A stretch of 64,000 nt of DNA from Umbilicaria muhlenbergii (taxonomy: Eukaryota > Ascomycota > Lecanoromycetes > Umbilicariales > Umbilicariaceae): positions 930,001 to 994,000 of the forward strand of contig KK106986.1 in NCBI GenBank assembly GCA_000611775.1. The letters are read 5' to 3'. Made by a program: the position numbers and the translations under genes. Below are positions 1-64,000 of this stretch, piece by piece; the first letter of the stretch is position 1; each line of letters opens with the position of its first letter. The notes below the pieces were generated by a model. The model searched no databases. It worked only from the letters and a program-made list of their open reading frames with translations, and was not told the DNA's origin.

Positions 1-1325
1 ATATCATCACCACCCGCTTCTCGCAGCCATTCACCACAAGCCGCCATGTGTTCTCCAGTACTACATGTTCTATCCAATATCCGCTGGAATATCCAGATCG
101 CGTGCGTCCAGATTTGCTGTTCACCAACGACGTTCTCGGCTCTACTTTCAGGAGGTGCGGATAGAAGGTACTCATGCTTCCCTAAAGACCTCGGCAAAGT
201 CACGGTCTCTGTCGTTGTGCTTGAGCTATTCCGGGAGATGTATTGCAACGTCTTCTGCAGCGTATGCTCAAAGATTCGAATGTAATCCCTCAGCAAAAAT
301 TCTACGATCACACTCGTAGTCTCGGGCACCGCGTCCCCCTTCACCAGCAAATCACCACGGCCATAATCGTTCCAGAACACTCCGGCCTTGGAGTCCCATC
401 GTTCAACGCCCTTTCCAGCATACCTAGCCAGGCCCCCTACACGCTCTATCCACTCCCAGACCAGCGGCGCTCTCAGCTTTATCAAAGAGCTCGGTATGGG
501 GTCCCGGCCCAGATGCGCGTAGAAGTGGCCGTAGAAAGCAAAGTCGGCAATGGAAATTGTGGAGCCCAGGAGAAAGGGGTGTTGTTGGAAATGCAGCGAA
601 AGGAGTTGGAGTAGATGATAGAACTGCGCACGCAAAGTGGCGGATGTTGCAGGGCTAATGCCCAGGTTGGGCAGGGAGCCGCGGAATCTTGAAAGCCGCT
701 GTGCAGGTTCAGCATTCCCAACCGGCAGGTTCTAAAGGGATCTGAACGAAACAGTCGCCGCCGAGCTTACCTTCTTTCCAATACTGCAAGTCTCTTCATA
801 ACTCACCGAGGGCCGGCCGCCAGTGCCTGTGTTACCGAACTCAAACTCCAAGAACTTCAGTTGCTCCTCGAAGCGCTCCTTCTCCCATACTCCATCACCC
901 CAGCGCCAGTACATGGCCTGCAGCAACAGCCATTCATCCGCCAGCATCTCCAAGATCAAACCCGCAAACGCGCGCTTGGGCGACAAGGGAAGAACCGCAT
1001 GATCCGCTAGACTGGTGACTGGATCCGTGGAAGACAGAGGTGGAGGAAAGGTGCGCTCGAAGTAGTCGATGATGTCCTTGGTGTCTTGGATGACTTCGAA
1101 TCTACCGGCAGCGCCATCGGGGCCAGGATGGTGGATCAGCAGGCACGGAATGGAGATTAGGGAGGTATGCGGGGTTATTAGGGTTCGGTAGACGTCGTCG
1201 GTGCTGATTACTTCTTTGAAGGGGATGCCTTTCCATTTCATGTACGCCCGTGCTTTGCCGGTGAAGAGGCTCACTTCTGCGCCGAGAAGCTTGTACTGGG
1301 GTTGAGGCTCTGCTTGGGATTCCAT
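1..1325 (-). CDS. Glutathione S-transferase-like protein (3' end beyond window)
   Basis: Two exons are visible: 1325-771 and 698 to the window edge, with an intron at 770-699 (gtaag donor, cag acceptor, ctgaac branch-like site). Exon 1 starts MESQAEPQ and carries a thioredoxin-fold GST N-terminal region: LFTGKARAYMKWKGIPF, then a cis-Pro-type IPCLLIHHP and VIQDTKDIIDYFERTFPP at about residues 20-95. Exon 2 continues in frame with an all-helical GST C-terminal-type segment (LGSTISIADFAFYGHFYAHLG) and is still open at position 1, so the end of the protein is missing. Glutathione conjugation or reduction is inferred from the fold only; the catalytic residue is not obvious, and many fungal relatives have unknown substrates. 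Start chosen at the only upstream ATG in frame. It shares a ~550-bp divergent promoter region with the BLES03-like gene. Confidence 0.8.
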
Positions 1326-1871
1326 GGCTTGCGGATTACTTGTGTTTGTTGCGTGCGATTATGATATAAGTCGTGGCAGGTAGTGGAGCATTTAGCAATC
1401 CATGCTTTGGACTTGAAGTTTATCCCCATAGATTATTGCTGGGGCCGAGGTATTGGCCGGTGTGGGGAGGTTAGCGTGTCAATCTCGCGTTGTAGCGCCT
1501 TGCCCGATTGAGGGCCGATTGCCTGAACGAGTTTGTCGTTGGACGTCGTTGAGACACGCAACCTCAACGACCAGTCGCGTGTTGAAGATTTCCCCCCAAG
1601 ATCTGGGGTGGGCATTTCACCTCACCTCACTTCACCTCACTTTACGCCACCTCATTTCATTTGAGTTTGGCTTGACAGGGTGGCTGCGGGAGCTAAGCGA
1701 GATCATCCGGGTCACTGGAACTCGCTAATCGTCTGAAACGAACCTGAAAAGCTCAAGCTCAAGCTCAAGCTACATTGACCATCTTGGAGTTCGACGGCAG
1801 CAAACATCCAATAAGCCGTCATCGCATATTCAACCTCGACGGCATGCAAAGGAACAGAAATACATCCAAGC
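1326..1871. promoter_or_regulatory. Divergent intergenic region
   Basis: This stretch separates two divergent start codons and probably holds both promoters. It contains a CT-rich tract at about 1616-1660 (repeated CTCACCTCACTT-like units) and a short AAGCTC tandem at about 1747-1771. Short open frames here have no recognisable similarity and are not called. Confidence 0.45.
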
Positions 1872-2923
1872 ATGGCTGCTCCAAAGACAGAAGATCAAGT
1901 CGATGGTGATAGCGGCTACATCTCCGACGAATCAAGCTTCTACGGTACGTCCACCCTCACCACCACATCCCAAAAGATTATAGCCACCCTACCTCACTCC
2001 CCGATATCTCTTTACTGACATTCGATCAACCACCTAGGCGACCTCTCCCTCCGCACCCGCCTCGAAAACCTCGCCCTCTCCTCATCCCCGTCCCCCAACT
2101 GGTCCAACCCCGCCCACCCTCTCCCCACCCCCACATACGCCTCCCCCATCCCCACAACCTGCCCCCCCCTCTACAACCCCTACGCCTCCCTCCCCTACGC
2201 CTACCAATTCTCCGAACCCCTCCCCGCCTTCCTCGCCCGCCTCCCCCCCCTCACCACCCCCTCCACCACCGTCGGCCCCTGGCTCTACGTCGCCAACCCC
2301 TCCTCCCAGTACCGCCCGCTCTCTTCCGACTGGGCAACCTTCACCACCCTAGCCACCCCCCTCCTCGCCACCCACAGCGCCCACCTCCTCTCCCTCGAAA
2401 CCTCGCAGCCCACTCCCCGGCTTCCCCTCGCCTCCCTGCGCGCCCGACTCGAATGCGACTTATTATCTGCAGCGCGCCAAACGGGCTGCACGACGGGGAA
2501 ATGGATGCTCTTCCCCAGCGCGGCGGAGGTGGACCGCGTGTGGGGAATTGTGGCGACTGCGACGGTGGGGGGGCAGTTGGGGTTTGCGGCGAAGGTGGCG
2601 ACGGATGGAGGGGAGGGGGGGAGGGGGGCGAGGCTGGTGTGTGTGTATACGGGGGATTTTGGGGATGGGGGGGATGTGCGGAGGGTGGTGGAGGGGTTGG
2701 TGGGGTTGGGGTTGGTGGACAGGGGCGGGAAGGGGGGGAGGGGGATTTATTATAAATGCGGTGAGTGGTCTTGAGGTTGTTGGGTGGGACGATTGGATGG
2801 GGATTTGCTGATGGTGCGGGGGTAGATGCGTATACGCATTTGGGGATTGCGGCGGGGAATGAGTGGGGGTTGAAGGCTAGTTTGTTCAGCTCGAAGGATG
2901 TGTTGAAGGAGAAGGGGAGGTAG
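1872..2923 (+). CDS. BLES03 / DUF1917 (UPF0696) family protein
   Basis: Three exons, 1872-1944, 2038-2760 and 2826-2923, encode about 297 residues; introns are 93 and 65 bp with GT..AG ends. The C-terminal half carries the conserved family signature: TGKWMLFPSAAEVDRVW, then LGFAAKVAT, LVCVYTGDFGDGGDVRRVV, IYYKCDAYTHLGIAAGNEWG and SLFSSKDVL. The family is known from animals (C11orf68) and fungi; its biochemical role is not established, so none is given. Oddity: coding-strand composition flips near 2,460 from almost pure C-ending codons (CCC, CTC, ACC) to almost pure G-ending codons (GGG, GTG, GCG), leaving long G runs at about 2,600-2,760. Confidence 0.85.
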
Positions 2924-3145
2924 GGGGGCTTGGTTTGGTTGGGATCTCTTTACTTCACGGACTGGATGGTTTGGTTACATGATCTTGTTTACAAATTGAG
3001 CGAGCGTTGTTTGCAAAAGATACCCCGTTCGCTTTGTTTCGTCCAAAGCTCCAGGATACATGGTGTTGCACGGAAGTTGAAATGGTACTGCTGGTTTCCC
3101 CCCTTATGCCCTTGCTCCTGCATGCCCGCATTTTTGGACCATCAA

Positions 3146-3829
3146 CTAACTTGACCGCAAAGAACGGATGTGCTCATTGACCTCCGAGGCTACCTCCTCG
3201 ATGTTGGTTGCCGCATCGTAGGCATAGCACCCCGGCCAGTCTCGTTCGACAAATGCAACACGCTTCAGCGACGTGTGGGCCTCCGCGAAACGCTTCAGAG
3301 CTTCGATGGTTTCAGGCCTGCGGATCCAGCGCCCGTTGCGTCGAACAGGAGTGCCATTCCAGCCTAAAGGATGGGGTCCACTCGCCACTGGAGGAGGCCA
3401 GACGGCAGGATAACCCACAGACACCACCAGCGTCTCCAGCCCCGTCAAAACCGTAAGCTTGGTGAGGAGGTGATAGTTGTGCGAAGCGATCTTAACAGTC
3501 GCGATACGGGCACTATTCGCGCTACCAATGGTCCTTGAGAATTCTGAAAAGTCGCTTATTCTTTCGCAGTGGAACGTGGTGCTGGCATACAACATGGCGC
3601 AGGATTCAGAGTGGACTTGTTGACATGTAGCCATGAACGCAGGCGTACCGGTGGGCTTTACATTCTTCCAACACGGGTCAGTCCCAGCTTTCTTTTTGGC
3701 TCTGGTCACGGATCGGATCACTCGGTTGGTCAAGTATTTCCGAACTTCCACGGGCTCTTTGGGCTTGAAGAGGAGCTCGTAGATGTGGATGCGTAGTTCG
3801 GCTGGAAGGTCGAGGAAGCCGGCAGGCAT
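3146..3829 (-). CDS. 2EXR / F-box-like domain protein
   Basis: A single-exon frame of 227 residues. Residues 4-21 (GFLDLPAELRIHIYELLF) match the start of the fungal 2EXR/F-box-like domain, followed by a typical ICRQVHSE-like block seen here as ATCQQVHSESCAMLYASTTFHC at about 68-90. The rest has alternating hydrophobic patches (TVLTGLETLVVSVG) and ends with charged helices. Such proteins are very numerous in filamentous ascomycetes; the domain resembles Skp1-binding F-boxes, but a ubiquitin-ligase role is only inferred. The start ATG lies just before the domain, as is usual. Neighbours are the BLES03-like gene (convergent, short gap) and RPN12. Confidence 0.7.
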   Translation of the reverse strand: MPAGFLDLPAELRIHIYELLFKPKEPVEVRKYLTNRVIRSVTRAKKKAGTDPCWKNVKPTGTPAFMATCQQVHSESCAMLYASTTFHCERISDFSEFSRTIGSANSARIATVKIASHNYHLLTKLTVLTGLETLVVSVGYPAVWPPPVASGPHPLGWNGTPVRRNGRWIRRPETIEALKRFAEAHTSLKRVAFVERDWPGCYAYDAATNIEEVASEVNEHIRSLRSS

Positions 3830-4667
3830 TTTTGAAGGGAGGGCGAGGTGAGACGAGAAGAGGAAGTGGAACTGGAATGTTTGCTGATGGTCCTGGCCTC
3901 GACGAAGAGGCGAGATGAAAGGCGGGGTCGTAATTGCTACGAATATCTTTCGTCACGCCATTGCTGAACCGACTCAACGCGAGTAATTTCAGATACAAGT
4001 TGTGCTGTTGGTGTAGAGGTCAGTCCAATAAATAGACTACTATAGCACAAGGACGCTGCGGCTTACCCAAAGATGCTTCTCCCCACCTCCAGTTAGGGGG
4101 TTCCAAGTCCAGACTTATCAAGTTTTCGAAGACTCTCTGTCAGTGGTAGCTGTCACTGAGTATTCGGCAATGGGACTTTAAGCGTGTTGACATGAAGTGA
4201 GATTAGCTGTGAAGTTAAGCCAGTCATGAAGTGAATGTCAAATACACCGTGAGGACCCGCAGCACTAGTTCAAGCACGAACAGAGAGGTTCAGTAAGCCT
4301 AAGCATAACGATGATAAGAGCATAGAAATCTCCAGTCGCTGCTCATTTAGCTGCCTTCAAAGACTGTTTTCGATATTAGAACATCGCCATCTGGGAACTG
4401 TCAATTATCTGATGGTGTGCCTAATGATATGGGAAAGCACGTAAACATAACCCCTTGTATTCAAAACAACCACACCCATAAAAGAAATCCATGGATTTCC
4501 AGAGAGCGCCGCGGAGTGCTGTATCATATTTCAAAGCTCAGTGCTACAGACCGCTGCTGAAGGCCCACGGAAGAGATTACAACCCTGAACGCCATGCTTG
4601 ATGCAGTAGCCGTCCCCATCTGAGTCTAATTAACAGCGAGAGACCGTCCGCATGCCTAACAAAGCCC
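3830..4667. other. Intergenic region, no gene seen
   Basis: No convincing coding sequence, tRNA or repeat was seen. The region has normal CpG content and probably contains the 5' flank of the 2EXR gene and the 3' flank of RPN12. Confidence 0.4.
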
Positions 4668-5629
4668 CTAAACAATCGTCTCCAGCTCTCTAGCATAGCC
4701 TATCGTATTTTCAATCACCTGCCCGCTGGCAACCAGAATCTCCTTCTCCGTCCGCATGTCCTGGCCCTGCTGGAGCGGGAAGTAGATCCTCCCATCCTGA
4801 ACCACCCATCCCCGCTCTTGTGCAAACTCTACCACACTGCCTTCGCTGTCCAGGAAGAGTAAGTTCTTCGCATTGGCGATCGGTAACGACGGGTACGCCT
4901 TCTCCGAACACGACGCAATCTCGGATCGTATGGTTCCCACTAGCACCTGACAACCAGAAAGTCAGCACCCCGTAGTTCCAATATGTCCTCCCTACAAACA
5001 CCACCTTCAACCAGAGCCCCCGAGCCAGCACAGGGAACAAAAAGGCGTCGCCATACCTCCGAAAAAACCCCAAACTCCTCACTCGGCACCCCCTCCCTCT
5101 TCGTCGCCCCCCACACCCGATCATAACTCCCCTCCATCAACCACTGCTCCAACTTAACCGGATACTGCACAAACCCATCCCGGTCCAACCGCCCCCCGCC
5201 ACTCTCACTCCCCGCCTCCACTTCCAGCCCCTCCAGCACGGTATGAAACCCCGCATAATCCCCCTTCGTCAGCAACAACAACAGATACAAGCCGGTAATC
5301 TTGCTCCGTTGCGAGGACTTGTCGTCGTCGTCGCCATGTTTCGCGCCAAAGGCCGAGGGGGGGAGTTCGTAGAAGGGCTGCAGTTGCTGGAAGTAGCGCG
5401 TGAAGGCCTCCGGTTGCTGCTGCCGGATGGAATACAGGGCGCCCTGTTCGAGGACCGAGCGGGCGAGGAGGAGGAGGTGCGGAGAGGTTGTCGGGGTGGG
5501 GACGAGGGCGTTGAGGGAGAGGAGGGCGAGTTTGGCTTTGGAGAGGAGGGTCGGGGTTTGGGAGTGGGAGGCGGCGGAGGGTTTGCGGAGGTGTTGGAGG
5601 ATGGAGTGGAGGTCGGATTCGGCGGGCAT
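4668..5629 (-). CDS. RPN12: 26S proteasome regulatory subunit RPN12 (PSMD8)
   Basis: Two exons, 5629-5057 and 4946-4668, give about 283 residues (yeast Rpn12 is about the same length). The intron is 5056-4947. The join reads GVFSE then VLVGTIRSEIASCSEKAYPSLPIANAKNLLF, the family's hallmark stretch inside the PCI/CSN8-type domain. Known role: lid subunit of the 19S regulatory particle that helps link lid and base in ATP-dependent degradation of ubiquitinated proteins. The N-terminal part (LTKGDYAGFHTVLEGLE) forms the helical repeats preceding the PCI winged helix. Reading through the intron gives a 229-residue frame without the conserved end, so splicing is preferred. Like the BLES03-like gene, the coding strand changes from C-rich in its first third to G-rich after about position 5,290. 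Confidence 0.93.
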
Positions 5630-5915
5630 GGTGATGGATGGATCGGGGGGTGGGTCTGATGGTTGAGATTGTTGTGGCTGACGGTGCTGGTGTGATGGAT
5701 CATGGGCTGTTGCGGCCGGGAATATCTTTTGCCTCAGTCACTCAGACCCCCCTGCCTCGGCTAGGACTAGCCGGGCCCTAATGCCCTTTGGGATTAGCTA
5801 CAAACGCTGACTACGTGCGTTTTTCAGGGAGGGTCTGAGGGCGTAATCTTGAAAACAAGCCAGAAAACGCTTCACGTCACGGTAAACACGCTCAACAGAA
5901 ACTGCTTCACGTTGA
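5630..5915. promoter_or_regulatory. RPN12 upstream region and left edge of the repeat island
   Basis: From the RPN12 start codon the sequence keeps ordinary CpG content until about 5,912 and then loses it almost completely. The first ~200 bp probably include the RPN12 promoter. Confidence 0.45.
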
Positions 5916-8900
5916 ATCCTTCACCTGTCTATCACTGATGACATGGAAGTGTCAACAACATCATTATAATTATATATTTATATGTGAAGTTGACTATATA
6001 GCACCTGCTCTATTGAACCTTGCTGTCAGATTTGAGATTGCACATGCTGTTGTTGAGTTATTCCTTGTGAGAGTGTGTCTCCTCAATATTGTTGAAAAAC
6101 CCTGACTCAGTATCTTTAAAATTAAATGATCACACTGGCTCAAAGTTCCTTCAGCGTCTCTCATATCTTTAAGCAACCTCTGAGTCAACTTGCAAGCAAA
6201 TACTTAACATCAGTCTTGTCATATATGTTATAGGTTCACTGTCTCATACCTGATGACTTTTCACATCAACTTAAGATGAAAACAAACTTCTTCAAAGCAT
6301 CTGCAGTTGTTCACAAGTGATGTGATGAAGATGATGAAGACAATGTTGAATGAAACATCAGATGATGTCTTATGAATAGACAATGAAAGTGTTCTTGAGG
6401 GTGTTGCAACATTGCTGATTTCAAGTGACATCACAGAGGGAATGAAGGAACAGAATGAACATATTCATCATCATGTGATAAAGATGTTTGAACATAGCCT
6501 GAAACTCATGCAGTTGCAGATTATTCAATCACTGATGTACAATCAAACAGACATGATTCTCATTGTCAAGATGAAGTTTAACAAGAGCATTGTCTTTCAA
6601 GTGACACCCTTGATTGAGACAGATCAATCATACATATCACTGATAATAATGCTGCTGTCATTGCTTGAGGAGGAGCAAGCTGAGAAGCTTAAACATCTGC
6701 TTAATGTGAAGTTAATTATTCTCAATGATGAGATCAATAATAAAAGAACATGTGCAGTCATCAGTGTTGAAGATTATACTCATGATTAACTCTTGTCACT
6801 TTATCAAAGGTGATTGAATTAACACTTATATAATCTTTGTCAGTTCTGAGATTGCAGTGTTAAAGTAATTTAAAAAAAATGTACTTCATGCACCTTCCTT
6901 TCAGGCAGACTTAATTCTGATAATAATTAATGAACTACATCTTGTCAGTGAATGAGGAAATTTTCAGCCTGAATATCAAAATCTGCATATACTTCACAGT
7001 TAAATTTCTTCACATGTACTCATCTTAAAAATCTCTGCAACATTGAATGCAAAGACTCTGCAGGAAGTCAAGCATCACATTGAGTTTCATGATGATATTA
7101 TTATTCATTAAACATTCATTGACTGTTTTAAGATCTTCATGACTACAGATCATCTTGAGCACTCTTAAAAGATCATGCTGAATTTAAAGTTTTTACTTTC
7201 AGTAACAGTCATCAGTCCTCTTGATATCTCAAAGATAATAATGTACATGAATGAGATTAAGCTCATTCAGCAGGCTATTGAGCTGTTTCAGTGATGAATG
7301 AAAAAACTTAAATATTCATCAGAGGCTTTAAAATGAGTATGATTGATCTTCTCACACATGATTGTTAATGATAAGAGAAAGATATCTGATGAATTCTGAA
7401 AATTAAATTCTGAATGTATCAAATGTTGCATAATAATAATCATGAACGCTTATGATCTAAGGGTTGATAACTCAGACTGTACATGAGTTATACAGTGATT
7501 GTTGCCCTCAAGTATGCAGGTGTTGTATCAATGAATGAGTTAAACTGTCTGAAATGAAGTAGATTGCAGTGACTTTCTTTTATTATATTTGAATTAATGT
7601 GATGAAAAAGATCCTTTCACTGCAGTCAAGGTCAGTGACAAAAGGAATGCTGAGTGAAGAAAGAATATAACCTCAGGTTTATTCACTCTGCTGAACTTCA
7701 GAACATGTATGCATCAAAGTAATCTTGCATTCTTTAATGATGTGACTTATCAAGATTCAACAGTGATTAAGTTTATATCAGAGTGATGCTGCACAGTCTG
7801 TCATCCTCAGCACAAGATTAATAAAATGATGATGATCTCTTTCAACAGTGATGTTAAGGATTCCTTGAAAGAGTCTTATTAATGAGGTAAACTGTTAAAA
7901 TGATGTAAACAGAAGGCAAAGAGTCTTTTCTGCAGTTTTTTCTTTCATCTGCAGTTTACTGTTGTTATGTCAAATTCACTCCTAAGCAACATTGTTAAAT
8001 ACAGAAATTGTATCAACAATTTAAGCACTCTGCAGAGATGAGAGAGTGCAGATGTGAAGAAGTTACATGACTGAGAGAAAGTTGTAATCATTATTGTTGC
8101 TTCAACTCAGCTGAATTTTGAGGCAAAGGATTCATCAGCATTCAAAGCATGAACAGATAATAATGATTGAAAAAGAAAGAAAAGAAAGCTGAGCTCTGAC
8201 TTCACTGATCAAGAACATCAAAAGAAAGCTTGAAAAATTTTAAAAAAGTTTAAAAAATCATCTCAATGAAATGACTGCACACTGAATCCTGTTAAAAAGC
8301 CTGTTAAGAAGCAGACTCAAGTCAATCAATTATAAAAACAAAGTAATTCATGAATATTATCTTTTTTAAACATCATTGATGAGTTCATTCTTAATATGTT
8401 TCTGCTGTCTTTTTTATAATTATTTTAATCATTTTAAGCTCTGTCATCTCAATCTCTGTCATCTCAAGCTCTGTCATTTCAATCTTCATCATCTTAATCT
8501 TCATTATCTCAACCTTCATCATCTTAATCTTCATCATCTCAATCTTCATCATCTCAATCTTCATCATCTCAACCTTCATCATCTCAATCTTCATCATCTT
8601 AATTCTCATCATCTCAGATGCCTTCACTGCCTCTGTTGCTTTCACTTTCATCATTTAGACCTCAAAGTGAGAAATTTATAAAGAGTCAACATACAGTCAG
8701 AGATTCTTCAAGCATTGCATGATGTAGATTTCAATTAAACATTGTACATGCAACATCAGTTCTGAAGGCTGTTGTTGACAGTAATTGACAATCAACTGCA
8801 CTGAGAGAACAGAATTTAAATTTATCATCATCTTCTTTTAATTGAAAGAGAAAGGCTCTTGCTCATTTCAATAATAATGCATGATTTAAATCAATTCAAA

Positions 8901-10024
8901 TTCTTTAAAGGCTGCAAGAGAGTTTAATGTAATTATTAAATACTCATTTAACAGCTTTTTCACTATATTTTTAATATTCTCATCATCTCAGTCAGAGCTG
9001 TTTTAAGCCTCTGCATTATATGTTGCAATGTTCTCATTTAAATGTAGAAGGCCCTCATTCCTTAAATTTATAACATCATAATTAATAAAGTGCTCATGAT
9101 TAATGCTCAAAGATGACTGTGTCAGCATTCTTGTCATGAAGAGAATATCCTCAGAGGCACTTTTAAATGAGTGTTCACTTGATTGTCATGAACTGAAGGT
9201 TGTCTTTATGTCATGCTTTAATCTCTGAAAATAAGGTTCATTCAACACACATTGCTCAAGGAGCTTCTCACTTTTTAAGGTAAATAATGATCATTCACTT
9301 CAAAAGAACTTCATAATGTTATTATGAAGCTTAAGGAGTTAATCTGTCTTAAATGTGTAATCATGATTATGATCATTAAGATGAAGATTAACAAGACTGT
9401 TGACAAGAATGATCTGTTGTAATTTAACACTGAATGCATCACTGTCAGTGATGTGTAACTGTTGAATAAATTCTCATGCATATTGAACCTTCTCAGCAGT
9501 TTTGAATTAAAACATGATGCAGCACTTCTGTAAAGCTCAGTGAAGAAGTTCAATGTCTGCATGCTTAATGATGTAAGACAGAAGCATGTAGACCTTCACA
9601 TGATTACAAAACTGAACATGATTCTGTCAGTGATCATTCAACATGCTTTTTTCAGTCATACTCATCAGATCTGAGTGAAATGCCTCATATAATCTGTTCA
9701 GCTGATTATTTCATGTCAGTCAGGTATGCTCTCACAGTCATGTCAGTCTTTTGAACTTTGAATCAACAGCAACTGAATCACGCTGCATTGTCAACATAAA
9801 AACCTCATTCACACAGGTGTAATAGCTGTGAAGGATAAGATTTTTAAGTGCTTAAAACTTATTCAACTTCATAACCTCAGACTGATCTCATTTGTTCACT
9901 GCATATTGTAAAGTTAACTGATTGAGTGAAGAGTTAACACCTCAGTGAGCTTTATGTATCAGTTGTAACATGTTGAGTTGAAAATGTCATAAATTAAGAC
10001 CTGAAAGTAATCAACTCATCTTAT
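5915..10024 (+). pseudogene. Decayed RecQ-type helicase gene/repeat, part 1
   Basis: Short frames on the plus strand carry the order of motifs of the RecQ-like helicases repeated in many fungal genomes. At 6,412-6,789 there is KEQNEHI...QLQIIQSLMYNQTDMILI, a worn Walker A (VKMKFNKS, 6,565-6,588) and SLLEEEQAEKLKHL. A worn motif II (NELHLVSE, from 6,929) lies in another frame, so at least one frameshift is present. Motif V/VI-like sequence (NAYDLRVDNSDCT) lies at about 7,440-7,550, then a Cys-rich tail (CCTVCHP, about 7,785). A Ser/Gln-coding 15-bp repeat follows. Many CGA-to-TGA-type stops are visible. A related known class is the telomere-linked RecQ helicases, but nothing here shows telomere proximity. 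It is dead as a gene. Confidence 0.7.
8440..8625 (+). repeat. 15-bp tandem repeat coding Ser/Gln-rich tail
   Basis: About ten units close to TCTTCATCATCTCAA. In the frame of the helicase relic they would read SSSQ-type low complexity; the 101-residue Leu/His-rich frame over the same place is an out-of-frame shadow. Confidence 0.75.
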
Positions 10025-10327
10025 TGTCAGGGCCATCATATATATAGTACAACAGTATGACACTATGATACAACACTATGATATGACACTATAGTATGAC
10101 ACTATGATATGACACTATAACTTAAATATGATGACTCAGCGCCTAGCGCCTTGACATCAAGTGAAAACTCTTCACAAGGAGGTGCAGAAACCTGCTTTCT
10201 CAGTGATCAGTTTTGCCATCAAATAAAAGATGTATAATCATTGCATTGACCTCATCATGACTATATTGCTTATGACACTCTGTTCAAACACCACTATGAC
10301 ACTCTGTTGTACACTCATCCCCTTACA
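10025..10327 (+). repeat. Solo LTR of gypsy family 1
   Basis: It begins TGTCAGGGCC and ends CCCCTTACA, matching the LTRs of the two longer family-1 copies, and is flanked on both sides by CTTAT (10,020-10,024 and 10,328-10,332). It is about 303 bp because the TATGACACTA-like motif near its start is locally expanded. No internal region remains, so it is the footprint of an element lost by LTR-LTR recombination. Confidence 0.92.
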
Positions 10328-10815
10328 CTTATCAAATGATAATTCTGCGGTTGAGTGTTGAATACTGATAACAGAGTGCATTCACTTAACAGTCTTCAGA
10401 TCTTCAAACATCAATTGTAAATTAATGCAGAATTGAGTATCCTCTATCTGATAATTTAATTGATTTAGAAAGATGTTTTTCAGTATTATTATATTGTTGA
10501 TGATGATGCTCTTGTTCATCATGACTGATTGAAGAGGGTATGAGATGATTTATCTCATGATGATAAGCTCAACCTGCAGCATGATTGTCATTCAGAATTG
10601 TGATGAAATGACAGTGTCAGAGCATGTTGCATACAATAACTTTATTATCACTTCAAGGAAATACTTCTTAATCTGTTTATCAAGTTAGCATTGTTCATGA
10701 TGTTTGAATAAGAGGTGAATCATATCAGATGATATGTATAATCTTGTGATAATTTCTTTAAGACATTCATTGCTTGCAAAGAAATATGCAGTTTTCACAT
10801 GCTTTATAATAATTC
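10328..10815 (+). pseudogene. Decayed helicase repeat, part 2
   Basis: CpG-depleted host sequence between the solo LTR and the minus-strand gypsy element. It reads on from the part-1 relic and probably corresponds to the poorly conserved C-terminal region of such helicases. The AATTC at 10,811-10,815 is one half of the target duplication of the next insertion. Confidence 0.45.
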
Positions 10816-11096
10816 TGTAAGGGGGTGAGTGTACGACAGTTGTTGTATAAGAGTTGAACAGAGTGTTGTAAGCAATATAGTCATGATGAGGTCAATGCAA
10901 TGATTATACATCTTTTATTCAGTGGCAAAACTGATCATTGAGGAAGCAGGTTTCTGAATCTCCTTGTGAAGAGTTTTACTTGATGTCAAGGCGCTAGGCG
11001 CTGAGTCATCATATTTATATAATGTCATACTATAGTGTTGTATTATAATGTCATATTAGTGTTGTATTGTCATACTATTATATGATGATCTTGACA
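10816..11096 (-). repeat. 3' LTR of gypsy family 1 copy 1
   Basis: On the plus strand it begins TGTAAGGGGGTG and ends GATCTTGACA; the terminal TGT..ACA is typical. It keeps the GGCGCTAGGCGCT motif although nearly all other CpG are gone. Confidence 0.92.
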
Positions 11097-11579
11097 CAGC
11101 ATTCTCCTTCTCATGATGCCGTCTCTAGAGCCAACTGACCGCTCATAAACTTCATTATGACGTCATAACAGTTGAGGTTGTAGGGTGAGTGCACAGGACT
11201 GCATTAAAGTAAGACTGATTACATGCCCTCACTTAATTGTGATGATATCACGCTGGCAGTAAGCTTTCTTCATAACATAAACATCAAAAATCATAATGTT
11301 TACTGTAAGTTCAAAATGCTCCTTCTTTTGTGTTTCTTCTTCATCATTTCTATTATGACATGTCATCATACTTCTCATGACTTTTTCACAGCTTGTTGAG
11401 TGACTTGATGACTTCATGATGTCATCTCTCATTGCAGAGGTGTTCACCTCATGAAGGAAGCATCATGAAGCTTGCAGCTCATGTTTCATTTATGATGTCA
11501 TACTTCCTGTCATACCTCATATGAATGCTAACATGATATATAAGCAATCAATACTTGAACTCTTGAACTCATGATCATG

Positions 11580-12110
11580 AACAATGATGAAGACTCACCT
11601 TCATCAGGGAAGCTCATTGAGCTTTGAGCTCAGTGTGATGAGAAGGGCTCTGAGTCAGAGTCAGTGAGCAGAACTGTGATGATCAACATCTTTAAAAAGA
11701 GATGAGGAAACAGAGTGATAAAACTGACTATTCAGCACCTGAAGAGAATTAAGTGTTTACCTTTAAATAATGTCTCTGACAGTGATTTCTGCTCTGTGTG
11801 ATGTCATGATGATACCTCACTGCCGGCTCATGTGCAGCAGGCTCATCATCATGAGCATGTGATTTAAGAGAATCTCAGTCACATGTTGTCAAGTACTGCT
11901 CACTGTGACTCTTGTATAAGAGTTGAAGTTGATCACTGCTTTGTGTCAGACAGAGGAGCCTGCATGTGTTGCATATCTCTCTGCAATCCTCATGAGTAAT
12001 GCATGACAGAGTCTCTGATCATCACTGCTCTTGACTCTGAGAGCTCTGATGTTGTTGTCTCAGCACGTGTTTATGATGATCAGAGGAGTGATGACACACT
12101 GTAAGTCTGT
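11580..12110 (+). other. Antisense Cys-rich frame in the gypsy 3' region (copy 1)
   Basis: On the strand opposite to gag-pol, between chromodomain and 3' LTR, lies a protein-like stretch starting near NNDEDSPSSGKLI and containing an SESES acidic patch. At about 11.9-12.0 kb it has closely spaced Cys residues (AHCDSCIRVEVDHC, then GACTCCISLC). The same stretch is in copy 2. A gt/ag pair around 12,101-12,140 looks like an intron. Function unknown; the Cys spacing suggests metal binding. Confidence 0.55.
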
Positions 12111-12799
12111 CTTCCTCAATCCTCTTTTGTTTTGTTTAGTATGACAAAGTGTCATACTTTATGTCATACTTTTGTCGTACTTTATGTCATACTTTTGCAT
12201 TGTTAACTAGTCATAGCATTTAATGATTGATCATCAGATTCTCATGTTGTTGTCTTTTATCAGTCATTATCAGCATCCTTTACACCCCCTGCAGCTGCTC
12301 CTCAACATGAGTCTCATGACATTCATAATGAGGTGATTAATGTTAATTCAATAATCTTAAGAAGCTCATTCAAGCTCTTGTTGTCTTGTTAAAGAACACT
12401 GCTCACGCTCTTCACATTCTTAATGCTCATCAATCTCATCATCATCAAGAGTATATCAAACTCTGTGAGCAGCATCATGTTGAGGAGATGAGGTCAAAGA
12501 CTTCATCAAATAATGAAGAAGAGTTTAAGATGATGAAAGACAAGTAAATAAATGAGAGTGACTTGATGCAGCACTGATGAGAAGTTGAGTGCAAGGTGTT
12601 GATCTCAAGTTCATTTTAATCTTCAGACCTGAAATGAAATATTTCTGCACTTGAGTGTTTTTTGATTCTCTGCAATGTGACACATCTGCTATAATGTAAT
12701 TCATGTAATAATTTTATTATAAATTCTGTTGTAGCATTGTAGCTCCTGTTGTATTCTTGTTGTAAAGCACTGACTCTGTCATAAAAGATCAGGTTAACA

Positions 12800-12910
12800 A
12801 AACTGACAAAGTTTTCAATTCTTAAGACTCATGACTTTTGTGACAGCTTTCTTAAGACTCATGACTTTTGTGACAGCTTTCTTAAGGCTCATGACTTTTG
12901 CAACAGCTTA
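12800..12910 (-). repeat. ~31-bp tandem repeat in copy 1
   Basis: Three units containing TTAAGACTCATGACTTTTGT follow the chromodomain region. The same place in copy 2 has a different, longer unit. Confidence 0.8.
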
Positions 12911-15900
12911 TCAATAAAAATTGAAGAATCAAATAATACAACTCAACTGAATTTCAGTTTATCAGAGTTGTCAGCATGAAATTTTCACATTTTTGCCTTT
13001 ACATTGTGAATGAAGTGTGTTGATTTTCATGTGTCATCTCACACCTGATCTGTCAGCTTTCATTTAATGAGGTATTGAAGCCTGCTGTTATGAACATGAT
13101 TATTCACAATTATCTTGACTTCTCACTCATCATCTTAATTAAGTAGTAGGTCTTTTCCTGTCAATGCAGAAGACACATGATGTGTGTCTTGAAATGACTT
13201 CAATAGAGTGATGTTGAATACATTATAGATGTTTTAATCCTCTGAGAGGTCAAGTTCATATGATGATTGACTTATCACACATCATATCATGAATGAGCTG
13301 AGCTTTTTTCAATGCATTTTCTTCATCTGTTTGTTCACTGACACATTTTTTTCATTAATCAGTACTAAATCACCTTCTTTGAATGTTATCTCTGTTCAGC
13401 GCTGATTATAATAGTTTGCATAAATATAATTAAAATATAATAACTGCTTATAAGATGTTGCAATTTGATCTTGAAGCTGCTGTGCATCTGCATAAGATCT
13501 TATTTGTTCATGTAAGTGTTGTATAAGTGATCTACTTAAGCTCATCTGAGGGTCTCATTTTAAGTTAAACTGAAAGGGGCTCTTTCCTGTAGCAGCATGT
13601 ATGAAGTTGTTGTATGAGAACTTCATGTAAGGTAAAAGCTTGACTCAGTTCTCTTGCTGCTCATTAATGAATATGTGTAAATACACCTTCAGAGACTGAT
13701 TCTGCCTCTTCATTTGATCATCAGTTTGCAGGTGAAAAGCTGTTGACATGTTACAACAGCATCACATGTGAAAGCAGAAGTTGATTCATTGCTTTAATGT
13801 AAAAAGCTTGTCTCTGTCTGTGATTAAGACTTTTGATACATCATGATGCTTGATAATGTCCTGAATAAACACTTCAATGAAGTCAGCAATTGACATTGTC
13901 TTCTGTACAGGAATATAATGAGCCATTTTAATCAACTTATTGATTACAATGAGGATTGAATCTCATGTCATACTTTCATATGTGCTGCTCAGTGGCAGGT
14001 TCATAATGAAGTTCATTGTCACTATATGTCATGACACTTCTGAGACTGATAATGAGTTTAATAACTTGTATGATTTGTGATGAGCTGACTTCATCTTTTG
14101 ACATTCAACACAGTCATGACAGTAACATCATACATCTCTGACAGTGTTAAGTCAGTTATAAGATCACTGCATTAATTCTGTAATTCTTGACTTCCTGAAA
14201 TGACCTGCAAAAACATCATCATGAAATCAACTGATCATCACATTGTGAAGAGCAGAGTTCTGTGAAATGTAGATTTTATCATCATAATGTATGACATCAT
14301 TTATTTCTTGTCAACATTTTCATATATCTGACAGTATAAATGCTATATTTGACTGCATCTCTGATGTCATGATCATCTCAGGGTTCATGTTTATATTCAT
14401 ATTTATCATCTTAAACTCAGTCAAGTTGTTTTTATCCTCAAGAGGAGTAGTTAATCCCTGTCATACTCATCATATTAAATCATCTTTCAACTGCTCAGTA
14501 TGAATTGCATGTTTAAGTTGTTTGATAAACATTCTTATATAAGTTGTTATCTCCTCACCTATTGATGAGTGAGTAGACATGAGTTGAAGTGCTTTAATAA
14601 TGTCAGCAGAAGCACTATCCTCAATTTAAAGATTAATAAGAATGTGACTTGCATCATTATTCATAATTGCAGTGTTTGCTGAGTTATCCTTGATTGAGTG
14701 CTGCTGAGGCTTTGCATATTTAAGCTCTTTTATTCAGTCACGGCTTGCTTCTTGAGCATGTAGGTCACAGACTGCTGATGTTTCAGTTGTATCATCAACT
14801 TCAATATTCATTGTATTGATATATTCATCACGGCTTGCTTCTTGAGCATGTAGGTCACGGACTGCTGATGTTTCAATCATGTCATCAGCTTCAGTATTCA
14901 TCATATTAACATATTCATCACAGCTTGCTTCTTCTTGAGTAGATAAGTTTCACATCATTGATGTTCTGATGAGACTGTCATCTTCAGTAATCATCATACT
15001 GAGTAAGTGATGCACTGCTGATGTTTTAATGATATCACTGACTTCATCTGACATGACATTCTCATCATTTTCATTACAGCTTGCTTCTTTTTAAGCAGGT
15101 AGATTTCACACTGCTGATGTTTTAATGAGACTGTCATCTTCAGTGTTCATCATACTGGTAATATTCATTGTGACAGGTACAACATTCTCTTGTTATAACT
15201 TCTGTCATACTGAGCGTCTTGACTGCAGTGTCATTGTGACAAGTGCATATAATTTCTTCTGCACTGACTTATAGTCCTTGCTTCCTAAATGAAAGGACTG
15301 TTGCATTATTTCAGCAGCAGTTGAGGTATTGACAGCCTTCAGCAGTTCATAATTAAGTTGTTTTAACAGATCATCAGCAGAGTTCTTCTTGCCCTCTTGA
15401 TATGTGACTTTAAAGTCATACTCAGTGAGCTTTTCAGCTCACTTGAGCTGCCTTCATGTGAGGTTTGAGGTAGTCATAAATCAAACAAGGTTTGCATGAT
15501 CAGTCAATATGATGATCAGGTAAATAGAACCTAAACAGTAATGTCATCAATGATGCATGACTTTCATGATGACAAGGAACTCTTGCTCATCTGTATTATA
15601 TCAAGTCTCAGTATTTAGCAGCTTTTTATTGTAGTAAGCAATTAATAATCAGTGCAATTGACTGTTGACCTTGAAGTGTTGTGTCAAGATTTCATCAATT
15701 GTGAATTCAGAGACGTTCATTTCAACCCTCATGAGTTTGTTTTCATTGAAGTAATGTAGTAATAAAGCACTCATGAAGGTCTTCTTCAAAGCATTAAACA
15801 CTTTCAATGCAGCTCCTGAAAGTGAAAAAGAGATAAGTATGATGTTTTCTTGTTGTAGCTCTCCTCTGACTTGTGAGCTGCATGTTGAATAACTTGTGTT

Positions 15901-18900
15901 AAACCTCTGCAATGAGATTAAGCTGCCCTGCTTTCCTTCAATGTCTTGATGAGGAGCAGTTCAGTGAGTTGAAAAAGAACTTGATATAATCTTAATCTTC
16001 TTTTTATTTCTTCCTGTTTTCAGGAGGTTTAACAGCAGTGCTGTAATTCATGAATAATCTCTTATAAACCTTCAGAAGAAGTTGATGAAGCTTAAAAAAA
16101 CCTGCAATTCATGAATGTTCTTCAGGGGCAGTCATTCTTTGACAGCTTAAATCCTCTTCAAGTTCATGTATATGCCTTTTGTGTTGATCTTGAATCCTAG
16201 GAAGTTCACTTTCATTGCATTGAATGAGCACTTACTGATCTTAAGATGAAGATCATGACATCATAATGCATCTAGTACTTATCATACATGCTCTTCATGC
16301 TTAGACTCATCTTTGCTAAAGATCAAGATATCATTCAAGTAGATCATGCATGTGATGTTTAAAAACTCATCAAGCGCTTTATCAATGAAGGCTTGAAATG
16401 TAGCAGGAGCATTCATGAGACTGAAAAGCATGACAAGATATTTAAACAGCTTGAATCATGTTCAGAACACTGTTTTTTACTCATCTCTGCTTTTAATTCA
16501 TATTCAATTATATGCATTCTTGCAGTTCAGCTTAGTGAACTTCTTAACTCCTTGAAGATAATTCAACATGTCTGATATAAGTGGTAATGAGTAATGATTC
16601 TTAATAGTAATATTGTTAAAGCACTTATAATCAATGACTAATCATAAGCTGCAGTCTGATTTCAGTACAAACATAACAGGTGAAGCTGCAGATGATATTA
16701 ATTTACAAATTATGCCTGCCTTCATGACATCATCTAGATATACCTTTAGTACATCAAGCTCAGTTGAAGACATTGAGTATAACTTTTTGAATGAAGGTTG
16801 CTGCCTCAGTTTCAAGTTAATGACATGATCATGTGAACCTCTCTCAAGCAAAGACTGCTTCTCAGCTGCTTGAAATATGTCTGTGAAGTCATGATATTCA
16901 GGAGGTAGTGTGTCATACACATTATTACCTCTGTCATACTGTAATGAGTTCATCTGAAAGGTATATTCTTTCATATTAATCATTAAGTCTGACAGTCCTA
17001 TGAAGTATTTTATAATGAAAAGATTATTCATATGTAGAATGTTCTTCAGCGTCTTCTTTTCATTAACAGTGAATACTCAGTGTGCTGTGATATGCCTCAC
17101 CTTTTTCCATAGGAATTTCCCCGTGTTGTATTCATGATTCAGGTTTGCATTGATTAGGAATGATAATCTGAGGATGAAAGAAGCTGATGTGTTGTCTTAT
17201 GTGACAAGAAAGCAGCTGTTATAATGATAAAGTTAACTGTTGATGTCATATGCTGTAATAGTCAATATGATGAATTCTGACAAGTTAATCATATTGCCTC
17301 ATGCGTTGACTTGAGCTTCATAGGGTTCAGTTTGTAAAGACAGTTCATTGACAACATATCATGTGATAATATTACCTTGACTGTCATTGTCAATAATATA
17401 TGAGTATTTTTTCTTCAGATCATCTCTTGTTGTATGAAAGTTCACCTTTAACTGCCCTGATATCAGATGTGAGATATCATCAATGATAAGTAAGAAGATG
17501 AGCTGAAGATTAATCATGAATCATTTATTCACATCAACTGCAATAATGACTGCTGTTGATCATCTCATTGTACATTCATTTGTTCAATGACTGATGATTT
17601 TACACTTAATACAGAGGCCTGCTGCTTTTCATGCATTCACTTCATTCTTAGAAATAAAGTTTTCTTGTCAGCATGAGGGTCCTGTGAACATCTGTGTTGT
17701 TGTTATGATCACTTTCTCTGCAATTGATATGTGATTTAAATTTCAGCTTTGATCACAGTTACTTTCTTGATAAGAGCCTCATGAATTGTTCTCTCTTTCA
17801 TGATTGAATTGTTGAGGGTGAGAGATTTATTGTTCAGTGAAAGATTTTTTTCTGTCATAGTATGATGTCTGTGTCATACTTTTGTCATTATTGTCAGTTT
17901 TGCTTTGATGATCCTTTTTGATGTTCAAGCGGCTTCAGAATGATTCATGATTGATGATGATGTCAAGATGTGTTGAAATTTCCTGCACTGATTGTCTTGC
18001 AACCTGCGTCAGATCTCAACATCATAATTCAATCAAGATGTGATGAGGAAGCCTTGATCATCAGTGATCTTGAATGAGCATCTCACTGATTTCCTTGTGT
18101 GAAGCTGAAAGGAAGTGGTAGAGTTCTGATAATTTATCATATTAAAAGGTAATTATATCATGGCTGCAGGATTCAACTGCATTGAAAGTGATGATATTTT
18201 ATTCATTCATGTCTTCATCAGGGGATAAGTTCTTCTCTAGAACCTTTAAGAAGTTATTATAAATGACTTAAATATAATCATGCTGCTCTTTTTACTTTCA
18301 TCAGTCACTCATGACTGTTTTCTCAAGGTAGGTGCCTGCTCAGATGATGAAATCTCATTCAGTAGAAAATTACTCTGACATCAGCTCCTGATTCTGATTG
18401 ATTTCATTCAAGTATTTTTAAAGTTTTCATCTCATGACTTTGACGCCTCCTGCATAAAGGTGAAGCTCTCATGACTTTACAAGATGTTGAAAAGGGGGAG
18501 GTGTGATGTCTGTCATAACTCAACATCATAATTCATGTGATGAACCTGCATCATTTCTTGAGTTTACTGTAATCATAATTGAAGGACCTTCTTGCAGATG
18601 TTGATTAAACTCTTAAAGCTTTCTTTTATTGTCCTCAAACTCAATTTCTTGTTGTATGCATCATAACTGTAGTCACTGACGCTTGATGACTTTCTGATTA
18701 TGAGCAGTGACTGCCTCAAGGTCTTCAATGATGTCATTGAGGTTGCCTGTAGCAATATGTTCATCATCATCAATGATGTCAAAAGTAGAAGTATTGATGA
18801 CTGATAATGTAAACCTGCTAATTGAAGAGCCTGTCTCAACTTAATTATTGACTGTTTCACTGACCTGATGAGATTGAAGTGTTGATGTCATCATGTCTTA

Positions 18901-18947
18901 TTTGCTTTCAACATGACCGTTCACCTGAAGGTGCTGAGTGATCAGTA

Positions 18948-19228
18948 TGTAAAAGAGTGAGTGTATGACAGTCATCATATAGAAGTTGAACAGGGTGTTG
19001 TAGGCAATATAATCATGATGAGGTCAATGCAATGATTATATGTCTTTTATTCAGTGACAAAATTGATCACTGAGGAAGCAGGTTTCTGAACTTCCTTGTG
19101 AAAAGTTTTACTTGATGTCAAGGCGCTAGGCGCTGAGTCATCATATTTATATAATGTCATACTATAGTGTCATATTATAATGTCATACTAGTGTTGTACT
19201 GTCATACTATTATATGATGGCCCTGACA
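18948..19228 (-). repeat. 5' LTR of gypsy family 1 copy 1
   Basis: On the plus strand it begins TGTAAAAGAGTG and ends GGCCCTGACA. It is the same length as its partner at 10,816-11,096. It is immediately followed by AATTC, the target duplication. Confidence 0.92.
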
Positions 19229-19233
19229 AATTC

Positions 19234-19490
19234 TTCAGCTGATATACATTGCCCTGAAAAGATTAAAGCAGTGATGATGAATTAAAAGATTCATTTATCT
19301 TCTGTACATTCTCCTTGAGTGCCATCTGTGTATTCAAAATTATCATATGTCATAATCACAGAGAAAGATGCTTCAATCTTAAGAATCTTCTTTTAACTCA
19401 GCTTGCTCAACTCCTTCACTCAGTGTTGAATTGTCTTATATGACTTTGACAGGCTGAGTTCATTCATGATATTAATCATCCTCTGTTGAC
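19234..19490 (+). pseudogene. Decayed host repeat, part 3
   Basis: CpG-poor sequence that continues the helicase-relic layer after the minus-strand gypsy insertion. It ends with CTGTTGAC (19,483-19,490), the left copy of the hAT target duplication. No motif is recognisable in it. Confidence 0.4.
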
Positions 19491-20301
19491 TACGCTGCAC
19501 CATGAGTTGGGTTTGGGTTGAGTTTTGACTATTGTGACCCAACCCAGACTGGGTTGGGTTTTTTTTGGGTTGGGTCACACTGGGTTGGGTTTTTTTGGGT
19601 TTGGGTTGGGTTTTTCACTGGGTTAACCCAGTTCAAGTTCACGTATATGACTCATCCAAACAGCTTTCAAAGCAGCTTCCAAAACGGCTTTCAAAACAGC
19701 CTTGAAAAACAGCCTCGAAAAACGGCTTCCAAAACGGCTTTGACGACGGCCTCAAAAAACAGCTTCCAAAACGGCTTCAACGACAGCCTCAAAAAACAGC
19801 TTCCAAAACGGCTTCGACGACAGCCTCAAAAAACGGCTTCCAAAACGGCTTTGATGGACGGCCTCAAAAAACAGCTTCCAAAACGGCTTCGATGACGGCC
19901 TCAAAAAACGGCTTCCAAAACGGCTTTCAAAACGGCTTTGATGACGGCCTCAAAAAACAGCTTCCAAAACGGCTTTGATGACGGCTTGGAAAACGGCTTC
20001 GACGAGAGCCTTGAAAAACGGCTTTCAAAACGGATTTCAAAATGGCTTTGATGACGGCCTCAAAACATGACCTTGAAAATGACTTGAGAAGGCGCCTTTT
20101 GAACTGACTTTTTTGACTACCATAAAGACTACCATAACTATTTGTATGTACTGGGTTAACCCAGAATTTTCTGGGTTTGGGTTAAATGGGTTGGGTTTTT
20201 TCTGGGTTGGGTTTCAACATGTATAACCCACCCCAAAACCCAACCCAAACCCAACCCAAACCCAAACCCACTGGGTAAAACCCAACCCATGGTGCAGCGT
20301 A
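19491..20301. mobile_element. hAT-like non-autonomous DNA transposon (MITE-like, 811 bp)
   Basis: The ends are inverted repeats of at least 24 bp with one mismatch, starting TACGCTGCACCATG and running into GGGTTGGGTTT arrays. They are flanked by a perfect 8-bp duplication CTGTTGAC (19,483-19,490 and 20,302-20,309), which is the hAT superfamily hallmark. The interior is a tandem array of AAAACGGCTTC/GACGGCCTCAAA-like units of about 30-45 bp. No transposase is encoded; the 125-residue frame over it is low complexity. In sharp contrast to its surroundings it is CpG-rich: about ten CpG in 19,741-19,860. It therefore inserted after, or escaped, the CpG-loss process and looks young. Confidence 0.88.
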
Positions 20302-20309
20302 CTGTTGAC

Positions 20310-20641
20310 TTTCACCTTGAAACAGGTATAAGCTCATCAGATTTAAAAGATTGTCACAGTTGTTTCAATGCATTTGATAGCAAAGTATTGATAATATTAT
20401 CACATACTTTGCTTTCAGGAGGGTCAACTGTGACTTGTTTAAAGAATGACTGATGACATGAAGAAGCTTCATTCAACAGAGTGTAAATATATATAACATG
20501 CTGATGAATTTATTCATATGAGTTAAAGACTCAGTGGATTCATCTGCAGTGTATTTCTCAAAGCAGAGTGTTTTGAATAAAGTTTTTACTTCAGTTTAAA
20601 GAATTTTCCCTGCTTCTGTGAATCCTTGTATATTCACTGAA
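20310..20641 (+). pseudogene. Decayed host repeat, part 4
   Basis: Continuation of the CpG-poor layer beyond the hAT-like insertion, up to the truncated left end of gypsy family 2. Nothing recognisable is encoded. Confidence 0.35.
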
Positions 20642-20884
20642 TGAACACCTCATGAAGGCAGCTTCACTGAGATGACTGCTTCATGAGACCTTCTTCAGGC
20701 AGGCTAACTTCAGAAGAGATATATTATGAAGTCAGAGTGTGTCTCACTTTCTTTCTTAACAATAATTCTCTACCTACTAGCAATATCATACTATTTGAAT
20801 CACCCATTATAAGCTTAAGTCATTATTGTCACATAGCTTCATAATTCCTTAGTTAAGATATTACCTCATGATAGTACACTTACA
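20642..20884 (+). repeat. Truncated 5' LTR of gypsy family 2
   Basis: It matches 36,701-36,944 (shared TGAACACCTCATGAAGGCAG through to the CTTACA end) but lacks the first ~212 bp found in the 3' LTR. Confidence 0.8.
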
Positions 20885-23800
20885 GTTTTATTGCTTCAAT
20901 TCATTGTAAGGAAGCTGTTCAGCAAGAATGAATGAAAACTAATGAACTCCTAAATCAGCCTAAACAAAAATTTAACAAATCACTTCAGAAACTTCACAAG
21001 CAACAGTCAATGATGATTTTATCATCTTTAACTCTCAGTCATGACATGTCACTTCTACATTCTCTGAGGAGTTCATCATGATGAATATCAAAATTCAACT
21101 TGTGAAGATTCAACTCATGAGTGAGAAGGAATGTATTAGGCAGGCTGAGCTTAAAGCTCACAGATGATTTACATCAGATTTATCTTCAACTTCAAAATGC
21201 ACCTGCTATGAAAAGTGAGTTAAAGATGAAGACCTCTATCATATGAAGGACTACCCTCACTTTCAGCAGTATGTACATCAAATTAAGCACCTTTCCACAG
21301 AGCTTCACCTTGAAGAGTCAGATCAATATCTGAACTACAAAATTATAAAGTGATGAGTCACACATCATGAAGAAAAGAGCTTGAAAGATACCTGAGAAAG
21401 TCAGAAGAACTTTTTAAAGTCTTTTTTAAAAAATCATGATAATCAGATGTATAATGCATGAATGAATTAAATGAATTATCACAAGTTAAGCAGTGAATCT
21501 GATGATGAGTACCTTCACAAGTCAGATGAACTTCTGACTTAAATAAAAAATAAAGTAAAGAATTATCATCAAATTCAGTTAATGATCTTCTTCAAGAGCC
21601 TGAATCACATCATGAAGCAGAAAATTCACAGACACCCTGTGTTTTCAAACTCTCATGAAGATTTAATTACACTCATGAAGAAACTCCGTCTCAGCATCAG
21701 GACTGAAACTCACTCATGAGCAATAATCATGAATAATGACTTCAGCGGGAGCACTTCTGCAAATGTCATGAAGTGAAAGAATCACAAACCTACAACATTC
21801 ATCATCATTACATCACACAATTCAGAACCTTCATGAGGAGTGTTCTTTAACAGAGACTGCAACTACTGTGATAAGTGCAGACATAAAGAACTGAACTGTC
21901 TTAAGAAGAAGTCAGACAACACTGTGAGCAGGACTCTGTCAATCAGTTTAATTAACAGCAGTAATCATGTCACAGCAGCCTTTGAGGCTATCATGAAGAT
22001 CATCATGAAGTCAAGATCAGAGAAGAGTGCATTCTTTAAGATGAAGACATAATTATGACTTGCAGTACATCTTGCAGGAAGATCACTTTCAGCTGTTCTT
22101 GACAGTGTTAATGACCTCAATCTCCTTCACAAGGATATTGCAGAGGGCTTATCTTCAATCTTTAAGATGTTATCACTTCATCATGCTGAAGGAGATACCT
22201 TGCGGACTTATTTTATTTATCATGAAGTAGTAAAGGTTCAGGACTCTTTCAGAGTTTAAAAATAAACTTGTGAACCTTTTACCTCTGCTGACTTAAAAAT
22301 GCCAGTAATCTTAGAATTATCATGATTATGATGAAATAATCTGAAGGTTGACTTCATCAATCTTACAGTACAGTGAAGGTTGAATGCAGAAGACTCTTTA
22401 ACAACTTCACTGCTGAAAGAGATCATCATAGAAGACCTCATGAGAAAACTCAGAGATTTTAAGATGAACTACATGATGCAGAGATTGCAGGTGATAAATC
22501 TTGATGAATTAAAAAACTTCATGAACCTGATTCTTGAAGCTTATAAGAGCCTCATGAAGGTCTTTTTAAAAACTCAGGCAGAAACTCTGCCTCTTCATCA
22601 CAAAGAAAATCACTCAATTAATCTGCTGAAGAGGACAACATCACCTTTTGACCTTATGTACAATCTTTTCATGAAGGAGTTGGCTGTATTATGAGAGTAT
22701 TTGAACATCAACCTCATGAATGAGTTTATTCAGCTGTTGTGATCTTTCATGAGAGCGTCAGTGCTCTTTGCACTTAAGAGTGATGAAGGCTTGCGGCTCT
22801 GCATGAACTATCAGGAGTTAAATGTTATTACTTAAAAGAATTGATACCCTCTATCATTGATTGATGAGATCATGAATCATGTCTGTGACACTCAGATCTT
22901 TATGAAGATTGATGTCAAAAACACTTACTATCACATTCACATACATGAGGGTGATGAGTGGAAGACAGCTTTTCATATTAAGTATGAGTTGTATGAATAC
23001 TTGATTATGCCTTTTGAGCTTATCAATGCTTTCATGAGTTTTCAGTCTTATATTCATGAAGTTCTTCATGAACATCTAGACATCTTCATGATTGTATTCT
23101 TGAATGATATACTGATTTACTCAATGAAAGAGAGTCAGCATGAACAGCATGTTCAGATTGTCTTGAAAACTCTGCTCACAGCAGAGTTGTTCACAAAGCT
23201 TTTTAAATGCCTGTTTAATGTGAAGCGTGTGCCCTTCTTGAGATATGTTATCACAGATACAGAGGTTGAAATGAAGATGAATCACATATTCATCATTGTC
23301 AACTGATCAGAGTCAGAAAGTGTGCATGAAGTGTAAACATTTCTGAGCTTCATGAAATTATATCAAAGGTTCATACAGAGCTTCTCATGTATCACTGCAC
23401 CTCTCACAGAGATCACTAAAGGGTTTAATGCAAAATTAAACAAGAAGTTGATCTCATGAAGAGCAGGCTTCCTGTCTTTAAAGGCACAGATTATCTTTAA
23501 AGTTCTTGTGCAGACTTTCACTACTGCTCTGTTCCTGCAACATTTCAACATCACATTATCAATACAGCTTGAAATGAATGCCTCAGGGTATGTGATCTCA
23601 GGTATTCTCTCACAAAAACACTTTAATGAGTGAAGAGTTACAGCCTATTTCTCATGAAAGATGATACCCGTGGAATGAAAGTATGAAACTCATGATGAAG
23701 AACTGCTCATGATAATTGAGAGTTTTCATCATTGACGGCATTATTTAAAAGGATTCACTCATTCAGTTGAGGTGTTATCAGATCATTCAAGCTTGCAAAG

Positions 23801-24644
23801 TTTTATGATTACTCATAAGCTCTCATGAAGACAAGTTTAATGAGTGTTGACCTTATCAACTTATGATTTTGTTATCATCTACTGAAAGGGAAATCTGAAT
23901 TCTGCTGACAGCCCTTCACGGAGACCTGATCATCAACATGAAGTGAAACAAGAGGATCAGACTGAGGATGTCTCAGTGTTGCAACAGATGCTGTTCTCAA
24001 CAGTAACTCTGATTTCAGTTAAGTTTAAGAATGACTTATTGACTCAGAAGGTACACCTTCATGAGGTATTAATTGCAGGCACAATGAGTCCCTGGCAGTG
24101 AAATCAATGAAAACAGGTCTCTGAGGCTGTTTTAAATGAAGAATCTTACAAAGAGGTTGATGTCTCTCTCATTGAAATGTTACCTGAATTCTTGCAGATT
24201 GATCCCCTCATGAAGCATATGCTGAAACAGATCACTGCTCATGAAGTTAATTCAAGAATGTCAAGTTCTCATTTACTTTAATCATGAAGGAATGATCTTT
24301 TATACTTTAACTCAATGCTTTATATACCTCATGTGAAGTCATTATGACTTGGGATTATTAAGAAGCATCATGATGAGTCACTTGCAAGTCACCTCATGAC
24401 AGAGAAAATCTTTACTTTAATACATGCAAAGTACTACTGACTGAACATGTGAAAGCAAATTCAGAAATACTGCAATTCTTGTCTTGTCTGTCAGGGAGTC
24501 AGAGTTATTCACAGAAGATAATTTAAATTATTACAGCTCATATCTATCCTGAAGGAACTCTGAGAGGTACTCATTTTAAACTTCATAACTGACCTTTCAG
24601 AGAGTCATGCTTATGAGGGTGTGTATGATGTCATACTGATGATG

Positions 24645-24905
24645 TGTCAGAGTCACCATATATATAGTATGACAGTACAACACTATAATATGACATTATA
24701 TAAACATGATGACTCAGCGTCTAGCGCCTTGACATCAAGTGAAAACTTTTCACAAGGAGGTTCAGAAACCTGCTTCCTCAGTGATCAGTTTTGCCACTGA
24801 ATAAAAGATGTATAATCATTGCATTGACCTCATCATGACTATATTGTTTATGACACTCTGTTTAAACATCACTATGATGCTCTGTTGTACACTTCACCTC
24901 TTACA
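24645..24905 (+). repeat. 5' LTR of gypsy family 1 copy 2
   Basis: It begins TGTCAGAGTC and ends CCTCTTACA. It differs from its partner at 33,646-33,906 at about 14 of 261 positions, all transitions. Confidence 0.92.
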
Positions 24906-27013
24906 TACTGATCACTCAGTACCTTCAGGTGAATGATCATGTTGAAAGCAAATAAGACATGATGACATCAATGCTTCAATCTCATCAGGTCAGTGAAACA
25001 GTCAATAATCAAGCTGAGACAGGCTCTTCAATTAACAGGTTTACATTATCAGTCATTGATACTCCTACTTCTGACATCATTGATGATGATGAACATATCA
25101 CTGCAGGCAACTCTGATGACATCATTGAAGATCTTGAGGCAGTCACTGCTCATAATCAGGAGGTCATTGAGCGTCAGTGATTATAATTATGACATGTACA
25201 ACAAGAAATTAAGTTTGAGGATAATAAAAGAGAGCTTCAGAAGCTCAATCAACACCTGTAAGAAAATTCTTCAATTATGACAAACTCAGGAAATGACGCA
25301 GGTTCATCACATGAATTATGATGTTGAGTTACAACAGATATCACACCTCCCCCTTTTCAACATCTTATAAAGTCATGAGAGCCTCATCTCTATGCAGGAG
25401 GCGTCAAAGTCACAAGATGAAAACTTCAAGAATACCTGAATGAAATCAATCAGAATCAGGAGCTGATGTCAGAGCAATTTCTTACTGAATGAGATTTCAT
25501 CATCTGAGCAGGCATCTACCTTGAGAAAACAGTCATGAGTAACTGATGAAAGCAAAAGAAGCAGCATGATCACACTTGAATCATTTACAACAACTTTTTA
25601 AAGATTTTAAAGAAGAACCTATCCTCTGATAAAGACACAGATGAACAAAATATCATCATTTTTAATGCAGCTGAATCCTGCAATCATGATATAATCATCT
25701 CTTGATACAATAAATTATCAGAACTCTACTGCTTCCTTTCAGCTTCACACAAGGAAATCAGTGAGATGCTCATTTGAGATCACTGATGATCAAGGCTTCC
25801 TCATCATGTTCTGACTGAACTATGATGTTGAGATCTGACGCAGGTTGCAAGACAGTCAATGCAGAAAATTTCAACACATCTTGACATCATCATTGATCAT
25901 GAATCATTTCAAAGCCGCTCAGACACCAAAAAGGATCATCAAAGCAAAACTGACAACAATGATAAAAGTATGACACAGATGTCATACTACAACAGAAAAG
26001 AATCTTTCACTGAACAATAAACCTCTCACCCTCAACAATTCAATCATGAAAGAGAGAACAATTCATGAGGCTCTTATTAAGAAAGTAGCCGTGATCAAAG
26101 CTGAAATTTAAATCACATATCAGTTGCAGAGAAAGTGATCATGACAACAACACAGATGTTCACAGGACCCTCATGCTGACAAGAAGACTTTATTTTTAAG
26201 AATGAAGTGAATGCATGAAAAGCAGCAGGCCTCTGTATCAAGTGTGAAGTCATCAGTCATTGAACAAATGAATGTATGATGAGATGATCAACAGCAGTCA
26301 TTATCATGATTAATGTGAATAAATGACTTGCAGTCAACCTTCAGCTCATCTTCTTACTTATCATTGATGATATTTCACATCTGATATCAGGGCAGCTAAA
26401 GGTGAACTTTCATACAACAAGAGATGATCTGAAGAAAAAATATTCATATATTATCAACAACAGCAGTCAAGGCAATACAATCACATGAGATGTTGTCAAT
26501 AAGCTGTCCCTATCAACTGAATCCTATGAGGCTCAAGGCAATGCATGAGGTAATGTGATTGAGCTATCAGAGTCTGTCATACTGATGATTATGACATACA
26601 ACACTGACGGTCAACCTTACCACTATAGCAATCATTTCTTTATCACACAAGACAACACATCAGCTCTTTTTGTCCTCAGGCTATCATTTCTAGTTCATGC
26701 AAACTCAAATCACTACTATGATACAGGTAAATTCCTATGAAGAAAGTCAAAACATACTACTGCATGCTGTATATTCACCGCCAGTGAAAAGAAGGTGTTG
26801 AAGAATGTCTTACATATGAACAACCTCATCATTACTGACTGCTTTATAAGGCCGGCGGACCTAGTGACTGATATGAAAAAATATACCCTACAGATGAACT
26901 TGTTGTGATACAACAAAGAATATGACAATGTCTATGACAGTTTACCTCCTGAATATCATGACTTCACAGACATATTTCAGGCAGCTGAGAAGCAGTCTCT
27001 GCTTGAGAGAGGT

Positions 27014-27497
27014 NNNNNNNNNNNNNNNNNNNNNNNNNNNNNNNNNNNNNNNNNNNNNNNNNNNNNNNNNNNNNNNNNNNNNNNNNNNNNNNNNNNNNNN
27101 NNNNNNNNNNNNNNNNNNNNNNNNNNNNNNNNNNNNNNNNNNNNNNNNNNNNNNNNNNNNNNNNNNNNNNNNNNNNNNNNNNNNNNNNNNNNNNNNNNNN
27201 NNNNNNNNNNNNNNNNNNNNNNNNNNNNNNNNNNNNNNNNNNNNNNNNNNNNNNNNNNNNNNNNNNNNNNNNNNNNNNNNNNNNNNNNNNNNNNNNNNNN
27301 NNNNNNNNNNNNNNNNNNNNNNNNNNNNNNNNNNNNNNNNNNNNNNNNNNNNNNNNNNNNNNNNNNNNNNNNNNNNNNNNNNNNNNNNNNNNNNNNNNNN
27401 NNNNNNNNNNNNNNNNNNNNNNNNNNNNNNNNNNNNNNNNNNNNNNNNNNNNNNNNNNNNNNNNNNNNNNNNNNNNNNNNNNNNNNNNNNNNNNNNN
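27014..27497. other. Assembly gap (484 N)
   Basis: A run of N inside the reverse transcriptase region of gypsy family 1 copy 2. It probably marks a repeat that could not be assembled; the true length may differ. Confidence 0.99.
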
Positions 27498-28670
27498 TGT
27501 GTGATTTATCTAGATGATATCCTGATCTTCAGCAAAGATGAATCTGAACATGAGGAGCATGTATGACAAGTATTAACTGTGTTATGACATCATGATCTTC
27601 ATCTTAAGATCAGCAAATGCTTCTTCAATGCAATGGAAGTGAACTTCCTGAGGTTTAAGATCAATACTGAAGGCATACATATGAGTTCAGAAAGGATTTG
27701 CGCCGTTGAAGAATGATTATCATCAGAGAACATTCATGAATTGCAGGTTTTTCTAAGCTTCATTAACTTCTTCTGAAGGTTTATAAGAGATTATTCATGA
27801 ATTGCAGCACCACTGTTAAATCTCCTGAAAACAGGAAAGAATAAAAAGAAGACTGAGGATACATCATCCTCTCCTCTTCAGTCTCAACAGACTGTTACTA
27901 AAAGAAAGCAGAACAGCCTGATTTCATTGCAGAGATTTAACATAAGTTATTCAGCATGCAGCTCACAAGTTGAGGGAGAGCTACAACAAGAAAACATCAT
28001 ATCTGTCTCTTTTTCACTTTCAGGAGCTGCATTGAAAGCATTTAATGCTCTGAAGGAAACCTTCATGAGTGCTTCATTACTACACTACTTTGATGAAAAC
28101 AAACTCATGAGGGTTGAAACAGACGCCTCTGAATTCACAATTGACAGAATCTTGATGCAACACTTCAAGGTTGATGATCAATTGCACTGATTATTAATTG
28201 CTTACTACAGCAAGAAGCTGCTAAATACTGAGACCTGATATGATACAGGTGAACAAGAACTCCTTGTCATCATGAAAGTCATGCATCATTGACAGCACTA
28301 CTGTCAGGGTGCTAGACATCAAATTGTCATACTGACTGATCATGCAAACCTTGTTTGGTTCATGACTACCTCAAACCTCACATGAAGGCAGCTCAAGTGG
28401 GCTGAAAAGCTCACTGAGTATGATTTTAAGGTCACATATCAAGAGGGCAAAAAGAACCCTGCTGATGATCTGTCAAGATAACCTGATTATGAACTGCTGA
28501 AGGCTGTCAGTACCTCAATCATCACTGAAATAATGTGACAGTCCTTCCATTTAGAAAGCAAGGACTATAAGTCAGTGCAGGAGAAATTATACACACTTGT
28601 CACAATGATGCTGCAGTCAAGACGCTCAGTATGACAAGAGCTATGACAAGAGAATGTCATACCTGTCACA

Positions 28671-28949
28671 ATGAATATTATCAGTACAATGAACACTGAA
28701 GATGACAGTCTCATTGAAACATCAGTGATGCAGAACCTATCTGCTCAAGAAGAAATAAATCATGATGAATATGTCAATATGATGAATACTGAAGCTGATG
28801 ATACAACTGAAACATCAGCAGTTCATGACCTACATGCTCAAGTAGCAAGTCATGATGAATGTATCAGTATGATGAATACTGAAGCTGATGATACAACTGA
28901 AACATCAGCAGTCCATGATCTACATGCTCAAGAAGCAAGCCGTGACTGA
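28671..28949 (+). repeat. Tandem 30-residue acidic repeats within gypsy polyprotein
   Basis: Three units of about 90 bp coding MNTEADDTTETSAVHDLHAQ-like peptides lie between RNase H and integrase. The counterpart in copy 1 is at about 14.73-15.18 kb on the minus strand. Confidence 0.85.
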
Positions 28950-30756
28950 ATAAGAGAGTTTAAATATGCAGAGCCTCAGCAGCACTCAATCAAGAATAGC
29001 TCAGCAGACACTGCAGTTATGAACAGTGATGCAAGTCATGTTTTTATTAATCTTTAAATTGAGGATAGTGCTTCTGCTGACACTGTTAAAGCGCTTCAAC
29101 TCATGTCTACTCACTCATCAATGAGTGAGGAGATAACAGCTTATACAAGGATGTTTATCAAACAACTTGAACATGTGATTCATACTGAGCAGTTGAAAGA
29201 CAGTTTGATATGATGAGTACAACAGGGATTAACTACCCCTTTTGAGGATAAAAACAACTTGGCTGAGTCTGAGATGATAAATATGAATATAGACATGAAC
29301 CCTGAGATGATCATGACATCAGAAATGCAGCCAAATATGGCATTTATACTGTCAGATATATGAAAACATTGGCAAGAAATAGATGATGTCATACACTATG
29401 ATGATAAAGTTTACATTCCGCAGAACCCTGCCCTCTGCAATGCAGTGATCAGTTGATTTCATGATGATGTTTTTGCAGATCATTTCAGGAAGTTAAGAAC
29501 TGCAGAATTAATGTGATGATCTTATGACTGACCTGATGCTGTCAGAGACATATGACGTTACTGTCATGACTGTGTTGAATGTCAAAAGGTGAAGTCAGCT
29601 CATCACAAATCATATGAGTTATTGAACTCATTATCAGTCCTGGAAGTGTCATGACATATGATGACAATGAACTTCATTACAGACCTGCCACTGAGCAGCA
29701 CATATGAAAGTATGACATGAGATTCAATCCTCATCATAATTGATAAGTTGACCAAAATGGCTCACTATATTTCAGTACAGAAGACAATGTCAATTGCTGA
29801 CTTCATTGAAGTGTTTATTCAGGACATAGTCAAGCATCATGATGTGTTAAAAGTCTTAATCACAGACAGAGACAAGTTGTTTACATCAGAGCAGTGAATT
29901 AACTTCTGCTTTCACATGCAGTGCTGTCATAACATGTCAACAGCTTTTCACCCGCAAACTGACAGTTAAACAGAGAGGCAGAATCAGTCCCTGAAGATGT
30001 ATTTATGCATATTCATTGATGAGCAGCAAGAGAACTGAGTCAAGCTCTTACTCTGCATGAAATTCTCATACAACAACTTCATACATGCTGCTACAGGAAA
30101 GAGCCCCTTTCAGCTTAACTTAAAGTGAGACCCTCAGATGAGCCTAAGTAGGCTGTTTATACAGCACTCACATGAACAAATAAGACTCTATGCAGATGCA
30201 CAGCAGCTTCAAGATCAAATTGCAATGACTCAGAAGCAGCTACAACAGGTTAATAAAACATATGCAAATTATTATAATCAGCACTGAACAGAGATAACAT
30301 TCAAAGAAGGTGATTTAGTACTGATTAATGAAAAGAATGTGTCAGTGAACAAGCAGATGAAGAAACTGCATTGAAAAAAACTCAGCTCATTCATGATATG
30401 ATGTGTGATAAGTCAGTCATCATATGAACTTGACCTCTCAGAGGATTGAAACATCTATAACATATTCAACATCACTCTATTGAAGTCATTTCAAGACACA
30501 CATCATATGTCTCCTGCATTGACAGAAAAAGACCTACTACTCAACTGAGATGATGAGTGAGAAGTTGAGGCAATTGTGAATAGTCATGTTCATGATGACA
30601 GGCTTCAATACCTCATCAAATGAAAGCTGATGAACCAGGTGTGAGATGACACATGAGAGTCAGCACACTTCATCTGCAATGCAAAGACAAAAATGTGAAA
30701 ATTTCATGCTGACAACTCTGATAAACTGAAATTCAGGTGAGCTGTACAACATGACT

Positions 30757-30912
30757 CTTCAAGATTGATTGAGAAGCTGTCACAAAAGTCATGAGCCTTA
30801 AGATGTGACCCTTCAAGATTGATTGAGAAGCTGTCACAAAAGTCATGAGCCTTAAGATGTGACCCTTTGAGATTGATTAAGAAGCTGTCACAAAAGCTGT
30901 GAGCCTTAAGAA
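30757..30912 (+). repeat. ~54-bp tandem repeat in copy 2
   Basis: Nearly three units containing GATTGATTGAGAAGCTGTCA and AAAGTCATGAGCCTTAAGA lie after the chromodomain. The same locus in copy 1 has a ~31-bp unit. Confidence 0.85.
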
Positions 30913-31660
30913 TTGAAAACTTTGTCAGCTTTGTTAACCTGATCTTTTATGACAGAGCCTGTGCTCTACAACAAGTATGACAGAGGCTATGACATTATGA
31001 TGCTACAACAGGATCTGTAATAGAATTACTGCATGAACTACATTATAGCAGACGTGTCACATTGCAGAGAATCAGAGAACACTCAAGCGCAGAAGCATTT
31101 CATTTCAAGTCTGAAGATCAAAGTGAACCTGAGGTCAACACCTTGCACTCAACTCCTCATCAGTGTTGTGTCAAGTCACTCTCATTTATCTACTTGTCTT
31201 TCATCATCTTAAACTCTTCTTCATTGTTTGATGAAACCTCTGACCTCATCTCCTCAACGTGGTGCTGCTCACAGAGTTTGATATACTCTTGATGATGATG
31301 AGATTGATGAGCATTAAGGATGCAGAGAGCGTGAGCAGTGCTCTTTAATAAGACAGCAAGGGCCTGAATGAGCTCCTCAAGACTACTGAATTAACATTAA
31401 TCACCTCATTATGAATGCCGTGAGACTCACGTTGAGGAGTGACTGCAGGGGGCGTGAAGAGTGCTGATAATGACTGATAAGAGATGACAGCATGAGGATC
31501 TGATGATCAGTCATTGAATGCTATGACTAATTAGCAATGCAAAAGTACGACATAAAGTATGACAAAAGTATGACACTTTGTCATATTAAACAAAACAAAA
31601 GAGGATTGAGGAAGGCAGACTTATGATGTGCTGTCACCCCTCTGACCACCATAAACGCAG

Positions 31661-32666
31661 CCCGCTCAAAAATAAGGTTTTAGTTAATAGTACTTTATGC
31701 GCTCAGAGCACTCTCTGAGCAGTAAATGAGCTCATACAAATCTTACACTTTAAATAACTATTATACCTTTATGAATAATAAAAAACTTTTTATTGAAAAG
31801 TTTTAGATCTCTTTATTCTGTACACTTTACAAACTAAAAATTTCTTTATAAGTTTTAATTTACAATAGTTATGAATTAAAAAACTTTTAACTAATTATAA
31901 ATATATTAGCATATTGAATAACTATTGCGCTTTTATACTTATGATAGAACTTTCAGTTTATAAGTTGTAGAGAATAAGCTGTTTAAGAGTTTTCTTATAC
32001 AAAGTTTCTTTTTATGTGTTCTTGTTGTTGAGTTATTCAAAAAGTCATTAAAAGTCAGTTTATTAATGTTGTGATTTTCATCACTGAAAGTTATATCATA
32101 AGTATAAAAGCGCAATAGTTATTCAAAGTATGTGACTTTTTTTAAAAGATTTCTCGCTATTGAAAACTTGAATTAAATATAACTTAACAACAACAGCAGT
32201 TATAAAGAAACTTTTAATTTAACATTAATAAAAAATACTATTCTTTATAACTTATGCATTGAAAGTTTCTTCATATCTGTTGAAGTGCAAAAGTTATTAA
32301 AGTGTGTAAATTTTTAAGTGATGAAAATCTTGAACTTCTTTAAATATTCAGAACTCAACACTTATACAGTGCTTTCAGACTCAACAAATCATGATTTTTT
32401 ATCGCAGAAAAGTGAATTTTAGCAAAAGTTTACTTATTATAAATTTTACTGTTATTATAACACTGCGTGTGTACTTGTTTAAACAATTGTTTTAATAATT
32501 ATTTTTTTATCACAAAATTTTGATGTTCCGCTCAAGATTTAAGGTTGAGCTCAAAGCACTCAAAGGGTGCTAAGAGCGGCTGTTAGCTGAGACATGAGAT
32601 CAGAAGCTCAGAGCACTCAAAGTGTTAAAAACTAACTCAGAGCTAACTTGCTAAATTGCTGATGCA
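31661..32666 (+). mobile_element. AT-rich ~1-kb inserted element, copy P
   Basis: Compared with copy 1 of the same gypsy family, which reads straight through this place, copy 2 has about 1 kb of extra, strongly AT-rich DNA. It starts near CCGCTCAAAAATAAGG. Imperfect inverted subterminal motifs (ACTTTATGCGCTCAGAGC on the left, its inverted relative near 32,600-32,630) and a large internal palindrome built on TTGAATAACTATTGCGC suggest a MITE-like DNA element. A target duplication is not clear; GCAG-ending flanks are similar on both sides. No coding capacity is seen. Confidence 0.65.
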
Positions 32667-33160
32667 GGACAACAACATCAGAGCTCTCAGAGTCAAGAGC
32701 AGTGATGATCAGAGGCTCTGCTGTGCATTGCTCATGAGGATTGCAGAGAGATATGCAACATGTGCAGGCTCCTCTGTCTGACACAAAGCAGTGATCAACT
32801 TCAACTCTTATACAAGAGTCACAGTGAGCAGTACCTGACAACATGTGACTGAGGTTCTCTCAAATCACACGCTCATGATGATGAGCCTGCTGCACGCAAG
32901 CCGGCAGTGAGGTATTGTCATGACATCACACAGAGCAGGAACTGCTGCTGAAGACATCACTTAAAGGTAGATGCCTGACTCTCTTCAAGTGCTGAACAGT
33001 CAGTTTTATCACTCTGTTTCCTCATCTCTTTCTGGAGGTGTTGATCATCACAGTTTCACTCACTGACTCTGACTCAGAGCCCTCCTCATCACACTGAGCC
33101 TGAAGATCAACGGGCTTCCCTGATGAAGGTGAGTCTTCACTGTTGTTCACGGCCGTGGGT
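32632..33160 (-). other. Antisense Cys-rich frame in the gypsy 3' region (copy 2)
   Basis: Counterpart of the antisense frame in copy 1. On the minus strand it reads from SEDSPSSGKPV through an SESES patch to the HCDSCIRVEVDHC cluster, then is cut by the AT-rich insertion. Conservation in two copies supports a real former coding region on the strand opposite to gag-pol. Confidence 0.55.
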
Positions 33161-33645
33161 TCAAGAGTTCAAGTATTGATTGCCTATATATCATGTTAGC
33201 ATTCATACATGTATGACAGGAAGTATGACATCACAAGAATGTTGAGTTGTAAGCTGCAAGCTTCATGATGCTTCCTTCATAAGGTGAACACCTCTGCAAT
33301 GAGGATGATGTCATGAAGTCATCAAGTCACTCAATGAGCTGTGAAAAAGCTGTGAGAAGTATGATGACATGTCATAAGAGAGATGATGAAGAAGAAATGC
33401 AAGGGAAGAGTGTTTTGAACCTACAATAAACATTTTGATTTCAATGTTTATGTTAGGAGGAACTTACTGCCAGGCGTGATATCATCACAATTAAGTGAGG
33501 CATGTGATCAGCCTTATTTTAGTGCAGTTTCACATCCCCCTCCTCTACATGGTCAATCACTTATCAGGCCATCATGGTGATGTTTATGATGATGAATTCA
33601 AAGTCAATTGACATCAGGGACGGCGTCATGAGAAGGAGAATGCTG

Positions 33646-33906
33646 TGTCAGGGTCATCATATATATAGTATGACAGTACAACACTATAGTACAACATTAT
33701 ATAGACATGATGACTCAGCGCCTAGCGCCTTGACATCAAGTGAAAACTTTTCACAAGGAGGTTCAGAAACCTGCTTCCTCAGTGATCAGTTTTGCCACTG
33801 AATAAAAGATGTATAATCATTGCATTGACCTCATCATGACTATATTGCTTATGACACTCTGTTCAAACATCACTATGACGCTCTGTTGTACACCCCGCCC
33901 CTTACA
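33646..33906 (+). repeat. 3' LTR of gypsy family 1 copy 2
   Basis: It begins TGTCAGGGTC and ends CCCCTTACA, 261 bp, followed by the target duplication TGATG. Confidence 0.92.
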
Positions 33907-35959
33907 TGATGATGTGTAAATTCTCAAAGATGACACATTATATTTCAGTCAGAAAGGACTGAACTGCTGATCAACTCATGAAGACCTTTGTGAGAGAGAT
34001 TGTTAAGCTGCATGAAGTCACTTAAGCTTTAATTTCAGATCATGAATCTGTTTTTACCTCATGACTCTGAGTCAACTTGATGTTCATGTTGAAGATTAAC
34101 TGTTAATTGAGCATTGCCTTTCATCTGCAAACTGATGAGCAGATTAAATAACAAAATAACATGCTGAAACAGTACCTGTGAAGCTATGTCAATTATCAAC
34201 AGGACAATTGAGCCTCATTTTTAACATTAACTGAGTTCATGTACAACATGAGCTTACACTCTTCTACTGAAAAGACATCATTTGAGATCATCTATGACTT
34301 CATACTTAGATCAGATATACTCACTGCAGAGGAACTCATGAAGTACTCTGCAGTTAAAGAAATTATCACTGAAGTTGAGCAGCTTGTGAAGCATTTTCAC
34401 AAGATTTGAATAAAAGTCTGCAGAGCTCTTGTGAAGTCTCAAGAGTATCAAGCTAAGCATTACAATCAGTCTCACCTTGATGTGACTTATAAAGTCAGAC
34501 AGTTAGTCTGATTAAAGGTTAAGAATATAACTCTGAAGCAACTCTCACAAAAGCTGAATTGACAGTGTTATGAACCCTTTCAGATTATAAAGAAGATTAA
34601 GAATGTTGTTTATCAGCTGAAACTACTGAAGGAACTTCACATTCATGATGTGTTTCATGTTAATCTGCTTCATGATCATAAACTGCAGGCAGGTGAGGAT
34701 ACATCAGAGCTTAAATCACTTCACCTCATGAAGAACTCAGCTGAAAGGGAGTGAAAGATTAAGATTATAACAACCTCATAAATTGTGATCAGCCCTGAGG
34801 ATAAACCTGTTTTACAATATCACATTGTGTGAAAGAAATTCTCAGAGATTACTTAAGAGCCTGTGAATAACATCTGCAACTTCAAGAAATTAATTAAGAA
34901 GTTTCATGAGAACTTTCCTGAGACTTCATGAGTCATAATCAATGTCAGTACATGTTCATGAGGGAACTGAGCAAAGAGTTAAAATCTCTTCTGCTCATCA
35001 GAGCATTAAGCTATCAGAGGACTGAAAGTGAAATCACTTCATGAAGTCTGAAGACTCATGAAGAGATGAGTCATGCTGACTTCAGCCTGTTGAGGTTTAT
35101 TAATTCTTAACATCATGAAGAGGTCTGACTCAGAGTTAAAGTCCTGTGAGAGATAATCCTCACAGGAGCTGATATTTACCTTCAGAAGAACTTGAACATC
35201 TTAATCATCATCAGTTTGTCACAGTGATATTTCCCTTCAGTGAAGCCTGTGAGTCTTCACCTTCACAGAGGTGTTGAGTTTAAGCAGCAGCTGCAGCAGC
35301 TTTGTGAGCTTTACTTACTCAGCATTTCTTCTGCTTGCGCGCCTTGCGCGCCTCCTTGTGACCCTCAGGGTCAGGGTTGACCGGGGGTGAAGACAGAGGC
35401 AGAGGTGAACTCAGTTCTCATGAGGGAAATGATGAGGCTGAGGGTAATGAAGATGAAGCTGTGAACAGTTAACAAAAGCGCTTCATGAAAATATATCATA
35501 AAGTCATACAGAGGAAGATGCAGGCCTTGCTGATGTGCTGATGACATTTCATGCACTTGATGATGTGAGGGGAGAGGAAACAACTCTTAAAATGATTGAG
35601 GTCATGACCTGCAGCAGCAGCAACACATGACTCATAAGTCTGAGAGAGAATGTCCTCAGTCTTCACAATTATTATCATGAAGGTCAGTCATGAAGTGTTC
35701 TCATGAAAAGTGATTGTGAAAGTCACTTACAGATCACTTCATGATCTTGTTCACAGTCAGTGAGCTGAACAAGCTGCTGTGAGATGACACAGTCATAAAG
35801 CTGAGCCTCTCTGTGAAGGGCTACCTCATGAAAGGTTTAATTGCAAGGGGCTGAGTCAGAGGCCTGCATGAACAGAGGAAACAAATGAGAATCACAGACA
35901 GTTTGCCTGAGGATGTTGATGATGTGATCAGTGTGAAGCATGATGAGCTGTACTGCTGT

Positions 35960-36045
35960 TAGCAAAAAGGCATCATGAAGGCAAGCATCATGAAGGCAAG
36001 CATCATGAAGGCAAGCATCATGAAGATAAGCATCATGAGGGCAAA
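35960..36045 (+). repeat. 15-bp tandem repeat
   Basis: Four to five units of GCATCATGAAGGCAA lie in the 3' region of the family-2 gypsy element. Confidence 0.85.
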
Positions 36046-36488
36046 ACATTACAAGAGACATTACAAGAATCATGATCATGAACTTACCTGATGAGGGGTG
36101 AAAGATTGAAGTTGTGAAGGTTGCTGACAGTGAAAACTCTGACCTTATGATCTGCGTGAGTCATTCATGAGGCTTGGCAAAGTGAATCTGAATGACCTCA
36201 TGAACAGCTGAACAGGCTCACAAATGAGCAACAATCATCATAAACACTGAGTCAGTGTATAAATCAATCATAACTTCATAAACATCTTGTGAAGGGAGAC
36301 TCTTTTTCTCACTGAGTTTTAATGAGCTCCACAACATATTTTTTTATGATTTTAAATTTTTTTTTTTGACCTACAGGGTCATTTTTTTAACTGTTACTGA
36401 TGCATTGTGAAGTGCTTCTCAGTGAAGGCTTGCAACTGTGAACATCATCATACTCATGAGGGCATGAGCCTTTGAAGGGGGGGGGCAA

Positions 36489-36944
36489 TGTGAGCATTCA
36501 GTGTACAGAACTCATCAGGTGCTAGTTTAGAATAAAAAAGATTATACTTAACAACAGCACAGCCTTGTGAAGGTAACTTTTACTAGTGAATCAACCTCAT
36601 GAGAGAGCTCAGCCAATAAACATCACTTTTCAACACTTCATGAAAGTGATTAAAGAAGTTAACATCATTGATGACACCTCATGAAGATGTGATTCAGCAA
36701 TGAACACCTCATGAAGGCAGTTTCACTGAGGTGACTGCTTCATGAGACCTTCCTCAGGCAGGCTAACTTCAGAAGAGATATATTATGAGGTTAAAACATG
36801 TCTCACTTTCTTTCTTAACAATAATTCTCTACTTATTAGCAATATCATACTATTGTGAACCACTCACTATAAGCTTAAGTCATTATTGTCACATAGCTTC
36901 ATAATTCCTTAGTTAAGATATTACCTCACGGTAGTACGCTTACA
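36489..36944 (+). repeat. 3' LTR of gypsy family 2
   Basis: It starts TGTGAG immediately after a polypurine tract (GAAGGGGGGGGG, 36,474-36,485) and ends CTTACA, giving matched inverted ends. Its last 244 bp match the truncated 5' LTR. Confidence 0.75.
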
Positions 36945-38070
36945 GTATCACTTGAGTTATTAAACTTAAAAAGCTACAGTTGACTAACATAACACAAGAT
37001 CACAAACTCATCATCATGAGATTTTTAATCATGAATTTTTAAAGCATCTGATAAGTGTTGAGTCATCTGTTGACTTGAAGGGGGGGTTAAAGAATGAGGT
37101 TATCAATATGCTTAAAGCACAGTCAATGTCATGAGAAATGTGACACTGACTAATTCTAGCAGCAGCTGAACAACTAGCTGAACTGAATGATGCATTCATG
37201 ATTAACTGACGTCAAATTGAGAGGATTTTGAAGAGCACTGAACTGAAGTAATGCTGATCAAAACATTGAGGAGTATGAGGATGATAATATAAGCTGATAA
37301 TTGAGTTAAATAAATGTATATGAGCCTCATCAATTTCATCTCTTACCTTTTCAGGATGTTATGTCACTTCAGAGTGCATATTCATTAATGCATAAAATCA
37401 TGCATTCTGCTTTTTCCTGTTACTTCATCTAATTACTTCACCTCACAACATTGTCAGTATTTTCATATTCATTAATGCATAAAATCATGCATCCTGCTTT
37501 TCTTTGTTACTTCATCTAATTACTTCACCTCACAACACTGTCAACATTTTCAACAAATGCAGTCAACATTCTCAACAAATCCCTCATCATTAATAGCATG
37601 TCATGAAAATCTCATCTATCATTGAAAAGCAATTCTTATCATTTACAAAATTTAAACATTCAATTCTACATCCTATTTCAAGACATCATCTCACAATATG
37701 TCAACTTTAAAGAAGAATTCTCACATCTTATCTCATGATCTGCAGAATGTTTTTAATGTCATTGACATTAATGCATCCTGTTATGTTGTGAGGATTAATC
37801 ACCTGCAAATGCATTTCATTCAACACTACGCAAGCCTCACTTGAGCTCATATCAGGCACTCATTGCTGCAAGGCATTATCAAGCTCTCATACACAGAGAA
37901 TCATGTGATGAATGTTGTTGCTGCACTGATGAACCTTGACAATTGAAGCACCTTATGTGAAGAGTTCAAAGAGAGGAAGTCATACAATTCTTGAAATCTT
38001 AATGTAAAGTTAAAGTCACTGAGAGTATTGAAGACAAGATTACAAGGACATCAATGAGTGAAGAATGTGA
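36945..38070. repeat. CpG-depleted repeat with third copy of the 444-bp unit and an 87-bp duplication
   Basis: The first ~200 bp (GTATCACTTGAG onward) match 39,533-39,740, and the start also matches 39,089. A direct duplication of 87 bp lies at about 37,381-37,554 (TTCATTAATGCATAAAATCA repeated). No identifiable gene is present. Confidence 0.6.
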
Positions 38071-38710
38071 TTATTGTTGTTAAGTTATATTTAATTCAAG
38101 TTTTCAATAGCGAAAAATCTTTTAAAAAAAGTCACATACTTTGAATAACTATTGCGCTTTTATACTTATGATATAACTTTCAGTTTATAAGTTGTAGAGA
38201 AGAAGATATTAAACAGTTTTATAACTTAAAGTTTTTTTATAACTGTTGTTGTTAAAAAGTTACATTGATTTCAAACTTTCAGTGATGAAAATCACAACAT
38301 TAATAAACAGACTTTTAATGACTTTTTGAATAACTCAACAACAACAACACATAAAAAGAAACTTTGTATAAGAAAACTCTTAAACAGCTTATTCTCTACA
38401 ACTTATAAACTGAAAGTTATATTATAAGTATAAAAGCACAATAGTTATTCAATATGCTAATATATTTATAATTAGTTAAAAGTTTTTTAATTCATAACTA
38501 TTGTAAATTAAAACTTATAAAGAAATTTTTAGTTTGTAAAGTGTACAGAATAAAGAGATCTAAAACTTTTCAATAAAAAGTTTTTTATTATTCATGAAGG
38601 TATAATAGTTATTTAAAGTGTAAGATTTGTATGAGCTCATTTACTGCTCAGAGAGTGCTCTGAGCGCATAAAGTACTATTAATTAAAACCTTATTTTTGA
38701 GCAGGCTGCC
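38071..38710 (-). mobile_element. AT-rich element, inverted partial copy Q
   Basis: It matches the left ~two thirds of copy P in reverse orientation, ending CCTTATTTTTGAGC next to GGCAGCC-type flank shared with copy P. An internal inverted repeat runs from about 38,140 to 38,455 around TTGAATAACTATTGCGC. Confidence 0.7.
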
Positions 38711-38790
38711 AAGTTGTGAATGAGAAGAATCATGTTTAACTGTTTTCATTAAGTTCAAGGTGAAGAGCAAATCTACTTTTAAAGAATTCA

Positions 38791-39676
38791 TGAACAAGAT
38801 TATCACCCTGAAGTTGAATGACAATGTTATCAACCTTGATGATGACTTTGATAGCAACATCAAGATCATAGCAGGATCATCTGCTCAAAAGCTTTTTATC
38901 ATTATTTTAAAACTGTCACTGCAAATCTTCTTCCTCTTCTTTTCTTCATCTCTTTTCATGAGGGCTCAGCTTCATGCCCTGAGTGTAATTAATGTCACAC
39001 TCAGGACTGATCAGGCCCTCAGTGATGAAAAAGTGTTAATGAGGATTTCTTCCTCAGCTGCAGCACAAGATGTTGAATCAATAAGCAAGTATCACTTGAG
39101 CTATTAAACTTGAGAGGCTACAGTTGATTAACATAACACAGGATCACAAACTCACTGCTGTGAGATTTTTAATCACAGATCCTTGAAGTGACTGATAAGT
39201 GTTGAATCATTCATCAGCTTGAACTGAGAGCTCATGAACAAGATTATCATCTTGAAGTTGAATGACAATGTTATCAACCTCAATGACAGCTCTGATAACA
39301 ATATCAAGATCATAACAGGACTATCTGCTTAAAAGCTCTTCATCATTATCTTAAAATCATCACTGCAAATCTTCTTCTCCTTCTCTCCTTCATTCCTCCT
39401 CACAAGGGCTCAGCTTCATGCCCTGAGTGTAATTAATGTCACACTCAGGACTGATCAGGCCCTCAGTGACAGAAGAATGTCAGTGAGGATTTCTCTCTCA
39501 GCTGCAGCATAAGATGTTGAATTGACAGGCAAGTATCACTTGAGCTACTAAACTTGAAGAGCTACAGTTGACTAACATAACACAGGATTACAAGCTCATC
39601 ATCATGAGATTTTTAATCATGAATCCTTGAAGCGTCTGATAAGTGTTGAGTCATTCATCAGCTTGAATGGAGAGGA
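38791..39676. repeat. Tandem duplication of a ~444-bp unit
   Basis: Two adjacent units share AAGTTGAATGACAATGTTAT, GGGCTCAGCTTCATGCCCTG and GCAAGTATCACTTGAG at a spacing of 443-444 bp (38,791/39,234 and 39,089/39,533). Both are CpG-depleted. A 115-residue frame in the first unit has no recognisable similarity and is closed in the second. Confidence 0.85.
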
Positions 39677-39687
39677 GGAGGGTAAGA

Positions 39688-39727
39688 GTGTCAGTATGTT
39701 TAAAACATTACTCAAACATACTGACAC
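39688..39727. other. Perfect 14-bp inverted repeat (hairpin)
   Basis: Arms GTGTCAGTATGTTT (39,688-39,701) and AAACATACTGACAC (39,714-39,727) with a 12-base loop. The related copy at about 37.1 kb lacks it. Confidence 0.8.
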
Positions 39728-40019
39728 TGACTCTGACGTGACATAAGCGGGGCTTAACTGAACTCAAGGGGGCATTTCTTTTTACAGGAGTTTAAGGACT
39801 TTGCTTTCTCAGGTGTTGAGAGTTGAGGTCAGGTGAAATTAATAATAAAGAATGTAAACCTTTGCAGCTGCTCATATAATGCATTTATGTGACCTGTGAT
39901 TATGATCTAAGCCTATGTTTCTCTGTAGATGACACATATGTTTTTTATTTTATGAGCGTTTAAGTAACTTACGCGTATTTCTCAGATATTCACAGGAGAT
40001 ATATCTGAGCACTGAACTA

Positions 40020-40601
40020 AATTAAATTACTTTAAGTGAAGAGATTTCAGAGCGTATTTGCCAATAACGCGCTCAGACCCTATGGAGAAAAGCTATCTGA
40101 ACAGGTTAGCTCCATGGTTTTGCCAGGGTGGTGCGCGCTAGCAAGCCTTTTCGGAATGAGGTCTGAGCTAGCTGAGGCAAAATATCTTCGTTTGGAGAAG
40201 TGTGCTGACATAAGCGTAGATCTTGCTCAAGCACCAATAGAAGCTGAAGTCTCTCATTTTGATTTTAGCAATGCATTCACAGAATAGATACAGAAGCTCA
40301 AGGTAGTCGAAATTTTCTGTTTAATCCAAAAATATTACAGTATGGTTGAGTCTATGCTATAGAATCCTGTTGCGGTCTCATGATCATAGTCATCTTCCAA
40401 AACCACGCCGGCCAGCTGACTCGATATAGCGACAGCCAGAGAGTCTTACCAAGGGAACAGCACAAACGCGCCTCCTGGTATGTATCTAGACGCATCAGCA
40501 AGAAAAATAAGAGACACATTTTCCTGATCCTTATAGCCGTACGTCCAAGATTAATATGTTTTCGCCTTTCGTTAAATCGTAAAACTCTGGCCCCATGCAA
40601 T
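40020..40601. other. Right edge of repeat island and 3' flank of the CCCH gene
   Basis: Normal CpG content returns between about 39,950 and 40,040. A short frame at 40,036-40,287 has no ATG start and no recognised similarity. No gene is called. Confidence 0.4.
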
Positions 40602-42678
40602 TCATGATCCGCTGCGGTACAATGTTTCCATCTCTTTCAGGAATTCTTTTCCCTCTTTAACATCGTGAGCATTCGCACCGTTCCTCCCGCCCCCTATGGC
40701 GCCGAGGTGGGGCGATCTGCCACCAACGGGGTAATTCCATCCTCCACTATACCTTTTAGTGTCTTCCTCCTCTTCCATTGCAAAGACGCCATCGGCTTGC
40801 TCTTCGTCGATTCGGCTAGTCCCCATGCTCGACGAGGACAAGTTTCGGTCAAGGCGATGTGTGGGGTTGGAAGTGTGCCTAGCCGATCCTGGATGTAAGC
40901 CTGTTGCATTCTCGTTGGACTCCGACCTGCCCAAGCGCGTTCGTTGTAGTTGTTGAGAGATCATGGACATTGATGATTGTCGAGGTGGGCTTGCAAGATA
41001 AGGTGAAACGTCACCCGATATAGGGCGGCTCACAGCACGCATGCTTGGACTGGCTCCTGGATGTAACGATGAATTTCGTAGGGGTGAGCCCACATGCCCG
41101 AATCCAGGGTTTGATATGTTGCTGCTTTCTTCCTCTCGTTTTTGCCTAGCAAAGAGCGCGCCAAACCTCGAAGGACTAGCGGTGCTGGGTGACCCGACTT
41201 TGCTAGGAGAATCCACTGGGGTCCCGTGGCCACTGAGATTCTCTCGTAGTGTAGTGTTGTCCTGATCCGTCCTTGATGATCTTCGCATCTTTTCCTGTGG
41301 GGTTAATAGATCGTGAAGGCTGCCCGGCAGGAAATCTTCTTCAAACGTAAAATTGTCGTCCCAGTCATCAGCATGATTGGGTCGCGGTAGGCTCGCAGAC
41401 ATCATCTTAGGCTTAGAGAACCTTTGGGAGTGCATTATACGCTGCCCGAAGTATTCGTCTGGAGGGCCTGATGGAGAAGATCCAAGGTTGGGAGCTCGGG
41501 TGCGGCTGTCTTGGCCAAATGCCGAATCATGTAGGTTCCGTAAAGCGTCTGACGGCACTGTTGTCTTCTTCGGTAAAGATGAAGGAGGTGACTCAAGAGC
41601 AAACTTCGATGGTACAGACGCCGCGACAGGTCCATGCCTTGCCATGAAAGATATACCTTGACTGTCGAAAGATGCTGGGAGAGGAGCATCAAGGGTACTT
41701 AAGTGAGCGACGGGCGATACAGGTAGCCGGGCGTCGTCTCTGGGTGAGCCGTATTTGGATCCAGGATGTGATGTGAAGTTATTCTCTATCACAGGTGCGT
41801 TCTCGTGCCCTTGGGTTTGCTGACCATGCAGTGGGGGATAATCGTCTTGCGTGCCGAACGTGTATTGCTGAGCAAATAACGAGGAGGGTCCATTGGCTTG
41901 TTGCGCGAGCAGCGAGTTGGCTAGTGCCGAGTCTTGGTGATGGTACGCTTGAGGATCCACACGGCCTCCCAGATTTAAATGTCCGCCAATCATTCCATTT
42001 GGTCTATTCACTCTCCGTCCGTTCGGCAGGATATGGGCCAGAGCACATTTGGCGCCAAACTTGCAGTTACCCTACAGTAAGTAGAAAGTACATCAGCAGC
42101 TGTTAGAACGATGGAGGAGGTTCTCTCAAGGAGCGGCTCGGCAATGCCTAGTGTGGAGAAATCGTACCTTGGAGAAGTATTTGCAAGGAGTGTCAACAGT
42201 GGAAAGATCGGTCGAATGCGAGAATGGACAGGCTTTGCCAGCTTGACAGCCCCCAGCTCTGAAGAACTTGCAGGGCACGTGCGAGGTATCTAGACTCGAA
42301 GACGTCAGAAACCATTCTAACAATACACCGCGTTTTGGGGAGAATCGCACTCTTGGTATTTGGAGGGCTCCTTGGTCCATCAAACAGTGCGTGTCCACCG
42401 ATGCCAGCCATATTTCGTGGTCCTCCGTTGGTCATGTGCACTGGTGGTCCGGCGGGCAGAGCAAGCGCGCCGTTCCCACTCCCGAAGCCTGATGCGCCAT
42501 TCCCTCTGTGTTCGCCCGACGTTCTGTTCTGCGATCGGTTTCCACTCATCATGGCCGAAGCCTGCATTCGCTGAGGGATGTTGTTCGCATAGAACAGTGC
42601 TTGATCGGGAGGCGTTCCTGGACTAAGGTCTTGGACCGGTTGCGGAGGTATTTGAGCATGGGGGAGGAAGGTGGCCAT
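40602..42678 (-). CDS. CCCH-type tandem zinc-finger protein
   Basis: Three exons, 42678-42351, 42289-42168 and 42071-40602, give about 639 residues; introns are 61 and 96 bp with GT..AG ends. Two CCCH fingers of the form C-X7-C-X5-C-X3-H sit at residues 116-134 (PCKFFRAGGCQAGKACPFSH) and 145-163. The second, PCKYFSKGNCKFGAKCALAH, is split exactly after the Lys by intron 2. The finger pair is followed by ILPNGRRVNRPNG and then a long Ser/Pro/Gly-rich, probably disordered tail ending in a short charged helix (KEGKEFLKEMETLYRSGS). CCCH pairs of this kind usually bind RNA; the arrangement resembles fungal Lee1-like proteins, but the target is unknown. It is the first intact gene to the right of the repeat island. 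Confidence 0.88.
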
Positions 42679-43836
42679 TCAGGCCAATTGTTCTCAGGGT
42701 GCGAAACTCACGGACAGCGACGAGGTCTGGTTGTACTTATCGCGTATTCGTCTGAAGCTCGGTTCTTCTAGGGAATGCGCCTGTGCAGAAATGACTGGGG
42801 AAAGATAGACGTTTTGGGGAGGGTTAAGTCGCCTAACGCCCTGGGCGATGTATAGCCGGCGCTAATCGAGAGGTTGGATCGGCGGGGCCAGGGTCACAAG
42901 AAGCACCGACCGACCGCTGGCTGGACCCTGAGAGGCGAGTCGACACACCAAGGAGACGATGGCGGCGGCGGAGACGGTGGAGAGACGACACAAAGAGTGC
43001 CCGGGCACTCGTCCATGGCTCTTGGGAATGTCGTGCTGTACGGAGAGCTGACCTGGTTTGCCTGGCCGGGACGGATGCAATCAATGAATATGAAAACACA
43101 GTGTCCCACGTCGAGCGGAGGCCTTCAGTGCATGTGCCATTCAGCCACGCGAGATCGAGGCTCACCTGCTTGACACGGTGTGCCACATGCTCGAAGGAGC
43201 CAGATGAGACAATCTGCACCCCATTAAGAGTCACACGTCTCCGATCAGATGACCCCAGTTCGTTTCGAGGCGGTGCTGCGAGACGCTAATCTCTTCGATG
43301 ATATCAGCTCGAGGTTGAAGCTGAGCCTTCGAGAAATATCATACATGCTTCCCCGAGCACAGCGCCGTACTTGTACCTTTTAGGCGATGAACAAGAGCTA
43401 CACGCAACCTGGACGTGGATAGCATGACCTTCTACTTTGGGCATGGCCTGTCTACATATTGCTCGGAGCTGAGTTGGAATCTGCTGATTGATCAGGTGAG
43501 CCTCTATGCGGCCACCCTGGCCCTCCATTCGCCAAAGCATAATTGTAATACTACGGCCACTTGCGGAGTCGATGCAGGAATCCGAAGCAAACCGACTGTT
43601 ATCTAGCATTATTAAAACAGTTGTCCCACCGGTACCTCTGGCATAGCAGCAGTGGTACACTTGACCATCTTACGTTAAGCTACTGTGTGTTGGGACTATC
43701 GTGAGATTGACTCTTGCAAGGTAGATGGCGCAAAGCGATGTCTTGCTGATATCCCACACTTTCGTGCAGGTACAGCACACCCCAGCTCAACACACTGAGT
43801 GGGTCTCAAAGAGTATCGCCGACACATTCAAGTGTA
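42679..43836. other. Intergenic region between HOP2 and the CCCH gene
   Basis: Expected to hold the CCCH promoter and 5' leader and the HOP2 3' flank. Frames of 118-133 residues on either strand are unrecognised and overlap each other, so none is called. Confidence 0.4.
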
Positions 43837-44885
43837 TCACTCATCCGCCTCGAGCCCAAGCTCTTCCTAGGTTTCATTAGCCGGGACCTGTAAGAGCTGA
43901 AATATATCGAGGGGACTCACCCACAATTCTGCCTCCGTCTTTCCATCTGGCAGCATCTCCGTAACATAAGCCCAAACCTCCAAGCAGATCCTCTTTCTTC
44001 CACGCGCGTTTTCCGACCACTCCTTCCAAGCTTTGTCGACTACAGTCTTCTCGGCCACCGAAATCGGTTTCACGCTCCCAGAGCGCAACGGCCCAAGTCG
44101 TCCTAGAAGATATTGCTTCTCCCGTCCAAAAGATTTGGCACTGTCTCGAAGACCCTGGGTAGGCATTGTGGCATTTACGCTTGCTAAATTAGATCTCAAG
44201 GTCTTGTCGTTGGCTTTGGTAGAGGCGATTTGTTCGCGTAGGTCTTCGATTTCATGGTCCATGGCGATAAGTTCTTCAGGGCCGGCGGAGTCGTTGAGGT
44301 TTTGTAGGACATGGTAGACGATCTGCTTTCCTATGTGCGGTGCGTTAGCTAGCAGGCCGTGGATTTTGCAGTACACGTATTTGATGCTGTACCGGCAGAC
44401 TTTGCAGCTACTGTGTTGCTCTCATGCATCTCTTTGAGCACCTTTGCAGCATAGGCTTACGCACTTTTAGCATGCCACCCCTATGCCTTGCATCTGATTG
44501 AACCAACTTTTCGTGACCTTATTGTGTAAATTGGCAGAAATGTCGTTGGCCTAGAAAAGTGCCTTTAGTATGTAATCCCGAGAGTCCTGTGTTGCAGTAG
44601 AGAATATTTCTGACCGAGTATGGACGACTGATTTCCATGTACGCGATTAGAGGTCTGATACAGCGCAACCGTATTCACATAGTGAGGACAAACTTCTGCT
44701 TCCCTATAAAAATTATCAGTACCTGTTAACAAGACGTCATTACGGATTGCGGACTAAGGTATTCGAGTATCATGGCGGAGCCTGGAAAAGTAACAGTCAT
44801 CAGCATTGGTTCGTCAGTCTGTTGAAAATCCCAGATGACCTTGATCTGGATTTGCTTTCTCCGACTTCTCTTTGCGCGGAGCCAT
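43837..44885 (-). CDS. HOP2: Meiotic homologous-pairing protein HOP2 (TBPIP family)
   Basis: An intron-rich small gene. The firm part is exon 44441-44393 (VLKEMHESNTVAAKSAG), then 44330-43921 (KQIVYHVLQNLNDSAGPEELIAMDHEIEDL...), then a 30-nt last exon 43866-43837 coding EELGLEADE. Upstream, ANDISANLHNKVTKS starts at 44550, ILEYLSPQ lies near 44.75-44.8 kb, and MAPRKEKSEKANPDQ starts at 44885. An RPYS-coding micro-exon may lie at about 44,616-44,628; the boundaries around it and the very short intron near 44,470 are uncertain. The winged-helix DNA-binding part, the leucine-rich coiled coil (about 80 residues) and the acidic tail match Hop2. Known role: with Mnd1 it stimulates Dmc1/Rad51 strand exchange in meiosis. 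Confidence 0.82.
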
Positions 44886-45241
44886 GATAAGTCGTACGTG
44901 AACAGCTAGGCTTTCACGATCGCATAGAGTTCTGATGCAACATTGACCGATAACATTCAAGATAGACTCTGATAAAGACTTAGGTTATTTGAGTAGGGAA
45001 TGTATGTAGACCGTAAAACTTAGCGAGCTGCGAGATTAGGGCTTGCTGTCTAGCGCCCTTCACGTAGTTCGTTAATGCTACTCGTACCGTTGACGTGTAT
45101 AATCAGATTTCTTTATCACCAGAAACAGTACAAGTGAACTCTGAATAGGACAGACTTTCGCTAGGTGCAAATGGGGTATTAAGTCATGTAAGTCTGAAAC
45201 GCCGGATCGCGATGCCAAAATCAATGGATTACATTTCCACC
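44886..45241. promoter_or_regulatory. Intergenic region upstream of HOP2
   Basis: About 350 bp between the HOP2 start and the end of the Chs4/Skt5-like gene. It probably includes the HOP2 promoter; no further element was recognised. Confidence 0.4.
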
Positions 45242-48140
45242 TCACATCAAGACCTGGAATGCAATCAGTAAACAGCGTCACCGGGCAGCAATGGGCTTTA
45301 CTTACACAATCGCTGTCTGACTTCCCTTGGGGTACGCCCATCTCCTCAAAGGTCTTTGGACCCTTCCCTGGCAGCCTATTGGAAGCACTTCCTATCGACG
45401 AGGTAGATGCTGGAGGCGGTGTTGACGCGGCGGTGGTACTGGCTAGCTTTGGAGGCGGTAGGGGTGCATTCGTTGTACGGCTGGGGGGCGAATTTGAGAA
45501 AGCAGGTAATGATTCTTGCCTGCTTGGATACTCCGATGAACCTGCTCTACCATTCTGACGATGCGGGCTCGACGAACGAATGTTGGGCAAAGTTTGTGAA
45601 TGAGGCATTGTCGATGTCCTCGCGGCGTTACGCTCAGGCGGCCCCTGAGCACTAAGATTTGTTGTAGGTGGTCGCGGCACGCCCGCAGCGGGGTTGTCTG
45701 ATTTCTGCAGTCTCCTTTTTCGATCAGCACCTGAAGGATCTAGAGGAGCGGAGAATCCAATATCCAGTCGGGGCGAGGCCGGCTGCGACGTCTCTCCTCC
45801 AGGCTTAGGAACTTTGGGTTGGGTGGGTAAGGCCCCACTTAGCTGTCCATAACCCTGTAGGCTTGGTCCTACAGGACCCACACGTTGCGCCGGCATCATT
45901 CCACCACGACCTGCTCCGAAGTTATCTATACTAGAGTTTGGTCGGGGAGGCCCAACCTGACTACCTGGCGAACCACCATAGTTCCCTAGTATCGGTATAG
46001 AAGAAACTCGGCTGTGAGAGGACATTGGATGAATATTGGGGTTTATGCCAAACGCTGAACTGGGCCGGGGTTGCGTTGCATTGTATCCCAATAGATTGCC
46101 AGGCAATGGCCGAGGGCGCGGTCCATCCGTCACAGGATATGAAGGAATCGAGGCAGGTTGACTACCGGGTCTATCTTCCGTAGGATAAGGTGCGACTGAC
46201 TGGGGACGATGCCCTAAGACAGATTGCCGGGTGTCCCCAGAAACATCAGAAATGGTAGGCATCGGCGTCACGTTGTTGAAGCGCTGCGGCCTTTTCCCTC
46301 TTTGCGAGCCATATTGTGATTTTATCTTCGCAACTGCAACTTCCTCGTGATCCTTCTTCGATAAGGTCTTTGAACGGGCTATGCCTTCCAACCTCGCAGC
46401 TGCATCTTTACTTCCATGTCTTAAGGCCTTATCATACCATGTGCGCGCCTCCTTGAGGTCCGCAGAAACGTATATGCCGACTTCGTAAAAGTAACCCATC
46501 GCAAATTCTGCGGTTGGAAGTCCATTCAATGCCGCTCGGCGCGCGTAAGTGAAGGCCATCTCTTCGTTCTTTTGGAAGGCTCCTTCGTGTCCGCACAAGA
46601 ACCATTTGCTAAGCGCCATCTCTGCCTCCGCCTCACCACGTCTGGCGGCTAAGGCATTGTAATGCATTGATAGAACAGGGTCAAACTCGCAGCCGAGATT
46701 ACAGAGCTCGTATGCTGCACCCATCTTAGTTTGTGCCTTTGGAAAGCCCAAATATGCTGCTCTTTCGAGATTAAAGCGTGCCGCATTCACATCCATTTGT
46801 AAGAAAAGATCGGGAACTTCGACCTGAGGAAGCTCGCCCGCCTGTAGCATGCCAAATACCTAGTATCACAGTCAGTTCCGTGCTCCCAAAATAGCAGTGA
46901 TGACAAACATATGCCCCTTGTGGCGCGTTCTCATCCGCTGTCTCTGCAGCAAATCTAATTAACTGCATACCACGTTCGTAGTCTTGCACCTGCCCGTGTT
47001 GACCTAGGAGCATCATCATACCCATGCGCTACGCACGATCAGTATACATCATGGCAGTATAAGCAGCTGTTTCGGGTGAGATCGCATGTGAGAACTAGAA
47101 CAGCGCTTACATAGTGAGACGCCGAGTCCTTTGCTTCTACACCCAGGGTGTAGTGCTTGATTGCTTTCGCAATGTCGTTGGAACTCTCGAACTGCATTCC
47201 CATTCGATACTCTGCCCGACCGTAACCATTCTGCGCTGCTCTCATGTAGCTCCAGTAAGCTTCTTTTTTGTCCATACGAATTCCAAATTTCCCGAATTCT
47301 AGCCACATCCCTCTGATGAATTCCGCCTTCGGATGATGCTGCTCTGCCAGGAATGACACTACGTTCATTGCGTCAACTCGTAATTGATGCTCGACTCGTG
47401 GCGTCTGTGATCTGGGCACTTGGTTCTCTGATGCCCGCATTGCTTCGCTTCCTGCAACCTCGACGTAAGAGAGAGCGTCTTGCGCCCAAGTCAATTGCAT
47501 TTCCGGGTCATTCGAATTTAAAACTGCCAGTCGTGCACTCTCGAGTATAGTCTCGTTCTCATCGTCCGACGGCGGCACGTTTGGAGGGCGGTTACGAAGC
47601 TGTGGAAACAGGGAGAAGTTTGGCTGATCCTGCAGGCCGTAATTCTGAAGATGCATGTTTTCCTGCGGTCCGTATCCAGTCGTGGTTTTCATTCTCGACA
47701 TGTTGCCGATTTCGCCCTCCCAGTTGCTAGTCCTTAGATCGAAGGCCTGTTGCTGGCCATTTGGTAATTGCATAGTAGGCAAAGAAGAATTTCGGCTGGG
47801 ATGAGTGGATTGATTCGCGTGGTGGATTCCGTCATTACGTATAGGAGATTGAAGGCCAGATAACCTGTTGGTCGAGTTGGCTTCGAGTTCGAGGTGCGCA
47901 AGGTTCTCCTGTATGTTTTCGGGTACCTCTGGCATGATCCTTTGTAGCTACCTGTCAGCAATTGAAACTCCAGCTGCAGGGGGTTCCAACAAAGCTGGTG
48001 CGGAACAGAGAAAGATCAGTCGGAATTACGCACCGTTGCGGCGCGGGCGAAATCAGCTCTGGCATATAAAAGTCATCCACCCCCCCTGGATAAAACGTAG
48101 CGCCCAACTGAGGCTGGGGCTGACCATGCCTGTAGCTCAT
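45242..48140 (-). CDS. Chitin synthase activator, Chs4/Skt5-like Sel1-repeat protein
   Basis: Five exons: 48140-48034, 47939-47111, 47028-46909, 46859-45306 and 45253-45242, about 873 residues. The start MSYRHGQPQ and the join to MPEVPENIQENLAHLELE fit fungal Chs4/Skt5 proteins. Sel1-like repeats fill about residues 200-480 (AEFIRGMWLEFG, AEYRMGMQFE, AQTKMGAAYELC, AEFAMGYFYEVG). A long Pro/Ser/Gln-rich linker follows, then GKGPKTFEEMGVPQGKSDSDC. The last exon is only 12 nt and adds VLM plus stop, creating the CaaX box CVLM after a 52-bp intron (45305-45254). Known role of the family: recruits or activates class IV chitin synthase (Chs3) at the membrane, aided by prenylation. The upstream part of the same strand holds no other gene. 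Confidence 0.9.
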
Positions 48141-49225
48141 GGTGAATTCCGGGTTGTAAAGGATGGTATATGATGTTAGTTAAGACCTCAGGCTCTGAGC
48201 TGGGAATCAATGGCTCGTAGTAACAGCCTTAGAGATGCGGTGCGCAGGCGATGGGTTGATTCGAGCTGCACGCAGACACCCAGCCTCAACGACAAAGAGC
48301 GAGCTGCCAACACAGCATGTTCTGAAAGAGAAGGCGTCTCTGTGCCCAAAGGAGATTGCGATAGTCTAGGAGAAGCTCGTAGACAGATTACAGCCAAGGC
48401 TGAGTCCAAGCTGTGGTGTGTAATGGCCAAGGTCTGGGCGATGTCGAACGTGGGGACCTCGAATGACGGAACCGGGAGCCCTTCGATCCTTGAGAACAAA
48501 GCGAGATATCGAAGGATTTTGAAGTCAAGCACGTCCTATACCGGATCTACAGATAGATATTCGGTTTGCAATATTATGTAAGATTCCCAACATCTAAGGT
48601 GGCTGAAGTCTGTAACGGGCCTACCTTAATGACTGCGGACCACATCCACGCGGCTGAATGGGCGACGTGTTTGCTAGAGCATAGCTTAAAGTAGCCCATA
48701 ATCTTATTCCAAACTGCGGGCGGATCTTTAACCACATGGCCACCCTTGGCGGCCCACAATAAGGTAGATCGACTCTGCCAAGCTTTGTGGCCGAGTGCGC
48801 TAGCATGTCGTGCATGTCTCCGCCCGCCGCCCGCTCGCTCTACTGATATCTGAATAAAGTAGACTCACGGTGCTCTAAATCAATAAAGTAGTCTCCACTT
48901 GAGTTGGCAAAGCCTCCACCGCCTCTTTCGGAACTTCGGTCCAAGCATTTCTGTTGGAGCTCTACTGGTGAATATGCGGGCACTGGGGTTGACTTACAAT
49001 CGCAGCTGGCGTTGCAGGAAGATAATCAACGGAAGTTATCAATATATTTCTGTCATCTCTACTCGTCGAATGCTAGCATAACACTCCCACTGTAGGCTTT
49101 TGAAAATCCACAGCGGTACATGCTCCCGACCGGATACAGAGCGGAAGTAAGACTGACCTCTTTAAGAAACAATCTGGAGATCACAGTTGAATCCCAAAAT
49201 ACGTTTGTAACTCCAAAACGCACAA
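48141..49225. promoter_or_regulatory. Divergent intergenic region (Chs4-like / CHL1)
   Basis: About 1.1 kb between two divergent start codons. Overlapping frames of 114 and 123 residues on opposite strands at 48.19-48.58 kb have no recognised similarity and are treated as chance. Confidence 0.45.
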
Positions 49226-51908
49226 ATGACAGGGAGTGCAACAACTCCATCTACCTGGAAAGATTTCCATCATCCCTACCAGCCGTACAAAATCCAATAT
49301 GAATTCATGACTGCCCTGTATGAGTGCATTGAGGAGGGCCAAATTGGAATTTTCGAATCCCCCACAGGGACAGGGAAGTCTCTTAGCCTAATATGTGGTT
49401 CGTTGACATGGCTCCGGGATCATCAGCGGAAAGTCTTTGAAGAGGAGGTGGGTGTGGAAGCTGGAGACGAGCCTGACTGGATCATCGAGCATGCACGACG
49501 TGAAAGAACGCAGACTTTCATTCAGCACAAGAACGAATTCGAGGGTCGTCTCGCGAGAATTCGAGCCAAAGAGTTACGCCAGAAGCAGCGCTACGAGCAC
49601 GGAGAGTCTCAAGCGAAACGCATCAAAGTCGGCTCAGCAAAGACAGCGGTAGACAACGACGACGAGGCCCGTTTTGTTCTTGATGATTACGACAGCGAAG
49701 ATGAGGGCATACAAAAGAAGTTTACTTCGCAAGATCTTGGACTCGAGGGCTTATCGACCACAAGCAGGGAGCTGATGCAAAAGTTGGGTTTGATCGCTGA
49801 GCCTCTGCCTGGGCAAGAGGAAGACTTGGCTCTTACAGATGAGACGAAGATCTTTTACTGTTCTAGAACGCACTCGCAACTGAGTCAATTCACGAACGAG
49901 CTACGACGCGTAAAGATTACTCTTGGAGCGGAACCAGGCCGCGCAGGGGAGGAGACTTTACCAGTATGGCCGGTGGCCGAAGAAATCAAACATCTCTCAT
50001 TAGGTTCGAGAAAGAACCTCTGCATCAACCCCCAAGTCTCGAAGCTTGGCAGTACAACAGCAATCAACGAAAGATGTCTTGAGCTGCAACAACCGAAGAT
50101 GCCCCAGGCTCTAAGATGCCCCTTTCTTCCGAACAAGGAAAACGAGACTTTAGTAAATGACTTCCGAGACCACGCACTTGCAAAGATCCGGGACATCGAG
50201 GATTTGGGGTCGCTGGGCAAGAAATTGGGAATCTGTCCATACTACGCTTCCCGATCTACTATAAAGCCAAGCGAGGTACGCTGCCAATTCCTTTGTGGAG
50301 GTCGGAACAAGCTGACAGTGGTCAAGATTGTAACGCTTCCATATCCCTTACTGCTGCAAAAGTCTGCAAGGGAAGCTCTAGACATTTCACTGAAAGGTCA
50401 TGTGATCGTCGTTGATGAAGCGCACAACCTGATGGACGCAATCTCTAATATTCACTCAATCATTGTTTCACATGTTCAACTGAAGCGATCGAGAGCTCAG
50501 TTGGGTATTTACCTTCAGAAGTTTCGAAACAAGCTAAAGGGGAAGAATCGGGTGTACGTGACACAGGTTGTTCGGCTTCTAGATTCTTTGGCTGGGTATC
50601 TCGAAACCAAGGCTGGCAATAGCAAAGAGGAGGCGATTGTGAATGCCGGCGATTTGATGACCGGTAAAGGCGTCGATCAAATCAATCTTTATAAGCTCAC
50701 CCGATACCTCCAGGAAAGCAGATTGGCTAGAAAAGTGGAAGGCTATATTACTCATATGGAAGAGCAAAGGGCTCCAACCAAAGAAGGAAAACGAGCTACA
50801 ACCACGCCGGTGCTGACGCACATTCAGAGTTTCATACATGCATTAACAAACCCTGCAGCGGAAGGCCGCTTCTTCTATACGAAGTCCGAAGAAGACGGCT
50901 TGTGCTTGAGGTATTTGCTGCTGGACCCCACCTTCCATTTCAAAGAGGTTGTCGAAGAGGCTCGGGCTGTTATTCTTGCTGGGGGTACCATGTCACCGGT
51001 GAGAGCAGCCTCACCAAAAACCCCATCAGGGATTTCTACTGATTCACCAATAGATGGATGACTATATCCGCCACCTCTTCGCCTATGTACAACCCGACCG
51101 TCTGAAAACTTTAAGCTGTGGTCACGTAATCCCCAAAGAGAACCTCGTTGCATGGCCTGTTACAGAGGGTCTTGATGGTACAGCATTCGATTTCACGTAT
51201 GAGAAGCGAAATTCCACAACCATGATCGACGTCCTCGGCAAAACTCTCGGTGAGATGATGAAAGTTATACCTGACGGCGTTGTTGTGTTCTTTCCCAGCT
51301 ATGCGTATCTGGATCAGGTCGTCAAGAGGTGGCAACACGCGAGCGTTGGAGGCGCCAAGAATATCTGGAGTCAACTGTCGGAGCAGAAATACGTGTTTCG
51401 AGAATCTAAAGAAAAGGCAGGGGTTGACGATGTCCTATCGGAGTACTCGAAAGTGATTGATGCCGGCAAGGGAGGCCTCTTGTTGTCTGTGGTTGGTGGC
51501 AAGATGTCCGAAGGCATCAATTTCTCGGATAAGCTTGGCCGAGGCGTAGTCATGGTTGGTTTGCCATTTCCAAACATGCAAAGCGCTGAATGGAAGGCCA
51601 AGCTCGAGTACGTAGAGGAGCGAGCGATTGAACGGGGCGAAAGCCAAGTGGATGCAAAGGCGGCAGCACGGGAGTTTTATGAAAATGCTTGCATGCGGGC
51701 GGTCAACCAGAGTATTGGCAGAGCTATTCGTCATCAGAACGACTATGCTTGCATCATTTTGCTGGATCGAAGATATGATACACCGCGTATCAAAGCAAAA
51801 TTTCCGGGGTGGATCAGGGGAGGTCTTCGCGAAGATGTGTCTACCAAGCCATTCTCCGACGTCACAGACAGTCTGAAAGCTTTCTTTAGAGCCAAGGAAG
51901 TGCCTTAG
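49226..51908 (+). CDS. CHL1: ATP-dependent DNA helicase CHL1 (DDX11/FANCJ family)
   Basis: Exons 49226-50275, 50327-50998 and 51054-51908 give about 858 residues. Motifs in order: PYKIQYEFMTALYECIEEG (Q-motif-like), Walker A ESPTGTGKS (about 45-52), four Fe-S cluster cysteines (about 265, 283, 297, 336), VDEAHNL (about 380), SEGINFSDKLGRGVVMVGLPFPN, and QSIGRAIRHQNDYACIILLDRRY (about 793 on). Known role: Fe-S superfamily 2 helicase needed for sister-chromatid cohesion and replication-fork stability. Intron 1 (50276-50326) is 51 bp, a multiple of three, with no in-frame stop. Retaining it would insert 17 residues between KPSE and IVTLPYPLLLQ, which are contiguous in relatives, so splicing is preferred. 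The splice pattern of intron 2 (50999-51053) is unambiguous. Confidence 0.93.
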
Positions 51909-52440
51909 AAATGCTCTTGTCACGCTAAGGTACATAGAGAAGTGAAGAAGATATAGACAACCGCCATGAATCGCACCTCGCATGTTGTGCTGCTACTCGT
52001 CAGAATAGGAGATCTGTTGTAAAAAAGACGCACCGCCAAGGCAAGTCGTGGGTGGGCGCTTCAGAACGACGGTTTTGCTGGGAAACCTGCTGAGCAATCA
52101 CTAACAAAAGCAATATTTGGAGCATCCAAATTAACGCCAGTAGAGCTCCGTAGCTTCTAATATGCTATGTTCTTATCCTTCGAAAAGTCTGCTCCATGTT
52201 GAGATGATTTTCGCATTGACCGTTGCACCTGAGTTCCTTCACAGTAAGGGCTCTCGCCCTCTACATTAACCGAGGCGCTAAAGCCTATCACAGTTAGCAC
52301 ACCCACTCGAAGTTCTGCAATCCCAAGAATCGCGAACTTCGCTCGTCGACGACCACGAAACGATAACACCGGCAACGAGGGTGAGTACCATCGCCATCAA
52401 AGACTACGAATCCTCATTAACAGCAACTACAGTATCAATA
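51909..52440. promoter_or_regulatory. CHL1 3' flank and RPL28 promoter region
   Basis: The region between co-directional genes. The start codon of RPL28 follows a leader with a CAACTACAG-like stretch at about 52,425. A gtgagt at 52,380 could be a 5'-UTR intron donor, as is common in ribosomal protein genes; this is a guess. Confidence 0.4.
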
Positions 52441-53104
52441 ATGCCGACCCACCTCAGCAAAACCCGGAAACAGTACGTCCACAGCCTAGCCTTCGAAAAG
52501 CTCCCGCAGCGCATTGACTAACCTCTTCACACAGCCGCGGCCATGTGTCTGCCGGACACGGACGAGTAGGCAAGCACCGCAAGCATCCCGGTGGTCGCGG
52601 TATGGCCGGTGGTCAGCATCACCACCGAACGAATCTCGACAAATATCACCCGGGATACTTTGGAAAGGTCGGAATGCGGTATTTCCACAAGCTGCAAAAC
52701 CAGTTCTGGAAGCCGGTCATCAATCTCGATAAGGTGCGTTGTACAGCAGCTGTATCCTGAGTCGGACTGCAAAATGCGTCTCGTCAATGCGGACGGCGCA
52801 GGTCGGAAGTGGAGTTTGGATGTGTTCTGTGGTATTGAAGCTAGTGTTGGGATTGGATGGCTAACGAGGGGATAATTACGAACAGCTATGGTCACTCGTG
52901 CCAGTCGAGAAGCGCGATGAATACCTCTCGGAGAAGAATACCGACACCGTCCCCGTTTTAGATCTGCTTCCGTTAGGCTACTCGAAGGTGTTGGGCAAGG
53001 GGAGGATTCCGGAGATACCTATAGTTGTGCGGGCAAGGTTCTTTAGTAAGGAGGCGGAGAGGAAGATCAAGGAGGCGGGTGGAATCGTTGAGTTGGTGGC
53101 GTAG
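52441..53104 (+). CDS. RPL28: 60S ribosomal protein uL15 (L28/L27a)
   Basis: Three exons, 52441-52472, 52535-52733 and 52886-53104, encode 149 residues, the usual length of the yeast protein. It reads [33 protein letters not shown], then [34 protein letters not shown], and ends with [40 protein letters not shown]. The N-terminal basic, Gly/His-rich extension is the rRNA-penetrating tail of uL15. The first intron splits a His codon after 32 nt, a typical ribosomal-protein arrangement. It is a structural component of the cytosolic large subunit. Neighbours are CHL1 upstream and CDC7 convergent downstream. Confidence 0.96.
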
Positions 53105-53379
53105 GTCCTTCATGATCGTGAGGGGGGGGTTGTTGTGGATGAGCCTGGTTTGAATTTGCCTCAGCTGCATTAAGATGGCTGAGGCGCCTAGCTTTGAATG
53201 CATACCCAAACCACAGGCACGCAATACTTGATCGGCATCAGCTTGGTTTTGATCGAGCGAATATATAGTGGTATCCTTGACTAACGAACCAGCCCATCTC
53301 CAAGCGCCACGCTCCCAAATGCCCCGAAGCACGGATGCGGATTTCATACACCAATATCGTACAATTGATATCATACAAA

Positions 53380-55094
53380 TCACAGGGTCGCCATCTCGTC
53401 CTCCTCCGCCGCGTGTATACTCTCCTCGGACAGAAAATCATGAGCAAGGGCCTCTTTGGCCGAGATCCTCTTCCTCGGATCCAGCTCCAAACACCGCTCC
53501 AAGAACCCAATAGCCTCGGGCTCACCGGGTTCGAAATCCTCTTCGCCTCCACTGCTGTCCTTGGTCCTGCACGTCGACCACATGATGATTTTTTCCAAGG
53601 TAAACCCCTTCTCGCTGATGCTCGGGATGGTAGTCTCGAAGACAGAGCCGTGGAGAAGCGCACATTGTTTCATCCTTCGCTGCCCGAAGATGGTGGAAAT
53701 CTCGATCATGGCCTCGACGTCGTCGGCGGAATTGAAAAATGGGAAACGTTTGGAGAGGATGGTCAGGAGGATGACGCCCGCGGACCAAATGTCGATCTTG
53801 GTCGTCTGGCTGGTGCATTTCAGTAGGACTTCTGGGGCCCGGAAGCCGCGAGTACCGGCTCGGTTTGCTCTTCGCGAGTTCCGCGTGTCGTTCTTCAGAA
53901 ACCCTGGTGCTGGTGCTTGCTGCGATGCCTGCCAAGCTTCGAGCTTGCTGAGTCTGCTTACGGGGTGGTCTCGACACAAGCAATAGGAGGAGTCTGTGCC
54001 TTCCCTCTTTGCAAAATGTTAGCGGATACGCCTCGGTCTTAATGAGTTGAACTTCACCTCAGCAAGACCGAAATCGACAAGTACACCTCTCTGCCTTTGT
54101 ATATCGTATAGGAAATTTCTTTGCGGGTCAGCAAAGTCTGGTCGTGTAGCTGAGAAAGTACTTACGTAGGCTTAATGTCTCGATGGAGAATCCCATGTTT
54201 ATGCACTGCAGCTAAAGCCGTGAATAAAGATCGAAAATATACACGCATGTCGTAGACTCTCATCTGTCGAAAGAAGACCTGGTACTGTTCAGTAAGGCAC
54301 CAGCACAGGTAACAAAAGATTGCTTACTCGGAAGTCCTGGTGTCGAAAATAAGGCAGAACCGCAACCACCTGATCTTGATGCCTGAAGGCTGTAATAAGT
54401 GGACATACCGACTTGTAACCGTTCAGGGCATGCAAGAGCTCTAGCTCATTCTGTATCCTAATTGGACTACTTGTCACATATATCTTCTTTATGGCGACGT
54501 ATCGTGGCGCTCGTCGTTTTCTATGCTCTTGGCTGTTGCCGGATGATAGATCTTGCGAACTGGCAGTCCTTGCTTTCTGGACAGGGGGAGATGACCACTT
54601 CGAGGCGTCCTGGGCTTCAATGTCCCAGTCATTACGGTAATAATCATAGTGCAGATCCTCAGCTTTGTACACTGTCGAAAAAGTACCTAAGACCTGTCAG
54701 CTTGCTGTTCTAAGTCCAACATAATCACAGCAAATCTTTAACAACCTTCACCGATCCGCTTGATTAGGCGGAATCTCTCTGTAATGCCTTTAAAACTGTC
54801 TTCGAACTTGCTCATATCCTCCAGCACAGAATCTTCTACTGCGGCATCATCTTCGACCGAGCCATCCGAGCTCTCTGACTCGGAGAGGTCCGACTCACCC
54901 TCCTTACGTTGGTCGTCAAACGCCTTTCGAGCAGCCATTAGCTGTGCCTCCGAGTGCGCTATTCCTTCATTGAGGCCCTGAATCTCTGTATGCAATGCAT
55001 CCTCCTCGTCAGCATTCTTTGGGGCAGCTGTGGCCAGGACCCTTGCCCGCTCCGCTTGGCTTCTCAAGAGAGCCTGAATGGCTTCAGGATGCAT
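53380..55094 (-). CDS. CDC7: Cell-division kinase CDC7 (DDK catalytic subunit)
   Basis: Five exons, 55094-54746, 54686-54328, 54284-54166, 54118-54058 and 54006-53380, encode about 504 residues. Gly loop RIGEGTFSTVYKAED begins at 113. The ATP-binding lysine is in YVAIKK (about 183), the catalytic loop is LHRDIKPTNF (270-277) and the metal site is VDFGLAE (DFG about 291). Next come a kinase insert with basic NDTRNSRRANRAGTRGFRAPEVL, then DIWSAGVILLTIL and the C-lobe ending LDPRKRISAKEALAHDFL. Known role: with Dbf4 it phosphorylates Mcm2-7 to fire replication origins. The frame stays open upstream to 55382, but the ATG at 55094 is preferred because the extension would run towards the divergent condensin gene; this start is tentative. 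Confidence 0.93.
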
Positions 55095-55436
55095 TGCAGC
55101 GGGAAACGGCAATATGATGTATGACAGAATCAGCACAGTAGTAGATCCATTTCTGCGCCTGGACTTTGCATTTGCTAAGTGGTCAAGCCTAGTAGGCCCT
55201 GAAAACCAGCGCTGGCTCGCAGTGGTGGGGGTTGCTGGCGGAGCGGAACGCGTAGTAAACAAAGGTCCGAGCTTTCTGACAGGGATCATGTCCGCACGCC
55301 TGGATTTGGATAAACATTGAACCACAGAGAACACTTGAGACTTTCTCAATGCGATGAGCTCTTCAAGTTCCTTTTCAAACATTTAGTAGATACACTGCGC
55401 GTATCGGCGCGTTGCGACGGTGTCAATCTGCCCATC
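55095..55436. promoter_or_regulatory. Short bidirectional promoter, CDC7 / condensin-1
   Basis: Only 342 bp separate the two divergent start codons, so both cell-cycle genes probably share control sequence. No specific binding site is claimed. Confidence 0.5.
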
Positions 55437-58400
55437 ATGGACAGCGGTATTGACTTCGACATCAACGATGCGCTCAAGCATTACTTGAGCGATCCTGCCA
55501 CAGTCCCAACCCCAGAGGCTGATGGAGCGCTGCTGGAGTGCGAGAACGACCCTGAATCACTGACGAACGGCCTTGTCAACGGCGTACTAAATCCAATCGT
55601 GGACTCCGTCGCAGAGAGTCCGGATGCGATCACCAAGAGCTCTACGCTCGACTCTATACAATTTCTACTGAAGTGTGCCCCTACCTCTCTTAAGTCTGAA
55701 CAAAACTATCCCAATGAACCTGATTCTGAACTTTTCCAACTATCCAGGTCAACATCATTATTACCAGCTCACTCTTTGAGCAAGTTATTCGATCTTATAG
55801 TATCTGGTCTCTCCTCCGAAGCCGACATTGTTCATAATGACCTTGAGACGGACGCGCAGGAGACGATTTTGCCACACAAGCAACTACTGGAGATATACGG
55901 TTTTCTTTTGCAATGGACTGTATCAGCTGTGGAGACGAAAGCGTCAGAAAAACCTGCAAGTGGGGCACCTGCCAGAAGTCGAGCGACAGGCAAAAATGCC
56001 AAACCAAAGCCGAACGCAAGAGATGGTAGCTGGGACTCATCGACACAGCTCCAGGCTGCCCTGGACACAATGTGTAAGGTGCTGAAGCTGAAGCTTGGAA
56101 AGATATTCGTCACTACCTCGGAAAGAGACACATTCGTCAATCTTTTCACCCGGTCAGTGTACCTGATTTTGGAAAGCGAGCAGAGAGTCAAAAGTACCGC
56201 GATACGGATGCACGCGTTCAAAGTACTGTGCATAGCGGTCAAACATCATGGACATGCTTTTGGTATGGTATATTTAATTCCAATCTTTAACGACCGCGGT
56301 CTGACATCAACAGGGGCACAAACCTCTCTTATTCAGAATCTCACGTATTTCGAGCATCTCTCTGAACCCATGGCGGAATTCCTACACATCCTGTCGGATC
56401 AATACGATTATCCCCAGCTTACGGATGAAATATTGAGGCAAGCACGCATCCGTGATCGACTACTGCGAGAAGCTGACTTCAAATAGAGAGTTGAGCGGCA
56501 GAGAATTCAACAACAATGACACTAAAGGTCCCAAGTCTGTCTCGACGTTCATCATAAAACTCTCCGAGCTTGCTCCACGCTTGGTGATCAAACAGATGAC
56601 ATTACTTGCCAAGCAACTGGACAGCGAAGTAAGTCAAATATGCCTCGCATCTACGGCTGATTGACTCACCGTCGTAGGCATATACTCTTCGGTGTGCTAT
56701 CATTGAAGTATGCGGGAACTTGATATCCGACCTCAGCAAACAGGAGGAACGGAGCGAGAACTACAAGACTCAGATCAATGGTTTCTTTGACGTCCTTGAG
56801 GAGCGGTTCTTGGACATAAACCCTTATTGTCGATGCAGAACGATCCAGGTCTTCATGAAGCTGTGCGATCTAGAGCAAAAATTCCCGAAGCGACGTCAAA
56901 TGGCGGCGGAACTTGCAGCGCGAAGTCTCGAAGACAAGAGCAGTAATGTTAGAAGAAATGCGATCAAGTTGCTCGGAAAGCTGGTTTCGACTCACCCTTT
57001 CAGTGTTATGCACGGCGGGCAGCTTTCATACAAGGATTGGGATGGACGACTACAAGCGGTGGAAGCAGAACTGAACTCTCTGAAACCTCCAGCTGATTCT
57101 CCTGGCCTCGCGGAGAAACGCAGCCGAGCCGATACAACTGTTGACGATGCTTTGCTTGACGACGCCACAGTAGTGGAAGATGAACCAAAGGAAACTCCTC
57201 CAATGACAGAGGAACAGCAAGCGGCCGCACTGAAGAAGGCTACCGAAGATGCAGCGACCTCGGAGCTCATGACCAGGCTGCAATTGACCCGCAAGTACTA
57301 TGTCGAGGCTATCAGATTTATTGAGGTCCTTCATGCAGCAACTCCAATCGTCTGCCAGCTCTTGTCATCGAAAAACAAAAGCGAGGTGATTGAAGCGATG
57401 GACTTCTTCGTCGTGATCGACGCATATAAAGTTGAGGCAGCAAGGACTGGTATCCGTCGAATGCTTCGATTGATATGGACGAAGGGCAACAGTGACGAAG
57501 GCAAAGGGGTTCAGACCCATCTTATCGACTGCTACAAGGGCCTCTTCTTTGATGCACCTGATTCTTTTAGCGGCAACGATGCGGCAAACTACATTGCTCG
57601 CAATATGATCAGCCTTACATTCGGCGCCACTCCAGCAGAGTTGACGTCTCTCGAACAGCTGCTGAGCACGATGATGAAGGCTGGGCACGTGTCAGATCTT
57701 GTTGTGACGAAGCTTTGGCAGGTGTACGGAGTGCAAAAGAAGGAGATTTCCAAAAACCAGAGGCGAGGGGCGATTATAGTGCTAGGGATGCTGGCCATCG
57801 CAGAGCCAGACATTGTCGTGAAGGAGTTGGAGACCATGCTGAGGATAGGCTTGGGTAGCTTTGGCCGCGCGGACCTGGGACTTGCGAAGTATACTTGTGT
57901 TGCTCTTCGACGCATCAACCCGAGCGGACGCCAAGCCAAGGAAGCATCGGCTGCGACGTCAAAGCTTCCCAACGAGCATGCCATACTCACAAGATTGGCG
58001 GCAATGACCGAGATTGTCTCTGACAGTAAAGAGTGGTTAGTGTTCTCCTCGAGGAATATGAAGGTACTAGAAGTGCTGACAAATAATCAAGGTTCGGGGT
58101 CGCAGAGCAAGCCATCGGCGCGATTTATACACTATCAAAGCATCCGGATACGCTGTGCTCAGAGATTTTACGGCGCAAGACGAAACACGTGTTCCAGCGG
58201 CGTAATGCAGCGCCTTCGACAGAACCTATGGAAGGAATTGAGGGCGAGAGTAGGCTTCCAACTCCACCTCCCGAGGAATCGGAACACAGACAGAAGGGTT
58301 CATTGGCCCTTTCTCAACTACTATTCATCGTCGGCCACATAGCGATCAAACAAATAGTACATCTGGAACTTTGCGAACTAGACTTCAAAAGACGGAAAGC

Positions 58401-59350
58401 TGAGAAGGAGAAAAGCAAAGCCCCCAATGCTTCGCCCGAAAAGACGTCCGGTCCGGATCATGACGAACTCGACTTGATCGGAGGCACTACAGAAGATGAC
58501 TTCACTGAAGCAATGGCACATATTCGCGAACGGGAGCTGCTATACGGCGAGAATTCTTTGCTGTCTAACTTCGGTCCGCTTGTCACAGAAATTTGCTCCA
58601 ACAACACGGCGTACAAAGATCAGAACCTGCAATCGGCGGCAACACTTTGCATGGCGAAGCTAATGTGCGTATCTTCGGAATACTGCGAGACAAACTTGCC
58701 TCTCCTTATTACGATCATGGAGCGGTCTCAAGACCCCATCACACGCAGTAACGTGGTCATTGCTCTTGGGGACATGGCAGTGTGCTTCAACCATCTCATT
58801 GATGAGAACACCGATTTCCTTTACCGAAGACTGAACGACAGCGATGCGTCTGTCAAGCGGACTTGTCTTATGACCCTCACATTCTTGATCCTGGCCGGGC
58901 AAGTCAAGGTCAAAGGCCAGCTGGGCGAGATGGCGAAATGCTTGGAGGACTCCGATAAGCGCATCGCGGATCTGTCAAGGATGTTCTTCACAGAGCTCTC
59001 GACGAAAGATAACGCGGTATACAATCACTTTGTAGATATGTTTTCGCTGCTCAGTGCAGAGAAGGAACTCGAGGAGGATGCTCTGAAGAGGATCGTCAAG
59101 TTTCTGGCATCGTTCATTGAGAAGGTACGTGGTTCCTTGTGGCTGAAGCTCTTTTCCGGTATACTGATGATTTCTGTAGGACAAGCATGCCAAACAGCTT
59201 GCAGAAAAGCTTGCGGCACGCCTCGCACGCTGCGACAGCGAAAGGCAATGGAATGACGTTGCGTATGCGTTATCTCTTTTGCAGCATAAGAACGAGGATA
59301 TCCAGAAGACGATCAGTGGAGGCTTCCGATTGGTCCAAGCAGCTGCGTGA
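55437..59350 (+). CDS. Condensin complex subunit 1 (Cnd1/Ycs4/CAP-D2 family)
   Basis: Six exons, 55437-56262, 56314-56437, 56487-56628, 56678-58035, 58092-59124 and 59180-59350, encode about 1,217 residues. It starts MDSGIDFDINDALKHYL. The family landmarks are QTSLIQNLTYFEHLSEPMAEFL, FNNNDTKGPKSVSTFIIKLSELAPRLVIKQM, SSNVRRNAIKLLGKLVSTHPF and the conserved Cnd1 HEAT block QSAATLCMAKLMCVSSEYCETNLPLL...NVVIALGDMAVCFNHLID. It ends NDVAYALSLLQHKNEDIQKTI. Known role: HEAT-repeat subunit of condensin required for mitotic chromosome condensation. Intron 2 (56438-56486) has a GC donor (AG|GCAAGC) and an AG acceptor; it restores EILRELSGREFNNND, so it is a likely GC-AG intron. Its tail lies 107 bp from the convergent NAA30 gene. 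Confidence 0.94.
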
Positions 59351-59457
59351 TAGCAATGGCGTTTCTTTGCTCTGGGGGATGGCGACGCATATAGCTGGCT
59401 TTGGAGTTCGGCGGATTGTGGGTGATTGGTGTATGGAGATGAGATAGATACCCAAAT

Positions 59458-60137
59458 TCAAGCTGAGGAGCTCACTTGGGGTTCGCCGTTCTGATAGTCC
59501 TCATCATACCCCGCTCGAGCGCTGGCCGCGCCTTCTTTCACGTAAAGCACGAACCTAAACGCGGTATTACCGTTCAAGTAGTACCGGTGAAGACGCTTGC
59601 TTCTGAGGAAGCCTAAGCGCTCATACAATTTCATGGCCGCTGTGTTAGTGACTTCTGTTTCGAGCGCTATCTGGGCAGTGTGAGCATGGGAAAGCAGTAT
59701 GCAGTGCGTACGGCTTCTTACCTCATCAGCATTCTGCTCTATCATCGCATCGATAGCCATTCGGACGAGCTTCGTTGCGATGCCCTTTCCCCGATGCTCA
59801 GCTTTCACTGCCAGCATGGCAATGTATCCCCGGAGAGGCCCACCCCTGTGTGGTTCAAGCTTTGAGACAACAACGCCAAGTAGGTTGTCATGCTCGTCCA
59901 ACGTCTATGATACTATTCAGCAGAGTTATCAGAAAAACAGTGATGAGGCCGTAAGCGCACCATGAAGCATAAATCTCCCCATTGGTATAGAAAATATCGA
60001 TATACGTAGATGCTGTAGGGTTCGGAGAGGTCCTTGGAGATGAGTTGCCGGATGGCGGATAGGTAGGCGGATTCTTTACTGCTGTGATATCGGGTGTATC
60101 GTAACTCAGGAGGCGCGGAAACTGCTTGTTCGCTCAT
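59458..60137 (-). CDS. NAA30: N-alpha-acetyltransferase NatC catalytic subunit (Naa30/Mak3)
   Basis: Three exons, 60137-59961, 59904-59722 and 59670-59458, encode about 190 residues. It has the GNAT fold landmarks of Naa30: LSEPYSIYVYRYFLYQWGDLCFM, then GYIAMLAVKAEHRGKGIATKLV with the acetyl-CoA-binding R-G-K-G-I-A loop near residue 96, then LETEVTNTAAMKLYERLGFLRSKRLHRYYLNG. Known role: with Naa35 and Naa38 it acetylates proteins starting Met-Leu/Ile/Phe/Trp. The catalytic-domain length is normal, with a short Ser/Gln-rich tail. It is convergent with condensin-1 and divergent from PDAT. Confidence 0.94.
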
Positions 60138-60451
60138 AATGCCACACAGACTAGGTCATGCTGTGGGCAATCTCTCGGTTTCACAGCGCGAGTTGTAAGC
60201 TCCTACTTGTACTGCATTTCCTGATGTTCGTACAAGAAAAGTGAATACAGATTACCTTGGCTAAGATAGGTACTTCGAGCTGGCACTGGACTACCTACCG
60301 TACCTTACGAGACAGCCCTATATATGCCGCGTCGGCATGCCAAGGATTTTCGGGGATGACGGCATGGGAGTCCCCGAGCTGGCTGAATCTTTTGGACGAC
60401 CACTCCGGGAAATTCATGCTTCCTTGATGAACATTGGCGCATGTGGGCGCA
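60138..60451. promoter_or_regulatory. Divergent promoter region NAA30 / PDAT
   Basis: About 314 bp between two start codons. Nothing more specific was recognised. Confidence 0.45.
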
Positions 60452-62441
60452 ATGTCATTCTTAAGAAGAAGAGTCCTGGGTCGATCTGATTCGGAGATTT
60501 CCTTGGGAACAAGTCCGCACAACGGGGAAGAAGTCCGTCTTGTGCCGGTTTCGAAGTTGAAGAAGCTCTCCAAAGGCCACAAGAGCAAGCGGCGCAATGG
60601 ATTTATTTTCGGCTTAGGAGGCCTCTTCGGTATCATCGTGGCGGCCTTGTTCGCCAGTCACCACGATGTGATCAGCCTGGAAAGCATCATGGACTTGAAT
60701 CTGGAAAGTGTTCTTGACGTGATACCGGCGGGTATCATTAGGGACGCCAAAGAACTCACGGTAAACATGACTTATACCATACCCAGACTGAAGAGGCCAA
60801 CGCTGAAGCTGACTGAAGTTTTGCCTTTAGGAACATGAGCGCAATACGGTCAAGTACGACTCGTTTTCAGTGGGTCTACACCTTCAATCGCAAGGTATCA
60901 AAGCTTTACATCCAGTCATCATGATACCAGGGGTCATCTCTACTGGATTAGAGAGCTGGGGTACGGAGATATCATCACGGCAGTACTTTAGGAAGAGATT
61001 GTGGGGCAGTTGGAGCATGATGAGGGCACTCGTGCTTGACAAGGCGAGCTGGAAACGCCACATAATGCTAGATCAGAACACAGGACTGGATCCTCCGGGC
61101 ATCAAGATTCGAGCCGCGCAGGGTTTTGATGCAGCGGACTTTTTTATTACGGGGTACTGGATCTGGAACAAGATTCTGGAAAACCTGGCGACCATCGGAT
61201 ACGATCCCACAAACGCATTCACGGCTGCTTACGACTGGCGGCTCTCATATAAGAACCTGGAGATTCGCGATCAGTATTTCACCCGCCTGAAGTCATATAT
61301 AGAGACTGCGTTGAAGACGTCTGATCAAAAGATAGTTCTCGTGTCTCATAGCATGGGCTCGCAGGTTATCTTCTGGTTTTTCCACTGGGTAGAAGCCGAG
61401 GAGCACGGCGGCGGTGGACCTAACTGGGTAGACACTCACATTGAAGCGTGGATCAACATTAGCGGATGTATGCTAGGGGCTTTGAAAGGGCTGCCGGCAG
61501 TGCTCTCGGGAGAGATGAAAGACACGGCGCAGCTCAATGCATTTGCCGTGTATGGTCTGGAAAAGTTCCTGGCAAAGGAGGAGCGAGCCGAGATATTCAG
61601 AGCGATGCCTGGAATTTCCAGCATGCTCCCTAAAGGAGGAAATGCTGTGTGGGGGACCAAAACCTGGGCTCCTGATGATCTGCCGGATCAGAAAGTCAGT
61701 TTTGGGACCTTCATCAACTTCAGAGAGAGCAACTCGACCCAATCTCCGGCCAATTTGACCATTGAGCAGAGTATGGACTATCTCCTACAACACACCGACT
61801 CTTGGTACAAGGATATGATCTTGAGCAGTTACTCGCATGGTGTTGCCCATACCATCGCCGAAGTTCGAGATAATGAACGCGATATGAAGAAGTGGATCAA
61901 CCCTCTCGAGACAAGATTACCACTCGCACCACATCTTAAGATCTATTGCTTCTATGGTGTTGGCAAGAAAACAGAACGAAGCTATTTTTATCGAGAGGAC
62001 CAAGACCCGCTATCGAAACTGAACGTCACTATTGACACAGCCCTAACACTGGGAGAGATTGACCATGGGATCATTCCGGGCGAAGGTGACGGCACTGTGC
62101 CATTGATTAGTAATGGTTATATGTGCGCCAAGGGTTGGAGAATGAAGCGCTACAACCCTGCTGGTGTACAAATCAAAGTCTACGAAATGCCTCATGAGCC
62201 GGACAGGTTCTCTCCCAGGGGTGGACCTAACACTGGTAAGCTTACTGTCGGGGTCGAATGTGACTTCAGCTAACCGTTGTTCTCAGGCGATCATGTCGAC
62301 ATTCTTGGCAGGTCGTCGCTGAACGACCTGATTCTCCGTGTCGCTGGAGGAAAGGGCGACCAGATCGAGGAAAACTATGTTTCGAAAATACGGCAGTACG
62401 CCGAAAATGTCAAGATTTATGATGATGATGAAAGCGCATAA
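60452..62441 (+). CDS. LRO1: Phospholipid:diacylglycerol acyltransferase (LRO1/PDAT)
   Basis: Exons 60452-60760, 60831-62235 and 62287-62441 encode about 622 residues. A basic N-tail (KLKKLSKGHKSKRRNG) precedes one transmembrane segment (about 51-69), then an LCAT-fold lumenal domain. This has the lid region MIPGVISTGLESWG, salt-bridge-type AYDWRLSYKNLEIRDQYF, the nucleophile in VSHSMGSQ (Ser about 277), the acid in GEGDGTVPL (Asp about 522) and the base in DHVDILG (His about 573). Known reaction: transfers an acyl chain from a phospholipid to diacylglycerol, making triacylglycerol and lysophospholipid at the ER and lipid droplets. The ATG at 60452 is chosen; the frame is open a little further up but without an ATG. 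The last intron splits the Gly before the catalytic DHV motif. Confidence 0.95.
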
Positions 62442-63300
62442 GTAAAAGCTGTGTCGATTTGGTCAGACATGCATATCTAGGAGTTGGCGCATCGAACTGT
62501 ATAGACTGATACCCCAGATCGCGAGCATGTCTTTAACATATCAATACTCTCAGGGAGTCAGCCGGAATTAGTGATTCATACAAATCAGGTTGCATTTCAG
62601 GCGCCTAAACCCGGTGGTTGTTGTGTATTTCATCCCTTGTTTTGTAATTCCAAGAGATCAACTGCAAGCTTGGGTTTCACTCGGAGTTCATGTGCATATG
62701 CTCAATGTTGTCAGGGCATCCTACATTGATTCTCCCGAGGTCTCCGTCGTCCACTAGCTTTTTGGCCGAGCGACTTGTTGTGATGGGAATAAAGTGTCGA
62801 ACACTTAGAATGACGAAGGGATGGTCACAGCCGGGCACAAATCTCATTGCACATTGGAGACCGCTGCGGCAGGACGAGAGAAGCTTGAAAATAGGCAGAG
62901 AAGAAGCGAAAGCAAAGCGTCCTCATAGATGAAGATGGAATCGCCGAGACAGGACGGCACGGGGTGGCTTCTTGACATTCTCGGAACCCAAAAGAGTCAC
63001 CTCAACGACTACAGAACTACTCGTTGTCTAATGTCGATTGCCAAGACGAACTTGTGGCTCCGAGCTCTCCCAGAGACGTTCGAGCTTTCCCAGAGACGTT
63101 CAACCCATATCCAAGATTGTGTGACAAGAGCATCTGAGATTGCCGAAGGTTACATCGAAGACTCTGAACCAAGGATGAGATCGATGGTCGTTGGAGGATT
63201 TACAAAAGATACGTTTGTTGAGCCTGCTCATGCTTTAACCGCGTCCTTTCATAACGTAGGGATGATATATCATGTCTCTTGAGTAAAACTTCCGCTATGT
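62442..63300. other. Intergenic region with unrecognised short frames
   Basis: A 117-residue frame at 62,929-63,282 matches no family I know. It contains a short direct duplication (CCCAGAGACGTTC twice near 63,069-63,100). It is not called as a gene. Confidence 0.35.
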
Positions 63301-63328
63301 ACTCTTGACTGTGTACCGCTGCTGAGCT

Positions 63329-63760
63329 TTGACCTTATGCACCCAAGGGGGTTTCGTTCTAGATGTGACTACCGCAATCAACGCCGGTGGAACCGCGCCA
63401 CCCAATTCCAGGTCGTCCTTACTGGCTCCATTGACTACAATACTAATCGCCAGGCGCCTTCGCAAGCTATCGGCTCTTTCAAAACGCCTTAGATATTACA
63501 CAGTCCACCGTGGCCTTGGAGGCCAAGACAGCCTACACTATAGACACGCCACTAACGGCGTCTACAATGCTTGCAACTTCTTCAACGCTTTTATATTATC
63601 TAGGAACAACGTGCGGCAAGGTCTCTATGGCTCCTTCTACATGCACTCCTGGGGTCCTCGCTAGGCCACGGACACAAGTTAGATTTGCGGTACCAACGGA
63701 TATACTGACTTAGGGTCTTACTCGTGTTACCATACTATAAATGTTATTTGGTATTGTTGG
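63329..63760 (+). pseudogene. Possible remnant of a secreted-type fungal protein gene
   Basis: Plus-strand pieces in different frames resemble an arrangement seen in small secreted fungal proteins: FQVVLTGSIDYNTNRQAPS near 63.40-63.46 kb, then VYNACNFFNAFILSRNNV and GLYGSFYMHSWGPR ending in a stop at 63,662-63,664. Beyond the stop, in the same frame, come ATDTS and GTNGYTDLGSYS. The need for a frame change and the in-frame stop suggest a pseudogene, although unrecognised introns could explain part of it. No function is proposed. Confidence 0.3.
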
Positions 63761-64000
63761 ATGTTGAGCAAAGATATTTTTCTTACTGCAACAGGGTATG
63801 GTGAGATAGGGGATGAAGTGTGGTTAAAGTTTGATTGAAGCGTACGAGGAGTGTGGTATAGAGAGGCGTGAGCCTAGTTTGAAAATGCATTGATAATTGA
63901 TAATTGAACATGGGAATTGGAGCATGCAATCCCCTTTTGAAAGCTGACATCGTGAACTGTGTATTAGAACGCTCGCCAAGTGGTCATGTGATCACGTGCT
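63761..64000. other. Right end of window, no gene seen
   Basis: No convincing coding sequence; it includes a short TTGATAATTGATAATTGA direct repeat near 63,890. Confidence 0.35.

Follow-up and report, generated by a model that had tools for sequence, protein, structure and literature searches.

A C-N-A rule of C-to-T decay, probably RIP-like, in nested transposable elements of Umbilicaria muhlenbergii

Introduction

RIP mutates one strand over long tracts in a single cross and has an identity threshold of about 80%, and the repeats of Coccidioides have lost CpG and gained TpG and CpA. The mutation excess at 5mC is roughly tenfold. In most fungi CpA is described as the preferred RIP target (PMC4352252), and CpG loss with TpG and CpA gain is described for repeats of A. 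nidulans (MATE; PMC2621366) and Uncinocarpus reesii (PMC4165359). In the Pucciniomycotina (Microbotryum) the mutated C is the one after T, so that TCG becomes TTG (PMC5381629, PMC2621366), and MIP with 5mC deamination is described for the Pezizales Ascobolus and Tuber (PMC4165359). Rhizoctonia solani AG8 shows CpG-biased C-to-T mutation with TGA as the primary nonsense product (PMC4014442). Statements on cited papers follow excerpts of them, here and below.

Here we describe a repeat island within a window of 64,000 nucleotides of Umbilicaria muhlenbergii (contig KK106986.1, positions 930,001 to 994,000), in which the loss of C depends both on the next base and on the base two positions downstream.

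Results

A CpG-poor island of nested repeats with sharp edges

A sequence-only reading of the window had described CpG as nearly absent, CpA and TpG as plentiful and TpA as not raised between about 5.9 and 40.0 kb, and our counts bear this out. Across 5,915-39,800 the observed/expected ratio (o/e) of CpG is 0.14, compared with 0.80 in the left flank and 0.92 in the right, and both TpG and CpA stand at 1.54; TpA o/e is 0.59 compared with 0.68 and 0.70 in the flanks. The counts given for 22,861-22,980 (no CG, 13 CA, 13 TG, 6 TA) are exact. TpA/ApT (0.58 in the island, 0.69 in the flanks) and (CpA+TpG)/(ApC+GpT) (1.71, compared with flank values of 1.21 and 1.28) show no rise of TpA and no depletion of CpA. 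A raised TpA/ApT with CpA depletion had been named beforehand as evidence against the reading, as had an equal CpG deficit in unique genes; we looked for both, and the island and flank values run the other way. The composite RIP index is about -1.1 in the island, lower than in either flank (-0.5 and -0.6).

The island is made up of an outer repeat (Z), gypsy-type elements of two families and a MITE (Table 1), and every island stretch searched in the genome, from repeat Z, the MITE, family 2 and family 1 copy 2, is multi-copy. The family 2 element is split by the nested family 1 copy 2, whose run of N distorts the 26-28 kb rows of the composition profiles. CpG is lowest in the left part of repeat Z (o/e 0.02-0.04 at 6-10 kb); the query for this part started at 5,801, so the left end of the repeat may lie further out.

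Table 1. Features of the island and its flanks (window coordinates)
Feature	Position	Strand	Description
Left control flank, gene-bearing	1..5900		Normal CpG, CGA and CCA; GST-like and CSN8/PSMD8/EIF3K-family frames
Outer repeat Z, left part	5801..10060		Few copies in the genome; about 91% alike to those, full or partial, on contigs C3, C2, C4 and C1
Gypsy-type element, family 1, copy 1	10800..19228	-	LTRs 10,800-11,096 and 18,932-19,228, identity 88% (90% over 281 bases in a second comparison); internal stretches 82-93% complementary to copy 2
Repeat Z, further piece left of MITE	19231..19490		Adjoins the right piece without the MITE in copies on C3, C4 and C1
Dispersed inverted-repeat element (MITE), about 810 bp	19491..20301		Minisatellite core; 8-bp target duplication CTGTTGAC at 19,483-19,490 and 20,302-20,309
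Repeat Z, further piece right of MITE	20302..20639		Six other places, 82-92%
Gypsy-type element, family 2	20640..36946	+	Terminal repeats 20,640-20,886 and 36,699-36,946; reverse transcriptase frame 22,845-23,303, containing 22,861-22,980
Gypsy-type element, family 1, copy 2	24639..33913	+	LTRs 24,639-24,912 and 33,640-33,913 (94%); RNase H frame 27,801-28,187; 27,014-27,497 is N
Outer repeat Z, right part	36944..40180		Holds a 444-bp tandem duplication (38,788-39,674)
Right control flank, gene-bearing	40200..64000		Normal CpG, CGA and CCA; frames with Sel1 repeats, DEAD_2, protein kinase, Cnd1_N and LCAT domains

Composition changes abruptly at both edges. Regular CG stops on the left at 5,910 (next lone CG at 6,155) and regular CCA/TGG at 5,944 (next lone one at 6,136); on the right CG is back at 39,957 and CCA/TGG at 40,061. 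On either side the decay thus stops some 0.1-0.2 kb short of where the repeat match ends, so there is no sign of spreading into the flanks. Within the island the exception is the insert of about 810 bp at 19,491-20,301, which retains CpG. The signature is not local: of twenty 2-kb stretches sampled from every contig but C6 (six of seven), six carry it, with CpG o/e of 0.00-0.34, and the remaining 14 range from 0.72 to 1.04.

CpGs were lost separately in different copies, on both strands

We aligned 30 copies of family 1 and 20 of family 2; the LTR pairs of the window itself are too short for context statistics. Nearly all pairwise differences are transitions: 53,662 of 55,094 in family 1 (97.4%) and 32,221 of 34,014 in family 2 (94.7%). 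Contexts and composition point to C to T as their direction. Sites with CA in some copies and TG in others number 70 in family 1 and 61 in family 2, whereas AC/GT sites number 11 and 4, an excess which indicates that the element still carried these CpGs while it amplified and that their loss came later. At these sites, counting cells that read CA, TG, CG or TA, 80 of 2,084 (family 1) and 49 of 1,204 (family 2) are still CG, and double hits from CG to TA are rare (63 and 27 of the same totals). The copies are star-like, with a median residual copy-to-copy correlation of -0.03 and -0.06 and a single pair above 0.4. Had the elements been CpG-poor before they spread, with their copies untouched since, the similar CpG o/e of all 30 family 1 copies (0.04-0.25) would be accounted for, but the 70 and 61 sites require that the source shared by the copies had CG there and that copies were later hit separately; this reading is refuted, and we give it practically no credence.

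The strands are affected about equally (CA 978, TG 963), with both states in each of the 30 family 1 copies. An APOBEC-like cytidine deaminase that mutated retroelement cDNA during synthesis would suit a hypermutation of retroelements that is almost wholly C to T, but it is extremely unlikely given this strand balance, and because DNA other than gypsy elements, namely repeat Z in its left part and AT-rich stretches sampled at random, is depleted in the same way. We found no strand runs: the strands hit at neighbouring CpG sites are independent of each other (0.521, with 0.520 expected), and a repeat of the test gave 0.507 with 0.501 expected. The absence of strand runs counts against a RIP reading, and equally fits slow site-by-site deamination.

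Transversions amount to merely 0.0024 per site in family 1 and 0.0047 in family 2. Because they are so few, CpG loss would have run hundreds of times above the rate that the ordinary Ti/Tv background allows.

The target is C-N-A rather than CpG

The sequence-only reading had taken the decay to be CpG-specific, and this part did not survive. CGA occurs 0.2 times per kb in the island and 35.1 times in the flanks, and CCA 1.9 and 36.9 times. The ratio C/(C+T) at CGA, CCA, CTA and CAA, which is 0.51, 0.52, 0.53 and 0.70 in the flanks of the window, is 0.00, 0.02, 0.17 and 0.45 in the island and 0.01, 0.04, 0.18 and 0.38 in six random AT-rich stretches, so CTA and CAA are also partly lost. The idea of a RIP variant or methylation-deamination process aimed at CpG accordingly stands as regards the CpG deficit and falls as regards CpG as the target, since CCA is lost nearly like CGA.

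In both families, whatever the +1 base, the mutation rate is highest when A stands at +2. Regression of the non-CpG hits on five neighbours, run per family, gave factors of 3.3 (family 1) and 3.7 (family 2) for A at +2, 3.6 and 3.7 for C at +1, and 0.35 and 0.32 for A at +1. CpA is thus the least-hit context in the alignments and in the regression, and the earlier view that this is not CpA-directed RIP holds. At CpG the strand that is hit follows the A at its +2 position: in family 1 A prevails over T by 344:113, over C by 72:17 and over G by 80:9, and in family 2 over T by 122:29 and over C by 84:13. The effect of G at +2 is inconsistent, which counts against the C-N-A reading: at CpG it ranks lowest (9 of 89 against A), but at non-CpG sites it is not weak (factors of 1.10 and 1.27). 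Effects at -1 and +3 appear in family 2 alone (at -1, G 0.61, C 1.46 and T 1.24); a reading of the strand bias by the 5' base was dropped, the regression yielding no 5' effect common to both families. Residual CpGs are scarcest after T or before A, and A at +2 of the hit strand explains both. The fraction of residual CpGs with a 5' T is 0.12 in the six AT-rich stretches (n=46), compared with 0.03 in the island and 0.01 in the family 1 loci.

We also applied mutation rules to the flank sequence and scored the outcome by KL on island trinucleotides, with +1 and +2 weights chosen manually on the basis of the alignments and the overall scale alone scanned, at five values per model. The C-N-A rule (N: G>C>T>A) gave a KL of 0.006 and a GC content of 0.351, compared with 0.356 observed. 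KL rose to 0.065 in a model without the +2 effect, 0.158 in a CpG-only model and 0.269 in a Neurospora-like model. A single C-N-A rule with hand-set weights thus reproduces both the trinucleotides and the GC content of the island. Decay at CpG alone would yield the CpG deficit and the raised TpG and CpA, but under it CCA should climb to 49.2 per kb where there is a fall, and 30,866 of the 55,094 family 1 differences are transitions outside CpG-type columns. The context ratios, the alignments and the simulation together refute it as a full account, and we hold it to be very unlikely.

Stop codons, spared sequences and methyltransferase genes

Stops interrupt 149 of the 150 scored reverse-transcriptase matches (682 TGA, 106 TAA and 15 TAG). 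Their richness in TGA is as expected, since CGA and TGG both mutate to TGA; the stops are not independent events, because family members share codons. The sole stop-free match matches nothing but itself and is unmutated, with a CpG o/e of 0.98. As far as tested, the decay is confined to repeats, as had been proposed from the sequence, since the flanking genes and this self-only reverse transcriptase keep normal CpG.

The MITE keeps CpG, CGA and CCA despite decayed DNA on either side. It is spared though multi-copy, with about 40 scored places and 124 candidates in the genome, and though it exceeds the length threshold of 400 bp quoted for RIP (PMC3828140). It may still be too short, or it may have inserted after the decay, which is conceivable because sibling Z copies have an empty site. 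In a partial DNMT5 duplicate of about 0.95 kb, 79% alike, hypermutation is not clear (121 transitions, 55 transversions) and the CpG bias is mild, with 20 CpG changes from gene to copy and 9 in reverse. The sparing of the MITE and the near-sparing of the DNMT5 duplicate count against a RIP reading.

Candidates emerged for the RID, Dim-2 and Masc1 homologues that the sequence-only reading had proposed to look for. The genome encodes DIM2-like (E 3.8e-173 to 9bap) and DNMT5-like (E 8e-64 and 1.5e-62 to 7r76) genes, so methylation is available as a cause, a point against the RIP reading. A further gene, L002, has a DNA_methylase domain with SPPCQ and EQTSG motifs (judged by eye) and is without a C-terminal extension; by these motifs, which we take to mark the RID/Masc1 family, it is RID/Masc1-like. 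Masc1/RID homologues with features like these have been described (PMC2432034). Searches of the assembly also turned up UvdE, and no match to 5.8S rRNA.

Discussion

We consider it probable that the island records RIP-like, repeat-directed C:G-to-T:A hypermutation of nested multi-copy transposable elements, with C-N-A as the target. In the two aligned families mutation of a C is favoured most by a following G, then by C, T and A in that order, and separately by an A at +2. This accounts for the near-total loss of CGA and CCA, the ten- to twentyfold reduction of other CpGs and the partial loss of CTA and CAA. The agent would be a homology-triggered process of the sexual cycle, in the simplest case driven by the RID/Masc1-like methyltransferase homologue encoded here, perhaps aided by DIM2 or DNMT5.

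The main rival, which we judge unlikely but well ahead of the other alternatives, is that DIM2 and/or DNMT5 keep repeat heterochromatin methylated while 5mC turns into T at one site after another in the course of many generations. The C-N-A rule would then be a sequence preference of the methyltransferase or of T:G mismatch repair. Both genes are encoded, sites were lost independently with no strand runs, and CG-to-TA double hits are rare. Clutterbuck proposed methylation-deamination for fungal CpG sites, as cited in PMC4352252, and CG-biased methylation is reported for Tuber melanosporum and Pseudogymnoascus destructans, both with RID, Dim-2 and DNMT1 or DNMT5 (PMC7862722). However, a CG maintenance enzyme leaves the loss of CCA unexplained, the MITE keeps its CpG between decayed neighbours, and the decay stops inside the matched repeat with no spreading into the flanks. 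Judged by the transversions, moreover, CpG loss would be hundreds of times ordinary substitution, beyond the roughly tenfold excess at 5mC. These points leave room for methylation that coincides with the repeats, as in MIP.

A RIP-like origin can be set against the described systems. Classical RIP of the Neurospora crassa type shares the near-pure C:G-to-T:A transitions on both strands, the hitting of repeats with single-copy DNA spared (here as far as tested) and a RID homologue (here by motifs). It differs in having CpA as its target and TpA as its product, whereas here CpA is least hit, TpA is not raised and the product is TGA/TCA; the composite RIP index here is strongly negative. The CpG-biased RIP of ascomycetes (A. 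nidulans MATE, U. reesii, Coccidioides) shares the CpG loss with TpG and CpA gain, but is described by dinucleotide preference, and the excerpts of these descriptions mention neither a dependence on A at +2 nor a loss of CCA. The C-N-A rule may be present unseen in these ascomycetes; a literature search of partial coverage found no C-N-A or CCA target for RIP.

The TpCpG hypermutation of Microbotryum likewise acts on repeats at a trinucleotide target that includes CpG, but here the C two bases before A is hit, CCA included, and TCGT at three sites became TCAT 79 times and TTGT 9 times, at odds with a change of TCG to TTG. MIP of the Pezizales, as excerpted, is coextensive with repeats, CpG-biased and in keeping with site-by-site loss; here, by contrast, mutation is heavy and CCA is lost as well. 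R. solani AG8 resembles our case in its CpG-biased C-to-T mutation and TGA stops, but according to the excerpts genes and repeats are affected alike there, whereas the genes examined here are spared.

We lean, by a narrow margin of belief, towards a C-to-T mutator of RID type that is triggered by homology and follows a C-N-A rule (chiefly CGA and CCA); it would form a class apart from the CpA, CpT and TpCpG forms, make TGA stops from CGA and TGG codons, possibly underlie many ascomycete reports of 'CpG RIP', and score as RIP-negative on standard indices. RIP surveys rely on TpA/ApT and CpA indices, by which this genome would look RIP-free despite six of 20 sampled stretches being affected. The context rule offers a simple test for other genomes, TGA+TCA compared with CGA+TCG+CCA+TGG, and a way to ask whether ascomycete 'CpG RIP' reflects a RIP enzyme or plain CpG methylation decay, since CCA is where they part. 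Should the RID homologue be the agent, enzymes of its family would be able to change their target by more than a single dinucleotide.

Composition and layout of the island

The source genome of the window (C6:930,001-994,000) comprises 34.79 Mb in seven contigs. In 2-kb steps, the CpG observed/expected ratio is 0.75-1.01 in the flanks and drops to 0.02-0.43 between 6 and 40 kb, where TpG and CpA reach 1.25-2.05 and TpA holds steady at 0.50-0.80; the 26-28 kb step is distorted by 484 N bases (27,014-27,497). This profile bears out the sequence-only reading, which had CpG nearly gone, CpA and TpG high and TpA not raised, and its dinucleotide counts at 22,861-22,980 proved exact on recount. Six of 20 2-kb stretches sampled from the genome, lying on six contigs and none on the window's own contig, had GC of 0.30-0.41 and CpG ratios of 0.00-0.34; the other 14 had ratios of 0.72-1.04.

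The island appears to be a nest of repeats, in which two copies of family 1 and one element of family 2 have inserted into an outer repeat, Z. Genome searches gave 239 candidates for family 1 and 106 for family 2 (40 scored for each), and Z recurs as a handful of copies, mostly about 90% alike (e.g. C3:414,226-424,302). Every island stretch searched was multi-copy (5,801-10,060; 19,231-20,639; 22,001-24,000; 26,901-28,901; 33,914-40,600), and the rest was called repeat from repeats within the window. Positions 40,181-40,600, outside the island but part of the last query, had no second match in the genome. The start of the Z query also recurs by itself in 25 match rows (query bases 1-136, 76-98% alike); this short repeat escapes the decay, as the window's stretch at 5,801-5,894 retains 8 CpGs.

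Repeat elements of the island
Feature	Window position	Strand	Length	Remarks
Outer repeat Z	5,801-10,060; 19,231-19,490; 20,302-20,639; 36,944-40,180			from genome matches
Family 1 gypsy-type copy	10,800-19,228	minus		
Family 1 gypsy-type copy 2	24,639-33,913	plus		nested inside family 2
Family 2 gypsy-type element	20,640-36,946			contains family 1 copy 2
MITE	19,491-20,301; other copies L075-L080		~0.72-0.81 kb	TIR TACGCTGCACCATGGGTTGGG, minisatellite core

Mutation in aligned copies

For each family, we aligned those scored places that best matched its copy in the window (family 1, 30 of 40 scored places, 1,404 columns; family 2, 20 of 40, 2,000 columns). Transitions made up 53,662 of 55,094 pairwise differences in family 1 and 32,221 of 34,014 in family 2. 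Dinucleotide sites with TG and CA each in at least two copies numbered 70 and 61, compared to 11 and 4 for the AC/GT control and 34 and 51 for AG/GA, the next highest. This excess indicates that the source element had CG at these sites and that the loss followed its amplification, on different strands in different copies. Transversions amount to only 0.2-0.5% pairwise while nearly all CpG has been lost.

Beyond one pair, the aligned copies show no common history. That pair, family 1 copies L022 (C2:37,685) and L031 (C1:10,523,460), has a common hit pattern (residual correlation 0.8); their distances to contig ends are at most about 40 and 140 kb, and the two are perhaps a copied end segment. 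Per-copy loads at non-CpG sites are overdispersed (standard deviation 11.1 against a binomial 5.7, and 24.0 against 7.5), so doses differed between copies. Strand agreement between neighboring hit sites was random (924 of 1,773, null 0.520; 523 of 1,032, null 0.501). Such independence of hit sites leaves methylation followed by deamination in play as a rival to a RIP-like mutator.

An adenine two bases downstream

The choice of strand at CpG hits depended on the +2 base. In family 1 the winning strand carried A rather than T by 344:113, A rather than C by 72:17 and A rather than G by 80:9; the family 2 values were 122:29 for A against T and 84:13 for A against C. The same effect is seen outside CpG, with T fractions (families 1/2) of 0.82/0.80 at CCA and 0.21/0.29 at CCT, 0.33/0.50 at CTA and 0.04/0.04 at CTC, and 0.11/0.16 at CAA and 0.02/0.02 at CAT. 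There, G at +2 is intermediate (CCG 0.41/0.57, CTG 0.11/0.16), unlike at CpG, where it is weakest. Columns changed in all, or all but one, copies were left out of the counts, which probably makes the values for CCA and CGA too low. A regression on five neighbors gave +1 and +2 effects that were alike in both families, and fitting on one family predicted the other with Spearman correlations of 0.55 and 0.58.

Residual CpGs are preceded by T in 3% of cases in the island, 1% at family 1 loci and 12% in six random AT-rich stretches, compared to 29-30% in gene DNA. Among residual CpGs in all three of the former, the context with the greatest observed/expected value is GCGC, so CpG survival is expected in the two GCGCGCC units that still hold CpG at 35,337-35,352.

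Counted on both strands, CGA stands at 35.1 per kb in the flanks and 0.2 in the island, and CCA at 36.9 and 1.9, while TGA and TCA climb from 34.3 to 98.7. On the plus strand, flank tiles hold 21-46 CGA+TCG and 22-57 CCA+TGG per kb, and island tiles, leaving out two that contain the MITE, 0-2 and 0-8. We simulated mutation rules on flank sequence, with gene DNA standing in for unmutated elements; weights were hand-set in every model (for C-N-A from the alignments, for the Neurospora-like model from general background), and the best of five scales per model was retained. The C-N-A rule, in which the +1 base (G>C>T>A) and A at +2 act separately, gave a KL misfit of 0.006 and a GC of 0.351 against 0.356 observed. 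Misfits were 0.065 for ordered +1 without +2, 0.106 for CpG plus equal CpH, 0.158 for CpG alone and 0.269 for the Neurospora-like model. CpG-only decay is rejected as a full account, since conversion of CCG to CCA would raise CCA, to 49.2 per kb in the simulation. Of the CpG-aimed process proposed from sequence, the CpG loss is real but the target is not CpG alone, as CCA falls and A at +2 counts.

Spared and inactivated elements

The genome search for the MITE, an inverted-repeat element, gave 124 candidates and about 40 scored places. Most copies read are flanked by 8-bp target duplications, so the element is perhaps hAT-type. All seven copies examined (the window's and six others of the roughly 40) keep CpG ratios of 0.68-0.80, whereas the flanks of six of the seven contain no CGA or TCG; the two MITE-holding tiles have 9 and 1 CGA+TCG and 29 and 25 CCA+TGG per kb. 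In sibling Z copies the MITE site is empty. Unless the MITE always came late, its sparing speaks against a process that merely spreads with heterochromatin.

Stops interrupt 149 of 150 scored reverse-transcriptase matches (from 877 candidates): 682 TGA, 106 TAA and 15 TAG, the TGA excess following from CGA to TGA and TGG to TGA (CCA on the opposite strand). The sole stop-free match (L081, G000:C3:3,998,650-3,999,450) matches only itself in the genome and has a CpG ratio of 0.98; its GC of 0.62, against 0.48-0.56 in sampled gene-like stretches, perhaps marks a recent or foreign arrival. Its intact and unique state fits repetition, not gene kind, as the trigger, judged from this one match of the 150 whose copy number was looked at individually. 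Confinement to repeats, as first proposed, is upheld in the DNA covered by this unhit frame and by decay stopping about 0.1-0.2 kb inside matched repeat at both edges of the island (on the left, as measured from the start of the Z query at 5,801). For 5.8S rRNA, 39 scored of 1,116 candidates in the whole assembly gave no match; the rDNA array is missing from the assembly, masked or among the unscored candidates.

Candidate enzymes

Locus L001 matches 9bap (E 3.8e-173), a chain titled just DNA (cytosine-5-)-methyltransferase that we take to be DIM2, and has DNA_methylase and DUF7893 domains, with BAH slightly under cut-off. L003 is classed as DNMT5-like from matches to 7r76 at E 8e-64 and 1.5e-62; that entry bears the name Rad8 and is presumably DNMT5, an identification supported by a passage of PMC7862722. 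A broken-frame partial duplicate of this gene (L004, C1:6,525,876-6,529,178; 79% alike over 0.95 kb) differs by 121 transitions and 55 transversions, with mild CpG bias and no clear hypermutation. L002 ends shortly past its DNA_methylase domain, in which the motifs SPPCQ and EQTSG occur, and has a frame break compatible with one intron. Several Masc1/RID homologues outside Neurospora and kin share this layout, according to a section of PMC2432034. Of the RID, Dim-2 and Masc1 homologues looked for, a DIM2-like candidate (L001) is recovered by its match to 9bap, and a putative RID/Masc1-like gene (L002) by motifs and layout. The presence of DIM2-like and DNMT5-like genes also leaves methylation and deamination in play as a rival.

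The decay of the island looks like the work of a RIP-like process, given how fast CpG was lost relative to transversions, the confinement to repeats, the stops that disable almost every scored reverse transcriptase, and the RID-like gene. Part of PMC10899764 describes a bacterial CG methyltransferase converted in the laboratory to CCA/CCC preference, which places CCA-type specificity within reach of a cytosine methyltransferase. As the effect of A at +2 is common to CpG, CpC, CpT and CpA, one enzyme, or one common step, would mutate C-N-A, rather than a CpG process beside a second one.
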